44,488 nucleotides of DNA from Brachyspira sp. G79 (lineage in GTDB: Bacteria > Spirochaetota > Brachyspiria > Brachyspirales > Brachyspiraceae): assembly GCF_002379365.1 (NCBI RefSeq), contig NZ_JQIU01000008.1:2205871-2250358 (forward strand). The letters are read 5' to 3'. Within the stretch, counting starts at the first letter, position 1; the number at the start of each line of letters is the position of its first letter. Below, piece by piece: positions 1-44,488 of the stretch. The notes under the pieces were generated by a model. It was not told the DNA's origin. It did no database searches and worked only from the letters and a program-made list of their open reading frames with translations. The position numbers and the translations under genes are program-made.

Positions 1-38
1 CTTTTTCCCGCCGAAAAATGCACAAATAGTAATCTTTT

Positions 39-52
39 TGCAAAAAGTGTAC
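39..52. repeat. Left copy of 14-bp terminal direct repeat (candidate attL core)
   Basis: TGCAAAAAGTGTAC is found here and again at 44444-44457, next to the integrase end. The first 38 bases would be host flank if the window is an integrated prophage. Followed by AAAA, the sequence also matches, over 15 bases, an inverted copy at 44216-44230. The att role is inferred from position, repeat identity and the nearby integrase; the repeat is short and the region is A-rich, so chance or a protein-binding site is possible. Confidence 0.5.
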
Positions 53-111
53 AAAAATCAGATAAAGAAATCAATACTCATAAATATTTTATAATCCATA
101 ACTTACCGTTT

Positions 112-158
112 GGCAGGCTATTAATCTTAAAGAGATTAGTAGTCTGCCATTTTTTATT
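112..158 (+). terminator. Strong Rho-independent terminator
   Basis: A 16-bp stem (112-127 with 133-148, including two G-U pairs) closes a 5-nt loop and is followed by ATTTTTTATTT. In the circular phage form it would lie just downstream of the short gene that crosses the att repeat (44333 onward), so it probably ends that transcript and insulates the early operon. Confidence 0.75.
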
Positions 159-172
159 TAACAAAGCAGGAA

Positions 173-185
173 AAGCTATAAGCTA
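173..185. repeat. Left copy of AAGCTATAAGCTA
   Basis: This 13-mer occurs just upstream of the first early gene and again at 44074-44086 in the integrase leader. A shared position at both ends of the element suggests an integrase arm site or an operator for a phage regulator; no direct evidence separates these. Confidence 0.35.
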
Positions 186-218
186 TAAATATAAATAATA
201 ATTTTTAAGGAGTAAAAA

Positions 219-857
219 ATGATAAATGAAACATTAGACAAGCAAATTAAATTAAATAACAAAATTAGAGAGCTTGAAGATAAACTCTCTTTAATTCAAA
301 GAGCTAGAGAAGATAAGCTAAATATCACAGATAAAAGCGAAACTTTTGAAGCTCAATTAATACAGCTAGAAAATGAGTTTAATGAAGCTCTAAAATCTTT
401 GTATGAAGAGACTAAAGACAATAAAGAAGAATTAAAAGAGATAGTAGGTAAACTCTGCTATATTATAAAACTTAAAGAGAAAGAAAAAGAATACAATAAA
501 GAGCTTATCGATATAATTCAAAATAAAAATAAATCTATAGAAAAAACAGTAATCAATCTTAAAGATAGTATTTCAAATGTTATGTCTATAGCTAGATTCG
601 TAGAAGATAACAAAGTAAAACAAGAAAAAAGTGTTGTCTGCGGTGCTTATAGAGTATCTACAGCTACTGATAAAGTAGAAATAATAGACAGTGCTTTAAT
701 AACTGATGACTACAAAATAGAGAAAGTTTCTAAAGCGAGAGATGATAAAAAGATAAAAGAAGCACTTATAAACGGTGAAAAATTATCTTTCGCTCGTTTG
801 GTAAAAGACATAAGTATTAAAGACATATCAAGAAAAACTCAAGAGGAACAAGAGTAA
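219..857 (+). CDS. Siphovirus Gp157-like early protein
   Basis: The 212-residue product has a long charged coiled-coil N-terminal two thirds and a C-terminal segment (about residues 160-205) with the pattern DYKIEKV..DDKKIKEALINGEKL, which resembles the end of the Gp157 family. That family is of unknown biochemical role but usually sits next to phage single-strand annealing genes, as here with the RecT-like gene two genes on. The start is supported by AAGGAG seven bases upstream. It is the first gene of the early operon and its stop overlaps the next start. Confidence 0.6.
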   Translation: MINETLDKQIKLNNKIRELEDKLSLIQRAREDKLNITDKSETFEAQLIQLENEFNEALKSLYEETKDNKEELKEIVGKLCYIIKLKEKEKEYNKELIDIIQNKNKSIEKTVINLKDSISNVMSIARFVEDNKVKQEKSVVCGAYRVSTATDKVEIIDSALITDDYKIEKVSKARDDKKIKEALINGEKLSFARLVKDISIKDISRKTQEEQE

Positions 858-1078
858 TGAAACTAGATATTGATATAAAAATATACGAAGGTCATTTTAA
901 AAGCACCTATACTGGAAAGAGTATGTTCAAAGATTATAAATTAAATTATAAGCCTAAAAGCATAACAGATTTAATAGAATATTTAAAAAGTAAAAAATAT
1001 AAAATAGTTGCTTTTGATACTTTTGATTTAATTTCAAAAAATACAATACATATAAGTATCGAAAAACAGGGAAGATGA
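857..1078 (+). CDS. Small early protein, unknown
   Basis: A 73-residue basic protein beginning MKLDIDIKIYEG. Its ATG overlaps the stop of the preceding gene (TAATG), so it is probably translationally coupled. I recognise no domain. Position between a Gp157-like gene and an annealing-protein gene suggests a part in phage DNA metabolism, by context only. Confidence 0.55.
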   Translation: MKLDIDIKIYEGHFKSTYTGKSMFKDYKLNYKPKSITDLIEYLKSKKYKIVAFDTFDLISKNTIHISIEKQGR

Positions 1079-1101
1079 TTAATAAATGAGGGGGTAATCT
1101 A

Positions 1102-1281
1102 ATGAGCTTATTAAAAGATATTTTCAAAAAAAGAAAAGAAATAAAATGTGCTGTTTGTGGCGGAGCTATACAAGATAATTTTGCCAAAGGCACACCTTCG
1201 GTGAAAACAAAATACGTAAATATTAAAAACTGTTACGGCTTGTATATGATCCACTACGAATGTGATAAAGATAATAAATAG
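1102..1281 (+). CDS. Small Cys-rich protein
   Basis: A 59-residue protein with a CAVCGG knuckle near residues 15-20 and two further cysteines (NCYG, YECD) toward the C-terminus, consistent with one small zinc-binding fold. GAGGGGG precedes the ATG. A short CACC-TTCG-GTG hairpin lies inside the coding sequence. No family is recognised. Confidence 0.55.
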   Translation: MSLLKDIFKKRKEIKCAVCGGAIQDNFAKGTPSVKTKYVNIKNCYGLYMIHYECDKDNK

Positions 1282-1292
1282 AAGGAGTAGTC

Positions 1293-2285
1293 ATGGAAAA
1301 TAATAAAGATAACAAAAAAGCAATGACAAAAATTAATAATCAAAACATTACTAGAGTATATCAGTTATCAGATATAAGCAGAATGGCAGACTATATCACA
1401 GAAGCAAAAATGTTTGGAGTAAAAAATAAAGCAGAAGCATTTATTTTACTAATGGTAGCTGAAAATGAGGGAATAAATCCTATTCAGGCTAGTATGGATT
1501 ATGACATTATAAATGGAAAACCTACAATAAAAACTGTTGCTGCTTTAAGAAGATTTTTAGAAGCAGGCGGACAAGTTGAATATAAAGTTTATACAGATAA
1601 AGAATGTACTGTTAGAGTTTCTCATAAACAATATGGAAGTCTTGAAGTTACATGGACTATAGAAAAAGCAAGTAAAATAATTGATTATTATGATAAAACA
1701 GGAAAACCTCATTATCTTACTGAAAAAATGAATTGGAAAAATTATCCTAGAGATATGCTCAAACACAGAGCAGTTGGAGAAGCCTTGAGAACTATATATC
1801 CTCAAGGTATGAAAAACTTGTATACATCTGAAGAAGCCGCTGATTTTAGTAAAGATGGAAACATAGTAGATATTAGTGCTGAACAAATAGTTACAAATGA
1901 TTTAGATAATAGTAATTATAATCAAGATAAAGATGTTTTTGAGAACGGATATAATCGCTCTCCTTATAAAAAATATGAAGATCAAACTTGGTCAGAAATG
2001 GAGACATCTATATTATTATGGCATATTAATGAAAGCCAAATGAAAAATACTTATTCTGAATATTATAAAGAAGCGGTTGCTGAATTAAGAAGAAGAAACA
2101 GTAATAATGATAAAAACAAAGAAGTATCTAAGTCAGATAAAAAAGTAGAGGATGAAGAAGTAGAAAAAATATTAAAAGGAAGAGAGTACAGTGAATTAGA
2201 TTTAAAAGATTTAAAAAAGCTAGCTTTGATTGTAACAGATAAAATCATACTAAAAGTTATATATGATTTAATAGAAAAAAAATAA
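1293..2285 (+). CDS. RecT-like single-strand DNA annealing protein (zero-frame part)
   Basis: The N-terminal 200 residues fit RecT/Bet-type annealing proteins: NPIQA followed by NGKPT, then NYPRDMLKHRAVGEAL, then YPQGMKNLYTSEEA. Such proteins coat and anneal single strands during phage recombination. The C-terminal third is a charged, helical tail. The zero frame ends at TAA right after a run of eight A. A -1 shift in the heptamer A_AAA_AAA at 2276-2282 would continue into an open frame to 2767 and give a product of about 491 residues. GAAGGAG precedes the ATG. It is open whether the shift is programmed, a real mutation or a one-base homopolymer error. Confidence 0.7.
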   Translation: MENNKDNKKAMTKINNQNITRVYQLSDISRMADYITEAKMFGVKNKAEAFILLMVAENEGINPIQASMDYDIINGKPTIKTVAALRRFLEAGGQVEYKVYTDKECTVRVSHKQYGSLEVTWTIEKASKIIDYYDKTGKPHYLTEKMNWKNYPRDMLKHRAVGEALRTIYPQGMKNLYTSEEAADFSKDGNIVDISAEQIVTNDLDNSNYNQDKDVFENGYNRSPYKKYEDQTWSEMETSILLWHINESQMKNTYSEYYKEAVAELRRRNSNNDKNKEVSKSDKKVEDEEVEKILKGREYSELDLKDLKKLALIVTDKIILKVIYDLIEKK

Positions 2286-2767
2286 GTGAATTAGATATAG
2301 AAGAGTTAGTAAAAGCTAGAGAATATTATACAAATAAAAAACCTAATGAAAAACTTTTAAATATAGTAACTGAAGTATTAAATAAAAAATTAAGTATATG
2401 TCCTACTGGATTATGTAAAGGTGAAGAATGGCATAATCTTTCTACGGATAAATTAAAAACATATAGAAAAGATTATGCTGAAGGAAAACTAATAGGTTAT
2501 GCTGAAGAATATACTGCTTATATAGATATAATACTTTTAGAAAGAGAAACAACTAATATAACAGAAAATGAACAAAAAGAGACAGCTAAAGAATCAAAAT
2601 CAGCTAAAACAGTAATAGATGTAGAAGCCAATGAAGACGAAGATCCTTTTTCTACAGCAAGCGATGAAAACTGGGATAATTTAATAGCAGAGCAGGAAGA
2701 GAGAGAAAATAATCCGCCTCATCAAATTAATGATGATTTAGATGATTATGACGGTCCTTTATTTTAA
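2282..2767 (+). CDS. -1 frame continuation of the RecT-like protein, with SSB-like acidic tip
   Basis: About 161 codons are open in the -1 frame with no plausible start codon or ribosome site of their own, so they are expected to be fused to the upstream gene. The first residues (SELDIEELVKAREYY) repeat the theme SELDLKDLKKLA seen just before the shift, supporting one continuous protein. The last part is very acidic and ends DDLDDYDGPLF, recalling the acidic C-terminal tip of bacterial SSB (DDDIPF) that recruits partner proteins. If frameshifting is partial, only some molecules would carry this tip. Confidence 0.55.
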   Translation: MSELDIEELVKAREYYTNKKPNEKLLNIVTEVLNKKLSICPTGLCKGEEWHNLSTDKLKTYRKDYAEGKLIGYAEEYTAYIDIILLERETTNITENEQKETAKESKSAKTVIDVEANEDEDPFSTASDENWDNLIAEQEERENNPPHQINDDLDDYDGPLF

Positions 2768-2800
2768 GACAATACGGATAGACTGACTCCTTTAACTATA

Positions 2801-2843
2801 TTTATATTTAGTTGGCGGGGGTGAAAGCCCCTGCTGATATAAA
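2801..2843 (+). promoter_or_regulatory. GC-rich leader stem-loop
   Basis: A 7-bp GC-rich stem (2815-2821 with 2828-2834) closes the loop TGAAAG. It sits on a second 7-bp AT stem (2801-2807 with 2837-2843). No T-run follows, so it is not an ordinary terminator. It occupies the 125-base gap before the 2893 gene and may regulate or protect that transcript. Confidence 0.45.
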
Positions 2844-2892
2844 AAAGAAAAAAACTTAATAACTCAAAAATAAAAACTTTGGAGGAAACAAA

Positions 2893-3531
2893 ATGAAAAA
2901 AGAAAATAACACTAACAAAGAAAAATTACAAAATGAAGAACCTCAGCTTCAGAATAGAACTGAGATAGTTGTTAATAAGGTTGCTAAAAATTGTACTCAA
3001 GATATTTTTGAAGAACTTATCAGATATGATAATTATAGAGATGTAGCTGAGGCAATAGGTAACGGCATATACGAAGAGTTAGAAGAAAAAAGTTTTATGA
3101 CAAATGACTTAGCTTTAAATGAAAAGCAGACAGAAGTTATATCTCAAGTGATATATGACATATCAAGAAAAGCTGTATCTAATTATATAAAAACAGTGAA
3201 TAAATTAGAAAGAGCAAATAAATTATCTGAAATAATTACTATAAAAATAAAAGAAGTAATAGAACAGGCTCTAGCTTCAATAAGTTATGAGATAAACAGA
3301 GGGTTTATTATTAGAGGTGTTGCCGTAAGCTGTAATGCTAAAAGTGATAAACATAATGAGATAGCATTTCAGTATGGTAAAATGGCGGACGCTTCAATAC
3401 CAACTGCGGCAATATTAATAGCAACTAATGCTGTAGAGGATATAGTAAAATCTATAGCTATAGAAGTTTCAGATGATGTATTAAAAATAAAATACAATGA
3501 TGAAGTTATAGAAGTAGAACAAAAGGCTTGA
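2893..3531 (+). CDS. Early protein, unknown
   Basis: A 212-residue, mainly helical protein with a charged N-terminus and a middle segment rich in Glu/Lys; residues 155-185 are more hydrophobic (ASIPTAAILIATNAVEDIV). GGAGG precedes the ATG. It lies between the annealing protein and the replication organiser and its stop is just before the next start. I do not recognise a family. Confidence 0.55.
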   Translation: MKKENNTNKEKLQNEEPQLQNRTEIVVNKVAKNCTQDIFEELIRYDNYRDVAEAIGNGIYEELEEKSFMTNDLALNEKQTEVISQVIYDISRKAVSNYIKTVNKLERANKLSEIITIKIKEVIEQALASISYEINRGFIIRGVAVSCNAKSDKHNEIAFQYGKMADASIPTAAILIATNAVEDIVKSIAIEVSDDVLKIKYNDEVIEVEQKA

Positions 3532-3533
3532 GT

Positions 3534-4643
3534 ATGGCAGAAAATAAAAAATACTACTATCTCAAGCTGAAAGATACTTTTTTTGACAGCGAAGAGATGA
3601 AAATATTAGAAAGTATGGACAATGGTATTTTGTATCAAAATCTATATTTAAAAATATGTCTAATTTCTTTGAAGTCAAACGGAGCTTTATTATTTAAAGA
3701 TATGATTCCTTACAATCTCGATATGATAGCAACTATAACTAGAATAAATAAAGATGTTGTAAGAACTGGATTAAATGTATTTAAACAGCTTGGATTAATC
3801 ACTATAGCAGACAATGAAACTATTTATATGTCTGATATACAAACATTAATAGGTAAAGCCTCTACTGAAAGCGACAGAGTTTCAAAATACAAGAAAAAAT
3901 TAGACACAATAAAAATTGAAGAAGAAGCTAGTAATAATTTTGTAGAGAATCATGAAAATGATTGCAGTAATTTTGTAGAAGAACAAGAAGAAAACTGTAA
4001 TAATTCTGTAGAAAAACTACAAAAAAACTACGCTTCGGTTACACCAGAGAGAGAGATAGAGAAAGAGTTAGAATTAGAGAAAGAGAGAGAGAAAGAAAAG
4101 CAGCCCCCCTCTTCGGATTTTGATTTGTTTGTTAGAGAACTATGCGTAGTCTTTGAAACTTTCACTGCTAAAACTGCTACTTCGCTTTGCCAACTGGACT
4201 GCTATAAAACACCGCAAAAGCAATCTGAACTCAGAAGTTCTTTTGAGACTCGGCGATATGACTGGGTTTCTTGCGTGAAGTTGGCAAAAAAGACTGTTGA
4301 GAGTAAAAGCAGGCAGGATTTAAGCACGAGGTGGCTTGACTTCTTGTCTTGTCTTAGGATATTTCTCAAAAACGGCGATGAAAAAAATAACAGCATAAAA
4401 AGGCATTACACTGCTGAAGAACTTGCTCAAAGAGAAATAAAACGTCAGCAGTTAGAGCTTGAGAAAAAGAAAAGAGAGGCAGAGGAAAAGCGAAGACAGA
4501 AAGAGATAGACAGACAGGAAGCGGAAAAATTAGGTATGACGCTTGAAGAGTATTATGACTATTTAAGCGAGGACGGAGGATTTTTTGAGGAAATTAAAAA
4601 ATCTATAGCAGAGAAAAAGGAGAAATCAAATGAGCAAAGATAA
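3534..4643 (+). CDS. Phage replisome organiser (N-terminal domain) protein
   Basis: Residues 4-120 match the replisome-organiser N-terminal pattern: YYYLKLKDTFFDSEEMKILE, then YQNLYLKICLISLKSNGALL and a winged-helix-like stretch. Proteins of this type bind the phage origin and help load the host helicase. The middle holds three imperfect repeats (NNFVEN, SNFVEE, NNSVEK) and a long Glu/Arg/Lys coiled coil near the C-terminus. I chose ATG 3534 over TTG 3528 because AAAAGG lies seven bases upstream of it. Codon use from about 4090 to 4400 is noticeably richer in G+C than in the flanks, which may mark a recombined segment. Confidence 0.65.
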   Translation: MAENKKYYYLKLKDTFFDSEEMKILESMDNGILYQNLYLKICLISLKSNGALLFKDMIPYNLDMIATITRINKDVVRTGLNVFKQLGLITIADNETIYMSDIQTLIGKASTESDRVSKYKKKLDTIKIEEEASNNFVENHENDCSNFVEEQEENCNNSVEKLQKNYASVTPEREIEKELELEKEREKEKQPPSSDFDLFVRELCVVFETFTAKTATSLCQLDCYKTPQKQSELRSSFETRRYDWVSCVKLAKKTVESKSRQDLSTRWLDFLSCLRIFLKNGDEKNNSIKRHYTAEELAQREIKRQQLELEKKKREAEEKRRQKEIDRQEAEKLGMTLEEYYDYLSEDGGFFEEIKKSIAEKKEKSNEQR

Positions 4644-4794
4644 AAAAACTGAAAATAAAGAAATTATCAAAGAGTTATCAGAAAGATTATCTTGTAATTT
4701 TGATTCTGCTTTTATTGATGAAGAGACAAAAAGAAACATGGCTATTAATAAAAGAGTTTTAAGTCAATTAAAAAAATCTTTAAGGGGTGAATAA
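4630..4794 (+). CDS. Small early protein, unknown
   Basis: A 54-residue charged helical protein (MSKDKKTENKEII...). Its start lies inside the end of the replisome organiser gene after AAAAAGGAG, and its stop shares a base with the next ATG (TAATG), which argues for a real translationally coupled gene. No domain recognised. Confidence 0.5.
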   Translation: MSKDKKTENKEIIKELSERLSCNFDSAFIDEETKRNMAINKRVLSQLKKSLRGE

Positions 4795-5078
4795 TGGCTA
4801 GAACAACTTCAATAGACTGTTATTACAGCAGCATAAAAAACAAATTAGATAATAAGCAATTTAAACTAATTTATGATTGTCTTTTAGAAAAAGGCTCAGC
4901 AACAAGGGGGGAAATCGCTCATTATCTAAAAATGGAAAAGTCAACAGTGTCTGCTAGAGTAAATGCTATGCTCAAATACGGTATTTTACAAGAAACAGGC
5001 AAAAGGCAGGATAAAATAAGCGGTATTAAAAATTATGTACTTGTTATAAGTGATGAATGGCAAGGAAGATTATTTTAA
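4794..5078 (+). CDS. Winged-helix DNA-binding protein
   Basis: A 94-residue protein with a clear winged-helix/MarR-like core: GSATRGEIAHYLKMEKSTVSARVNAMLKYGIL (residues 31-62, quoted in part as the helix-turn-helix GEIAHYL...STVSARVNAM). Early position suggests a phage transcription or replication regulator. It ends WQGRLF, and the last five residues fit the pattern Q-x-x-L-F of sliding-clamp binding motifs. AAGGGG precedes the ATG. Confidence 0.65.
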   Translation: MARTTSIDCYYSSIKNKLDNKQFKLIYDCLLEKGSATRGEIAHYLKMEKSTVSARVNAMLKYGILQETGKRQDKISGIKNYVLVISDEWQGRLF

Positions 5079-5101
5079 TATTTATAAAAAAGGGGTAGTC
5101 A

Positions 5102-5382
5102 ATGAATATAAAAACTAAAAATATAAAAAAACAAATACAAAAAATAAAAAGAAAGTTATTAAAAGACATCATAAAAATAAATTAGATAAAGAGTTTGGAA
5201 GAGAATTAGGAGATATTTTTACTGAAGCATTAGGCGAAGTAAAGATTGAAGAAGAGGCTAAAAAATTAAAAGCAGAAGGCAAAACATTGGACGACTTTAC
5301 TGAAGACGAAATAGTGAACAGATATATCGACTGGACAGTATGGGAAGTTATTCAATTAAAAAAATATATGGCTATACAATAA
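5102..5382 (+). CDS. Small acidic protein interrupted by a frameshift in an A-run
   Basis: From ATG 5102 (AAAGGGG upstream) the zero frame closes after 27 codons. A -1 step at A_AAA_AAA (5125-5131) opens a frame that runs to 5382, giving about 93 residues: a basic Lys/Asn-rich start and then a well-formed body (EFGRELGDIFTEALGEV...WTVWEVIQL). The body has normal codon use and no start of its own. Either programmed frameshifting, a mutation or a missing base in the A-run explains this. Function unknown. Confidence 0.45.
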
Positions 5383-5395
5383 AAAGGAAATAACA

Positions 5396-6205
5396 ATGGC
5401 TAAAAAGACAGTTTATAGATTTAAAAACATTTATGATCATATAAAAGCTGTTTCTTATACTCATACTGTAGCTAACGTATTTTATGATTTTGTGGAAATG
5501 TTCGCTTTAGAAATTGCTATTGGAGTTGGTATTGAGGCAGAAAAGAGAATAGAAACATTCAAACGCACTGCCTCAAAATATAGTCAAGAAGAATTGAAAC
5601 ATTATCAGTGCTTTAAAGCTGAAATAATGAATGAGTTCATAAAAAAAGATGGTGAAGAAATAGTATTTCAAGATGTATTAGGAGTATTATTTCATGAATT
5701 AGAACTTCAAAATCATTATAAAGGACAGTTTTTTACACCTTATGATGTTTCTTTAGCTATGAGTAAAATTAGTTTAGGGATTAACGGCTATCTTAATAAT
5801 TTAGAAAATGAAGATTTTATTGAATTATTAGAACCTACTTGCGGGGCTGGAGGAATGGCGATAGCGTCTTGTCAAATAGCTTCGGAATCAAATATCAATT
5901 ATTCAGCAAAATTGATTTGGACATTACAGGACTTAGATTTGATGTGTGTTTATATGAGCTATATTCAATTAAACTTGATAGGTGCGGCTGCTGTAATTCA
6001 TCATATGAACTCTTTGAGTATAGAGCATTTTGATACTTTCTACACTTTAGCTTATGTTGCTAATAATTGTTTGGAAAGAGTTAAAGCTAAAAGACAAATA
6101 GAAAAGTTTAGAAAGGCTTTTGATTTCATAAAGAATATGGAATACGAAGACAAAGAAGAGAAAGAAAAAGAAACTAAACAAGAACAGTATGTTTTTGATT
6201 TTTAA
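5396..6205 (+). CDS. N6-adenine methylase-like protein lacking motif IV
   Basis: The 269-residue protein has the GQFFTP motif (about residue 111) and a SAM-binding motif I of the form EPTCGAGGM (about 145-153), both typical of HsdM-like N6-adenine methylases. I see no (D/N)PP(Y/F) catalytic motif where it should follow; the equivalent stretch reads IHHMNSLS. Small phage proteins of this form are common and may be inactive or have another role. It ends EQYVFDF. AAAAGGAAA precedes the ATG. Confidence 0.6.
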   Translation: MAKKTVYRFKNIYDHIKAVSYTHTVANVFYDFVEMFALEIAIGVGIEAEKRIETFKRTASKYSQEELKHYQCFKAEIMNEFIKKDGEEIVFQDVLGVLFHELELQNHYKGQFFTPYDVSLAMSKISLGINGYLNNLENEDFIELLEPTCGAGGMAIASCQIASESNINYSAKLIWTLQDLDLMCVYMSYIQLNLIGAAAVIHHMNSLSIEHFDTFYTLAYVANNCLERVKAKRQIEKFRKAFDFIKNMEYEDKEEKEKETKQEQYVFDF

Positions 6206-6219
6206 GTAAGGATTTATTT

Positions 6220-6534
6220 ATGTATAACTTTATAGAAGAATATAATAAATGTTTTGATTCTGAATGTAAAACTATCTCTGGAATTATGGGAGATATTTTT
6301 AATATGGGTATGACTTACGGATTACTAAAAGCAGAGGAAGAGAGAGAAAGTGAAGCTAATTTTGATGGTGCTATTTGTTATCTCACTGATGAAAAGTTTC
6401 AAAGTCCAAGCGTAACTACTAAAAAAAGACAGCCTCATGGTAAAGAATGGTTTAATAAAAGCCATAAAGAAGCCAATAGGTTTTGGAATGGTATTTTAAA
6501 GTTCCAAGAACCTGAGCAATATACTTTATTTTAA
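6220..6534 (+). CDS. Early protein with clamp-motif-like C-terminus
   Basis: A 104-residue protein of unknown family. It has a helical N-terminus and a conserved-looking stretch HGKEWFNKSHKEANRFWNGI, then ends EQYTLF. The last five residues, QYTLF, fit Q-x-x-L-F, like the QL(S/D)LF sliding-clamp binding peptide, suggesting a replication or repair role by inference. TAAGGA precedes the ATG and the gene follows the methylase-like gene by 14 bases. Confidence 0.5.
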   Translation: MYNFIEEYNKCFDSECKTISGIMGDIFNMGMTYGLLKAEEERESEANFDGAICYLTDEKFQSPSVTTKKRQPHGKEWFNKSHKEANRFWNGILKFQEPEQYTLF

Positions 6535-6544
6535 GGAGTGAAAA

Positions 6545-6898
6545 ATGGACATTAAAGAAAAAGAACAGGAATTTATATTAGAAGAAAGGCGTATAAATAA
6601 TTTGTATAAAAAAAGTCTAAAAAAATATATAGATGATTTTTATATTTATGTAATTAATTATTTAATGAAAGAGAAAATAGAATACAAAGAAAAGCAGCAA
6701 TTGAATTATAATATTAAAGAACTCATATTTTTAATAGGAAATTATCAATTAAATATAGCAAGAGATTATAGTAAATATTATGCCTATATACAATATAAGA
6801 AAAATAATGGTATAAAAATAGCAGTAAAAATAGAACATTATGATTTAGATGTTGTATTAAATGAAGTAAATAAATTCTTTAAAAAACAAGGAGATTAA
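6545..6898 (+). CDS. Early protein, unknown
   Basis: A 117-residue Lys/Tyr/Ile-rich, probably helical protein without a recognised domain. AAGGAG lies six bases upstream of the ATG, and the next gene starts three bases after its stop. Confidence 0.5.
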   Translation: MDIKEKEQEFILEERRINNLYKKSLKKYIDDFYIYVINYLMKEKIEYKEKQQLNYNIKELIFLIGNYQLNIARDYSKYYAYIQYKKNNGIKIAVKIEHYDLDVVLNEVNKFFKKQGD

Positions 6899-6901
6899 AT
6901 T

Positions 6902-7063
6902 ATGAAATGCGAAGTTTGTCATAAAAATGAGGCTGTTGAGGAAATGGCGTACATTTTAAGCAAAGTTGTACTTGTTGGCGTATGCTCTGCTTGTAAGGAA
7001 GATATGGATAACATTTATCATATTCTTAATACAAGATATGAAATAAGAGGAGAAGTAAAATGA
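6902..7063 (+). CDS. Two-knuckle zinc-binding miniprotein
   Basis: A 53-residue protein with CEVC at residues 3-6 and CSAC at about 33-36, the CxxC...CxxC arrangement of a small zinc ribbon or treble clef. It is preceded by AAGGAG and its stop overlaps the ATG of the next gene. Likely a small adaptor or DNA/RNA-binding protein; the specific role is unknown. Confidence 0.6.
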   Translation: MKCEVCHKNEAVEEMAYILSKVVLVGVCSACKEDMDNIYHILNTRYEIRGEVK

Positions 7064-7284
7064 GTAAATTAATTCATATAAAAAAATTAGGACTTGCTTT
7101 TAATAAAGATGATTTTGTAAGAGTTCATTCATTAGTTAATCCTAAATTAGATATATACGGTATATATATTTATTTTAGAGATGGAAAAAGTGATTTTATT
7201 AAATGTACAAGTAAAAGACAAGCAAATCTATGGTGTACTTTAATAGTGAAAAAAATAAAGGAGAGCGAAAATGACAATTGCTGA
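7060..7284 (+). CDS. Small early protein, unknown
   Basis: A 74-residue basic protein (MSKLIHIKKLGLAFNKDDFVRV...) with alternating hydrophobic residues suggesting beta structure. It overlaps both neighbours by 4 and 14 bases, pointing to translational coupling. AGAGGAG precedes the ATG. Confidence 0.5.
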   Translation: MSKLIHIKKLGLAFNKDDFVRVHSLVNPKLDIYGIYIYFRDGKSDFIKCTSKRQANLWCTLIVKKIKESENDNC

Positions 7285-7768
7285 TAGATACGAATTTTTT
7301 AATTTAGAAAAGATAGTTGAAGAAATAAGAGATATAGATATTGAAACATTAAAAAATAATATTTCAGCTGAAAAAGATGAGGGGAAAAGATATAACAATC
7401 ATTTATCTGAAGAAAGAATACAGCAAATAATTATAGCATACCTTGATGATAAAAATATTATCTGTGAGCCTTCTATGAGCGGAATAAGAATAAAATCTTT
7501 TAAGACTAGAAAAAAAATGAGAGAACAGGGAGTAAAAAAAGGCTATCCTGATTTGACTATAAAAAAGTTTAATGGAAAAGATACTACATTCTGTTTAGAA
7601 TTAAAAACAGTAATAGGCAAACTATCTAAAGACCAAAAAGACATACTCAATAGAACTAAAGCCGAGCATATTCCTTGCTCAGTAAGTTATGGAATTAATG
7701 ACGCTTTATATAAAATTAATAAGTATTTAATGTGTGAGCCCGTTATTTGGGAAGAAAAAGGAGAATAG
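7271..7768 (+). CDS. VRR-NUC domain nuclease
   Basis: In this 165-residue protein residues 60-150 carry the VRR-NUC (PD-D/ExK) pattern: GYPDLTIKKF, CLELKTVIGKLSKDQ, with the catalytic D in PDL and the E-x-K of LELKT, and the conserved Q of KDQ. Stand-alone VRR-NUC proteins in phages are thought to be structure-specific nucleases acting in replication or recombination, which fits the early neighbourhood. AAAGGAG supports the start. Confidence 0.75.
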   Translation: MTIADRYEFFNLEKIVEEIRDIDIETLKNNISAEKDEGKRYNNHLSEERIQQIIIAYLDDKNIICEPSMSGIRIKSFKTRKKMREQGVKKGYPDLTIKKFNGKDTTFCLELKTVIGKLSKDQKDILNRTKAEHIPCSVSYGINDALYKINKYLMCEPVIWEEKGE

Positions 7769-7772
7769 CATA

Positions 7773-7964
7773 ATGAAAAACTTAATTTTTGCTTTGTTTC
7801 TTTGGGTATTATTTTTGTTACAGAATGATACTACTAAAAAGAGAGTATCAGAACTTGAGAGAGAAGTAGCTAATTATGAATATCAGATTTTTCAGTTAAA
7901 AAAAGATATTGAATACATGACGAAGTCCGCCTGTGGCGAAAATCCATACTTGGAGGTTTTTTAA
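7773..7964 (+). CDS. Small membrane-anchored coiled-coil protein
   Basis: About 63 residues: one N-terminal membrane segment (NLIFALFLWVLFLL) followed by a coiled coil (KKRVSELEREVANYEYQIF). ATG 7773 is preferred to an upstream ATG at 7734 because GGAG lies just ahead of it and the product then begins with a typical signal anchor. It could be a superinfection or lysis accessory, but there is nothing specific. Confidence 0.5.
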   Translation: MKNLIFALFLWVLFLLQNDTTKKRVSELEREVANYEYQIFQLKKDIEYMTKSACGENPYLEVF

Positions 7965-8143
7965 TGACTAATAGACAAAAAACTCAATATTACTGCTTTG
8001 AATGTAGGTTTGCTAAATCTGCATACGGTTCTTTAATTTGTCAGGTATACAGAGGAGCTACTATAGCAACAAATAGAGCTTGTTTGGATTTTGAACTGAA
8101 GAAAGATTTTAAGAGAAGAGCTGATAAAAGAAAAAAGAAATGA
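7964..8143 (+). CDS. Small Cys-rich protein
   Basis: A 59-residue protein with CFEC at about residues 11-14, then single cysteines in LICQ and RACLDF, and a very basic end (KRRADKRKKK). TTGGAGG precedes the ATG, which shares a base with the stop of the previous gene. Probably a zinc-binding nucleic-acid-binding miniprotein; family unknown. Confidence 0.55.
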   Translation: MTNRQKTQYYCFECRFAKSAYGSLICQVYRGATIATNRACLDFELKKDFKRRADKRKKK

Positions 8144-8153
8144 GGAATATAAA

Positions 8154-8366
8154 ATGAAGATTATTTTTATGTTTTATTTTGGATTTTTATCTATGATTTT
8201 TTTATTAGCAGTTGTTGTTTTTTTAATAGCTGATAAAAGAGGAATTGATGTAAACCAGATGTTAAAAAAAGACGATACGAATAAAACTATTCAGCAATTT
8301 ATATTTCCTTATTTTATTTTATTTTTAATTAATTTATTTATGTATCTATTATCTACTAATTTATAG
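8154..8366 (+). CDS. Small two-span membrane protein
   Basis: A 70-residue protein with two strongly hydrophobic segments (about residues 2-24 and 46-65) separated by a charged loop (DKRGIDVNQMLKKDD). GAGGAAT precedes the ATG. Function unknown. Confidence 0.5.
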   Translation: MKIIFMFYFGFLSMIFLLAVVVFLIADKRGIDVNQMLKKDDTNKTIQQFIFPYFILFLINLFMYLLSTNL

Positions 8367-8375
8367 AGGTTAAAA

Positions 8376-8621
8376 ATGAAAAATAAAACTATAAACAGCC
8401 CTTTCTTAATTAAAGTTAAAGGTACTCAAGGCGGTATTGGATATTGTAGGAAACAAATGGTTTGTAATTATTTCAAAAACTATAAAGATAAAGTGAGATT
8501 AATTGATGTTGTAAAAAATGATAAGCAAACTATCTACTATATAGAATATTTAGAGAACGCTTTATATCCATTTCCCAAAGATGATAGAGAAATAAAGCAA
8601 ATATTAAATGGGGATAAATAA
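8376..8621 (+). CDS. Small early protein, unknown
   Basis: An 81-residue basic protein without recognised motifs, preceded by AGAGG. The last base of its stop is the first base of the following sigma factor start, so the two are probably coupled. Confidence 0.5.
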   Translation: MKNKTINSPFLIKVKGTQGGIGYCRKQMVCNYFKNYKDKVRLIDVVKNDKQTIYYIEYLENALYPFPKDDREIKQILNGDK

Positions 8622-8974
8622 TGAAAAAGTTTTTAAATGATGAAGAAATTAAACTTTTGGTAAAAGAATATCAAAAAAGCAGAGATATAAAAATAAGAAA
8701 TAAAATTATAGATAATTATTATTTTTTAGTGAGAAAAATGGCGGAAAAAGTCTATTGTAAATACAAATCTGTCTACAGCAATATAGTTTCTATTGAAGAT
8801 TTTATACAATGGGGAGTATTAGGACTTATGGACGCAGTAGAGAAATATAATAGATTTGATATTAAGTTTTTAACTTATAGTTATTACAGAGTATTTGGAA
8901 ATATGATAGATGGAGCAAGAAAATTATTAAAGTTTTCTAAGCGAATAAAAATAAAAAATATTTATATTCTTTAG
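8621..8974 (+). CDS. FliA-like sigma factor, region 2 part
   Basis: Residues 25-110 match sigma-70 region 2: NYYFLVRKMAEKV, SIEDFIQWGVLGLMDAVEKY, then FLTYSYYRVFGNMIDGARK, with the G-x-x-x-D motif typical of FliA/WhiG-type factors. The zero frame stops soon after at 8972. A -1 shift at A_AAA_AAT (8953-8959) would join it to a region 4-like frame ending at 9279 and give about 219 residues, a normal length for this sigma type. It is a strong candidate for the factor that reads the conserved late promoter sequence. GGGGA precedes the ATG. Confidence 0.7.
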   Translation: MKKFLNDEEIKLLVKEYQKSRDIKIRNKIIDNYYFLVRKMAEKVYCKYKSVYSNIVSIEDFIQWGVLGLMDAVEKYNRFDIKFLTYSYYRVFGNMIDGARKLLKFSKRIKIKNIYIL

Positions 8975-9279
8975 AAGATTTAGAAGTAATTGAAAATAAA
9001 GACGGAGATAAAATAAAAAAAGAAATATATAAAGATAACAGATATAATCCTGAAAAACTTTATTTTGAAAATATTGATAAAACATTATTAGAAGACTTCT
9101 ATAATCATAATATTTTCTATAATGAAAAAGAAAGGATTTATTTTAAAGAATACTTCTTTCTAAATAATAAAATCAAAGATATAGCTAATAGTAATCAAGT
9201 ATCAGAAACTCTTATATCTCATGCAGTGAAAGATTTTAAAAATAAAATAAGAAGATATTACAAAGATAATTACTGCTAA
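8959..9279 (+). CDS. -1 frame continuation: sigma region 4
   Basis: This frame has no start of its own. Its C-terminal part reads NEKERIYFKEYFFLNNKIKDIANSN then VSETLISHAVKDFKNKIRRYY, which has the shape of sigma region 4 helix-turn-helix (leading helix, IKDIA turn, recognition helix). Together with the preceding frame it makes a complete two-domain sigma factor. Without the shift the factor would lack promoter -35 recognition. Programmed shift, pseudogene and a base missing from the run of six A are all possible. Confidence 0.6.
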   Translation, partial: YLYSLEDLEVIENKDGDKIKKEIYKDNRYNPEKLYFENIDKTLLEDFYNHNIFYNEKERIYFKEYFFLNNKIKDIANSNQVSETLISHAVKDFKNKIRRYYKDNYC

Positions 9280-9293
9280 AAGGAAAATATAAG

Positions 9294-9735
9294 ATGAATA
9301 AAGAAATAATGGAGGTATGTAAACAAATTAAGTTTAACAGTTTTAATAATTATAAAAATTATAATACAACATATTTAGTTCATCTATATTTACAAGCAGA
9401 AAGAAAAGAAGATTTTTTATAATGCTGAATTGTTTGCTGATGTAATTATTTTTATATTAAGAAAATATATTGATCCTGATGAAAATAATGATTTTATAAA
9501 AAATTATTATTTCATTTATAAAATAGCTAAAGATATAAAAGATTATGACATAAGAAAAATAACAATAGATGATTTGAACGAAGATGTATACAATTATCAT
9601 AAAGATTTACCATACGGCTATTATTTATGGGATATACATATTAGTAGTTTATTGTCTTTGTTAAAAAAATGTATAATTCATTTAACTTATGAATTAAAAA
9701 TAAGGAGCTTAAAAAATGATAAAAGAAACAAATGA
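9294..9735 (+). CDS. Unknown protein, frame broken at a T-run
   Basis: From ATG 9294 (AAAAGGAAAA upstream) 42 codons end at TAA 9420-9422. The rest of the protein lies in the +1 frame to 9735; removing one T from the run of six at 9413-9418 restores one product of about 146 residues (...AERKEDFYNAELFADV...). The direction is opposite to the other three interruptions, so a homopolymer indel is the simplest explanation here. Function unknown. Confidence 0.45.
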
Positions 9736-10186
9736 ACAATTTTATAAAAACTTAATAACAAATTATAGCAATATAATAAAAGGCTATGAAGAGCTTACAT
9801 TTAAATTAGAAGAAAAAAATCAAAAGTTATTTATCGAAAACCTGAACTTAAAAGATTTAAACGAGTTTTATAAGAGAAATATTTTAAGACGAGCTAAAAA
9901 TAAATTAAAAGATTTTATAGGAAATGCTGTAGATAGCATTGATATTAACATTGAAAAAATATTGATAGTTGATAATGATGTCAGAGTTTTTTTAGATGAG
10001 GCAGGCGGTTTTGCTTTTTATATATCATATAAAGGTTCTTGTGTTTATGAAGATAACAATAGCTATATTACCGATAAAGCTAATGAAATAGAGAACCTAT
10101 CAGACAAAGCTAAGTTTTACTATGATAACAGGGTTGAATTAATAAGTATTTTAAGAGAGTTTATGATTTATTCAGATAAGTTTTGA
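9716..10186 (+). CDS. Early protein with N-terminal coiled coil
   Basis: A 156-residue protein: residues 1-60 are a predicted coiled coil and the rest is a mixed domain with short beta-like stretches (KILIVDNDVRVFLDEAGGFAFYI). AAGGAG supports the start, which overlaps the end of the previous gene. No family recognised. Confidence 0.5.
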   Translation: MIKETNEQFYKNLITNYSNIIKGYEELTFKLEEKNQKLFIENLNLKDLNEFYKRNILRRAKNKLKDFIGNAVDSIDINIEKILIVDNDVRVFLDEAGGFAFYISYKGSCVYEDNNSYITDKANEIENLSDKAKFYYDNRVELISILREFMIYSDKF

Positions 10187-10200
10187 TAAGGATTTAAATA

Positions 10201-10548
10201 ATGAATAATATACAATTTATAGGATTACAAAATGAATATTTTAATGTAGCAGAGAAATTTTATAGAGAATTATATAATCAATTATTGGATAAATTCACAT
10301 ATTATAGATATGGTAGAGAATATAGTCTAATAAGATTAAAAAATTATATTGAAATTACAAGCAATACAAAAATATTTAAAGTTTATATATCTAATAATAT
10401 GTTAAAACCTTGCTATATATTAGAAGTGTCTGATAATCTTGAAGAAAGTACAGTTGAAACAGAAATAACAAAAACGTATAAAGATATAGGAAGTTTTACT
10501 ACATTGTATAATATAATACTTAAAGAATTAGAGATTAATAATGAATGA
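10201..10548 (+). CDS. Early protein, unknown
   Basis: A 115-residue Tyr/Asn/Ile-rich protein. Its size and the pattern of a helical start followed by a beta-rich middle (FKVYISNNMLKPCYILEVSD) are similar to the preceding protein's C-terminal half, so the two may be distant relatives. AAGGA precedes the ATG. Confidence 0.45.
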   Translation: MNNIQFIGLQNEYFNVAEKFYRELYNQLLDKFTYYRYGREYSLIRLKNYIEITSNTKIFKVYISNNMLKPCYILEVSDNLEESTVETEITKTYKDIGSFTTLYNIILKELEINNE

Positions 10549-10615
10549 GGCATTTGTTATGCGTAATGCTGAAGAAATATTTACTTATTTGAAAATAAGA
10601 AAAGACTATTTATAA
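10541..10615 (+). CDS. Possible 24-residue peptide
   Basis: A short frame (MNEAFVMRNAEEIFTYLKIR...) overlaps the end of the preceding gene by 8 bases. Only a weak AGAG ribosome site is seen, so it may be a chance frame; it is reported because it fills the space in a densely coding region. Confidence 0.25.
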   Translation: MNEAFVMRNAEEIFTYLKIRKDYL

Positions 10616-10627
10616 TTAGGAGGCAGT

Positions 10628-10771
10628 ATGGCATTAGATAAAGAGTTATTAGAAAAGTTGAATCGTATAGAACCAAGAATAAAAATACAAAATAAGTATT
10701 TTGAACTTAATTATAATTCTATAGGGAAAAGGAAAGTATGGAAATATAAAGAATTAGAAAAAAATAATTGA
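10628..10771 (+). CDS. Small basic protein, unknown
   Basis: A 47-residue basic peptide (MALDKELLEKLNRIEPRI...) preceded by an excellent AGGAGG six bases before the ATG, which makes it a likely real gene. No domain recognised. Confidence 0.45.
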   Translation: MALDKELLEKLNRIEPRIKIQNKYFELNYNSIGKRKVWKYKELEKNN

Positions 10772-10786
10772 AAATAATAAATAATT

Positions 10787-11212
10787 ATGGAAAAAACTAA
10801 ACATTGTTATAAAAATTGTTTATTTGCTGAAAACAATACTTGTTTACTTTCTAAATGTATACAAAATAACAGTTTATCAGAAATAAAAACAAAAAAAATA
10901 AACAAACATAAGCATTATAAATCTAATAAACGCATTAGTTTACCTAAAAAAAAGAATATCCGAAAAAATGCCAGAAGTTTTTTTTATGGAATATCAAAAG
11001 AAAATTTCTACAAAATAGGGTATTATTCTTCAAGTATCAAAGAAGCCGCCGAGAAATTAGGAACTTCAGCGTCTCATCTCAAATGGTTTTTGTACAGCGA
11101 TATTATTACTTATAATCAAGAAAAAAAAGAAGAGCGTATAGAAAGAATATGTGCTTTTCTCGACGGACAAAACGATGCTAAAAAGGATAAATTAAGGCTC
11201 AATAATGAATAA
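10787..11212 (+). CDS. Cys-cluster plus helix-turn-helix protein, last early gene
   Basis: The 141-residue protein begins with a cysteine cluster (CYKNCLF...CLLSKC, residues 7-23), then a very basic Lys/His stretch, then a helix-turn-helix-like segment IKEAAEKLGTSASHLKWFL (about residues 84-102). It ends directly before the first late promoter motif, the usual place for a late gene activator or a terminase small subunit. I see no good ribosome site before the ATG. The role is inferred from motif and position. Confidence 0.5.
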   Translation: MEKTKHCYKNCLFAENNTCLLSKCIQNNSLSEIKTKKINKHKHYKSNKRISLPKKKNIRKNARSFFYGISKENFYKIGYYSSSIKEAAEKLGTSASHLKWFLYSDIITYNQEKKEERIERICAFLDGQNDAKKDKLRLNNE

Positions 11213-11219
11213 ACAGCGA

Positions 11220-11239
11220 TAAACTAACTATAGTATAAA
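11220..11239 (+). promoter_or_regulatory. Late promoter motif, copy 1
   Basis: TAAACTAACTATAGTATAAA, identical in six places. This copy extends to CAGCGA upstream and TCTTTTTTT downstream and lies 33 bases before the first head gene. It contains TATAGT and TATAAA, which could serve as a -10 region. Confidence 0.7.
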
Positions 11240-11272
11240 TCTTTTTTTCATTCATTATTGTATTATTTTTTT

Positions 11273-12673
11273 ATGAGTACAATCGCTTATAGGGAAATGA
11301 TACAAGGACTAATCGACGGAAGTCTCAAATCACCTCAAATATACGAGGAAAGTTTCTATATAAAATTAAGAATTACAGGAACAGGTATAACTGAAAGATA
11401 TAAAGAAGATGAAAACGGAGAAGTTATATTTGATGATGAAAATAATCCTGTAGTTTATAAAATAAATAGATTAGAAGATGAATTTTTGTCAAATAAGTTC
11501 TTAAAAGCCTGTGTTGGAATACCTGTTTTAATAGAACACCCAGACAGTAAATTGTTAAACGGCGAAAACTATAAAAATCATGTAGTTGGAAATATAGTTG
11601 CCGCATATATAAAACCTGAAATAAAAGAAGTATGGGGCATAGCAAGAATATATGACCCTGAAGTCTTAAAATTAATCAATGAAAAATTAAAATCTACTTC
11701 ACCAGCCATAAAAACTAAAGAAATCAAAAACAATGGAAGCGACATCGTAGAAGAAGAGTTTGAATATATAGATCATTTAGCTTTAGTAGTTGATGGGTAC
11801 TGGGATAATTACAGCGAAAAAGCTATTCAAATAGATAGTCTTAAAAGAATTATGCCTAATTCTAATGAAAATATAAATAATAAAACAGACGAGAAAAATC
11901 GAGTGCCTGATGATTTTAATCATCAGGAGCCTGTTACGAGATTTTTTGAGGCAGCAATGAAGGAGGATAAAATGCCTGAAGAATTAAAAGAAAAAAAAGA
12001 AGAAATTAAAGAAGAGGTCAAAAAAGATGAAAGTATGGAAGAAGTTGAAAATGAGGAAACTCAAAAGATAGCTTCCATAGAATCAAAGTTGGACCAGCTT
12101 ATTTCTATGCTTTCTAACAAGGAAAGCATAAAAGAAGACGGAGAAGAAGGAAGCCCTGAAGCTATGGCTACAGAGAAAAAACAAGGTGTTACATTAGATG
12201 ATATAGCTTCAAAAATCGATATGCTTATTTCTCAAATTGCTAAAAAAGAAGGCAAAGATGAGAAAGAGGATATGAATGAAGAGTTATCGAAAGAAGAAAT
12301 AGTGGCTGATGAAGAAGAGACTATCGAAGATGAGGAAGAGAAAAAAGTTATGGTGGATAGAGCCTATAACTTAGCATCTAAATACAAAGAGGAAGGCGTA
12401 AAGTATGTAAAGGAAAGAGAACATGATACCAAGTATTCTTATATAGAAAGATTCTTAAAATCTAATTCATCTTTGTTGTCAGATAAGTTCAAATCTCTTT
12501 TTAGCGGCAATAATAAAGTAACTAAAGACAACTACGCATTAGCTGTCGACTGTGTAACAGATATTCAAAAAAATATAGAAACCAAAGCAAAACAGGAATT
12601 AAAAAAGAATAATGACAAGCCTGTTTGTGTCTTTGATGACGGCAAAGTAAAAAGATTTAAAAATGTATTTTAA
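11273..12673 (+). CDS. Prohead protease/scaffold protein (DUF2213-like)
   Basis: Residues 1-190 resemble the DUF2213 family found just upstream of phage capsid genes and regarded as a maturation protease: KACVGIPVLIEHPDSKLL followed by NHVVGNIVAAYI and STSPAI. The rest (about 200-466) is an acidic, Glu/Lys-rich helical region with two similar coiled-coil blocks (IASIESKLDQLISML and LDDIASKIDMLISQI), as in a scaffold. The adjacent genes are cement and capsid proteins. ATG 11273 is chosen over TTG 11258 because the product then starts at the conserved-looking MSTIAYREM; there is no Shine-Dalgarno before it. Confidence 0.6.
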   Translation: MSTIAYREMIQGLIDGSLKSPQIYEESFYIKLRITGTGITERYKEDENGEVIFDDENNPVVYKINRLEDEFLSNKFLKACVGIPVLIEHPDSKLLNGENYKNHVVGNIVAAYIKPEIKEVWGIARIYDPEVLKLINEKLKSTSPAIKTKEIKNNGSDIVEEEFEYIDHLALVVDGYWDNYSEKAIQIDSLKRIMPNSNENINNKTDEKNRVPDDFNHQEPVTRFFEAAMKEDKMPEELKEKKEEIKEEVKKDESMEEVENEETQKIASIESKLDQLISMLSNKESIKEDGEEGSPEAMATEKKQGVTLDDIASKIDMLISQIAKKEGKDEKEDMNEELSKEEIVADEEETIEDEEEKKVMVDRAYNLASKYKEEGVKYVKEREHDTKYSYIERFLKSNSSLLSDKFKSLFSGNNKVTKDNYALAVDCVTDIQKNIETKAKQELKKNNDKPVCVFDDGKVKRFKNVF

Positions 12674-12687
12674 TGAAGGAGGGACAA

Positions 12688-13296
12688 ATGGATAATATAT
12701 ATGCAGGCAATACTGGATTAGCAAAAGGAAATGCTTTTTCTTCTGCCACAGGAGTGGCGTTATGCGGATTTGTACAAAATCAGTACGATTTATCAGCAAA
12801 TACTTTACAGGCAAAAATAGGTTCTTTAGAGCCTAATACATTGCTTCCATGTACTCCAGTTGTTATAAAAAATGACAACACAGAGGCTAATGGTACAGAC
12901 AATATGACAGGGTTTAATCCAAAAACTTTTGTTATTAATAAAGCTGTTGCTGCTTCAAGCGATGTAATAGACGGATTTATACTTGAAAGTCCGCAGAATA
13001 TGGTTGACAATTCAGGTAATGGAGGACTTCCTTTGCCTCACGGTATAGTACCTATTGGAAAAATAGGAAGCGGTATTCAAGTATTTTTACCTTGTAATGC
13101 TAATTTGGTAGGAGTAGCTTTATCTACTGCTTTGTATTGGGACCCAACTAATAATGAGCTTACAACTTCTAATACTTCTACATGTGCTTTGACAGGGGTA
13201 CAGCTTCTTTCTTCTGTAGTAAATGGGAAGAAAAGAAAACTTAATGTAGACACTGTAGAATGGACAGATGTTACATGTGTTTTGGTAAAACTATAA
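12688..13296 (+). CDS. Capsid cement/decoration protein
   Basis: A 202-residue Gly/Ala/Thr-rich, beta-type protein placed between protease/scaffold and major capsid genes, the standard position for a Gp24/DUF2190-like structural cement protein. It contains the phrase IPVGKIG-like VPIGKIGSGIQVFLP and TALYWDPTNNEL, typical of such proteins. The start is ATG 12688, not 12673, because AAGGAGGG lies between them. Confidence 0.6.
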   Translation: MDNIYAGNTGLAKGNAFSSATGVALCGFVQNQYDLSANTLQAKIGSLEPNTLLPCTPVVIKNDNTEANGTDNMTGFNPKTFVINKAVAASSDVIDGFILESPQNMVDNSGNGGLPLPHGIVPIGKIGSGIQVFLPCNANLVGVALSTALYWDPTNNELTTSNTSTCALTGVQLLSSVVNGKKRKLNVDTVEWTDVTCVLVKL

Positions 13297-13317
13297 AATA
13301 AAAAAGGAGAACAAATT

Positions 13318-14328
13318 ATGAGTATGAACTTTGAAAGAATATTTCCTCACGCTAAGGCTCCGGGCATTATAGGGAAATTGTATGAGAGTATAGAGTATAA
13401 TGCTGTAATTGGTAAAAGAACTAATTATGGAACAAGAGGAGATGATGTATTGTATGTAATGTTAGCAGACAATATAAGTGCTAACACTGTAGTTGGAGGC
13501 TCTTCAATTTGGAGAAAAGATATACCAAAAAATGACGGAACACTCAGACAAATGGCTGTTCCTTATTATGAAGTACAAACATCTTTTACAACTAATATTA
13601 ATGAAGAAGCTAAGTTTGATAAGCTAGGTGCTGGTAAAAGTTTAGTTGAGTTTAAAAAAATTATCTCATTACAGGCTATGGCACAAAGAAGAGCACATAT
13701 AACATTCTTTGGAGCAGACGCTTCAGAAAATCAAGGGCTTTTTAATGCTGCTTCAGAAACTACATCTTTACCTGCCGATAGTGCTTCAAATAATAAATTG
13801 ACAACATATATACCGGGCGAATTAATGGAGTTTTTAGTTTCTCAAGCAAGAGAATTGGGAAATCTTTCTTGGAATATGTTAAAACCTATAGTTATAGTAG
13901 CTCCAATAGACGCTATAAACTATATAAGAAGTAAAATCGTACCGCTCACTGCTTATCAGGAGAAAGGAGCAGGTACTTCTTCAATAGCTAAAATATTTGA
14001 AAATGTAGTTTATGATATGAATGGACTAAATGTTAAATTAGTTCCTTGTTCATATATGAAAGGGAAAGGGGCAGGCAATACTGATGTAATGCTTATGCTT
14101 GCTCCCGGTGTTGAAATACCTGAAGAAGATAGAGACTCTACTGGTTACTTTAATACTGTTAGTGCTGATGATTACGTCAATACTTTTATTGATGACGCTT
14201 TAGAGTATGAAGAATACCAAAACCCTGAAATGTATCAATCTCATGAATGGGTTATAAACTCTATTTATACGCCTGCTTATACTGTAAGAGCAGACGCTAT
14301 AAGAGCCATAGAATATAATTATGCATAA
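13318..14328 (+). CDS. Major capsid protein
   Basis: A 336-residue protein of the size and composition of HK97-fold capsid subunits, and similar in style to the DUF2184 capsid family: N-terminal arm, QTSFTTNINEEAKFDKL, AQRRAHITFFGADASENQGLFN, and WNMLKPIVIVAPIDAINYIRS. It follows protease and cement genes in the usual order. AAAAAGGAG precedes the ATG. Confidence 0.75.
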   Translation: MSMNFERIFPHAKAPGIIGKLYESIEYNAVIGKRTNYGTRGDDVLYVMLADNISANTVVGGSSIWRKDIPKNDGTLRQMAVPYYEVQTSFTTNINEEAKFDKLGAGKSLVEFKKIISLQAMAQRRAHITFFGADASENQGLFNAASETTSLPADSASNNKLTTYIPGELMEFLVSQARELGNLSWNMLKPIVIVAPIDAINYIRSKIVPLTAYQEKGAGTSSIAKIFENVVYDMNGLNVKLVPCSYMKGKGAGNTDVMLMLAPGVEIPEEDRDSTGYFNTVSADDYVNTFIDDALEYEEYQNPEMYQSHEWVINSIYTPAYTVRADAIRAIEYNYA

Positions 14329-14338
14329 GGAGGAATAA

Positions 14339-14716
14339 ATGAGTTATACTGTAGAAGTGAGCAATGTAACAGGCAAAAATAGAAACTTTCCTTTAAGAAG
14401 ATTGGACGCTAAAGGAAACGGCTATACTCAGGATTTCAAGATACCTGCTTATGCTTTAAATCATAAACTCACCTTTGCTAGTGAAGATGAGTACAAAAAA
14501 TGGGCTAGCAATTATGAAGCGTATATTTCAGGTAAAAATGCTATTATAAAGGTTGGAAAGTCAAATGGTAATGCTTTAGAAAAGCAGAATAAAGATGTAG
14601 AGAAAGAAGAGGCTAAAAAGGTACAGGAAGACCAATCAAAAATGAAAGCAACTGATGAAGACGGCGGAATAAAAATAGAAGTAGAGAAAATGAAGAAAGA
14701 TGAGGGTAAAAAATAA
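14339..14716 (+). CDS. Protein after capsid, unknown
   Basis: A 125-residue protein with a folded N-terminal 75 residues and a charged Lys/Glu tail. It follows the major capsid gene by 10 bases with AAGGAGG before the ATG, so it is likely a minor head or connector component. No family recognised. Confidence 0.5.
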   Translation: MSYTVEVSNVTGKNRNFPLRRLDAKGNGYTQDFKIPAYALNHKLTFASEDEYKKWASNYEAYISGKNAIIKVGKSNGNALEKQNKDVEKEEAKKVQEDQSKMKATDEDGGIKIEVEKMKKDEGKK

Positions 14717-15256
14717 ATGACCTTAGATTATGATTCTTTTTTGAAGTGGGCTTTAATAAAAGAGCCTACTTTAAAAGAGAAAGATCCTTTAATTGAAACT
14801 CCAGAAGATACTATTCCAACAACTTTTGGAATTAGTGAGTATACATATCAGCAAACAACTTTAGCTTATGAAGAGGCATTGAATAGATGTGCCTCTTTAA
14901 AGCGTTATATGAGGGATTATAATTATATTAATTTAATTTTTAATTATGCTCTGCATATATCAATAGTTAGCTCTTCTTTTGCTGTGAAAAAAGATGAGAA
15001 TGGAGATATTTGGAATGAACCGCACGCCTGTGCCCCTGTGGGGACTGAAGCTTTACAAAAACTTTATGTTCAATACGGCGTTTATGACAGTACGGCTGGA
15101 ATAATTATATCTTCTTCGTCAGGCGGTTCTTCTGCCTCATCTACTTTGCCTAAAAGCGTATCGGAAGGCGATTTGGAGACTTCTTGGCTTATGAGTACGC
15201 CGTACGGAGTACAGGCTGAGATGTATTTTGAACAGATGAACGGAATAATAATATAA
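14717..15256 (+). CDS. Head-tail connector candidate
   Basis: A 179-residue protein in the position of an adaptor or head-completion protein (after capsid). It has a helical first half (TLAYEEALNRCASLKRYM, NYINLIFNYALHISIV) and a Ser/Gly-rich linker (SSSSGGSSASS, about residues 132-142) before the C-terminus, a layout reminiscent of DUF4054-type proteins, though the match is weak. It directly follows the previous gene and ends at the first leader RNA element. Confidence 0.45.
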   Translation: MTLDYDSFLKWALIKEPTLKEKDPLIETPEDTIPTTFGISEYTYQQTTLAYEEALNRCASLKRYMRDYNYINLIFNYALHISIVSSSFAVKKDENGDIWNEPHACAPVGTEALQKLYVQYGVYDSTAGIIISSSSGGSSASSTLPKSVSEGDLETSWLMSTPYGVQAEMYFEQMNGIII

Positions 15257-15326
15257 AAGGAGTGAGCCGAAGCCAAATAATGACGAAGTCGGTATTTAAT
15301 CATAGGCGTAGGCGAACATAGTAATA
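15257..15326 (+). promoter_or_regulatory. Split-SD leader RNA element, copy 1
   Basis: AAGGAG (15257-15262) abuts a helix formed by 15262-15274 (GTGAGCCGAAGCC) and 15305-15317 (GGCGTAGGCGAAC). Pairing includes a tandem G.A step and a GAA/GUA internal loop. Inside is a hairpin: AAATA/TATTT, A.G mismatch, U.G, GAC/GTC, loop GAA. The start codon at 15327 follows the helix by 9 bases. The real SD-to-ATG distance is over 60 bases, the folded one about 9. Confidence 0.7.
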
Positions 15327-15752
15327 ATGGACGCATTAGAAGTTTTAACTTTTTTAGAAAAAGATTCTATTCACAATAATGCTTCAAATTATTATGATGA
15401 AAAAGATAATGAAAAAACAGTCTATGAAATAGCTGTTGAACTTGAAGAGAAATATCATGTAGTATCTAAGTTTTTAGAAAAATACAAAGATGATATTTCT
15501 TTTTTTATTGCTAAAGAAAAAAGTTATTCTGCTTTACACCCAAATGAAAGCGATAATTCAAATATCGTAATAGCAAACCATATAAAAGGGTTATGGCTTG
15601 ATTTTATGGAGAAAGGGGAACACGGGATAATGACTTTAAGATCCAAAAGAACGGGGACAGTAGGACTTATTGATACAGGAGAATATTATCAAAGTATGGA
15701 AATAAATTATAACGGGGAAAGCAGTAATGAGGGACTTAATTATTTTAGTTAA
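15327..15752 (+). CDS. Neck/tail completion candidate
   Basis: A 141-residue acidic protein located between the connector candidate and the tape measure gene. The C-terminal part SKRTGTVGLIDTGEYYQSM resembles tail-completion proteins, where a G-x-x-DTG-x-Y element is common (minor tail or HK97 gp10-type proteins). Its start lies 9 bases after leader RNA element copy 1. Confidence 0.45.
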   Translation: MDALEVLTFLEKDSIHNNASNYYDEKDNEKTVYEIAVELEEKYHVVSKFLEKYKDDISFFIAKEKSYSALHPNESDNSNIVIANHIKGLWLDFMEKGEHGIMTLRSKRTGTVGLIDTGEYYQSMEINYNGESSNEGLNYFS

Positions 15753-15766
15753 AAGGATATTAAAGA

Positions 15767-17761
15767 ATGAGTGAACTTTATTCTATAGGATTTGATTTAA
15801 GTGCTTTAGAGAAAGCATTTAAAATGTCTGAGAAAATAAAAACTAATTTAAGCGGATTTCAAGAATTATCAAATAAAAATACTAAAAATAATTCATCAGA
15901 TTTTTCTAAAAATATAATTGATTCTAATAAAGGCTTGAAAGAGCAAAATAAATTATTAGGGGTTAGTTTACAAAAATTAAATCTTATTAGATTAGTTTCT
16001 AGTAAAATAAAATGGGGAGCTTTAGCTGCAGCAGGTTTGCCTATGGCTGGTATTACAGCAGGAATTGCCGCTATGAACGGAAGTTTATCTACAAATACAA
16101 GAGCTAAAAACATAGGTCTTGATTTTGGAGAATCTAATGCTTTGAACTTTGCGGGTAAAATGACAGGTATAGGTGAAGATACTTTAATATCATCTATAGA
16201 AGGACTTACAACTTCTTTATCAGATTATTCAAAATGGGGCAATTTCGCAAGTTTAGGACTTAATGCCTCAGATTTAAAAAATAAGAACCCTACTGAGGCA
16301 CTTTTTGAAGTCCTTGAAAGTATGAAAGACAGCGACCTGCCTAAATACTTAAAAAAACAAATTATTGATAGTATAGGAATACCTTTTGACCAATTCCAAT
16401 TCGTATTAGAAGAGGGGACAGGAGAAATACAGAAATATTTTAAAGAAGGTATGGGAATGTTTGGAGGAAAAAGCGGGGAATCTTTAATGGAAGGCGAAAG
16501 AGCATTAATACGCTTTACTACAATATTAAAAGATGTTTCGCAAAATATAGGCGGGAAAATAGCACCTGCTCTCACAACTGGATTAAAATTGATTACACCT
16601 TATATATATAAATTAGCTGATAGTTTTACTTGGCTTTTAGGTAAAGTATTTACTAAAAAAAACTTAGATATGATGTCTAGTTTTTTTAATTCTATTGGAA
16701 AAATTGGAAGTGATTTAGTATCTAAAGGCATAGATTTATTTAATGGTGGAAAAGATTTTTTTAGTCAAATGTTCAAAGGGTTTAGCATTGATACTGAAGG
16801 GTGGACAAACGTATTAAAAGAATTATCAAAAGGATTTTTAGATGGTATCAGCAATTTATGGGATATTTTAAAACCTAATTTAATAGCAATAGGGCAAAGT
16901 TTAGTTAACGTATGGAAAACAATAGAACCTGATTTAATAGATTTTATTAAATGGTTTCAAAAAGATATTCTGCCAACTGTTATGACTATAGGCGGAACTT
17001 TTATTAATATAATGGGGAAAACTATAAAAAAAATTATAGATGACTTTAAGTGGTTTTGGAATGCTATAAAACCTATATTAAAACCTTTAGGAAATGGAAT
17101 AAAAGTTTTTGGTCAATTTATGAGCGATATATGGAAAAAACTTGATGAATTAGGAATAGATAAATTATTAGCTGATTTAATTAGCCCAATATCAAAATTA
17201 AAAGCTGTATTTGAGGCAGTTGAAGGCTTAAAAGAATGGTGGGATAATTTTAAGTTAAATGCAAATAATATTTGGGAAATTATAAAAAATAGCTTTATCG
17301 ATATTTGGGAGAAGGTGAAAATAAGTTTTTCTAAAATATTTCTTAGTATAGATATGGGACTTGATAGTTTTATTAGCGGATTAATGGAACTTGGAATAGG
17401 AGGAAAAACTATAGGTGATATATTTGGTTATTCTGGTCCTAAATATAAAGCTGAAAATGGTTGGTGGAAAATAAAAGATGAAAAAGGCGATTATCAGTAT
17501 CTTGGTAAGAATGGAGGAATATCTCAATATCCTGAAAAAAGAGTAAATGACGCTATTATTACAAAAACGGGGCAAGTTGTAAAAACAGATCCTCAAGATT
17601 ACATTTTTGCTATGAAACAGCCTCAAAAATTAGCTTCTTCGGGAGCAAGTGGAGGAACATATAATATAAATATTAATGCTAATGTACGTAATGATAATGA
17701 TATACGAAAAATAAAGAACGAATTAGAGAAACTAATAAAATCTTTTAATTCTAAAAGGTAA
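15767..17761 (+). CDS. Tail tape measure protein
   Basis: The 664-residue protein has an Asn/Lys-rich start, an Ala/Gly-rich hydrophobic stretch (about 84-108), and long amphipathic helices with many Trp/Phe. The C-terminal motif VNDAIITKTGQVVKTDPQDY (near residues 595-614) is typical of tape measure proteins. It sets tail length and may enter the host membrane on injection. 664 residues is short for this family. It lies in the head module, far from sheath and tube genes, which is unusual. AAAAGGA precedes the ATG. Confidence 0.7.
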   Translation: MSELYSIGFDLSALEKAFKMSEKIKTNLSGFQELSNKNTKNNSSDFSKNIIDSNKGLKEQNKLLGVSLQKLNLIRLVSSKIKWGALAAAGLPMAGITAGIAAMNGSLSTNTRAKNIGLDFGESNALNFAGKMTGIGEDTLISSIEGLTTSLSDYSKWGNFASLGLNASDLKNKNPTEALFEVLESMKDSDLPKYLKKQIIDSIGIPFDQFQFVLEEGTGEIQKYFKEGMGMFGGKSGESLMEGERALIRFTTILKDVSQNIGGKIAPALTTGLKLITPYIYKLADSFTWLLGKVFTKKNLDMMSSFFNSIGKIGSDLVSKGIDLFNGGKDFFSQMFKGFSIDTEGWTNVLKELSKGFLDGISNLWDILKPNLIAIGQSLVNVWKTIEPDLIDFIKWFQKDILPTVMTIGGTFINIMGKTIKKIIDDFKWFWNAIKPILKPLGNGIKVFGQFMSDIWKKLDELGIDKLLADLISPISKLKAVFEAVEGLKEWWDNFKLNANNIWEIIKNSFIDIWEKVKISFSKIFLSIDMGLDSFISGLMELGIGGKTIGDIFGYSGPKYKAENGWWKIKDEKGDYQYLGKNGGISQYPEKRVNDAIITKTGQVVKTDPQDYIFAMKQPQKLASSGASGGTYNININANVRNDNDIRKIKNELEKLIKSFNSKR

Positions 17762-18169
17762 TTACCATTCTTTTTTGCCTGTGTACTTTTTGGCTAGCCC
17801 TTTTTTTATCAAATATTGCCCCACATCAATATCATCGGCTTTTACACTTGCTAACACTCTAAAATATTTATCACGTCCTAAATTGTATAAAACTATCTTT
17901 TTGCTTGAATACAACAAAGTTTCTAGTTCAAACTTGGCTTTATAGGCTATGTCTTTAATAGCTTTTCTACTATCATCAAGCTCTGGAGTGTCTATGCCTC
18001 GTATTCTGATAGCTATTTCTTCTCCAAACACGGCGGGAATATTTTTTATATTAACAACAAAAGTATCGCCGTCTCTTACTCTGACAAGCTCAAAATTGGT
18101 TATCTCTCCTTTATAAGTTTGAGAGTAGGCTAAATTAAAAATAAGTAAAAATATAAATAACTTTTTCAT
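17762..18169 (-). CDS. Secreted thermonuclease (SNase family)
   Basis: About 135 residues: signal peptide (MKKLFIFLLIFNLAYS), then an SNase domain with RVRDGDTFVV, IRIRGIDTPELDD (catalytic Arg, Asp and Glu) and GRDKYFR (second Arg). It should be exported and degrade nucleic acids outside the cytoplasm. I chose the Met of MKKLF rather than 18184 because it gives a standard signal sequence. It is a leftward single-gene cargo cassette between rightward late operons, convergent with the tape measure gene. Confidence 0.8.
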   Translation of the reverse strand: MKKLFIFLLIFNLAYSQTYKGEITNFELVRVRDGDTFVVNIKNIPAVFGEEIAIRIRGIDTPELDDSRKAIKDIAYKAKFELETLLYSSKKIVLYNLGRDKYFRVLASVKADDIDVGQYLIKKGLAKKYTGKKEW

Positions 18170-18312
18170 AAATACATCATACAAATAATAAAGTATATAA
18201 AAGGTTTATACATTTTTTTTATACTTTCACAACAGTTTATAAGCGGTTTTTTTGATTTTTTTTACTTAAAATTAGGAATTATAAAAGTGAAAAGTATTGT
18301 TTCTTTTATATA

Positions 18313-18332
18313 TAAACTAACTATAGTATAAA
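18313..18332 (+). promoter_or_regulatory. Late promoter motif, copy 2
   Basis: A perfect copy of the 20-bp motif followed by TCTTTTTT, 34 bases before the terminase start. The rest of the 18170-18366 gap holds a block (18236-18247 TTTATAAGCGGT, then GATTTTTTTT) that recurs upstream of the other leftward cargo operon. Confidence 0.7.
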
Positions 18333-18366
18333 TCTTTTTTCTCTTCTCTATTCTATAATTAAGCAA

Positions 18367-20511
18367 ATGGCTAATAATAAAATTAAGGACAAATATCATA
18401 TACCTTTTATGATTGAGAAGTTTAAAGACTATATCAATAAAAAACAGTCTAAATATCCAACTTTTGAAGAACTTTATTTACAAAATAGCTGGGTAAAGCA
18501 AAGCGTACACAGAATATTAAAAGATGAGGCAGGAAAAGAAATAAACGAAAAAACACTCACATTTTGGTATATGAAGTTAAAAGAAAAGCAGAGAAAAGGA
18601 ATATTAGAAAAATTATACACAAATAAATCAGTACAGGGGCTTATTTTTTTAGCAAAATACTGCCATGGCATAGGAATAGAAAAAGACGGCGAAGAGTCAG
18701 GTGGGGCAACTGAGCTTGATTATAAATTAGAGATTTTGAGGCATGATATAGAATTATTCTTTAAATTAGCTAGAAAAGAGAATATTGACCCTACAAAAAA
18801 GTTTGTACACCTTGAAGGCGGAAGAGCAGGCGGAAAAAGTGAACAGGTGGCAAGATATGTTATATTAAAGGCACTTGAAAGAAGAACGGCAGGCTCTTTG
18901 CTTTGCGGTCGTGAGATACAAAAATCTATTGATACATCGGTAAAACCGCTTCTTGAACGTATTATTAAACTATATCATCTTGAGAAATATTTTAATATTA
19001 CAAAGCAAGAAATACTTTCAAAACATAATAATGTCAGAATTATTTTTATGGGATTAAAAGAGGCTTCTTCTGACGCTTCGGACACATTAAAATCTACAGA
19101 CCTTTTATTTTTAGCTTGGGTTGAGGAAGCTCAAAGTATTTCAGAACTTTCACTTGAAAAATTGATACCGACTGCGGCAAGAGTTGAAGACTATCAAATA
19201 ATATTTACTTACAACAGGCATAGACAAAATACTATAATTTATGATTATTTTTTTAATGAAAATGTGACCCGAGAGCGTCACATTTTGACACAGCATATAA
19301 ATATAAACTATTATGACAATAAGTTTAATTCGCCAGAACTTATTTCATTAGCGGAACTTGACAAAGCAACAAATCTAAAAAAATGGAAATATATTTGGAA
19401 CGGAGAACCGCAGACAGAGTTTGACGGAGCTTTATGGACCTATGAAGAGATAAAAGACTTAAATCTCAATTTAGCTTATGACAAAGACAATTATGTACGT
19501 AAAATAGTAGCAACCGACCCTGCCACAAGCTCAAAAGACTTCAATAACGAGTACGGAATTACAGTATTAGGACTAACTCACGAGGGATATGTTCATTTAA
19601 TAGCTGATGTAAGCGGACATTATACTGCCTCAGAATATGCGAAAGTGCTTGTAAAGACTTATTTCAATTATGAATGTGAAGCAGTTGTTTATGAAGAAAA
19701 TCAAGGCGGTGATCATGTAGCAAATACTATATTAAGTGAAAGTAAAAGTGTTCGTTTAATAGCAGTTAGAGCAACACAGAGTAAATATTTAAGAGCTTTA
19801 CCTGTAGCAAATTTATGTTCTCAAGGAAAAGTGTATTTCTTAAAAAGTTTCCCTACTTTAGAAAATCAAATGCTTTTACTTACAATACAAGGCTATCAAG
19901 GAGAACAAGGAGAAAGCCCAGACAGGCTTGATAGTTTTGTATGGGGCGTTTATGAGCTATTAGGCTTGAAAGATGCTAATTCTATAGATGTTTACTTCAA
20001 AAGAGCTTGGTTTAAATGTATTGATGATATTGATACTGAATACAATATTACAAACAAAATTGCTTATTACAGCTACAAAGGAAGTAAAAGCGTATTTGTG
20101 TTATTTGATTATTTCTATACCAGAGACGGATTAAAACAATTACAGCATTTCTTAATTAAAGACATAAAAGTATATGACACTAACGATATAGCAGAGAAGA
20201 CAAAAGATTATATAAATGATGTTAATTCAATAATAGCTTTTGACAATGAGAATATAGATTTCAGAAGTCTAAATACTAATAATATAGACAGAATAGAAAT
20301 AGAGAAACTTAAACTAATAGATTATGCCGCTTATTCAATGCCTTATATACAAAACAAACTTATATATTTAGCCAAAAATCAGGAACTTGAAAGGACTATT
20401 ATAGATAATGTATGTCAATATATCCCTGAGGAAGTCAAAGAGAATATCGTTTTGGAAACATTACTTGAACTTATTTATTATGAAAATGAAGGTGAGGCAT
20501 TAAAAAATTAA
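18367..20511 (+). CDS. terL: Terminase large subunit with N- and C-terminal extensions
   Basis: The 714-residue packaging motor has Walker A GGRAGGKSE (about residues 152-160), Walker B LLFLAWVEEAQ (about 240-250) and a nuclease domain starting KIVATDPATSS (about 379-389) with later acidic residues (YEENQGG; PDRLDSFVWG). About 115 residues precede the ATPase and could act as a fused DNA-recognition part, as no separate small subunit is seen. About 185 residues after the nuclease (from NSIDVYFKRAW) are extra and unrecognised. The ATG lacks a Shine-Dalgarno. Confidence 0.85.
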   Translation: MANNKIKDKYHIPFMIEKFKDYINKKQSKYPTFEELYLQNSWVKQSVHRILKDEAGKEINEKTLTFWYMKLKEKQRKGILEKLYTNKSVQGLIFLAKYCHGIGIEKDGEESGGATELDYKLEILRHDIELFFKLARKENIDPTKKFVHLEGGRAGGKSEQVARYVILKALERRTAGSLLCGREIQKSIDTSVKPLLERIIKLYHLEKYFNITKQEILSKHNNVRIIFMGLKEASSDASDTLKSTDLLFLAWVEEAQSISELSLEKLIPTAARVEDYQIIFTYNRHRQNTIIYDYFFNENVTRERHILTQHININYYDNKFNSPELISLAELDKATNLKKWKYIWNGEPQTEFDGALWTYEEIKDLNLNLAYDKDNYVRKIVATDPATSSKDFNNEYGITVLGLTHEGYVHLIADVSGHYTASEYAKVLVKTYFNYECEAVVYEENQGGDHVANTILSESKSVRLIAVRATQSKYLRALPVANLCSQGKVYFLKSFPTLENQMLLLTIQGYQGEQGESPDRLDSFVWGVYELLGLKDANSIDVYFKRAWFKCIDDIDTEYNITNKIAYYSYKGSKSVFVLFDYFYTRDGLKQLQHFLIKDIKVYDTNDIAEKTKDYINDVNSIIAFDNENIDFRSLNTNNIDRIEIEKLKLIDYAAYSMPYIQNKLIYLAKNQELERTIIDNVCQYIPEEVKENIVLETLLELIYYENEGEALKN

Positions 20512-20528
20512 TACTAAAAAATAATAAA

Positions 20529-20604
20529 AAGGAGGAAGTGAGCCGAAGCCAAATAATGACGAAGTCAGTATTTAATCATAGGCGTAGGCGAACATAACAA
20601 TAAT
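20529..20604 (+). promoter_or_regulatory. Split-SD leader RNA element, copy 2
   Basis: AAGGAGGA, then helix 20538-20550 with 20581-20593 (same arms as copy 1). The inner hairpin equals copy 1 except G91 of copy 1 is A here (position 20567), turning U.G into U-A and so keeping the pair. ATG 20605 is 11 bases after the helix. Confidence 0.7.
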
Positions 20605-22536
20605 ATGAGCTTCTTTAAAGACGGTAAAAATACAATATTATCATACGATGAATGTAAAGATATTTATAGAACTGCCACACTCGGCAAAAGAATAGTCGAA
20701 GGACTTGTAAACTTTGCTATGAGTGCGGAGCGAGAAATAGATATACAGAAAGCACCGCCTGAGGCAGTAGAAAAGTTCAAAGAGACAGCGGAAGTAATGA
20801 AACAGCAAGACGCTATAAAAAAAACTATATACAATGCCCGTATTTACGGAACAGGGGCTTTATATGTGGCGATGTATAATGAAGAGGAAGAAAAGGACGA
20901 CTTTACTACAAAACCTACTTTTGAAGACGCTCATAAATATAAAATGAAGTTTACAGTGTTGGACCCGCTTAATATAAGCGGTTCGAGGGTGGATTTAGAC
21001 CCTTTATCTTTTCATTTTCTGGAAGTAATTGATGTAAAAGTAAGTTCTAAATCAATACCTAGAAAAAGAGTTTGTGTTTCTCACGCTTTAGAGCCTCTTT
21101 ATTTAGACAGTAGAACTTCATTAATTCCGTTTTCTCCTCCTTCTGTATTTTATAATATGGTTAAATTATTAGAGCAGTATGATGACGCAATAAAGTCTAT
21201 AGGTGATTTACTTTATAAAGCAGGGGCAATTATTTATAAATATCCTGAAAAAGCTAAATTAAATGGAGTAATAATAGACGCAATAACTGCCGCAAAACAG
21301 ATTTTAAGGCAAAAAAGAAGCGGAGAAGTTATTGCTATATCTTCTAACAGCAGTATAGAAGATTTCCCTATTTCTAATTTAAGCGGACTTATAGAAAGCA
21401 TTAATAAACTTGAAGATGACATAACAAAAGCATTGAATGATACGCCTGCCTCAATACTATTCGATAAAAGTCTTTCAAACGGATTTAGCGAGGGAGACAA
21501 AGACAAAGAAACTGAAATATCAATAATAGAAAGTTTTAGAGAAAACAAACTCACTCCTCTATACAATCTTACTGATTATTATGTTATGCTCAAGGCTTGG
21601 GACAGTGCTTTTATAGATGATATGCGTTATAAATACAGCGAATATCAGGATAAAACAGACAGCGAAATATTTAGAAGCTGGGCGGATAATTTCACATATC
21701 AATACGGCAACTTATTTCCAGAGCCTGAAAGTATTACTCAAGACAATAATGCTAAAAAACTTGATAATTTACTTAAAGCTCAGCAATTAGGAGCTAATAT
21801 AGCGGATATTCAAGAGGAGCTAAACGAAAGCGAAATATTTAAGAATGAAATGGAATTAGACTCTCCGCCTCAAGGAATGGACGGAATGGGAGGGACAGAA
21901 TATGATGAGGAAATGTTTGATTATACAAAAAATGACAGTAGTATAAAAGCAGATTCTGACGCTTACAGCGGGCAGTCGCCTGATTTTAAGGAAGAAGAAC
22001 ACCCAAGAGATGAAAATGGACAGTTCAAAAAAGGAAGCGGAGAAAACGATAAACAGGAAGACAAAGAAGAAACTAATAACGAAGATTCAAGCGAAGAAGA
22101 TAAACAAAAAGAAGAAAAAGAAATACAGGACAAAATTAAACAGCTTGAAAAAATAGACTGGAATAAAGATAATACATTGCCTAACTTTCCAAAATCTTTT
22201 TTGAAAAAACAAGGTTTAGAAGATAAGCCTATATTATTAAAAAAGAATATAATTGAAAAAAATAAGGCAAGCCACCCTGATATTACGGAAGAAGAAGCTA
22301 AAAGAATAATAGGAAATGCTTTATATAAGCCAGAATTAATATTAAAGGCAAATGCTGAAAAGACAGCCTATCATAATTTTATATCAAGAACAGATGATAA
22401 ACATAGCGATTTAGTATTGTTAGAATTATCAGATAAAAAAGAAAACTATGAAATAGTAAATTATCATGTAATAATAAATAAAGATAGAAATAGAAAAGAA
22501 GAATTACATCAAAATATATTAAATAAAAAAAGCTAA
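20605..22536 (+). CDS. Portal protein fused to a C-terminal nuclease-like domain
   Basis: Residues 1-450 match the DUF1073-type portal family (now catalogued, as I recall, as Acb1-like N-terminal): YRTATLGKRIVEGLVNFAMS, ARIYGTGALYVAMY, and DTPASILFDKSLSNGFSEGDKD. A low-complexity linker begins at about 463 with HPRDENGQFKKGSG, a phrase common at junctions in portal and MuF fusions. Residues about 520-643 resemble PBECR/ColicinD-RelE-like phage nuclease domains: KASHPDITEEEAKRIIGNAL, then SDLVLLELSD and EIVNYHVI. The last domain assignment is by pattern only. The start is set by leader element copy 2. Confidence 0.75.
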   Translation: MSFFKDGKNTILSYDECKDIYRTATLGKRIVEGLVNFAMSAEREIDIQKAPPEAVEKFKETAEVMKQQDAIKKTIYNARIYGTGALYVAMYNEEEEKDDFTTKPTFEDAHKYKMKFTVLDPLNISGSRVDLDPLSFHFLEVIDVKVSSKSIPRKRVCVSHALEPLYLDSRTSLIPFSPPSVFYNMVKLLEQYDDAIKSIGDLLYKAGAIIYKYPEKAKLNGVIIDAITAAKQILRQKRSGEVIAISSNSSIEDFPISNLSGLIESINKLEDDITKALNDTPASILFDKSLSNGFSEGDKDKETEISIIESFRENKLTPLYNLTDYYVMLKAWDSAFIDDMRYKYSEYQDKTDSEIFRSWADNFTYQYGNLFPEPESITQDNNAKKLDNLLKAQQLGANIADIQEELNESEIFKNEMELDSPPQGMDGMGGTEYDEEMFDYTKNDSSIKADSDAYSGQSPDFKEEEHPRDENGQFKKGSGENDKQEDKEETNNEDSSEEDKQKEEKEIQDKIKQLEKIDWNKDNTLPNFPKSFLKKQGLEDKPILLKKNIIEKNKASHPDITEEEAKRIIGNALYKPELILKANAEKTAYHNFISRTDDKHSDLVLLELSDKKENYEIVNYHVIINKDRNRKEELHQNILNKKS

Positions 22537-22537
22537 A

Positions 22538-22635
22538 ATGGAAGGACGCCCGTTCCCTTCATCGCAGTACTTGAAAATCAAGCAAGCGGCAGTCGAGGGC
22601 GGCAAATTTTCTGCCATTCATTCCAGCTCTATATA
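22538..22635 (+). ncRNA. GC-rich structured RNA candidate
   Basis: Right after the portal stop comes a stretch far richer in G+C than its surroundings. Nested pairings are visible: TGGAA/TTCCA outermost, CGCCC/GGGCG, CGC/GCG, CTTGA/TCAAG with loop AAA, and a GGCA/TGCC hairpin on the 3' side; GAAGG/CCTTC could form a crossing pair. A 35-codon frame (ATG 22538 to 22645) overlaps it but uses codons (CGC, CCG, TCG) rare elsewhere here. No RNA family recognised. Confidence 0.4.
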
Positions 22636-22694
22636 TTTAGTTTAACAAAGTTTTATGATAAGTCAATACCAAAATAAAAAATATTAAACAGCGA

Positions 22695-22714
22695 TAAACT
22701 AACTATAGTATAAA
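22695..22714 (+). promoter_or_regulatory. Late promoter motif, copy 3
   Basis: A perfect copy, with the same CAGCGA extension as copy 1 and followed by TCTTTTTT. It is 33 bases before the minor head gene, which has no Shine-Dalgarno. Confidence 0.7.
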
Positions 22715-22747
22715 TCTTTTTTCATTAATTGATTTTATACTGTAGTT

Positions 22748-23623
22748 ATGCTTAGCTTATTTGATACAGCAAAAAGAATATTAAAGTCATTTTTCGATGA
22801 TAATTTATTCAGCATTGATAATATTTTGTCAAGTACAAAAATTGAGGCACTTGTCAGAGCAATAGATAAAGGCATAAAAAAAGATTATGACAAAGTATTA
22901 AAAAGTGTGAATAAAGAAGTGCGTTCTAAATTAAAAAATGAATATAATAAATTTATAAAAAAAGGCGTTTTCAGAACTGCCCCATCACTTCAAAAATATA
23001 AAATTGAAGATTTAAAGCCTGATTTCAAAAAAGAGCTAGAAAGCAGGATAAATGTTTCATTATCATATATAACAACTCAAGACAAAAACACAATAGAAGA
23101 AATAAAAAACAGATTAATGAACTTTGTTTCAATTCCGCACCCTAATAAAAACTTAAAAGAATTAGAGTATGACTTTTGGAATGATGTACTGCCTGAGAAG
23201 GCTAAAAAAAATTATAAAACTAACAAATGGCAGAATATGATAATTAGAGACCAACAGCATAAGCTCGTTTCTAATATGACATACATTACAGCAACTAAAA
23301 ATAATGCGATAGGCTTCATTTGGAAAAATAGAAAAGACATTAGAGTAGTAGGCAATCCGTCTGGGCTTTATCCTAAAGGCGATAAAATGCATAATAATCA
23401 TTGGCAAAGAGAAGGTAAGCTATATTTGTTTAGAAACAGTGAGGCACTTAAAAAAGGACTTATTAAAAAAACTAAAGATGTTCATTATGCTGATGAAATT
23501 GAGGACGGACTTCCGGGCATTCCTATAAACTGCCGATGTACTATGCGTTTAATTTACAGACTTTATGAAATACCTGCTGAATATAAAAATATAATTACTA
23601 AGAAAGGACTTGAATATAGTTAA
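22748..23623 (+). CDS. Minor head protein (MuF/SPP1 gp7-like)
   Basis: The 291-residue protein ends with the MuF/gp7 signature: W-K-x-R-K-DIRVVG, then H-NNHWQREGKL and EIEDGLPGIPINCRCTMRLIY (about residues 250-270), where the Cys-Arg-Cys and PG are diagnostic. It is thought to act in head assembly and DNA ejection, and portal followed by MuF is the usual order. The N-terminal half is helical. The ATG lacks a ribosome site and follows late promoter copy 3. Confidence 0.8.
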   Translation: MLSLFDTAKRILKSFFDDNLFSIDNILSSTKIEALVRAIDKGIKKDYDKVLKSVNKEVRSKLKNEYNKFIKKGVFRTAPSLQKYKIEDLKPDFKKELESRINVSLSYITTQDKNTIEEIKNRLMNFVSIPHPNKNLKELEYDFWNDVLPEKAKKNYKTNKWQNMIIRDQQHKLVSNMTYITATKNNAIGFIWKNRKDIRVVGNPSGLYPKGDKMHNNHWQREGKLYLFRNSEALKKGLIKKTKDVHYADEIEDGLPGIPINCRCTMRLIYRLYEIPAEYKNIITKKGLEYS

Positions 23624-23641
23624 ATAGCAATAAAAGTATAA

Positions 23642-23721
23642 GTGAGAACGAGCCGCCTCGATACTTCAGTGTCGAGGGAGTCATTAGGCGAGTTCGAACA
23701 TAGCAATAAAAGGATTTCTTA
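23642..23721 (+). promoter_or_regulatory. Leader RNA element, copy 3 (variant with its own SD after the helix)
   Basis: Helix 23642-23654 (GTGAGAACGAGCC) with 23687-23699 (GGCGAGTTCGAAC): pairs GU/AC, G.A A.G, GAAC/GTTC, G.A A.G, GCC/GGC. Inner hairpin: 9 bp (23656-23664 with 23669-23677), loop TTCA. Unlike other copies there is no SD before the helix; AAAGGA follows it and ATG 23722 comes later. The element is flanked by ATAGCAATAAAAG at 23624-23636 and 23700-23712. Confidence 0.65.
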
Positions 23722-24657
23722 ATGGCTGGAGAAAAAACTAAACTTTTAAATAAGGCTTCAAAAGAGTTTACATCAAAAACCGTTCCTTGCGTGTGTTATA
23801 GTGCCTCAAAAATCAATTTAGAAAATGGATTTTGCTATATTTTGATAGATAAAACTAAAAGTACAATTATTCAAAACATAGCGATACATTCAAATAAAAA
23901 CAGAGAAATGGCTTTGTCTGGGCAAATGGACATAGGAGAATATATTATACAAACTCCTGTTTCATTGAGCGATACTTTCAAAGAAACTCCTGAGCTTTTT
24001 ATTTTAAGCTATGACAATAATTTTTTTATGGTTCATTCTCTCATAGCTTATAACCAAGAAGCAAATCATTATGATTACAGAGCTGAAATACTACAAAATA
24101 AAAATAAAGGTTTTGTTGTTTATGATATTACAGAAATAAGCAGTAATTTATTAAATAATTCAATACCGCTTTGGATTTACAATAAAGACAGATTAAATAT
24201 CCCTATTTATCCGTCATATTTAAGCCCTCTTAATTTAGAAACAGCATATTTGAGTGTAGAAGTAGTTGATACTAAAGGACTTTCAATGTCCCGATACAAA
24301 AAAGAAAATGAAAATAATTATGTGGGGCAATGGAAACAGGACACTATAAGACTTCATTTAATAAATGCTACTACTGAGGCACAGCAGGAATTAGCATACA
24401 ACATACAAACATTAGCACAGAATTATAATAATAACGTTTTTGGAGTAAATGATTTTATTAATTTTAAAAGCGTTTCAGATGACAGACAAAAAGGCTTTGG
24501 AATAGTAAGCAATAAAGCTATAAGCGATTTTAAGATAAATTATTATCAAGAAACAGTAACAAGCAATATTGTAATAGAATTAATAAAAACAATTATCGTT
24601 CAAGTTAATGAACAAAAAATAACTTTATTTAATGCGGAGGAAATAAACCCGCAATAA
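23722..24657 (+). CDS. Neck or tail-terminator region protein, unknown
   Basis: A 311-residue protein between the minor head protein and the tail sheath. It has a beta-rich first two thirds and a C-terminal segment with QQELAYNIQTLAQNYNN and NYYQETVTSNIVIELIKTIIV. Position suggests a head-tail joining or tail-terminator role; I recognise no family. AAAGGA supports the start. Confidence 0.45.
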   Translation: MAGEKTKLLNKASKEFTSKTVPCVCYSASKINLENGFCYILIDKTKSTIIQNIAIHSNKNREMALSGQMDIGEYIIQTPVSLSDTFKETPELFILSYDNNFFMVHSLIAYNQEANHYDYRAEILQNKNKGFVVYDITEISSNLLNNSIPLWIYNKDRLNIPIYPSYLSPLNLETAYLSVEVVDTKGLSMSRYKKENENNYVGQWKQDTIRLHLINATTEAQQELAYNIQTLAQNYNNNVFGVNDFINFKSVSDDRQKGFGIVSNKAISDFKINYYQETVTSNIVIELIKTIIVQVNEQKITLFNAEEINPQ

Positions 24658-24678
24658 ATATTTATTATAAAAAAATAT

Positions 24679-24755
24679 AAAGGAGGAAAGCGAGTACGAG
24701 CCTCAAAGTAAGTTCACTTGCTTTGAGTTTATAGGCGAGTACGAGCATAACAACA
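24679..24755 (+). promoter_or_regulatory. Split-SD leader RNA element, copy 4
   Basis: AAAGGAGG, then helix 24690-24702 (GCGAGTACGAGCC) with 24734-24746 (GGCGAGTACGAGC): two tandem G.A steps flank the self-complementary GTAC. Inner hairpin is 10 bp (24703-24712 with 24717-24726), loop TTCA, with a U.G pair at the seventh position. ATG 24756 follows the helix by 9 bases (ATAACAACA). Confidence 0.75.
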
Positions 24756-26171
24756 ATGAGCAGACCTAATCCATTACAACCTGTAATAGTTAATGTCAAA
24801 GTGTTAGGTGTGAATACTCCTGCGGACTATACTAGAGTTTTTGGTGTAGTAAGCTATGGAGATACTAATTTAGAGGCTAATACTTTAAAGACAATAAGTA
24901 AAAGTGAAATAGCAGATTTAGAATTAAAAGAAGGTTCATATACTGAAAGTTTCTTGAACTCTTTTTTTACTAATAATGCTATGGGACAAATTAATGTTTT
25001 GGAAACAAGAACAGTTCCAAACATTAAGCAATACGCTGTAGGTGATTATTATGTGAGCACAAGCCAAGCATATAAATGCTTACAGGCAGATACAGCAACA
25101 AGCGAAACTAATTTAGCACCAAGCAAATTAGCAGAGGGTACTTATTGGGAAGAAACATCGGATCCTAAAAGTTATGAAATAGACAGTTTATATGTAAATG
25201 CTCAAGGCGAAACATATAAATGTATTCAAGCAGACACAGCATTAAGTGCCACAGACTTGACACCTACTAATTTAAGCAGTACAAGTTATTGGACCAACAT
25301 AACAAGCGAAATAGTTTCTGAAGCAGTTCAAGTTTTAAGTGATTTTGTGGCAAGCGGAGAATTAAGAGTGTATGAATGGGCTTGTCCTACTGCTTTTTAT
25401 ACTAATACTGATTTTATCGCTTTGGTAAAATCTTATTCAAGCGTTACAGCAGGGCAATATTTTAGTATAGAACTTCCTGAAGGCACTGACCCAAGCACAG
25501 ATGAAACATTTGCTTTATATTTAGCAAGTAAAAGTTTTGCTCCTATCTATCCTTCCGCAGTTGAAGGAGAAAGTGCGAACGGTGCTATAATGGCTGTAAA
25601 ATCAGGAAGTCTTTATGATTTAAGTGTGAGTAATCCTCTTTCACTGCTTCAATGGAAAACTATTTATGGTATAACTCCTCAAGACAGATTATCTAATTCT
25701 TTAGTAAATGCTTTAAATGAAAACGGCTGTAGCTGGATAGGTTCGCTTAATAATAATACTGTTATTTTAGGCGGAATGGTAGCAGACGGCAAAGATTGGG
25801 AATATTATTTTGCTTTAGATACTTTCATTTTTAGGCTTACAGTAGATGTTGTCTCAATGATGATACAGGCTTCAAATAATCCGCTTCAAGCTATAAAGTT
25901 TAATCAAAACGGAATTAATATAATAAAAAATAAATTAGTTGCTATAAGCAATACGATGGTTACTTTCGGAGTATTAGATAATTTCGGCTCCGATTATGAC
26001 ACTAATACAAATGCTATATTAAACAGCGGAGAATGGGCGGCAGTTGATTTTGCTACGTATAAAGCTAATCAATATCAAGACTGGAAAGACGGAATATATG
26101 ACGGTGCTTCTTGTTATGCTACTATAGGGCATTTCATATTACAAGTAGTACCAAACATTACAGTAGAATAA
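24756..26171 (+). CDS. Contractile tail sheath protein with tandem surface repeats
   Basis: The 471-residue protein fits the DUF3383-type sheath family: N-terminal VNVKVLGVNTPADYTRVFGVVSY, middle WACPTAFYTNTDFIALVKSY, C-terminal IKNKLVAISNTMVTFGVLDNF. Residues 92-133 and 140-181 are two copies of a module (YAVGDYYV..QAYKCLQADTA...YWEE and YEIDSLYV..ETYKCIQADTA...YWTN) resembling small carbohydrate-binding modules of the CBM5/12 type, inserted where a sheath surface loop would be. Tail tube follows by 16 bases. Confidence 0.75.
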   Translation: MSRPNPLQPVIVNVKVLGVNTPADYTRVFGVVSYGDTNLEANTLKTISKSEIADLELKEGSYTESFLNSFFTNNAMGQINVLETRTVPNIKQYAVGDYYVSTSQAYKCLQADTATSETNLAPSKLAEGTYWEETSDPKSYEIDSLYVNAQGETYKCIQADTALSATDLTPTNLSSTSYWTNITSEIVSEAVQVLSDFVASGELRVYEWACPTAFYTNTDFIALVKSYSSVTAGQYFSIELPEGTDPSTDETFALYLASKSFAPIYPSAVEGESANGAIMAVKSGSLYDLSVSNPLSLLQWKTIYGITPQDRLSNSLVNALNENGCSWIGSLNNNTVILGGMVADGKDWEYYFALDTFIFRLTVDVVSMMIQASNNPLQAIKFNQNGINIIKNKLVAISNTMVTFGVLDNFGSDYDTNTNAILNSGEWAAVDFATYKANQYQDWKDGIYDGASCYATIGHFILQVVPNITVE

Positions 26172-26187
26172 ATAAAGGAGGTTATAA

Positions 26188-26643
26188 ATGGCACAATTAC
26201 CTAGTTATTTAGAAAGATTTATAAATAAAGCGGTTACTTCTTTGATTTTTCCTGATGACGCAGACTTAAACCTTACTGCTTTCGATATGGGAGAAGACGC
26301 TGCTTCTATGAGTATAGATGAAGAAACAGTAAAACAATTAAAAGTCAATTTCGGGACCGTTGGGGCAGTTGAAATGGCTGTTCCTGCTACAATCAATGTT
26401 TCTATTAATAAAGTTGTAACTCCTGCGGAAACTTGGAGAAATAGAATATTCACAAACGGGCTTGTTCAAGGTACAAACAGAACATGCGTATTTACTGATG
26501 ATGTAGGAAGAGAATATACTTTATTCGCCTGCGTTTTATCAATGGGTGAAGTTTCTGCTAATGCCTCAAGCCCTGTTTATACTTTTACAGTTAAAGGTAC
26601 TTTAGCAGTGAATACAGAACTCTACGGAGTTTTAATAGGATAA
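26188..26643 (+). CDS. Tail tube protein
   Basis: A 151-residue protein directly after the sheath gene, the standard place and length for a myovirus tube subunit (DUF3277-like style). Its beta-rich pattern includes VEMAVPATINVSINKVVTPAETW and VYTFTVKGTLAVNTELYGVLIG. AAAGGAGG precedes the ATG with ordinary spacing, so this gene does not use a leader RNA element, unlike both neighbours. Confidence 0.7.
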   Translation: MAQLPSYLERFINKAVTSLIFPDDADLNLTAFDMGEDAASMSIDEETVKQLKVNFGTVGAVEMAVPATINVSINKVVTPAETWRNRIFTNGLVQGTNRTCVFTDDVGREYTLFACVLSMGEVSANASSPVYTFTVKGTLAVNTELYGVLIG

Positions 26644-26652
26644 AAAATAAAA

Positions 26653-26729
26653 AAGGAGGAAGCGATTGCAAGCCTCAAAGTAAGTTCACTTGCTTTGAGT
26701 TTATAGGCGAGCATGAGCATAACAATAAT
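26653..26729 (+). promoter_or_regulatory. Split-SD leader RNA element, copy 5
   Basis: AAGGAGGA, then helix 26662-26674 (GCGATTGCAAGCC) with 26706-26718 (GGCGAGCATGAGC). The inner hairpin is identical to copy 4. The outer arm has drifted: UGC/GCA pairs are kept, one position is U.U and one G.A step has become A.A/A.G. ATG 26730 follows by 11 bases. Confidence 0.65.
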
Positions 26730-27290
26730 ATGAATGCTAAAATAGACTACAATACAGCAAATATAGTATTCCCTATCAATACTACAAATGGTGAAATAAA
26801 TGTTTTTCTTCCGCCTGTAAATAGAGAGGAAATAAAATCTAATGCTTTAGTGCTTGGGAGATTTGCGGAATATACGGATAAAATAAATAGTCTAGTTCTT
26901 CTCACTGACTATGATATTTATATTGATGAGATAATAGAATATCAAGCAGAAAATAAATATAATATTAATGACCCTAAATACAAAAAATATATAGATGACA
27001 GTAAATTAAAAATTACTGCTATGCTTGAACGCTCTATTGCCGCAGGTTATTATTTTGAAAATAACGAAATAAAGCCTTTAAATACTTTAGACAATGAGGC
27101 AAAAGAAATTATAAAAGGGTCTTTGCTTTTTTTTATAGTAACTCTTCGCTATGCGAAACCAAGAATGACTATAGAAGCGTGGGAAGAAAGGATAAAACAG
27201 GTCGGCATAACTTTTACATTATTGAATGCTACGGAGTGGAAGAATACTTTTATGACACAATCACAAACGCAAGAGACTTCCGAGGCATAG
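26730..27290 (+). CDS. Tail assembly chaperone (zero-frame product)
   Basis: A 186-residue helical protein after the tube gene, where myoviruses and siphoviruses encode G/GT or E/E'-type chaperones. It contains a T_TTT_TTT heptamer in frame at 27128-27134 (codons CTT TTT TTT), and an overlapping -1 frame stays open to 27490, matching the frameshift arrangement of these genes. The ending QSQTQETSEA is of low complexity. The assignment rests on position and frameshift layout rather than sequence similarity. Confidence 0.6.
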   Translation: MNAKIDYNTANIVFPINTTNGEINVFLPPVNREEIKSNALVLGRFAEYTDKINSLVLLTDYDIYIDEIIEYQAENKYNINDPKYKKYIDDSKLKITAMLERSIAAGYYFENNEIKPLNTLDNEAKEIIKGSLLFFIVTLRYAKPRMTIEAWEERIKQVGITFTLLNATEWKNTFMTQSQTQETSEA

Positions 27291-27490
27291 GGCTTCATAT
27301 TTATAGAAATGGAAATATTGAAAGGTTGCCTACAGAAAACAGTATTGCTGATTTTCTTTTTAGGTTTCCTTTCAATTATTTCAAAGAATATATTGATATG
27401 TATTTCAGTAATGAAGTAAAAAAACAATTAAAAAAAGATAATGTTAATAATTATAATAGTTTAATTCATTATTTAAGAAAAAGTTTTTAA
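27134..27490 (+). CDS. Tail assembly chaperone, -1 frame extension
   Basis: The -1 frame is open well before 27134 and continues to 27490; a GTG at 27179 could also start an independent 103-residue protein (MGRKDKTGRHNFYII...), but no ribosome site precedes it. Fusion through the T-run would give about 253 residues. This part (KKDNVNNYNSLIHYLRKSF at the end) has good coding character, with conserved-looking aromatic residues. Confidence 0.5.
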   Translation, partial: YSNSSLCETKNDYRSVGRKDKTGRHNFYIIECYGVEEYFYDTITNARDFRGIGLHIYRNGNIERLPTENSIADFLFRFPFNYFKEYIDMYFSNEVKKQLKKDNVNNYNSLIHYLRKSF

Positions 27491-27513
27491 TAAGCTAAAG
27501 GAATATTAAAAAA

Positions 27514-28098
27514 ATGCTGATACAAACTTTACTCGGCTCTGCCTCAAGTATAAACAATACTGGATTTAATTTTCAATCTATAGCAGCGAAATATAATAAG
27601 TTTGCGGTTATTTTACCAGATACGGCAAATATTTTAAGTGGATATGTTACTCAAAATGATTTGCCTCTCCCTCTCGTTGGGTTTGAAGTTACCTACAATG
27701 GAGATGTTCCTTTTTTGGTTAATGAATATTCTGAATATCCTTATTTGAACAAGCAATTATTAATAGACGGAGCTGTGAGGCAGAATGCCGATTTTTCTGT
27801 AATACTTTATAATTTAATCACTTCAGCTAATCCGTGGACAGTTCAAATGATAACTAATCAAATATTCGTTGACGCCTTGGAATATTATGTACAGAAGGGA
27901 GGCACTTTTAATATACTCACTCCTTGGGGAGATATTAAATATGCTGTTTTAGTTGGTTTGTACGGAATAGAAAACGAGGCTGGACAAAAAGGCGTTTCAT
28001 TTAGGCTTGATTTAAAGACGCTAACTCCTGTTTATAAAAGCGAGGCAGACAAGCTCGTAAGTACATTAAGCAAATATATTACTGGAGTTATTATATGA
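27514..28098 (+). CDS. Tail/baseplate protein, unknown family
   Basis: A 194-residue protein with beta-rich N-terminus and the phrases LPLVGFEVTYNGDVPFLVNEYSEYPYLNKQLLIDGAVRQNA and WGDIKYAVLVGLYG (quoted in parts: GFEVTYNGDVPF, EYPYLNKQLLIDGAV). It follows the chaperone genes and is coupled to the next gene (4-base overlap). Likely a tail-tube/baseplate connector by position. AAAGGA precedes the ATG. Confidence 0.45.
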   Translation: MLIQTLLGSASSINNTGFNFQSIAAKYNKFAVILPDTANILSGYVTQNDLPLPLVGFEVTYNGDVPFLVNEYSEYPYLNKQLLIDGAVRQNADFSVILYNLITSANPWTVQMITNQIFVDALEYYVQKGGTFNILTPWGDIKYAVLVGLYGIENEAGQKGVSFRLDLKTLTPVYKSEADKLVSTLSKYITGVII

Positions 28099-28415
28099 CG
28101 CTTCTACAATCTTTTTCTTTCACTGTAAATACGGAAGGGACTTTCGCAGAGCAATATCCTGATTTGAGAACTGGATTTTATTCACAGCAGATAAGTATAG
28201 ATGGTACTTCATACACTTTCAAAATATTTCCGAACTTTTATATGGAAAATGTGGAAGTTTCTATACTTAATGAGGCAGGGGAGGCTATTATAAGTAATGT
28301 TCCTTTCGTGCTTGCTGAAAATGTCAATTATTTAATCGGAGATATAGCTTTTAATAACTATAAATTAATATTTAATTTCAAAAAGAATCAATTTGAGCTC
28401 TATTCTTTGGATTAA
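28095..28415 (+). CDS. Small baseplate-region protein, unknown
   Basis: A 106-residue beta-rich protein (LLQSFSFTVNTEGTFAEQYP...) overlapping the previous gene by four bases. Its TAA stop is formed by the first three bases of late promoter motif copy 4. A tail structural part is likely by context; no family recognised. Confidence 0.45.
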   Translation: MTLLQSFSFTVNTEGTFAEQYPDLRTGFYSQQISIDGTSYTFKIFPNFYMENVEVSILNEAGEAIISNVPFVLAENVNYLIGDIAFNNYKLIFNFKKNQFELYSLD

Positions 28416-28432
28416 ACTAACTATAGTATAAA
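28413..28432 (+). promoter_or_regulatory. Late promoter motif, copy 4
   Basis: A perfect 20-bp copy, but followed by GAAATATATAG instead of the usual TCTTTTT. It drives no visible gene; a strong terminator lies about 60-100 bases on. Confidence 0.65.
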
Positions 28433-28540
28433 GAAATATATAGATTATATTGTATAGTTTAAGTAACTCATATAATCCTTAAAATTAATTAACAGCTAGT
28501 ATCTTTTTTGTTGTTTTTAAGATACTAGCTTATTTTTTTA
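28433..28540 (+). ncRNA. Candidate small RNA between late promoter motif and terminator
   Basis: About 100 bases lie between motif copy 4 and a strong terminator. They contain no ATG and no ribosome site, so a transcript from the motif would be a short noncoding RNA ending in a 12-bp hairpin. Alternatively the motif here is inert and the terminator serves the upstream operon. Existence of the RNA is inferred. Confidence 0.4.
28494..28540 (+). terminator. Strong Rho-independent terminator
   Basis: A perfect 12-bp stem (AGCTAGTATCTT at 28494-28505 with AAGATACTAGCT at 28519-28530) followed by TATTTTTTTA. It ends the sheath-to-28415 operon and/or the candidate small RNA. Confidence 0.85.
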
Positions 28541-28552
28541 TGTTTTTTAATT

Positions 28553-28572
28553 TAAACTAACTATAGTATAAA
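28553..28572 (+). promoter_or_regulatory. Late promoter motif, copy 5
   Basis: A perfect copy followed by TCTTTTTC, 12 bases after the terminator T-run. It would drive the hub operon through a leader of more than 300 bases. Confidence 0.7.
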
Positions 28573-28894
28573 TCTTTTTCAAGAAGTTGAATGTATAATT
28601 AAATTAGTGAATAAAACTTCTTATTTGTTTTCGCTAATTAATAGTGTGTACATCGCACTCTTTACATACATACTAAATAATTTAATTAGAAAAGGAGGAG
28701 CCAAAAACTGTTCATATTATCCTACTGTTGTGTCGCGATGACAGTAAGGAATTATCAAAACCGATAACTAGAACTTAGCTTTAGTCTTTGTTTAGTTTAA
28801 TTTGATTTAAATTGTGAATAATTTTAAAAAAAAGAGTTGACTGATTACGCCGTGCTGTCTATTGTGCTGTGAAGGCAGTACGGCAATTTAATTT
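28573..28894 (+). promoter_or_regulatory. Long structured leader of the hub operon
   Basis: About 320 bases between motif copy 5 and ATG 28895. It holds a possible 44-codon frame (28607-28741), an orphan AAAGGAGG at 28691-28698 with no close start, an imperfect hairpin around 28721-28747 (CCTACTGT with ACAGTAAGG) and a 9-bp hairpin at 28849-28857/28876-28884 that ends 10 bases before the ATG. The last feature resembles the spacing of the leader RNA elements, though the sequence is different. Confidence 0.4.
28607..28741 (+). CDS. Possible small membrane peptide (GTG start)
   Basis: Forty-four codons from GTG: MNKTSYLFSLINSVYIALFT is followed by YILNNLIRKGG, giving one plausible membrane span. 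The ribosome site is weak (AAGAAG about 20 bases upstream). It would be the first cistron after late promoter copy 5, but it may be a chance frame within a structured leader. Confidence 0.25.
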   Translation: MNKTSYLFSLINSVYIALFTYILNNLIRKGGAKNCSYYPTVVSR

Positions 28895-29368
28895 ATGGAA
28901 GATTTTAATATTGATAATAAAATATTTAAAGATATAGATGATTTAACTGTAAGGATAGTTATAAGCATATCCTCATTAAATAAAGAATTATCTTCTAATG
29001 ATATTGATAGGATAGCAAAATGGCTAATTATCAAATTAATAGCTTTAAAGTTTATGGAAGATAAAAAAATGCTCATCACTGGATTAAGAGATATTAAAAG
29101 ATTTGATGATATAAATAAATTATTTAATAATGCTTATCAATATACAGGCTCTAGTATTTTTAATAAAGATAATGAAATAGATTTTGAAATACATTCTGAT
29201 ATTATAAAAGTTATTACAAATAAATTATATGAATATGATTTTAAGTATTTTCCGTATGATTTTTTAGGCACTGTTTATGAACTATTTTTAAGCAAAAGTT
29301 TTGAAAATATAACAAAAAGGAATATAGACTATGAAAAGTTTAACACAAACAACACTATTGAAAACTAA
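28895..29368 (+). CDS. Fragment resembling the N-terminal helical domain of Type IIG-like methylases
   Basis: The 157-residue protein carries LIIKLIALKFMEDKKML, an F(N)NAYQYTGSSIFN stretch and YDFLGTVYELFLSKSFE. This order recalls the helical region that precedes the catalytic domain in Eco57I/Type IIG-like adenine methylases (ILNR..F..FLEDK ... LF ... DFLG.IYE..L). No catalytic domain follows, so it is either a stand-alone domain of other function or a remnant. It overlaps the next gene. The match is by pattern and not certain. Confidence 0.4.
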   Translation: MEDFNIDNKIFKDIDDLTVRIVISISSLNKELSSNDIDRIAKWLIIKLIALKFMEDKKMLITGLRDIKRFDDINKLFNNAYQYTGSSIFNKDNEIDFEIHSDIIKVITNKLYEYDFKYFPYDFLGTVYELFLSKSFENITKRNIDYEKFNTNNTIEN

Positions 29369-29600
29369 AATCTGGAACGAATTAAAAATAATGCTTCCGT
29401 ACAATGAGCTTACTTTCAGTGTAGCCTGTAAGGATAAATTACAGTCTATAACTTTACAAATGAGAGGCGAAGAGCTTAAAATAATGAAAGGAAAAGCACT
29501 GTTTTCTAAAAATAAATTAAATGAAGTAAAACTCTGCCTCATAGACATTTATAAAGAGTTTGAAGAGGAAATACAGGAGTTATTTACTTGGAGGGCATAG
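29331..29600 (+). CDS. Small tail-region protein, unknown
   Basis: An 89-residue protein (MKSLTQTTLLKTKIWNELKI...) preceded by AAAAAGG and overlapping the end of the previous gene. It immediately precedes the hub gene, with one base between; context suggests a baseplate assembly factor. Confidence 0.45.
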   Translation: MKSLTQTTLLKTKIWNELKIMLPYNELTFSVACKDKLQSITLQMRGEELKIMKGKALFSKNKLNEVKLCLIDIYKEFEEEIQELFTWRA

Positions 29601-30740
29601 ATGAGAGCTTATAAAATAGAACTAACATCAAAAAACGGCGTGAGTGTAGGCGGAAGCAAACAGCCTAACTACCAACCGCCAACAACTTTGGTATTACAGC
29701 AAAACTTAGGCAATATGGGCGACAATATACATATAGAGTTTGAGTGCGTTTCATATTGTGATACAAGCAATAAAAATATATATGACATGGCAGTATTAAG
29801 TTTATATAATGTAAATAGATATTGGCATAATGAAAACTCCGCAGGAAAATTGGCAGGAGCTAGAATTGTAATTTATGCTGGAGTAAAAGCAACACCTATA
29901 CATTATCATCAAGGATTGGTTGATCCAAAAAATACCTGCTATGCTTTAAATGACAGTCAAATAACAACAACGCCAATTTATGACGGTTATGTGGCAAACA
30001 GCTATGCCAATATGGACGGAGCAAGTACAGTTCTTGTTTTAAACTTAATCCCTGTAAGAGAATTAACAGAAGACGAAAAAGCCTCTGTTAATCAATTAAA
30101 TATATATCAAGGTACAGAATGGAGAAATGATGTAAAAAAATTCATAGATAATTATTTAATATTAACAAGAGCAAAACAAGAAGGCATTTCTGCGGAAATT
30201 GGTATTCACACGGAAGGCAGTATTGAATTAGCAGAAACTAATATTCATTCAAATAATATTGAAGGCATATTTGAAACAAAAAGAAAAGGGGCGGTATGTT
30301 TAGCTGATTATGTAAAAAAAGCATTTAATGAAGTTATAAAAAAACAAGGGAGCACAATATATATAGGAGAACCTGCAATAAATAAAATAGATATAATTAG
30401 CGATAAAGATTTACTCGGACAGCCTCAATTAATTAATCCTAACACTATAACTCTTACAGTGCCCCTTACTTCTAAGTTTAGAATACTCCAAACAATACAG
30501 CTTAAATTAGAAAGTTTTATAGGCTACGGGCAGGCATTTATAACAGAGGGAGACCCTGCTGGTTTTGGAATTACTGCCGACCGAGTATCGAAAATGTATG
30601 AGGGAACATATCAAATAACTACTATTAGATATGTTCTACAAAGCAGGAATACTGATATAAATGCTTTTTGTACAATTTTAGAAGCTGTGAAAATTAAAGA
30701 TATTAAGGCTTTAAACTCAGGTAAAAATCTTTTATCTTAA
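29601..30740 (+). CDS. Baseplate hub protein candidate (gp27/Mu gp44-like position)
   Basis: The 379-residue, beta-rich protein has the layout of phage hub proteins: an N-terminal domain with IHIEFECVSYCDTSNKNIYDMAVLSLYNV, a middle NIEGIFETKRKGAVCLADYVKKAF domain and a C-terminal SKFRILQTIQLKLESFIGYGQAF barrel-like segment ending in TYQITTIRYVLQSRNTD (phrases given in part). Located upstream of spike and gp25/J/I genes as in Mu-like phages, with cargo genes inserted between. GGAGG precedes the ATG. Confidence 0.5.
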   Translation: MRAYKIELTSKNGVSVGGSKQPNYQPPTTLVLQQNLGNMGDNIHIEFECVSYCDTSNKNIYDMAVLSLYNVNRYWHNENSAGKLAGARIVIYAGVKATPIHYHQGLVDPKNTCYALNDSQITTTPIYDGYVANSYANMDGASTVLVLNLIPVRELTEDEKASVNQLNIYQGTEWRNDVKKFIDNYLILTRAKQEGISAEIGIHTEGSIELAETNIHSNNIEGIFETKRKGAVCLADYVKKAFNEVIKKQGSTIYIGEPAINKIDIISDKDLLGQPQLINPNTITLTVPLTSKFRILQTIQLKLESFIGYGQAFITEGDPAGFGITADRVSKMYEGTYQITTIRYVLQSRNTDINAFCTILEAVKIKDIKALNSGKNLLS

Positions 30741-30741
30741 A

Positions 30742-31347
30742 TTAATTTAAAACTTTTTCGCATACTTCAAAATAAAACCTAGTCATCATTAATAAATCAT
30801 CGATAAATTGAGAGGCATTTTTCTCTATTTCTCCATTAATAAAATGCTTCTCTGTTTCTTTTATTTGTATACTAGATTGATCTCTATATTCTAAGTCTTC
30901 ATAAAAAGAATGCATACCGCTAAAGTTTTCTGCTCTTATAAGAACAGCATTTACTTTTTTTGTAGATAAATCTTCTAATTCTGCCTCAGAAACATCAGGC
31001 ATACCAGAAAAATACATCATATTATTAATTTTTTCATTTAAACTTATAATCATACCAAAAGAAAAAGAACCATATATATTATTATTTTCTCTAATATCTA
31101 AAAAACATCCTTTTGTTAAATCTTCTTCTGTTACAGGTGTTTGTGTTCTTATGATAATAAAAAAATGAGGTGCTGGAACTTCAAGCGTTTCTTTTTCTTG
31201 TAAAATTACAAATTTATAAGTATCTCTATTTAATTCATAATGTATTTTATTATTGTCTTTAATATTGTTTACGCCTTCTGGTATTTTATATCCATAGCAA
31301 ATAACAGCAAAATAAAAAATACTAAATAAAAAGATTATTTTTTTCAT
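30742..31347 (-). CDS. Secreted/periplasmic cargo protein
   Basis: About 201 residues starting with a signal peptide (MKKIIFLFSIFYFAVICYG). The mature part has no recognised domain; it contains RTQTPVTEEDLTKGCFLDI and ENFSGMHSFYEDLEYRDQ. The Met at 31347 is chosen because GAGG lies nine bases upstream and the product then begins with a standard signal. It is co-transcribed with the TM2 gene, whose end it nearly touches, and is probably a host-benefit (moron) gene. Confidence 0.5.
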   Translation of the reverse strand: MKKIIFLFSIFYFAVICYGYKIPEGVNNIKDNNKIHYELNRDTYKFVILQEKETLEVPAPHFFIIIRTQTPVTEEDLTKGCFLDIRENNNIYGSFSFGMIISLNEKINNMMYFSGMPDVSEAELEDLSTKKVNAVLIRAENFSGMHSFYEDLEYRDQSSIQIKETEKHFINGEIEKNASQFIDDLLMMTRFYFEVCEKVLN

Positions 31348-31351
31348 AACT

Positions 31352-32017
31352 TTATTCCTCATAAGTTTTATTAATTTTTAGTAAATTATTTTTATAAGCT
31401 ATAATCATAAAATATAATTTAAACATATCTTCTAATTTATCAAACATAAAAACAACATTTTTACCTTTTATCTTAGTTATCTCTACTATATTAGGAATGT
31501 TTATATTATCTTTATTACATACGGCATCTATAATATCTTTCAATTCTATTTTTTTTACTTCTGTATTAGAAACTAAAAAAATTCTTTTATTTGTCAAATA
31601 AAAGTTTCCTTGAGTTATCAATTCTAATTTATCATTTCCTTTAATTTTTCTGTATTCATACCATTGTGAATATGTTTTTAAAAAACATTTTTCATCTTTT
31701 GTTAAAGAATTATCTATTTCCGTATTAATTGCCTCTATATATTTACACTCTTCCATAACTTTATTATATATTTCATTTCTAACATAGAGCTTATTATATT
31801 TCATATCAAAATCATCATCTTTCATTTTTATAAATAGAAAAAACTCTATCAAAGAAATAATTTGAGGAATAAATGTCCAACAAAATAAAATATATAATAT
31901 TCCTTTTTTGTACATTCCTAAATAGAACTTATGTAATCCAAATGGAAGGCAGGTAGCGGATAGAACTGCTAATATAGTAGCTCTATCTTTAGACTTCTTT
32001 TTTATATTGTTATTCAT
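31352..32017 (-). CDS. TM2-domain membrane protein with C-terminal PH/GRAM-like region
   Basis: Residues 15-65 form a TM2 domain: AVLSATCLPFGLHKFYLGMY, then KGILYILFCW and FIPQIISLIEFF (two spans with the polar LHKFYLG loop). The C-terminal 90 residues (ITQGNFYLTNKRIFLVSNTEV, IELKDIIDAV) have the NFYLTNKRIFLV pattern of bacterial PH/GRAM-like domains, which often binds membranes. First gene of a leftward two-gene cargo operon; role in the host unknown. AAGG precedes the ATG. Confidence 0.6.
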   Translation of the reverse strand: MNNNIKKKSKDRATILAVLSATCLPFGLHKFYLGMYKKGILYILFCWTFIPQIISLIEFFLFIKMKDDDFDMKYNKLYVRNEIYNKVMEECKYIEAINTEIDNSLTKDEKCFLKTYSQWYEYRKIKGNDKLELITQGNFYLTNKRIFLVSNTEVKKIELKDIIDAVCNKDNINIPNIVEITKIKGKNVVFMFDKLEDMFKLYFMIIAYKNNLLKINKTYEE

Positions 32018-32295
32018 ATATAAGCCTTAAAAATATTATAGATATACTAATATTCTAAACTCTTTTAAAAAAATGTCTATATATACAGTTTATATATTTT
32101 TACTACTTTTTAAACCTTTTATAAGCGGTCTTTTGGATTTTTTTATGCGAAAGTGTGAAGTATATATTGTGTTTGTTGCTTTTTAGACATTTTTATATAA
32201 TTTGTCTATTTTTGTATTGTATTTTAGTAATATATATTATATATTTGTTACAGGGAGATTAATAATTCCCAAAAAATAATTTTTACGAGGGTGTT
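32018..32295. promoter_or_regulatory. Divergent intergenic region with shared cargo block
   Basis: Upstream of the leftward TM2 operon, 32118-32129 reads TTTATAAGCGGT and is followed by CTTTTGGATTTTTTT, closely matching 18236-18260 upstream of the thermonuclease. It likely contains the leftward promoter of the cassette. On the right side is the rightward leader of the 32296 gene; no 20-bp late motif is present. Confidence 0.4.
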
Positions 32296-32559
32296 ATGGT
32301 AACTAAAGATGAAATAGAAAATGAAGTTTCACAGAATTATCAATTCTTTTTACGAGAAAAAGAAAATAATCACATTCCTTATGACTGCCTTAATAAAGTG
32401 GCATTATTAAGAAAACAGCAAATAATAGATTATTTTGATTCAATAGATGACGCTTTAAAATATGCTAGAAAAGTTTATGAAGATGGTTTATATTCTGTAC
32501 AGAAAGTGAATGATATTGTTATCAATTTAGGATATATAGGGAGCGTGTTAAATGCCTAA
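32296..32559 (+). CDS. Small partner protein of the retropepsin-like gene
   Basis: An 87-residue helical protein (MVTKDEIENEVSQNYQFFLR...) whose end overlaps the start of the protease-like gene by 8 bases. The middle SIDDALKYARKVYEDGLYSVQKV looks like a small helical bundle. The two genes form an isolated rightward pair with its own terminator, lacking the late motif, so they are probably expressed in the lysogen. Confidence 0.5.
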   Translation: MVTKDEIENEVSQNYQFFLREKENNHIPYDCLNKVALLRKQQIIDYFDSIDDALKYARKVYEDGLYSVQKVNDIVINLGYIGSVLNA

Positions 32560-32950
32560 ATTGACACTTCCTATTGTAAATAATCAAGCTATCTGTGAAG
32601 CATTTATATACGATAATATAAGTCATCAGCGAATCACTTCTAATGAGAATAAAGTACGTGTATTATTTGATACAGGAGCTACTAATAGTGCTGTTACTTC
32701 TAAAGTCATTAAACAATTAAATATACAGCCTATATCAAAAAGAGCTATGCTTTCTCCTTTAGGAACTAGCGAAGTTAATATTTATAAAGTTAATATTTTT
32801 CTGCCTTTCCCTCAAAATATAGCTCTTTCTCAAGAACTATTTGTTTCTGAAATAGCAGATAATCCTACTTTTGATGTAATAATAGGTATGGATATTATTC
32901 AGCGTGGTTGTTTAATTATATCTGATAAAGCATTTATTTTCAGTATTTGA
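32552..32950 (+). CDS. Retropepsin-like aspartic protease family protein
   Basis: The 132-residue protein has the aspartic protease signature VLFDTGATNSAVTSKVI (about residues 42-58) and, near the C-terminus, FDVIIGMDIIQRGCLIIS, the hydrophobic-hydrophobic-Gly flap typical of single-domain retropepsin-like proteins. It would act as a homodimer with one Asp from each chain. There is no signal peptide, so it should be cytoplasmic. Pairing with a small helical protein is notable. Confidence 0.75.
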   Translation: MPKLTLPIVNNQAICEAFIYDNISHQRITSNENKVRVLFDTGATNSAVTSKVIKQLNIQPISKRAMLSPLGTSEVNIYKVNIFLPFPQNIALSQELFVSEIADNPTFDVIIGMDIIQRGCLIISDKAFIFSI

Positions 32951-32980
32951 TAATAAACACTATTTCTTAATAAAAAACAT

Positions 32981-33016
32981 AAGCCGACATCGTTTTTACG
33001 GTTTCGGCTTTTTTAT
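32981..33016 (+). terminator. Rho-independent terminator
   Basis: AAGCCGA (32981-32987) pairs with TCGGCTT (33004-33010), with an inner CGT/ACG pair, followed by TTTTTT. It ends the retropepsin pair and separates it from late promoter copy 6. Confidence 0.75.
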
Positions 33017-33030
33017 TCCCTAAACATCGA

Positions 33031-33050
33031 TAAACTAACTATAGTATAAA
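33031..33050 (+). promoter_or_regulatory. Late promoter motif, copy 6
   Basis: A perfect copy, with CATCGA before it and TCTTTTTTT after it, 48 bases before the spike gene, which here does have a Shine-Dalgarno. It would drive the baseplate-fibre-lysis operon. Confidence 0.7.
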
Positions 33051-33098
33051 TCTTTTTTTACGCTTTGTTTTTATAATAAAAATAAAGGTAATAAAAAG

Positions 33099-33806
33099 AT
33101 GTTTGAACAAAAAATAGACACATATCAAAGTATAAATAATAATATTGCTAATCAAATAAACAACGCATTAAAAAGCCTTCCAAAATCTGAGCCTTGTAAG
33201 GTTGAGGAAGTGAAAGGCAATAAAGTAAAAGTTGCCAGAATGCTTGAAAATGACAATGTTATAGGTTATGCCGATAATGTGCCTATAATACGCCCTATCT
33301 ATTTTACCTACCCTATCAAACAAGGCGATGTTGGGCTTTTAATAGCCTCAAATTATCCTTGCGGAAGTTATATAAAAGATAATAATACACCGCCAAAAAA
33401 TATGCCTGAAAATGCCAATGGTTCGGGTTATTTGTTTCTGCCTTTAGCTCCTGACAATTTAGATTTTATTCAAGATACAGAGGGTAAGGCTTTTGAAATA
33501 TATTCACTGGACGGTAAAACTTCAATAATCATTGATGATGATAAAATACAAATAAAAGATAATGCCTCAGGCGATGATGAGGGCGATAACAATAATATTT
33601 TGATAGATGAAAACGGAATAAATATATTAGACACAAATAAAAATAATATTGTTATGAGTTCGGACGGAATAAGCATTACAGATGTAAACGAGAATAAAAT
33701 AACTCTTTCAAGCAGTGGGGCAACAGTAGAAGATAAAAACGGAAATGTAATTGAAATGGGAAGTACAAGCGTAAAAATAAATAATAATTTAGAGGTGCTT
33801 CAGTGA
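33099..33806 (+). CDS. Baseplate spike protein (gpV/Mu gp45-like)
   Basis: The 235-residue protein has an N-terminal OB-like domain (VEEVKGNKVKVARM; YPIKQGDVGLLIASNYP, with the typical GD-x-GLL phrase) and a C-terminal repetitive beta-helix (ILIDENGINILDTNKNNIVM, SSDGISITDVNENKITLSS), as in central spikes that pierce the host envelope. First gene of the baseplate operon, followed by gp25, J and I genes in Mu/P2 order. AAAGG precedes the ATG. Confidence 0.75.
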   Translation: MFEQKIDTYQSINNNIANQINNALKSLPKSEPCKVEEVKGNKVKVARMLENDNVIGYADNVPIIRPIYFTYPIKQGDVGLLIASNYPCGSYIKDNNTPPKNMPENANGSGYLFLPLAPDNLDFIQDTEGKAFEIYSLDGKTSIIIDDDKIQIKDNASGDDEGDNNNILIDENGINILDTNKNNIVMSSDGISITDVNENKITLSSSGATVEDKNGNVIEMGSTSVKINNNLEVLQ

Positions 33807-34168
33807 AATACATAGCAGTTCAAGGCTGTACGCTTACAACAGACAATGCTACAGCTCAGGCTACTATAATAGACAGTCCATCTGTAAAAGTAAAAGCAGG
33901 CGGAAATGGAGTATATAAAACGCCTCTTAAAGTACAGGTTGCGGGAGCTACTCAAGGTAATTTTGCTCAGACTGCCCCAAGTGTTGGAAATATTGAAAGC
34001 ACTGCACAAAAAGTAAAGGCGGATAATGTGCTTGTAATTTTGGAAGGGGATAAAACAAATACTCCTGTTCAATGCCCTGCTACAGACCCAAGCACTGGGG
34101 CAACAACTACAATTATGGTAACAGTTACAGTACAGCAGGCAGGACAGACTAAAGTTTTAGGAGCATAA
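33803..34168 (+). CDS. Spike-associated protein (possible PAAR-like tip)
   Basis: A 121-residue Ala/Thr/Val-rich protein starting at a GTG that overlaps the spike stop. Its pattern (VQGCTLTTDNATAQATIIDSP, then VKAGGNGVYKTPLKVQVAGA) is beta-rich with Gly turns and recalls small PAAR-like or DUF4280-like spike-tip proteins; I cannot confirm metal ligands. GAGG precedes the start. Confidence 0.4.
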   Translation: MKYIAVQGCTLTTDNATAQATIIDSPSVKVKAGGNGVYKTPLKVQVAGATQGNFAQTAPSVGNIESTAQKVKADNVLVILEGDKTNTPVQCPATDPSTGATTTIMVTVTVQQAGQTKVLGA

Positions 34169-34260
34169 AGGAGGAGTGAGCCGAAGCCATCTGACAAACT
34201 TGTTTGGCAGATACTTTTAGGCGACCGAGTAGGCACCCTTTGGGTGGGCGAACATAACAA
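34168..34260 (+). promoter_or_regulatory. Leader RNA element, copy 6 (three-hairpin variant)
   Basis: AAGGAGG, then 5' arm 34176-34188 (GTGAGCCGAAGCC as in copy 1). The 3' arm is interrupted: GGC at 34220-34222, a GACCGAGTAGG loop, an extra hairpin CACCC-TTT-GGGTG (34234-34246), then GGCGAAC at 34247-34253. Inner hairpin: ATCTG/CAGAT, A.G mismatch, CAAA/TTTG. It ends ATAACAATA and runs straight into copy 7, so it has no start codon of its own. Confidence 0.65.
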
Positions 34261-34261
34261 T

Positions 34262-34338
34262 AAAGGAGGAAAGCGAATGCGAGCCTGCGAATAAGTTTAC
34301 TTGTTCGCATATTTAAGGCGAGCAGGAGCATAGCAATA
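34262..34338 (+). promoter_or_regulatory. Split-SD leader RNA element, copy 7
   Basis: AAAGGAGG, helix 34273-34285 (GCGAATGCGAGCC) with 34317-34329 (GGCGAGCAGGAGC), both G.A steps kept. Inner hairpin 10 bp (34286-34295 with 34300-34309), loop TTTA; its lower six pairs differ completely from copies 4 and 5 while the upper TAAG/CTTG part is the same. ATG 34339 follows by 9 bases. Confidence 0.75.
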
Positions 34339-34680
34339 ATGGGAGCATGGCTTTTAGATGTTAATGGGGCTTGGCATGAAGTAACAGGCGATATTGAAAC
34401 TAGGATAATTGATTTTATTACTAGGCTTCAAACTATAAAAGGTGAACAGTCTTTTAATGCTGATAACGGACTTGATTTTTTAAATATTATAAACGGTTCC
34501 TCTTTGCTTGAAGTAGAAGTTGAGAATATAGCAAGAGATTTTAATAATTATTTTGATGTAACGATTGGAAAATCGGAAGAAGATAAAAAAGCAAGAGTAA
34601 TGAAAATAGACATAAATATGAAGCTAAAAAATAGCAGTAATAATGAAACACTTAATTATACTGCTATTATAGGAGTATAG
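34339..34680 (+). CDS. Baseplate wedge protein (gp25/W, Mu gp46-like)
   Basis: A 113-residue protein directly before baseplate J, in the place of Mu gp46/P2 W/T4 gp25. It has the expected beginning (an N-terminal segment LDVNGAWHEVTGDIETRIIDFI, quoted in part) and a C-terminal beta part (KIDINMKLKNSSNNETLNY). It is flanked on both sides by identical leader RNA elements. Confidence 0.55.
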   Translation: MGAWLLDVNGAWHEVTGDIETRIIDFITRLQTIKGEQSFNADNGLDFLNIINGSSLLEVEVENIARDFNNYFDVTIGKSEEDKKARVMKIDINMKLKNSSNNETLNYTAIIGV

Positions 34681-34683
34681 CAA

Positions 34684-34762
34684 TAAAAGGAGGAAAGCGA
34701 ATGCGAGCCTGCGAATAAGTTTACTTGTTCGCATATTTAAGGCGAGCAGGAGCATAGCAATA
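34684..34762 (+). promoter_or_regulatory. Split-SD leader RNA element, copy 8
   Basis: Identical to copy 7: AAAAGGAGG, helix 34697-34709 with 34741-34753, ATG 34763 nine bases later. The copy begins four bases after the stop of the preceding gene; ATAGCAATAA occurs both before the element (34677 onward) and after it (34754 onward). Confidence 0.75.
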
Positions 34763-35980
34763 ATGATAATAGGCAATACTGGAGTAATTAAAGATAACCC
34801 TACAGACATTAGAGATGATATTCTTAATCAAGCTATAGACAACGTAGAGGGCTTTACTAATCTCCCAAGCGGAATACAGAATAATCTTTTAGATGAAAGT
34901 GTTATTGTTATCTCTGAAATACAAGATATGCTCTCTAATGTTATGAACAGCGTATCGCCTCTTTATGCTAATGACTTTATGATTTTAGAGCTTGGCGAAG
35001 CATTTGGTCTAAAAATTAAAGATAAAGCACTTCCAAATACAACTATAACTTTCTACGGACTTGCTGGAGTGGTTATTCCAGAAGGTTTAGAAATAAGCAA
35101 TGAGGATAGTTCTAAAAAGTTTATTACTACAAAAAGCGATATTATAAATGCTTCAGGACAGGTAAGTATTTACTGTGAGGGGGCTGATTATTATGATACG
35201 CCTACACCTGCGAATACTCTTACAGTTATGCTCAATCAAGTATTAAATGTTACTAGCTGTACTAATTTAAATGATGCAGTAGAAACTACACCCGCCGAAA
35301 CTATTTCGGAGTTTAGAATTCGTTTTCAAAATAGAGCTTTAGCAAATAGAAGCGGAACTGTAGCAACATTAAATGATGAATTAAAAAAGGTGGAAGGTAC
35401 AGTTGATAGGCTTTGTACTTATCAGGCTTCGCAGATTGTAGAAGAAGGAGTAAGTAAAGCAGTTTTAGAAGTTATTGTTGGCGGAGGTGATGATTATCAA
35501 GTTGCTTTAGCTATATTTAATAGCGTACTTTATCCTGATATTTTTGTTTCTAATCCTTCAAATGATGAAACAAACAGAACAGTAAATATAAATGTTACTT
35601 TTAATGAAGTTGATTTTCCTATCACTTATACAAGACCTAAAATTAATCAATTAAGCATAAATATTTCGCTTACAGTTCAAAGCGGATTTATTAATATACC
35701 GAGCGAGGCTTTTACTTTACTGCTTCGTACTTATTTTTTAAATTATATTAATAATTTAAAAATAGGATATAGCCCTACTGGTTATGCTTTCGATGATTTA
35801 ATTTATCAATGTTTTAAAGATAATTTTTACAATATAAGCATTATAACTGGAATAAATTATACGCTCACTGTCAATGATGAGCCTGCTTCTTTGAATGCTC
35901 AAAGACAATTACAGACTGAGTTTGATGAGGCATACACATTATTAAATCTACAATGTAATCTCACAGGAGCTAGCGTATGA
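34763..35980 (+). CDS. Baseplate J protein (gp6/Mu gp47-like)
   Basis: The 405-residue protein follows the J family layout: a helical N-terminus (PSGIQNNLLDESVIVISEIQ), the ALPNTTITFYGLAGVVIPEGL strand region, and ETTPAETISEFRIRFQNRALANRSGT (about 188-213, quoted in part), the E-x-x-x-x-FR-x-R-x core of baseplate J. It forms the wedge that links hub and fibres. It overlaps the following I gene by four bases. Confidence 0.8.
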   Translation: MIIGNTGVIKDNPTDIRDDILNQAIDNVEGFTNLPSGIQNNLLDESVIVISEIQDMLSNVMNSVSPLYANDFMILELGEAFGLKIKDKALPNTTITFYGLAGVVIPEGLEISNEDSSKKFITTKSDIINASGQVSIYCEGADYYDTPTPANTLTVMLNQVLNVTSCTNLNDAVETTPAETISEFRIRFQNRALANRSGTVATLNDELKKVEGTVDRLCTYQASQIVEEGVSKAVLEVIVGGGDDYQVALAIFNSVLYPDIFVSNPSNDETNRTVNINVTFNEVDFPITYTRPKINQLSINISLTVQSGFINIPSEAFTLLLRTYFLNYINNLKIGYSPTGYAFDDLIYQCFKDNFYNISIITGINYTLTVNDEPASLNAQRQLQTEFDEAYTLLNLQCNLTGASV

Positions 35981-36588
35981 TAAAAGAATTAAGTAAAATA
36001 AAGGTTTGGCAGCAATATAAACGCTCTGACGCTATAGTGAATTATTTTGCTTTTTTAAGAGATTATATTCAAGAAAATTATAATGATTTATTTTTTAAAT
36101 ACAATAAAGACACAAAAGAAATAGAGCTTGGAGAATATGGAAAAGAGTTTTGTATTAATCAGGCTCAGACAGAATATTTACAGTATTATTTAGAAAGTGT
36201 TTACGGTATGAAAAGACCGCACTATTTAGTAGACAGAACATACTATGACAGCGGACTTAAATATGACAGTTTCTATAAATACGATGAAAATGGTACTGCC
36301 GAATTAGTGCCTATTCCTTTATTAAAAAAAATATTTACTTTTGTTTATAACTTAAAATACACTCACTGGTCCATACCCAATTTAGCAGGAATGCTTGCGG
36401 ACTTTTGCGAAGTAAATATTACAGAAGTGAAAATTGAAATAGACAAAACTAGATTAAAATATTTTAAAGTTTATCTCCCGACAACTCAAAGTTCACAGGA
36501 TTTTAGAATAATTTATAACACTTATAGAAATGTATTAAATATGCCTATCGGCTTTAATATGGAAATTAATTTAATTGATGAGGTGTAA
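35977..36588 (+). CDS. Tail protein I / Mu gp48-like baseplate protein
   Basis: A 203-residue protein coupled to baseplate J, in the place of P2 I/Mu gp48. It starts with a helical region (VWQQYKRSDAIVNYFAFLRDY) and has LEQ-like QAQTEYLQYYLESVYGM, then WSIPNLAGMLADFCEV. Expected to connect the wedge to the tail fibre, which is encoded next. Confidence 0.6.
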   Translation: MIKELSKIKVWQQYKRSDAIVNYFAFLRDYIQENYNDLFFKYNKDTKEIELGEYGKEFCINQAQTEYLQYYLESVYGMKRPHYLVDRTYYDSGLKYDSFYKYDENGTAELVPIPLLKKIFTFVYNLKYTHWSIPNLAGMLADFCEVNITEVKIEIDKTRLKYFKVYLPTTQSSQDFRIIYNTYRNVLNMPIGFNMEINLIDEV

Positions 36589-36591
36589 TTA

Positions 36592-38679
36592 ATGGCAAAC
36601 TTAAATAATAATATTATTAATACAAATATAGCAGGAAATACAAGCAATATACTTGTTCCAGACATTGCGGCAATAGCGAGCGGTATAGAGTTTAAATCAA
36701 ATATAGACAGTAATGTTTTGAACGGGTATTATAATTTATTGTCCGAAGCTGTACAGTATTTACAGTTTACAGGGGGACTTTATGATGAAACTGCTGATTA
36801 TGGCGAAGGAAATATTGCCTCATTAGTTATAAAAAACGGAACTGATTACAGTATTTGGCAGTTTAGAAGAAACGCAAATAATCCTCAAGTATCAAACAAC
36901 AATCCTCCAATTACTGGGGCAAGCATAACTACTGTAAACGGAGTGGACGCTTACGAGGGCGGAACATTAAATACTGACTGGGACAAACTTACAGAAGATT
37001 ATGCTATTGAGGCAACAGCAAATACAGTTATGGGAAGAGACAGCGAGGGGGCAAGCAATGTAAATATGCCTTCTTCAATCACAAATACTTCTATAGTAAA
37101 TAATCAATATCTCACTCAAAAATTATCCTTAAAACAGGATAATTTGACAGCAGGTACGAATATAATTATTCAAGGAAATACTATAAGTACAAGCAGTAAT
37201 GTAGCCACACAGACAGACCTTGCTACCAAACAGGACAAGCTCACAGCAGGCACTAATATCACTATAGAAAATAATGTAATAAGTGCTAGCGGAAACTTGG
37301 CTACAAAAGCCGAACTTGTTTCTTTTGATAATACCAACGCACAGTTACAGTTAGTTAGTTATGACTTTCCTAGATTTAGTGTAGAAATACCAACTTATAA
37401 TTTAGTTTTATCAGACGGAACAAATGATTATAACGCTACTATTTCCAAGCAGGAAGACGGAAGCTATTTATTAAGCGGAGTATTAGATAACTTTAATATT
37501 ACAAATGCTAATGAAGTAGATATTCAAATAAAAAGCATTAATGGTATAAGTGAAAGTGTGTTAACTTATGTTTTCCCCGCTATATTATCACAATTTTTTG
37601 AAATAGAGAATATTTCTGAATCATCTCTAACTTTATTTGATACTTTAGAAAACGAAGTTAATATACAAGATAAAAATAATTTCCAATTTGGGTTTTATTT
37701 TGAAGGCGGACCGAGTAGTACTCTTTATTTAAAAATAAAGAGTACAGAAGTTTTATCTATAGCAGGTTCAACTATTACATTAAATATAAAAAATAGAGTT
37801 TTAAGACCTACAGATATTAATATATTTTATATAGATACAACAACAGGTCAAACAATAAATCAAATACAATTAACTCAAACAAATTCTACTGTATCGTATC
37901 AAGGTACTTATAATGGATATACTGCGAGCTTGAACGCAATATATTTTTATTCTGATTTAGATATGAGTAATTATTTTAATTTAGTGGCTAATGAAACTAG
38001 TTTGAATAATACAACAGGTATAACTTCAAGCAGCGGCAAAGCGGTTAAGTTTGGGATATATTTATCCCCAAGTACAACTAATATATATAGTTTAATTTTA
38101 GCCTACCAAGATGGAAGTGAAATAAATCAACGAGATGTATTTACTTTCAATCTCACACCTGATAAAAACTCTACACTTGAACCAGTTTATAGAGGAGTTG
38201 ATAATGTTCAGCAGGCTATAGAAGTCTTATCAGAAGAAGTTACTAATGTACAGAATGATATAGAAACAATAGTATTAAATAGAATAAAACCTATTGGTTC
38301 GGTTTACTATCAAATATCAGAAGTAAATGGCAGTTTTGATAATAATAAAAGCCCAGAAAAATTATTTGGCGGTACTTGGCAAATATTACACAATAACGAG
38401 GGCATATTCTTAAGAACAGAGGGAGGATATGCAAATGAAAATAGAATTAATGGAGTTCAGGGTGATGCTATTAGAAATATAACAGCTTATGCAGATTTAC
38501 AATGTGGTGTATACTCCTATGGTGGTGCTTTTAAAACTTCAGGGGCATTAAGAGGTAGTAGTAATGATTATAACCCACGCCCTTCATTTCTTCATATGGA
38601 TTTTAATGGTATTGTTCCTACAGGTTCAGAAAATAGACCTAAAAATAGGCTTATAAGAATATGGTTAAGAATAGCATAA
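36592..38679 (+). CDS. Tail fibre protein
   Basis: A 695-residue fibre. Near residues 180-245 are two repeats of the shaft motif KQDNLTAGTNIIIQGN/KQDKLTAGTNITIENN, followed by beta-rich domains. The C-terminal 130 residues are a collar/tip-like domain: PIGSVYYQ, SPEKLFGGTW, FLRTEGGYANENRINGVQGD and the end ENRPKNRLIRIWLRIA, common in fibre tips that bind the host surface. GAGG precedes the ATG. Confidence 0.8.
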   Translation: MANLNNNIINTNIAGNTSNILVPDIAAIASGIEFKSNIDSNVLNGYYNLLSEAVQYLQFTGGLYDETADYGEGNIASLVIKNGTDYSIWQFRRNANNPQVSNNNPPITGASITTVNGVDAYEGGTLNTDWDKLTEDYAIEATANTVMGRDSEGASNVNMPSSITNTSIVNNQYLTQKLSLKQDNLTAGTNIIIQGNTISTSSNVATQTDLATKQDKLTAGTNITIENNVISASGNLATKAELVSFDNTNAQLQLVSYDFPRFSVEIPTYNLVLSDGTNDYNATISKQEDGSYLLSGVLDNFNITNANEVDIQIKSINGISESVLTYVFPAILSQFFEIENISESSLTLFDTLENEVNIQDKNNFQFGFYFEGGPSSTLYLKIKSTEVLSIAGSTITLNIKNRVLRPTDINIFYIDTTTGQTINQIQLTQTNSTVSYQGTYNGYTASLNAIYFYSDLDMSNYFNLVANETSLNNTTGITSSSGKAVKFGIYLSPSTTNIYSLILAYQDGSEINQRDVFTFNLTPDKNSTLEPVYRGVDNVQQAIEVLSEEVTNVQNDIETIVLNRIKPIGSVYYQISEVNGSFDNNKSPEKLFGGTWQILHNNEGIFLRTEGGYANENRINGVQGDAIRNITAYADLQCGVYSYGGAFKTSGALRGSSNDYNPRPSFLHMDFNGIVPTGSENRPKNRLIRIWLRIA

Positions 38680-38692
38680 TAGGAGAAAAAAT

Positions 38693-39319
38693 ATGTATAT
38701 AGTAATTTATAAAGATAATAAGATAAAAAATATAATTAGTAGTAATAAAGATACAGAACAAGTAATAAAAGATTTAAAACTTAAAAACTTTATTTTAGAT
38801 GATGATAAATATAAAGTTTTTGAAAAAATACAAAATATGAGTGTTACTGATATTAGAGCTATCAAAGAAGATGGTTCTGTAATGAGTTTAGAAGAACAAA
38901 TTGAAAATAAAATATTAGTTTTAGAAAAAGCTGAAGAAATAAGAAACGGTGGGATATATAAACTTAATAAAAATATACAAGAAGATTTTATTAGATTAGT
39001 AGAATTAGGACTTGAAGAACTAGATGATAAACAAAAGATAGTAACTAGTGATGATGGCAGAAAATATATAACACAAAAAAGCTATGAAGAATTATTCAAA
39101 GAAAATCTAATAACAACTGAAGAATATAATAATTATATTATTAGTCAAAGACAAAGTCAGTATATGTATAATTTAGATGGTGAAAGAGCAGAACTTGTAG
39201 AGAGTGTATTAAATAATTTAGCTAGTCAAGGACTGCTTACAGAAGAGCAAAAATCACAGCTTGAAAGTCTGCAAACTAAAAGGCAAGAAATAAAAACAGA
39301 ATATCCAAAGGAAAATTAA
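38693..39319 (+). CDS. Tail fibre-associated protein (possible assembly factor)
   Basis: A 208-residue acidic, helical protein directly after the fibre gene, where fibre assembly chaperones usually lie. It starts MYIVIYKDNKIKNIISSNK and has long coiled-coil segments. No sequence match recognised, so the role is from position. TAGGAG precedes the ATG. Confidence 0.45.
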   Translation: MYIVIYKDNKIKNIISSNKDTEQVIKDLKLKNFILDDDKYKVFEKIQNMSVTDIRAIKEDGSVMSLEEQIENKILVLEKAEEIRNGGIYKLNKNIQEDFIRLVELGLEELDDKQKIVTSDDGRKYITQKSYEELFKENLITTEEYNNYIISQRQSQYMYNLDGERAELVESVLNNLASQGLLTEEQKSQLESLQTKRQEIKTEYPKEN

Positions 39320-39330
39320 AGGAGGTTTAC

Positions 39331-39945
39331 ATGCTTAATAGAGAACAAATAATAAAAATAGGCATTAATGAAAAATGGTTAGAGCCTTTGAACAATGCTT
39401 TTGAAAAATATGATATTACAGACACCGAAGGCGGACAGTCGTCTAAGAACGAAGTTTCTATGTTTTTAGCTCAGACTACTCATGAAAGCAATAATTATAA
39501 AAGGCTTGAAGAGAGTTTTAATTACAGACCTGAAAGGCTTTTTCAAGTGTTCAAAAAAAGAGTTGGAAGTTTGGATAAAGCTAAAGAGTTATGCTCTAAA
39601 GGTGCCAAAGCTATAGGAGACTTTGTTTATGGCGGACGTTTAGGTAATTCCAAAGATGAAGGATACAAATACAGAGGCAGAGGAATTATTCAGCTTACTG
39701 GAAAAAATAATTATAAATATTATGGGGAAAAATTAAATATTGATTTGGTAAATAGTCCCGACTTAGCAAAAGAACCTGATACTGCTATAGAAATAGCTTT
39801 GCTTTTTTGGAAGGAAAAAGGCTTAGGGTTATTAGCACGTAAAGGAGATGTTAAAGGAGTTACCAAACTTATTAATGGCGGTTACAACGGACTTGAAGAT
39901 AGGCAGAATAGATTTGATAGAATATTAAAAATATTGGAGGAATAA
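39331..39945 (+). CDS. Endolysin, GH19 chitinase-like
   Basis: The 204-residue enzyme has the GH19 endolysin pattern: FLAQTTHESNNYKRLEESFNY (catalytic Glu of HES, quoted in part), FVYGGRLGN, YKYRGRGIIQLTGKNNY and TKLINGGYNGLEDRQNRF. It hydrolyses peptidoglycan at the end of infection. There is no signal peptide, so it depends on a holin. AAAGGAGG precedes the ATG. Confidence 0.85.
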   Translation: MLNREQIIKIGINEKWLEPLNNAFEKYDITDTEGGQSSKNEVSMFLAQTTHESNNYKRLEESFNYRPERLFQVFKKRVGSLDKAKELCSKGAKAIGDFVYGGRLGNSKDEGYKYRGRGIIQLTGKNNYKYYGEKLNIDLVNSPDLAKEPDTAIEIALLFWKEKGLGLLARKGDVKGVTKLINGGYNGLEDRQNRFDRILKILEE

Positions 39946-40824
39946 ATGGGAACTCAGGCGGTTATTGTATTTATAATTTGTTTTACCGTTTTAGTAATGT
40001 TTTTTGGGATTTTATTTATGATGCTTAAACATAAAGATAAAAATCTCAATGTGAAATCGAAAGGGGATTTAAAAAATCAATCTTTTGAGATAGATCTAGA
40101 ATTTAATTCTAATAAAACTATTGAAGAATTAGAGAAAAAAGTTCAGGAAACAAAAAAAATAGTAGATATATCAAGCCCGAATGAAAGTGTAGAAAAATTA
40201 AATATAGACATTGTAAAAAATAATGATTTCAAAGAAACAATCAGCAGATTAACTAATTTAATTAATACATTAAAAAAAGAAGTGAAATATCAAAAAACTG
40301 TACTTATATGCGAGCTTATAGTGTGGAGTGTTCTTTTTGATATGATCTGCGATATTTCAATTCTTATTATTAGAAATCATCTAAATACGATTGGCAACAT
40401 AGAATACAATAAATATATAGAAAAGTTTATAAATAATTTAAATACTCATATAAATAATGAATTTAAAAATAGTACATTATTAGAAAAATACAATATAGAA
40501 ACTATTTTAGGAAATGATTATTTTATGTATAAAACAATGATTAAATATATTTTCAATATGATGAGAGATTATCATATTGATGTTGTCAATAAAACAAATA
40601 AACCTAAAGAAGAGTTATTAAAGAATGCTGCTTTAAACTTATCAGATAAAATATATTCAGCACTAGGACTGATGGATATATTTTATTCTGATTTAATGTC
40701 TGTAGAAATTGGAGTTGTTAGAGAAGAGATAAAAGGTTTAAAGATTTTTCTGGGTGGAAAGATGATTGAAACTTTACAGAAAAATAATGAATTAGACAAG
40801 GATAACGCTATCTATGAAAGATAA
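39946..40824 (+). CDS. Membrane-anchored lysis-region protein, unknown
   Basis: The 292-residue protein has one strong N-terminal membrane span (AVIVFIICFTVLVMFFGILF), a coiled coil around residues 60-125, and a helical C-terminal domain with another hydrophobic stretch near 120-145. It lies directly between endolysin and holin candidate. No family recognised. GGAGG precedes the ATG. Confidence 0.5.
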   Translation: MGTQAVIVFIICFTVLVMFFGILFMMLKHKDKNLNVKSKGDLKNQSFEIDLEFNSNKTIEELEKKVQETKKIVDISSPNESVEKLNIDIVKNNDFKETISRLTNLINTLKKEVKYQKTVLICELIVWSVLFDMICDISILIIRNHLNTIGNIEYNKYIEKFINNLNTHINNEFKNSTLLEKYNIETILGNDYFMYKTMIKYIFNMMRDYHIDVVNKTNKPKEELLKNAALNLSDKIYSALGLMDIFYSDLMSVEIGVVREEIKGLKIFLGGKMIETLQKNNELDKDNAIYER

Positions 40825-41074
40825 AAAAGATAATTTTATTGAAGATATGCTCAAATGTTCAAAAAGCGGACATTATTCTTCAATGCGTTTAATTAGTACA
40901 GTAGGGAGCTTGACTATTCTTTTTTGTATTGTTTGGCTTACTATCAAAGATACTCAAGCACTTTCTGAAACTATAATGTCATTCGGGATTATCCTTGGGT
41001 TTTTAGTAGGTGGCAAGACAATTCAAAGTAAGTTTGAAAATAAAGAAGAAAAAAAGGAATCAAATGACAATTAG
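40814..41074 (+). CDS. Holin candidate
   Basis: An 86-residue protein with two membrane segments (about residues 26-43 and 50-67), a charged N-terminus and a highly charged Lys/Glu tail (NKEEKKESNDN), a typical small holin layout. It overlaps the preceding gene and lies close to the endolysin. The assignment is by topology and location. Confidence 0.5.
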   Translation: MKDKKDNFIEDMLKCSKSGHYSSMRLISTVGSLTILFCIVWLTIKDTQALSETIMSFGIILGFLVGGKTIQSKFENKEEKKESNDN

Positions 41075-41297
41075 AGAATGTATGCTTTTTATTTATAGTA
41101 AGCAAAAAAGTATTACTGATAAAGAAGAGTTAGATTTTTTAGACAGTGTTTTTACTTATTTAGTTGATTATTATGATCATTCAAAAGAAAGTAAAAAAGA
41201 AGTTATTACTCAGTCTGAAATAGATGCTGTAATTGAAGGACTTGATGAAGAAATTTTAAACAAAATTAAGGACATAAAAAATGATAAGAACTCTTGA
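41064..41297 (+). CDS. Small protein, unknown
   Basis: A 77-residue acidic helical protein starting MTIRECMLFIYSKQKS. ATG 41064 is chosen because AAAAGGAA precedes it; it overlaps the holin candidate by 11 bases and the next gene by 17. Confidence 0.45.
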   Translation: MTIRECMLFIYSKQKSITDKEELDFLDSVFTYLVDYYDHSKESKKEVITQSEIDAVIEGLDEEILNKIKDIKNDKNS

Positions 41298-41580
41298 TGA
41301 AACTATAACTTTTTATAAGAAAAAATATGAGCTATTAAAAAACTATGATAATTTAAAAGCTGAAGAATATAGAGAATTGTATAATTGGCTTATAGATTAT
41401 AAAAGATTAAAAGCTAAAGAAGAGTCAGAAGAAACTCAAAAAGAAATTAATACTATATTAGAAAAAAGAAATCAAAATCATAATCGTTGGGATATGATTA
41501 AAGAAACATCAAAAAAATTAGAAGATAATTCTATTGAAGATATAGAAAAAATAAAAGAATGTATATATAAAAATAGGTAG
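41281..41580 (+). CDS. Small coiled-coil protein, unknown
   Basis: A 99-residue Lys/Glu-rich helical protein (MIRTLDETITFYKKKYELLK...), overlapping the previous gene by 17 bases. No ribosome site is obvious, suggesting coupled translation. Confidence 0.45.
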   Translation: MIRTLDETITFYKKKYELLKNYDNLKAEEYRELYNWLIDYKRLKAKEESEETQKEINTILEKRNQNHNRWDMIKETSKKLEDNSIEDIEKIKECIYKNR

Positions 41581-41587
41581 TATAAAA

Positions 41588-41971
41588 ATGTCGGTAGCTA
41601 TAACTTTTATATTAAACTTCATTAAAAATAAAGTGCTTGAGATTATTAAATCTAAATATTTTTTAGTGTTTGTGCTTTTTTCATTGATGGCTTTTATGGT
41701 ATTTTTTATAATATTTCAATTAAAAAGCAAAGACATAAAAATAAAAGAACTTGAAGAAACACTCTACACTACAAAACTTGAATTGTCAAATATGGTCATT
41801 AAAAAAAACATTGCTTTTCAGTCTAATAGTCAATATATAAAAGAGATATACACAAACAGCAGTGAGGCAATAGAAAAACTTACTGAAGATAAAAAATATA
41901 ATTCTAATGAGATTATGACATTAGATAAAATAATTAAAGACTACAATAACGCACGCTCTCCGCCAAGATAG
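41588..41971 (+). CDS. Inner-membrane spanin candidate (Rz-like)
   Basis: The 127-residue protein has one N-terminal membrane span (about 25-46, FLVFVLFSLMAFMVFFIIF) followed by a periplasmic coiled coil (IKIKELEETLYTTKLELSNM) and a Pro-containing end. This is the i-spanin layout, which works with an outer membrane lipoprotein to fuse inner and outer membranes at lysis. A matching lipoprotein is found at 42746. Confidence 0.6.
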   Translation: MSVAITFILNFIKNKVLEIIKSKYFLVFVLFSLMAFMVFFIIFQLKSKDIKIKELEETLYTTKLELSNMVIKKNIAFQSNSQYIKEIYTNSSEAIEKLTEDKKYNSNEIMTLDKIIKDYNNARSPPR

Positions 41972-42035
41972 TTAAAAATATTTTGGTAATATTAATTTAT
42001 TATTAATTTTGGAGTGTGTATGAACAGGATTAGAG

Positions 42036-42149
42036 ATGAAACAAAATTATTTAACTAAAAAGCAAATAACAAAAATTAAGAAAAAAGCTAGAAAATATAA
42101 AAAACTGTTTGACAAAATAACAAAAGTATTGAACGAGGAAACTAAATAA
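42036..42149 (+). CDS. Small basic peptide, unknown
   Basis: Thirty-seven codons, very Lys-rich (MKQNYLTKKQITKIKKKARK...). Its stop overlaps the next ATG (TAATG). Ribosome site is weak, so the confidence is low. Confidence 0.35.
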   Translation: MKQNYLTKKQITKIKKKARKYKKLFDKITKVLNEETK

Positions 42150-42373
42150 TGCTTAAATTAATATTAATTAGTTATAAAAATCTTTATAGGTATATTCTCA
42201 AATATATTAAATTATTAAAAGAAGATACACCTCTTAATTTATTAGAAACTGTATTCTATTTTTTTAATATTATTGAGTTCATATTTTTTGTAATATTTCA
42301 AATATTTTATATACCTTTAAGATGTTTGATAACTAAAGAAAGAATCAAATATTTTTTGGAAATTGTAGAATGA
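42149..42373 (+). CDS. Small membrane protein
   Basis: A 74-residue protein with a hydrophobic centre (FYFFNIIEFIFFVIFQIFYI, about residues 36-55) and basic ends. It is coupled to both neighbours by overlapping start and stop codons. It could assist holin action; nothing specific supports this. Confidence 0.45.
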   Translation: MLKLILISYKNLYRYILKYIKLLKEDTPLNLLETVFYFFNIIEFIFFVIFQIFYIPLRCLITKERIKYFLEIVE

Positions 42374-42753
42374 AAAAAAATAAAGAAGTAAGTATTGATA
42401 AAAAAGTTTTAGCAACTGAAAAAACAATAACTAAAATATATAAAATATCTGACAAATTGGAATACTTATCAGATATTATAGAAAATTATTACAATACTGA
42501 TATTTCTTTTTCTAATAAAGAATTAAAAGAAAAATATCATAAAGACTTAATATATATTAAACACAAAAGCAATAAGAAAATAAAAAGAACAGAAAGTAAA
42601 TATTGGTCGTATAGGAAAAAAACAGATATACTAAAATATCAATTAAAAATGCGTTGTAGCCGTTGCGGTGTTAATTATGTTGATTTTATATGTTATGATT
42701 ATGGTTTATGTAAAAGATGTCAAAATGAATTATTAGAGTTTATAGATGGATAA
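42370..42753 (+). CDS. Zinc-ribbon protein in lysis region
   Basis: A 127-residue basic protein whose C-terminal 30 residues form a zinc ribbon: CSRCGVNYVDFICYDYGLCK then RCQNEL, with CxxC at both ends (about residues 95-98 and 113-117). It overlaps the o-spanin gene by 8 bases. Function unknown. Confidence 0.5.
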   Translation: MKKNKEVSIDKKVLATEKTITKIYKISDKLEYLSDIIENYYNTDISFSNKELKEKYHKDLIYIKHKSNKKIKRTESKYWSYRKKTDILKYQLKMRCSRCGVNYVDFICYDYGLCKRCQNELLEFIDG

Positions 42754-42961
42754 AATATTATTTTTATTTTTACTTATATTTTCTGTTAGCTGTACTACTG
42801 TTAAATATGTTACAGTTCCGCTTTCTCCTCCGCCTGAACCTTATATTGTGTCTGAAGGGCAGATTAAAACTCAAAAGGACTTATTCAAAGAGTATCAAAA
42901 AACTCTCATCAAGTTAAATGAGTGGGAGGCTTGGTATTCTATTCAGACTAATACTAATTAA
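42746..42961 (+). CDS. Outer-membrane spanin lipoprotein candidate (Rz1-like)
   Basis: A 71-residue lipoprotein: signal (MDKILFLFLLIFSVSC, Cys at residue 16 as lipid site), then TTVKYVTVPLSPPPEPY, the Pro-rich stretch typical of Rz1-type o-spanins, and a helical end. It would pair with the i-spanin at 41588. Last gene before the late terminator. Confidence 0.65.
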   Translation: MDKILFLFLLIFSVSCTTVKYVTVPLSPPPEPYIVSEGQIKTQKDLFKEYQKTLIKLNEWEAWYSIQTNTN

Positions 42962-43017
42962 TAAATTGACAATCATAAAATAAAATATATACTATTTAAT
43001 AGCTTAGTTAAACAATC

Positions 43018-43046
43018 GGCACTCTAAAAAAAGAGTGCCATTTTTT
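43018..43046 (+). terminator. Late operon terminator
   Basis: GGCACTCT (43018-43025) pairs perfectly with AGAGTGCC (43032-43039), loop of A, followed by ATTTTTT. It ends the late transcript just before the convergent integrase gene. Confidence 0.9.
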
Positions 43047-43081
43047 ATATCATTGCTTTCAAATTAATAAAAAAGTTTATA

Positions 43082-44044
43082 TTAATTTTCTTTTATTTTT
43101 CTTCCTCTAAACATTTTTAATATGTCATTAAAATGTACGCATTTAGGTTCTTCTTCTTTTATTTTAAATAAGTTATGATTTTCTAAAGCTATATTTAATC
43201 TTTTTTTATCAGCTTTAATATAATGATCTACTGTAGTTTGTACTTTTTTATGTCCAAGTAATAATGCTATATCCTGAACTTGTATATTATTATCATTATA
43301 AAGTTCAGTAGCTAACCCTCTTCTAAAACTATGAAGTGTAAAATCAATATTATATTTTTTTGAAAGTCTATTAGCTATATGACTTATACTTCCTATTGTA
43401 CATTTTTTTCCTTGCTGAGTGATTAAAAGATTTTGTATATTTTTTTCTGCTCTTTTATTTCGCTCTATTAAATAATCTTTCAAATAATTTTTTACTATTT
43501 CAGCTAATAATACATAGCGAGGCTTTTTATTGCCTTTTGGATTAGCTATGTAAATTGTATTATTTTCAAAATCTATATCATCTAGTTTTATTCCAACAAC
43601 TTCTTTCCTACGTATTCCAGTTGTTGCTAAAATTAAAAACATTAAAATATTTCTTTGATTAGCAAAACCTTTTTTCTTTTTCATAAGTTCTATTAATTCT
43701 ATTGTTTTATTGCTGTCTATCGTAGAAGTATTTTGTATAACATATTCAGGTATTTTTACATTTAATATACTAGTATTTAAATCTGCTTCATAAACATCAT
43801 TTAAAAAATCAAAATATTTATGAATTGCATTTTTTACATTTTTTGCTATATTTCTTCCTTTTTCGTTTATCGTTTTAGAATATATTTGAATGATGTGTCT
43901 TTTCTTTAATTCAGATATAGCTACATCACAATGTTTGAAAAAATATTTTTCTAAAGCATAGCAATAGTTATATGTTGTAACCTTGCTTATACTTAAATGA
44001 CAGTAATTTATAAACTCTTCTTTTAATTCTTTGAACTCATACAT
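43082..44044 (-). CDS. int: Tyrosine recombinase (phage integrase)
   Basis: A 320-residue enzyme with an N-terminal SAM-like core-binding domain (residues 1-95) and a catalytic domain: ATTGIRRKEVVGIKLDDI (first Arg), NPKGNKKPRY (beta-hairpin Lys), LHSFRRGLATEL (His-x-x-Arg), LLGHKKVQTTVDHYI (His and nucleophilic Tyr). It integrates and excises the element. GGAG precedes the ATG; its leader has the inverted pair TTGCTAGCT/AGCTAAGCAA that could mask that site. Expressed from a consensus promoter at 44146-44174. Confidence 0.9.
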   Translation of the reverse strand: MYEFKELKEEFINYCHLSISKVTTYNYCYALEKYFFKHCDVAISELKKRHIIQIYSKTINEKGRNIAKNVKNAIHKYFDFLNDVYEADLNTSILNVKIPEYVIQNTSTIDSNKTIELIELMKKKKGFANQRNILMFLILATTGIRRKEVVGIKLDDIDFENNTIYIANPKGNKKPRYVLLAEIVKNYLKDYLIERNKRAEKNIQNLLITQQGKKCTIGSISHIANRLSKKYNIDFTLHSFRRGLATELYNDNNIQVQDIALLLGHKKVQTTVDHYIKADKKRLNIALENHNLFKIKEEEPKCVHFNDILKMFRGRKIKEN

Positions 44045-44073
44045 TGCTTAGCTCCAAACGTTATTTCAGGATT

Positions 44074-44086
44074 AAGCTATAAGCTA
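44074..44086. repeat. Right copy of AAGCTATAAGCTA
   Basis: The same 13-mer as at 173-185, here in the integrase leader between promoter and start. Candidate integrase arm site or operator. Confidence 0.35.
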
Positions 44087-44145
44087 GCAATGATAGACTC
44101 ATTATCGTAGCTTTTGAAAAATCCTTTAATAATGTTTATAAATAC

Positions 44146-44174
44146 AGTATATATTTATATTAAGTTAATGTCAA
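44146..44174 (-). promoter_or_regulatory. Consensus sigma-70 type promoter of integrase
   Basis: On the minus strand TTGACA (44169-44174) and TATACT (44146-44151) are spaced by exactly 17 bases, about 100 bases upstream of the integrase start. Confidence 0.75.
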
Positions 44175-44215
44175 CTTTATATACAATTTTTTTTAAATAA
44201 AAATAGGAATTTATT

Positions 44216-44230
44216 TTTTGTACACTTTTT
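44216..44230 (-). repeat. Inverted copy of AAAAAGTGTACAAAA
   Basis: On the minus strand this 15-mer equals the left terminal repeat with its A-flank (42-56). It lies about 215 bases inside the right repeat, between the two divergent promoters, suggesting a binding site for integrase, excisionase or a repressor. A/T richness weakens the case. Confidence 0.4.
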
Positions 44231-44253
44231 TTTAATTTTATTTGATTTTTTAC

Positions 44254-44282
44254 TTGATTATTTTTCTAATATGTACTATACT
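44254..44282 (+). promoter_or_regulatory. Rightward promoter before the att-crossing gene
   Basis: TTGATT (44254-44259) and TATACT (44277-44282) with 17-base spacing, followed 50 bases later by an ATG with AAGGGAG. Divergent to the integrase promoter. Confidence 0.65.
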
Positions 44283-44332
44283 GATTATAGTTCAAGAGAT
44301 TAAAAAATTTTTTTTTAAAAAAGGGAGATAAA

Positions 44333-44488
44333 ATGAGCAATTCTTTATTATTTAATTATGCTAGTAACCGCCCTCATAATAGTATATCTCTTGAACAAGT
44401 ATGCTCCCTTGTTGAGGGCGTTTCTTATATCTTCAATCAAATCTGCAAAAAGTGTACTAAATTAGAAAAAAATATATCATTATTTGTA
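44333..44488 (+). CDS. Short gene reading through the right att repeat (partial)
   Basis: Open from ATG 44333 (AAGGGAG upstream) to the window end without a stop: MSNSLLFNYASNRPHNSISL, then EQVCSLVEGVSYIFNQICKK and CTKLEK. The att repeat encodes CKKCT in frame. Joined to the left end, as in the circular phage, the same frame would stop at 63-65 and make a 45-residue protein, with the terminator at 112-158 just after. An inverted repeat, CGCCCTCA (44369-44376) and TGAGGGCG (44413-44420), lies inside. It may be a phage peptide, a host gene captured at att, or a structured RNA. Confidence 0.45.
   Translation, partial: MSNSLLFNYASNRPHNSISLEQVCSLVEGVSYIFNQICKKCTKLEKNISLFV
44444..44457. repeat. 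Right copy of 14-bp terminal direct repeat (candidate attR core)
   Basis: Identical to 39-52 and about 400 bases from the integrase start, as expected for an att core. It is inside the open frame starting at 44333. See the left copy for limits. Confidence 0.5.

Follow-up and report, generated by a model that had tools for sequence, protein, structure and literature searches.

A short, strongly folded RNA element that is scattered through the genomes of Brachyspira spirochaetes has repeatedly landed, in their phages, in the small gap between the Shine-Dalgarno (SD) sequence and the start codon, where its compact fold seems to let the ribosome read across it. We analysed a 44,488-nt stretch of contig NZ_JQIU01000008.1 of Brachyspira sp. 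G79 (assembly GCF_002379365.1, positions 2,205,871 to 2,250,358), hereafter the window. An earlier note, made from the sequence alone, had described eight copies of a covarying leader element between positions 15257 and 34762 of the window and had proposed that it is a reusable module for structure-bridged initiation. The observation was confirmed, and the phenomenon proved larger than the note described. The proposed interpretation was supported in part: the comparative data support bridging and reuse, but not dose control by a bound protein.

To verify the copies, we located them at 15262, 20538, 23642, 24690, 26662, 34176, 34273 and 34697, all on the + strand. Copy 1 (15262..15317, GCCGAA type) is preceded by the SD AAGGAG (15257..15262), which overlaps the first base of the helix, and is followed by the tail ATAGTAATA (15318..15326) leading to ATG 15327, the bridged start of an unknown 141-aa ORF before the tape-measure gene. 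Copy 2 (20538..20593) lies between the SD AAGGAGG (20529..20535) and the tail ATAACAATAAT (20594..20604), and provides the bridged start of the portal gene (ATG 20605). Copy 4 (24690..24746), with the SD AAGGAGG (24680..24686) and the tail ATAACAACA (24747..24755), precedes the tail sheath gene (ATG 24756). Copy 5 (26662..26718), with the SD AAGGAGG (26653..26659) and the tail ATAACAATAAT (26719..26729), precedes a 186-aa ORF (ATG 26730). Copy 7 (34273..34329), with the SD AAGGAGG (34263..34269) and the tail ATAGCAATA (34330..34338), precedes a 113-aa ORF (ATG 34339) and holds a decoy ATG inside the stem. Copy 8 (34697..34753) is identical to copy 7 and, with the SD AAGGAGG (34687..34693) and the tail ATAGCAATA (34754..34762), precedes the baseplate J gene (ATG 34763). 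In these six copies, as the note had stated, AAGGAG(G) lies at or within 3 nt of the helix and the ATG follows the helix by 9 or 11 nt. The other two copies are arranged differently. Copy 3 (23642..23699) lies upstream of its SD, AAAGGA (23709..23714), which serves ATG 23722, and is thus not bridged. Copy 6 (34176..34253) follows the SD AAGGAGG (34168..34174) and carries an extra hairpin in its 3' arm; its tail, ATAACAATA (34254..34262), is followed by the SD of copy 7, so no gene starts directly after it.

We next examined whether the arms covary, the absence of significant covariation having been named in the note as grounds for rejecting its proposal. In the eight copies, the hand-built structure paired 93.3% of cells, as compared to 67% in shuffled sequences and 31-41% when the partner was slid by 1-3 columns. 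Twelve of 19 pairs were changed on both sides, and the covariation score was 0.695 against 0.204. In a wider set of 24 distinct copies, 96% of cells were paired, 15 of 19 pairs varied with compensation, and the score was 0.768 against 0.199 for shuffled sequences and at most 0.147 for slid controls. Minimum-energy folding recovered the same architecture without guidance in seven of the eight window copies (z -2.0 to -4.8). The exception was copy 6, whose z of -0.17 is not remarkable. The claim that the inner hairpins always pair holds: they comprise 10 positions with at most one mismatch, a 3-4 nt loop and a 7-8 nt 3' linker. By contrast, the claim that the tandem G.A steps stay required correction. 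The inner step is not universal, being GA/GA, GAA/GUA or perfect A/U pairs, whereas the outer GA/GA step was kept in 96 of 104 long unique copies. The length was 55-58 nt in 99 of 116 unique copies.

To determine the distribution of the element, we searched Brachyspira genomes and found it as a dispersed repeat of about 57 nt in 22 of 26, usually in tens of copies and in up to 89. The element is therefore not phage-specific: the genome that contains the window, from which copies were taken by searches, holds about 48, and the genus many hundreds. The note had also proposed a wider search of spirochaetes. The element was not seen in 270 sampled spirochaete genomes of other genera, nor outside Brachyspira in a pattern scan of 84,980 species. 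Phage GenBank records yielded no DNA match for 34160-35980, and a loose 14-base pattern in viral contigs gave 120 chance-level stretches, none of the 80 examined containing the element. No Rfam family matched at gathering score, nor at E values up to 1 for 34160-34780. A tRNA-like origin was rejected, there being no tRNA in the window. No description of the repeat was found in the Brachyspira genome papers searched for it or was evident in other literature listings, although the literature covered was partial and this is not proof.

The position of the SD relative to the element split cleanly with the distance to the start codon. Of 20 copies with a gene starting 9-12 nt after the helix, 19 have an SD on the 5' side and none has one between helix and ATG. 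Of 30 copies with a gene starting 20-29 nt after the helix, none has an SD on the 5' side and 27 have one between helix and ATG (Fisher p about 7e-13). The single exception, at L082:8092, precedes a methionine-synthase-like gene whose homologue in L075 starts at the next ATG, which has its own SD. Such a split would also arise if insertions merely fell on either side of an SD that then lost its role, although the strong SDs, conserved starts and essential genes speak against this. AAGGAGG occurs in 15 of 19 bridged genes against 3 of 52 ordinary window genes (p 3e-9), and 7 of 8 window copies lie behind an SD although SD-ATG gaps are about 10% of non-coding sequence (p 6e-7). AAGGAGG may travel with the phage subfamily in tandem copies, so the 19 cases are not fully independent. 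The data also bear on the possibility that the rod is an RNase cleavage or mRNA-stabilising site and that translation starts SD-independently on the A-rich tail ATARCAATA. The rods do lie behind stop codons in sense orientation, as mRNA-stabilising repeats do. However, wherever no SD precedes the helix and a gene starts 20-29 nt on, one lies between helix and ATG in 27 of 30 copies, so the tail alone does not seem to suffice, and we consider this explanation very unlikely.

Comparison with relatives revealed natural empty sites at the same start codons. Five genes (portal, sheath, ORF186, endolysin and baseplate hub) have relatives with an ordinary SD-ATG, no element and the same start codon. 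Portal relatives in genomes G002, G024 and G021 lack the element; the site of copy 5 is empty, reading AAGGAGAATGTATG or AAGGAGCATTTATG, in three relatives; and the sheath site is empty in G021. The unbridged copy 3 is likewise missing from G024 and G021. By contrast, the sheath, ORF113 and J genes keep an element of different interior at the same position in the window and in a related phage, L087, which are 79-87% identical elsewhere. At the sheath gene, another element also occurs at this place in G024. This cassette replacement supports the view of the element as a reusable module.

We then tested whether translation might instead begin at a codon close to the SD, an outcome that the note had listed as fatal to its proposal. 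There was no ATG within 18 nt of the SD in 16 of 19 bridged copies, and no in-frame ATG, GTG or TTG upstream in 15 of 19. A start codon near the SD as the true start is therefore not general. A related possibility is that ribosomes start near the SD inside the element, terminate and restart at the downstream ATG. Copies 7, 8 and that of L070 hold an ATG at an ideal distance from the SD (5 codons), and copy 2 and L069:8561 have a GTG frame that stops 7 nt before the main ATG. Nevertheless, eight of 19 bridged copies have no start codon within 18 nt of the SD, and most short frames found stop 21-65 nt before the main ATG or run past it. We consider reinitiation highly improbable.

Several features indicate that the family is an inserting repeat, which the single stretch seen by the note could not reveal. 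Duplicated flanks with clean empty sites, of 14 and 24 bp, were found at two copies, while none was evident at bridged copy 5. Tandem arrays also occur, as does one in-frame copy inside a coding sequence. The orientation relative to the upstream gene was sense in 106 copies and antisense in 2. In having terminal inverted repeats, in the form of 13-nt imperfect arms, the element resembles a MITE, but a target-site duplication of fixed length was not seen, and mobilisation by a transposase of a related full-length IS was not tested. Of transposases, only Y1_Tnp was searched; no Y1/RAYT transposase was detected in any of the 26 genomes, with positive controls, which excludes the REP/REPIN arrangement with a RAYT partner in the genome. 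Like ERIC, RUP, Correia and REP sequences, the element is small, non-coding and present in many copies, folds as RNA and has flank duplications at some copies; it differs in its lack of a fixed short duplication and of a Y1/RAYT transposase in the genus, its strict sense orientation and its conserved internal G.A steps. Rickettsia palindromic elements are likewise genus-restricted palindromic repeats that are intergenic and sometimes in frame inside genes (PMC2229807). However, these are 105-146 bp and known for protein-coding insertions, with a reading frame often fused into protein genes. The 55-58-nt element does not fit this description, being predominantly intergenic: its usual place is untranslated RNA and, in phages, the SD-AUG gap.

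Overall, these data are best explained by a Brachyspira-specific family of dispersed repeats, each comprising a 13-nt arm, a 10-bp hairpin, a 7-nt linker and a 13-nt arm, that fold as RNA into a rod closed by two base pairs and a tandem G.A step. The family spreads by an unknown route that can leave 14-24 bp flank duplications and tandem arrays. That it sits almost always in the sense orientation behind a gene is demonstrated by the analysis. The initiation mechanism is inferred from comparison, as neither translation nor RNA folding was measured and the effect of mutations opening the structure was not assayed. In this view, in phage genes the rod lies exactly between SD and start codon and takes 55-58 nt out of the linear path, so that SD and AUG are 9-14 unpaired nt apart instead of 64-71, and the 30S subunit can hold both at once with the rod pointing outwards. 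The insertion would therefore be tolerated. We hold this explanation with good, though not complete, confidence; bridged initiation is well supported by comparison for six of the eight window copies and for 19 unique copies in several phages. An effective spacing of 13-14 nt is longer than the 5-9 nt of most ordinary genes in this phage, and in longer folds the SD or ATG is partly paired in some copies (the copy 1 ATG was 0.06 unpaired; the closing pair of copy 2 had a probability of 0.22). The arrangement nonetheless has the stable structure between SD and AUG, the absence of another SD for the start codon and the workable effective spacing that characterize the split ribosome-binding sites of T4 genes 25 and 38. 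In those genes, a hairpin brings SD and AUG from 27 to 11 nt and from 22 to 5 nt apart, respectively (PMC3014915). T4 is also a phage, and gene 25 is also a baseplate gene. The T4 hairpins are small and local to one gene, whereas here one covarying family recurs at many genes as a dispersed, inserting element.

Whether the phages benefit from the element is less certain. The persistence of copies with strong AAGGAGG sites and swapped interiors suggests, as a weaker inference, that some are kept as initiation modules. An alternative, which we consider about as likely as not, is that the element is purely selfish, its fold making it neutral in the SD-AUG gap by the same bridging mechanism but without selection for it. 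Consistent with this, copies come and go at each site among close relatives, four of 26 genomes lack the element, it sits in many unrelated genes, arrays and 3' regions, and one copy lies in frame within a coding sequence. By contrast, the far stronger SDs of bridged genes, the placement of 7 of 8 window copies behind an SD and the same-site replacement of interiors with structure kept argue against pure parasitism. The note had suggested that a protein bound at the G.A helix sets the dose of structural proteins. More broadly, a host or phage protein, a ligand or temperature might act on the G.A-rich rod to switch translation of structural genes. The outer G.A step and closing pairs are indeed kept while neighbouring pairs change, and bridged copies precede terminase, portal, sheath, baseplate, endolysin and HNH genes. 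However, the G.A step is equally conserved in copies that are not between SD and AUG, which genes carry the element differs between closely related phages, and no binding partner was identified. We therefore regard a regulatory operator as unlikely, and dose control by a bound protein as unsupported. A more far-reaching possibility, which the data do not exclude but which we advance only tentatively, is that a mobile RNA family whose fold makes it invisible to the initiating ribosome has been domesticated by Brachyspira phages as an exchangeable initiation cassette (SD, rod, A-rich tail, AUG) that sets or conditions expression of virion and lysis genes.

The precedents that we could document for structure-bridged initiation are two T4 genes. 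The present family offers many natural replicates at different genes, with matched relatives that lack the element at the same start codon, so that the rules for how much structure can sit between SD and AUG become directly testable. Gene finders and start-site predictors that expect an SD 5-12 nt from the start would read these essential phage genes as lacking one. The family also shows how a repeat can invade the most sensitive spot of a gene and remain harmless by folding.

We first examined the region in which the element had been reported. The window has a G+C content of 29% and is a prophage with a contractile tail inside a 3.28-Mb genome, at positions 2205871-2250358 of contig C8. Terminase, portal, head morphogenesis, tail sheath, tape measure and baseplate J genes were identified. 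The observation of the earlier note, that eight leader elements share one folded plan, held: all eight copies are present as it described. In these copies, the hand-written structure paired 93.3% of cells, as compared to 67% after shuffling and 31-41% when the partner was slid. Folding without guidance yielded the same architecture in seven of eight copies. The inner hairpin has 10 paired positions and a loop of 3-4 nt, and is followed by a 7-8 nt linker. The sixth copy, copy 6, carries an additional hairpin in its 3' arm. Extra hairpin motifs nested in the arms or loop of the element (e.g. CACCGAAGGTGGACACAGTC, GGTGGACTTCGTC and GACCAAGTAGGCACC..GGTGG) occurred at window 34222-34245 and in the loci L067:10609-10704, L070:8654-8922 and L168, and are apparently further small repeat families inserted into the first.

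To investigate the distribution of the element, we built a covariance model from the eight copies, a search that had been proposed at the outset. The model found 48 places in the same genome and matches in 22 of 26 genomes of the genus, with up to 89 per genome; four genomes had none and four had one to four. Among 296 spirochaete genomes sampled across 138 genera, only this genus had the element. A fixed-length pattern scan of 84,980 species gave 35 stretches, all from Brachyspira, and one viral contig, a relative of the window phage. Lack of covariation among homologues had been named in advance as an outcome that would count against the element. In an alignment of 24 diverse copies, 15 of 19 pairs varied on both sides, 96% of cells were paired and the covariation score was 0.768, against 0.199 after shuffling. 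The length was 55-58 nt in 99 of 116 unique copies, and the outer tandem GA/GA was kept in 96 of 104 copies of at least 54 nt. The 5'-YGAR-3' context is one in which tandem G.A pairs are known to be sheared, although this was not tested here. By contrast, the inner step varied, being GA/GA, GAA/GUA or perfect A/U pairs. A related, shorter class (43-nt match), with TTGTGAAC..GTGAACAA arms, one tandem G.A step and the same type of inner hairpin, occurred at the loci L081:8563-9990, L083:8454-8674 and L080:10084, also in tandem arrays on the chromosome.

We then analyzed the orientation and spread of the element. The gene before the element runs in the same direction in 106 of 108 cases, and the gene after it in 100 of 110. 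The element is therefore read as RNA of fixed sense, and antisense insertions are either not made or not kept. Tandem arrays occur. Copies 7 and 8 are identical over 80 nt (window 34262-34341 and 34686-34765) although they are 424 nt apart, which suggests recent duplication or gene conversion. A chromosomal copy is flanked by the duplicated 24-mer GCTGTTCTTTATTTTACTAAATAA, and genome G005 has the single-copy empty site. Another copy lies in frame inside a coding sequence between two copies of AGCAACAATGAAAT, with many empty relatives. This in-frame copy, at the loci L161:1431-1488 and L077:10959-11038, is inserted in a phage-like gene (MPASNNE-MSRRSRHNSLCLEIRSGGEYSNNE-IRS), flanked by 14-bp duplications and absent from most relatives; the gene resembles a prohead protease, although no search was performed with it. 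Loss between direct repeats could also make an empty site, so the direction of change is not proven copy by copy. No Y1 transposase exists in the genomes of the genus, and no mechanism of spread was identified. Finally, the tail ATAGCAACAATAGGAG occurs without any element at a site in locus L126 (contig C5 of genome G025) that is filled in relatives, and is perhaps the footprint of an excised copy.

To investigate the relationship between the element and translation starts, we analyzed 134 unique copies using a model, R2, that was built without flanks. Two classes stood out: those in which the next gene starts 9-12 nt after the helix (20 copies) and those in which it starts 20-29 nt after it (30 copies). 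In the first class, 19 of 20 copies have an SD on the 5' side of the helix and none has one after it. By contrast, 0 of 30 copies in the second class have an SD before the helix and 27 of 30 have one after it (p 7e-13 and 4e-11). The single exception in the first class precedes a methionine-synthase-like gene whose homologue in locus L075 starts at the next ATG, which has its own SD. The other copies have no close downstream gene or belong to arrays. The genes identifiable behind bridged copies are phage genes, namely terminase, HNH, portal, sheath, baseplate hub and J, and endolysin; several others have no assignment. A separate sequence, TAAACTAACTATAGTATAAATCTTTTT, occurs in five copies upstream of genes, at window 11220, 18313, 22695, 28553 and 33031, and also in the relatives G024 and G021. 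This sequence is probably a phage promoter or other shared signal.

Comparison with relatives provided natural controls. Relatives lack the element at the same start codon in the portal gene (GAAGGAGAAAAAATACAATG in G002 and G024), the sheath gene (G021) and ORF186 (AAGGAGCATTTATG or AAGGAGAATGTATG). Conversely, the endolysin-like gene 39331 is empty in the window, G010 and G006 but filled in G009 and G022, and the baseplate hub gene 29601 is empty in the window but filled in G024. The sheath, ORF113 and J genes carry an element in both the window and the related phage L087, but with different interiors between conserved SD and ATG. We also considered whether translation might begin at another codon close to the SD, which the earlier note had recognized as a finding that would refute bridging. 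In the six bridged window genes, the annotated ATG is the first possible ATG/GTG/TTG of the frame, and 16 of 19 bridged copies have no ATG within 18 nt of the SD. Copies 7 and 8 hold a decoy ATG, paired inside the stem, at a normal distance from the SD.

The linear SD-ATG distance is 64-71 nt; without the rod it is 9-14 nt, while ordinary genes in the window mostly have 5-9 nt. AAGGAGG occurs in 15 of 19 bridged genes against 3 of 52 ordinary genes. Moreover, seven of eight window copies lie behind an SD although SD-ATG gaps make up about 10% of non-coding sequence. These counts treat copies as independent, which is only partly true because SD and element travel together in tandem units.

Overall, these data establish the structure of the element, the family and its distribution, its orientation, the split between SD position and start distance, the empty sites and the replacement of cassettes. 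That the ribosome holds SD and AUG together with the rod excluded is inferred from them. The interpretation of the earlier note was supported in part: its proposals of a bound protein and of dose control are speculation. The closest precedent is that of T4 genes 25 and 38, in which the spacing falls from 27 to 11 nt and from 22 to 5 nt, respectively, and destabilising mutations lower initiation (PMC3014915). The phages may gain something from the element or may merely tolerate a well-behaved parasite; we regard selection for use as a tentative possibility, less likely than not.

Follow-up and report, generated by a model that had tools for sequence, protein, structure and literature searches.

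A hairpin family of Brachyspira genomes and its place between Shine-Dalgarno sequence and start codon in prophage operons

Whether the short direct repeats around a leader element in a Brachyspira prophage record its insertion, and what kind of element they enclose, is the question raised by positions 23,624 to 23,721 of the window, by which we mean the whole analysed stretch of 44,488 nucleotides from Brachyspira sp. G79 (contig NZ_JQIU01000008.1). The window is a contractile-tail prophage in that genome (G000), with terminase, portal, tail sheath, baseplate and major head protein matched. The initial annotation had described ATAGCAATAAAAG at both 23624-23636 and 23700-23712 around copy 3 of the element, ATAGCAATAA at 34677 and 34754 around copy 8, and copies 6 and 7 joined by ATAACAATAAAGGAGG from 34254; all of these repeats are indeed present. 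What it overlooked is that the element occurs throughout the genus, in chromosomes and phages alike, and that copies 1, 2, 4, 5, 7 and 8 lie within a ribosome-binding site.

The element and its copies in the prophage

The copies and second tails in the window are as follows (SD, Shine-Dalgarno sequence; classes A and B are defined below by the distance to the start codon).

15255-15326, + strand: copy 1 (class A); SD AAAAGGAG 15255-15262, hairpin 15262-15317, tail ATAGTAATA 15318-15326, ATG 15327
20528-20604, + strand: copy 2 (class A); SD AAAGGAGG 20528-20535, hairpin 20538-20593, tail 20594-20604, ATG of the portal gene 20605
23624-23636, + strand: upstream second tail of copy 3, ATAGCAATAAAAG
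23642-23712, + strand: copy 3 (class B); hairpin 23642-23699, tail 23700-23712, SD AAAAGGA 23708-23714, ATG 23722
24679-24755, + strand: copy 4 (class A); SD AAAGGAGG 24679-24686, hairpin 24690-24746, tail 24747-24755, ATG of the tail-sheath gene 24756
26652-26729, + strand: copy 5 (class A); SD AAAGGAGG 26652-26659, hairpin 26662-26718, tail 26719-26729, ATG 26730
34167-34263, + strand: copy 6, in tandem with copy 7; SD AAAGGAGG 34167-34174, hairpin 34176-34253, tail 34254-34263
34262-34338, + strand: copy 7 (class A); SD AAAGGAGG 34262-34269, hairpin 34273-34329, tail 34330-34338, ATG 34339
34677-34685, + strand: upstream second tail of copy 8, ATAGCAATA
34686-34762, + strand: copy 8 (class A); SD AAAGGAGG 34686-34693, hairpin 34697-34753, tail 34754-34762, ATG of the baseplate gene 34763

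Alignment of the eight copies gave an element composed of a hairpin of ~57 nt and a single-stranded tail, AUARYAAYAA. The hairpin begins with a closing stem (GY/RC). Next come opposed GA dinucleotides, a stem of 3-4 bp that varies among copies, and GCC/GGC, inside which lie an inner hairpin of 10 bp, free to vary, and a bulge of 7-8 nt on the 3' side. The outer opposed GA pair is almost constant. Many copies have a second GA-rich internal loop and others a continuous stem instead, the inner GA pair giving way to an uninterrupted A/U stem in some of them.

The unit of SD, helix and tail proposed in the initial annotation was found at copies 1, 2, 4, 5, 7 and 8; it does not describe copies 3 and 6, which have no SD-hairpin-ATG order. 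Copy 6 has a strong SD upstream, yet no ATG follows its tail and the SD of copy 7 comes next; an extra stem is inserted within the 3' strand of its hairpin. The near-identity of the pairs 1/2, 4/5 and 7/8, and with it spread within the genome, was upheld by the hairpin identities (54/56, 52/57 and 57/57 aligned columns, respectively, the remaining pairs being clearly lower), and copies 7 and 8 show no difference across 80 nt. A covariance model built from the eight copies scored each of them at 64-94 bits, and the next-best match in the window at 19 bits; as the scores of the eight are self-derived, independent support comes from the search of the genus.

Small secondary palindromes (ACCCTTTGGGTG; CCGCAGGTGGACTTCGTCGG and variants) were also seen in the 3' strand of some elements, like nested repeats, at window positions 34231-34248, in the element before the sheath gene in L134, and in L013 and L017. 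A separate motif, TAAACTAACTATAGTATAAATCTTTTT, occurs in five near-identical copies at 11220, 18313, 22695, 28553 and 33031 of the window (+ strand), at most ~75 nt 5' of phage genes, and probably serves the phage as a promoter or regulatory site. In L177, a close variant of it lies upstream of the portal gene.

The hairpin structure of the family is established by covariation. In the eight copies, 12 of the 19 pairs vary on both sides; among 41 elements, 17 of the 19 drawn pairs do so, and 93.5% of cells pair. The covariation score of these 41 elements was 0.707, compared with 0.198 when shuffled and at most 0.137 when slid. From a structure-blind alignment of the same 41, RNAalifold returned the same fold unprompted, with 17 pairs, 15 of which had compensatory changes. 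The closed ends belonged to the minimum-free-energy state in 16 of 26 class A hairpins; that they do not always do so may reflect either the penalty of the energy model on GA mismatches or a weak closing stem. Hairpin stability did not differ among classes A, B and C. The structure is thus kept without a split site, which argues for a wider role or a role in mobility. Another repeat, AAAATTGTGAGC...GCGAACAATTTTTATTAGCAATAATA, is of a related type; its outer stem is continuous and its tail similar. It was seen at L100:9085 and L143:10622 and in L128 and L131.

Distribution, mobility and flanking repeats

A genus scan with the covariance model (E<=1) matched 24 of 26 Brachyspira genomes, with between at least 1 and at least 105 matches per matching genome, counts that are lower bounds set by the 150 candidates scored in each. 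The genome of the window itself has at least 48 matches, eight of them in the window. In a phylum sample of 198 genomes (E<=0.001), where 23 candidates were scored per genome and counts are likewise lower bounds, the 22 that matched were all among the 26 of Brachyspira, and none of the 172 genomes outside the genus did. A strict element pattern run against 84,980 species genomes found 17 stretches, all from Brachyspira, and named B. hampsonii and B. alvinipulli contigs carry the element. Variation in copy number per genome, which the initial annotation had proposed to look for, is therefore present, from 0 to more than 100 matches. An element confined to phages is ruled out by the chromosomal copies.

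We found no earlier description of the element in the open-licence literature on Brachyspira repeats or in Rfam; in the available text of PMC3532143, the only palindromic repeats mentioned are those of CRISPR. Phage records gave no megablast match to 18 kb of the window, and a gapped element pattern found none in viral contigs.

With gene calls that are longest-ORF approximations, 101 of 135 distinct elements lie in sense orientation between co-directional genes and 2 in antisense orientation. The rest are in convergent gaps (6), divergent gaps (6) and ORFs (5 sense, 1 antisense), and 14 are too close to the end of their locus for an orientation call. Tandem arrays occur upstream of 3-phosphoglycerate dehydrogenase and methionine-synthase activation-domain genes, the domains having been identified on orthologues in other genomes, and other elements precede genes of these two kinds in several species. 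The evidence for the arrays is the sequences themselves; automated copy counts upstream of orthologues miss overlapping loci, and their zeros (L043-L091 and similar) are artefacts. The chromosomal tandem arrays of G000 at L141:10549-11026 and L142:10517-10919 are candidate length-variable loci.

Homologous prophage loci were compared at the junctions of copies 1 to 5, copies 6, 7 and 8 having no homologous locus. Gene order in these loci is the same, and protein identity to the window is mostly 77-93%. The copy 1 junction is filled in L177, with a different inner hairpin. The copy 2 junction is empty in L009, in L156, L175 and L176 (G016) and in L178, and in the empty allele the stop and start codons overlap. 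The junctions of copies 3 and 5 are empty in L009, L134 and L135, and that of copy 4 is filled in L009 and L134 and empty in L135. At the junction between the sheath gene and the next gene, the window is empty, L009 is filled, and L134 and L135 have shortened relatives. In filled alleles of the same junction the hairpin may differ wholly while the flanks and start codon match (copy 4 against L009), and start codons are identical between filled and empty alleles at copies 2, 4 and 5.

Homologous leaders are thus not all filled, as vertical descent alone would have them, and the empty junctions rule out that alternative. The proposal of the initial annotation that the elements are duplicated or mobile is borne out, with empty junctions at copies 2, 3, 4 and 5. 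The elements would come by insertion or recombination, get lost again and multiply in tandem. One of them lies in frame within a prohead-protease ORF, near its start (L140:10956-11036, - strand), and adds 21 codons; the homologue in L147 has no element.

The direct repeat around copy 3, which had been taken as a mark of insertion, consists of the element's own tail and a second tail upstream of it. Because its downstream half is the constant 3' tail, only the upstream half needs explaining. When the 40 nt preceding each element were examined, 30 of 129 elements had a second tail there, compared with 111 of 15,118 background stretches (0.7%); this total was used alone, as the split into tandem and lone tails is unreliable (copies 6-7 were labelled 'solo'). 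GARY, the end of the hairpin 3' arm, precedes 18 of the 29 listed upstream tails. Given this excess, and GARY before most of these tails, the bracketing at copies 3 and 8 would most simply be a tail from a tandem pair, belonging to an element that is adjacent or has been lost; the upstream tail of copy 3 itself has no GARY before it, and we infer a tandem origin there. A target-site duplication was rejected for copy 3, since ATAGCAATAA is the element's own 3' tail and second tails recur upstream. An empty site with a single ATAGCAATAA, as predicted in the initial annotation, exists as a lone tail in L151 and L144. At copy 3 the prediction failed: the empty alleles have no ATAGCAATAA, so that the tail is part of the mobile unit and not of the target.

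Flank-to-flank direct repeats above the 99% null score were found at 8 of 128 elements, where ~1 was expected; two of these (L143 and L145) are tandem arrays and another two (L022/L112) represent a single locus shared by two genomes, which leaves five independent loci. At these five single-insertion loci the flanking repeats are 26-56 nt and vary in length, and several of them repeat the last part of the upstream gene, stop codon included. At L152:4477-4555, where the 3' end of that gene stands on both flanks, its two copies appear to differ at synonymous sites alone, which recombination between diverged homologues would explain as well as duplication on insertion.

As to the machinery, Y1_Tnp (RAYT) was found in none of the 26 Brachyspira genomes, with 5 of 14 control genomes positive. 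RVT_1 (reverse transcriptase) is present in 7 of the 26, including the element-free G022 and G041, and was not found in the element-rich G000, G003, G011, G013, G014, G016, G017 and G020. Absence from all element-rich genomes rules out RAYT, and absence from most of them RVT_1, as required machinery.

Start-codon classes and the role of the hairpin

The 135 elements were classed by the distance from hairpin to ATG, with 9-14 nt in class A (n = 28) and 15-45 nt in class B (n = 39), the elements far from any start forming class C (n = 68). An SD was called when a match of at least 5 nt lay in the 16 nt 5' of the hairpin or between hairpin and ATG. The position of the SD proved to be class-specific, which is a new finding. 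It lies 5' of the hairpin in 26/28 class A, 0/39 class B and 1/68 class C elements (Fisher test, 1e-16 for A vs B and 2e-24 for A vs B+C), with hairpin limits that were set from short motifs and are doubtful in the two class A elements that have no SD (L004 and L150). Between hairpin and ATG, an SD was found in none of the 28 class A and 34 of the 39 class B elements. The search model (R1) includes SD and ATG columns and might favour SD-bearing copies; against such a bias, class A copies score well clear of the threshold, and the same scans also yielded classes B and C.

In class A, the SD-AUG distance is 59-99 nt with the hairpin and 9-19 nt without it, and the collapsed spacing has its mode at 14 nt from the A of GGAG, compared with 6-8 nt in class B. 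An alternative in-frame start preceded by an SD was found within the first 60 codons of none of the 26 class A genes with SD. A PHROGs comparison of 18 proteins downstream of class A elements placed 11 in phage families, among them terminase, portal, endolysin, head-maturation protease and tape measure. For class B, 10 proteins were scanned and 5 had a match, of which one, a tail sheath, is clearly a phage structural protein.

On these comparisons, we consider it rather likely that the elements are a Brachyspira-specific mobile family acting at the RNA level, in which the class A hairpin folds out and lets ribosomes use a distant SD. In prophage operons the class A hairpin lies between a strong SD and the start codon. 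Its folding would loop out ~57 nt and bring the SD-AUG distance from ~65-75 nt to ~14-16 nt, so that the 30S subunit could use both. Insertion would swap a short or overlapping stop-start junction for an intercistronic gap with its own start signal, and in class B the element stands upstream of a complete, ordinary SD-ATG. We infer from the sequences that, with the hairpin folded, ribosomes may use the SD beyond it, and that phage copies may persist for that reason.

A precedent is found in T4 genes 38 and 25, where, according to the available text of PMC3014915, a structure that separates SD and AUG reduces their spacing from 22 to 5 nt and from 27 to 11 nt, respectively, and a destabilised structure gives lower initiation. 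The collapsed spacing of class A exceeds that of class B and is at or beyond the 11 nt of gene 25, so that folding may plausibly bring the SD close, though without an exact fit; alternatively, the SD of class A could be a standby site or a passive part of the phage subfamily. In a further version of the proposal, the mobile element would be tolerated by bringing or adjoining its own SD and folding out of the ribosome-binding site at tight stop-start junctions, and would move without RAYT or RVT_1, possibly by way of an RNA copy; such a route would agree with the sense bias and with flanking repeats of variable length. We put this forward tentatively and would lean against it.

The same data may be read as those of a functionless, selfish small repeat, whose hairpin would serve the mobilising machinery, whose sense bias would come from purifying selection, and whose SD would belong to the unit of the phage subfamily. 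Presence/absence polymorphism, tandem arrays, copies in 6 convergent gaps, the 68 of 135 elements far from any start, the equal structure across classes and the in-frame insertion in the prohead-protease ORF all suit such a repeat. However, a hairpin acting at the DNA level alone predicts no strand bias, and the bias is 101 to 2; moreover, a passenger SD would be expected sometimes upstream in classes B and C, where it was seen in 1 of 107, or missing in class A (2 of 28). We judge this reading unlikely.

A translational operator or riboswitch-like element, in which the hairpin with its GA-rich internal loops would bind a protein or ligand controlling initiation, appears quite improbable. The downstream genes are functionally mixed, and the inner hairpin is swapped wholesale at orthologous positions (copy 1 against L177, copy 4 against L009), although the outer opposed GA pairs and the tail are conserved beside variable stems, the placement is that of a leader, and the association with 3-phosphoglycerate dehydrogenase and methionine synthase activation domain genes recurs in several species. 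Rfam gave no match in the window at the gathering score, and a relaxed scan of 34100-34800 gave two matches, both with E above 4 and neither credible, which counts against an operator of this kind; an Rfam riboswitch is ruled out by these scans of the window.

A role in mRNA processing or stability has been proposed for ERIC and Correia repeats. An RNase III, E or Y site, or a protective hairpin, would account for the sense bias, the location between cistrons and in 3' regions, and the equal structure in all classes, but it leaves unexplained that the SD lies 5' of the hairpin only where the ATG directly follows the tail, and we hold it to be very improbable. MIRU carries a short ORF that overlaps the start of the downstream gene and is coupled to it at -4 nt; that a mini-ORF in the Brachyspira element similarly brings ribosomes to the downstream start codon has next to no likelihood in spite of the ATG 9 nt past the SD that opens a 5-codon frame in copies 7 and 8 and of the insertions at short or overlapping stop-start junctions, and is ruled out by lack of enrichment, with starts at a usable SD distance in 6 of 26 class A elements and 9.4 expected from shuffled hairpins.

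Relation to known systems

Class A shares with split ribosome-binding sites an over-long SD-AUG distance across a structure, and the structure is supported by covariation. In T4, as far as the available part of PMC3014915 goes, a stable RNA structure likewise shortens an over-long SD-AUG spacing at a phage intercistronic junction, and the structures are short, lie at two single sites and are kept by descent among T-even phages. The Brachyspira element, in contrast, is a hairpin of ~57 nt that stands before many unrelated genes, is variable among homologues and has chromosomal relatives. The arrangement resembles that of T4, and what would be new is its occurrence on a dispersed, mobile module. 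To our knowledge, split ribosome-binding sites were previously a handful of single cases.

Among dispersed repeats, REP elements are small and palindromic, and RAYT is an IS200/IS605-like Y1 transposase. The Brachyspira elements are also small dispersed palindromes, but their genomes are without Y1_Tnp (0/26). Unlike MITEs, they have flanking repeats that vary from 26 to 56 nt and no target-site duplication of fixed length (five loci), and unlike an RVT_1-dependent retroelement, they abound in genomes most of which have no RVT_1.

According to the available text of PMC12548453, MIRU is short, sense-oriented and apparently mobile, is inserted at start codons and forms tandem arrays. The Brachyspira element is like it in size, in sense orientation between co-directional genes, in start-codon insertion and in tandem arrays, and differs in that its mini-ORFs are not enriched and that its unit is a covarying RNA hairpin with the SD outside. 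In the available part of PMC3049150, BOX, RUP and SPRITE of Streptococcus pneumoniae are described as overrepresented between convergent genes and are treated as MITE-like repeats that have terminal inverted repeats. From what that part contains, limited host range, conserved RNA structure, modularity and dispersal between genes are points of likeness; split-RBS placement was not found in it.

The 28 natural class A examples come with replaced hairpins, empty alleles and internal controls in the form of classes B and C, so that how far the 30S subunit bridges a folded insert becomes directly testable. The same set also lets the entry of a mobile element into an operon without breakage be tested. 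For Brachyspira itself, the family supplies length-variable tandem loci upstream of genes, for example that of 3-phosphoglycerate dehydrogenase.
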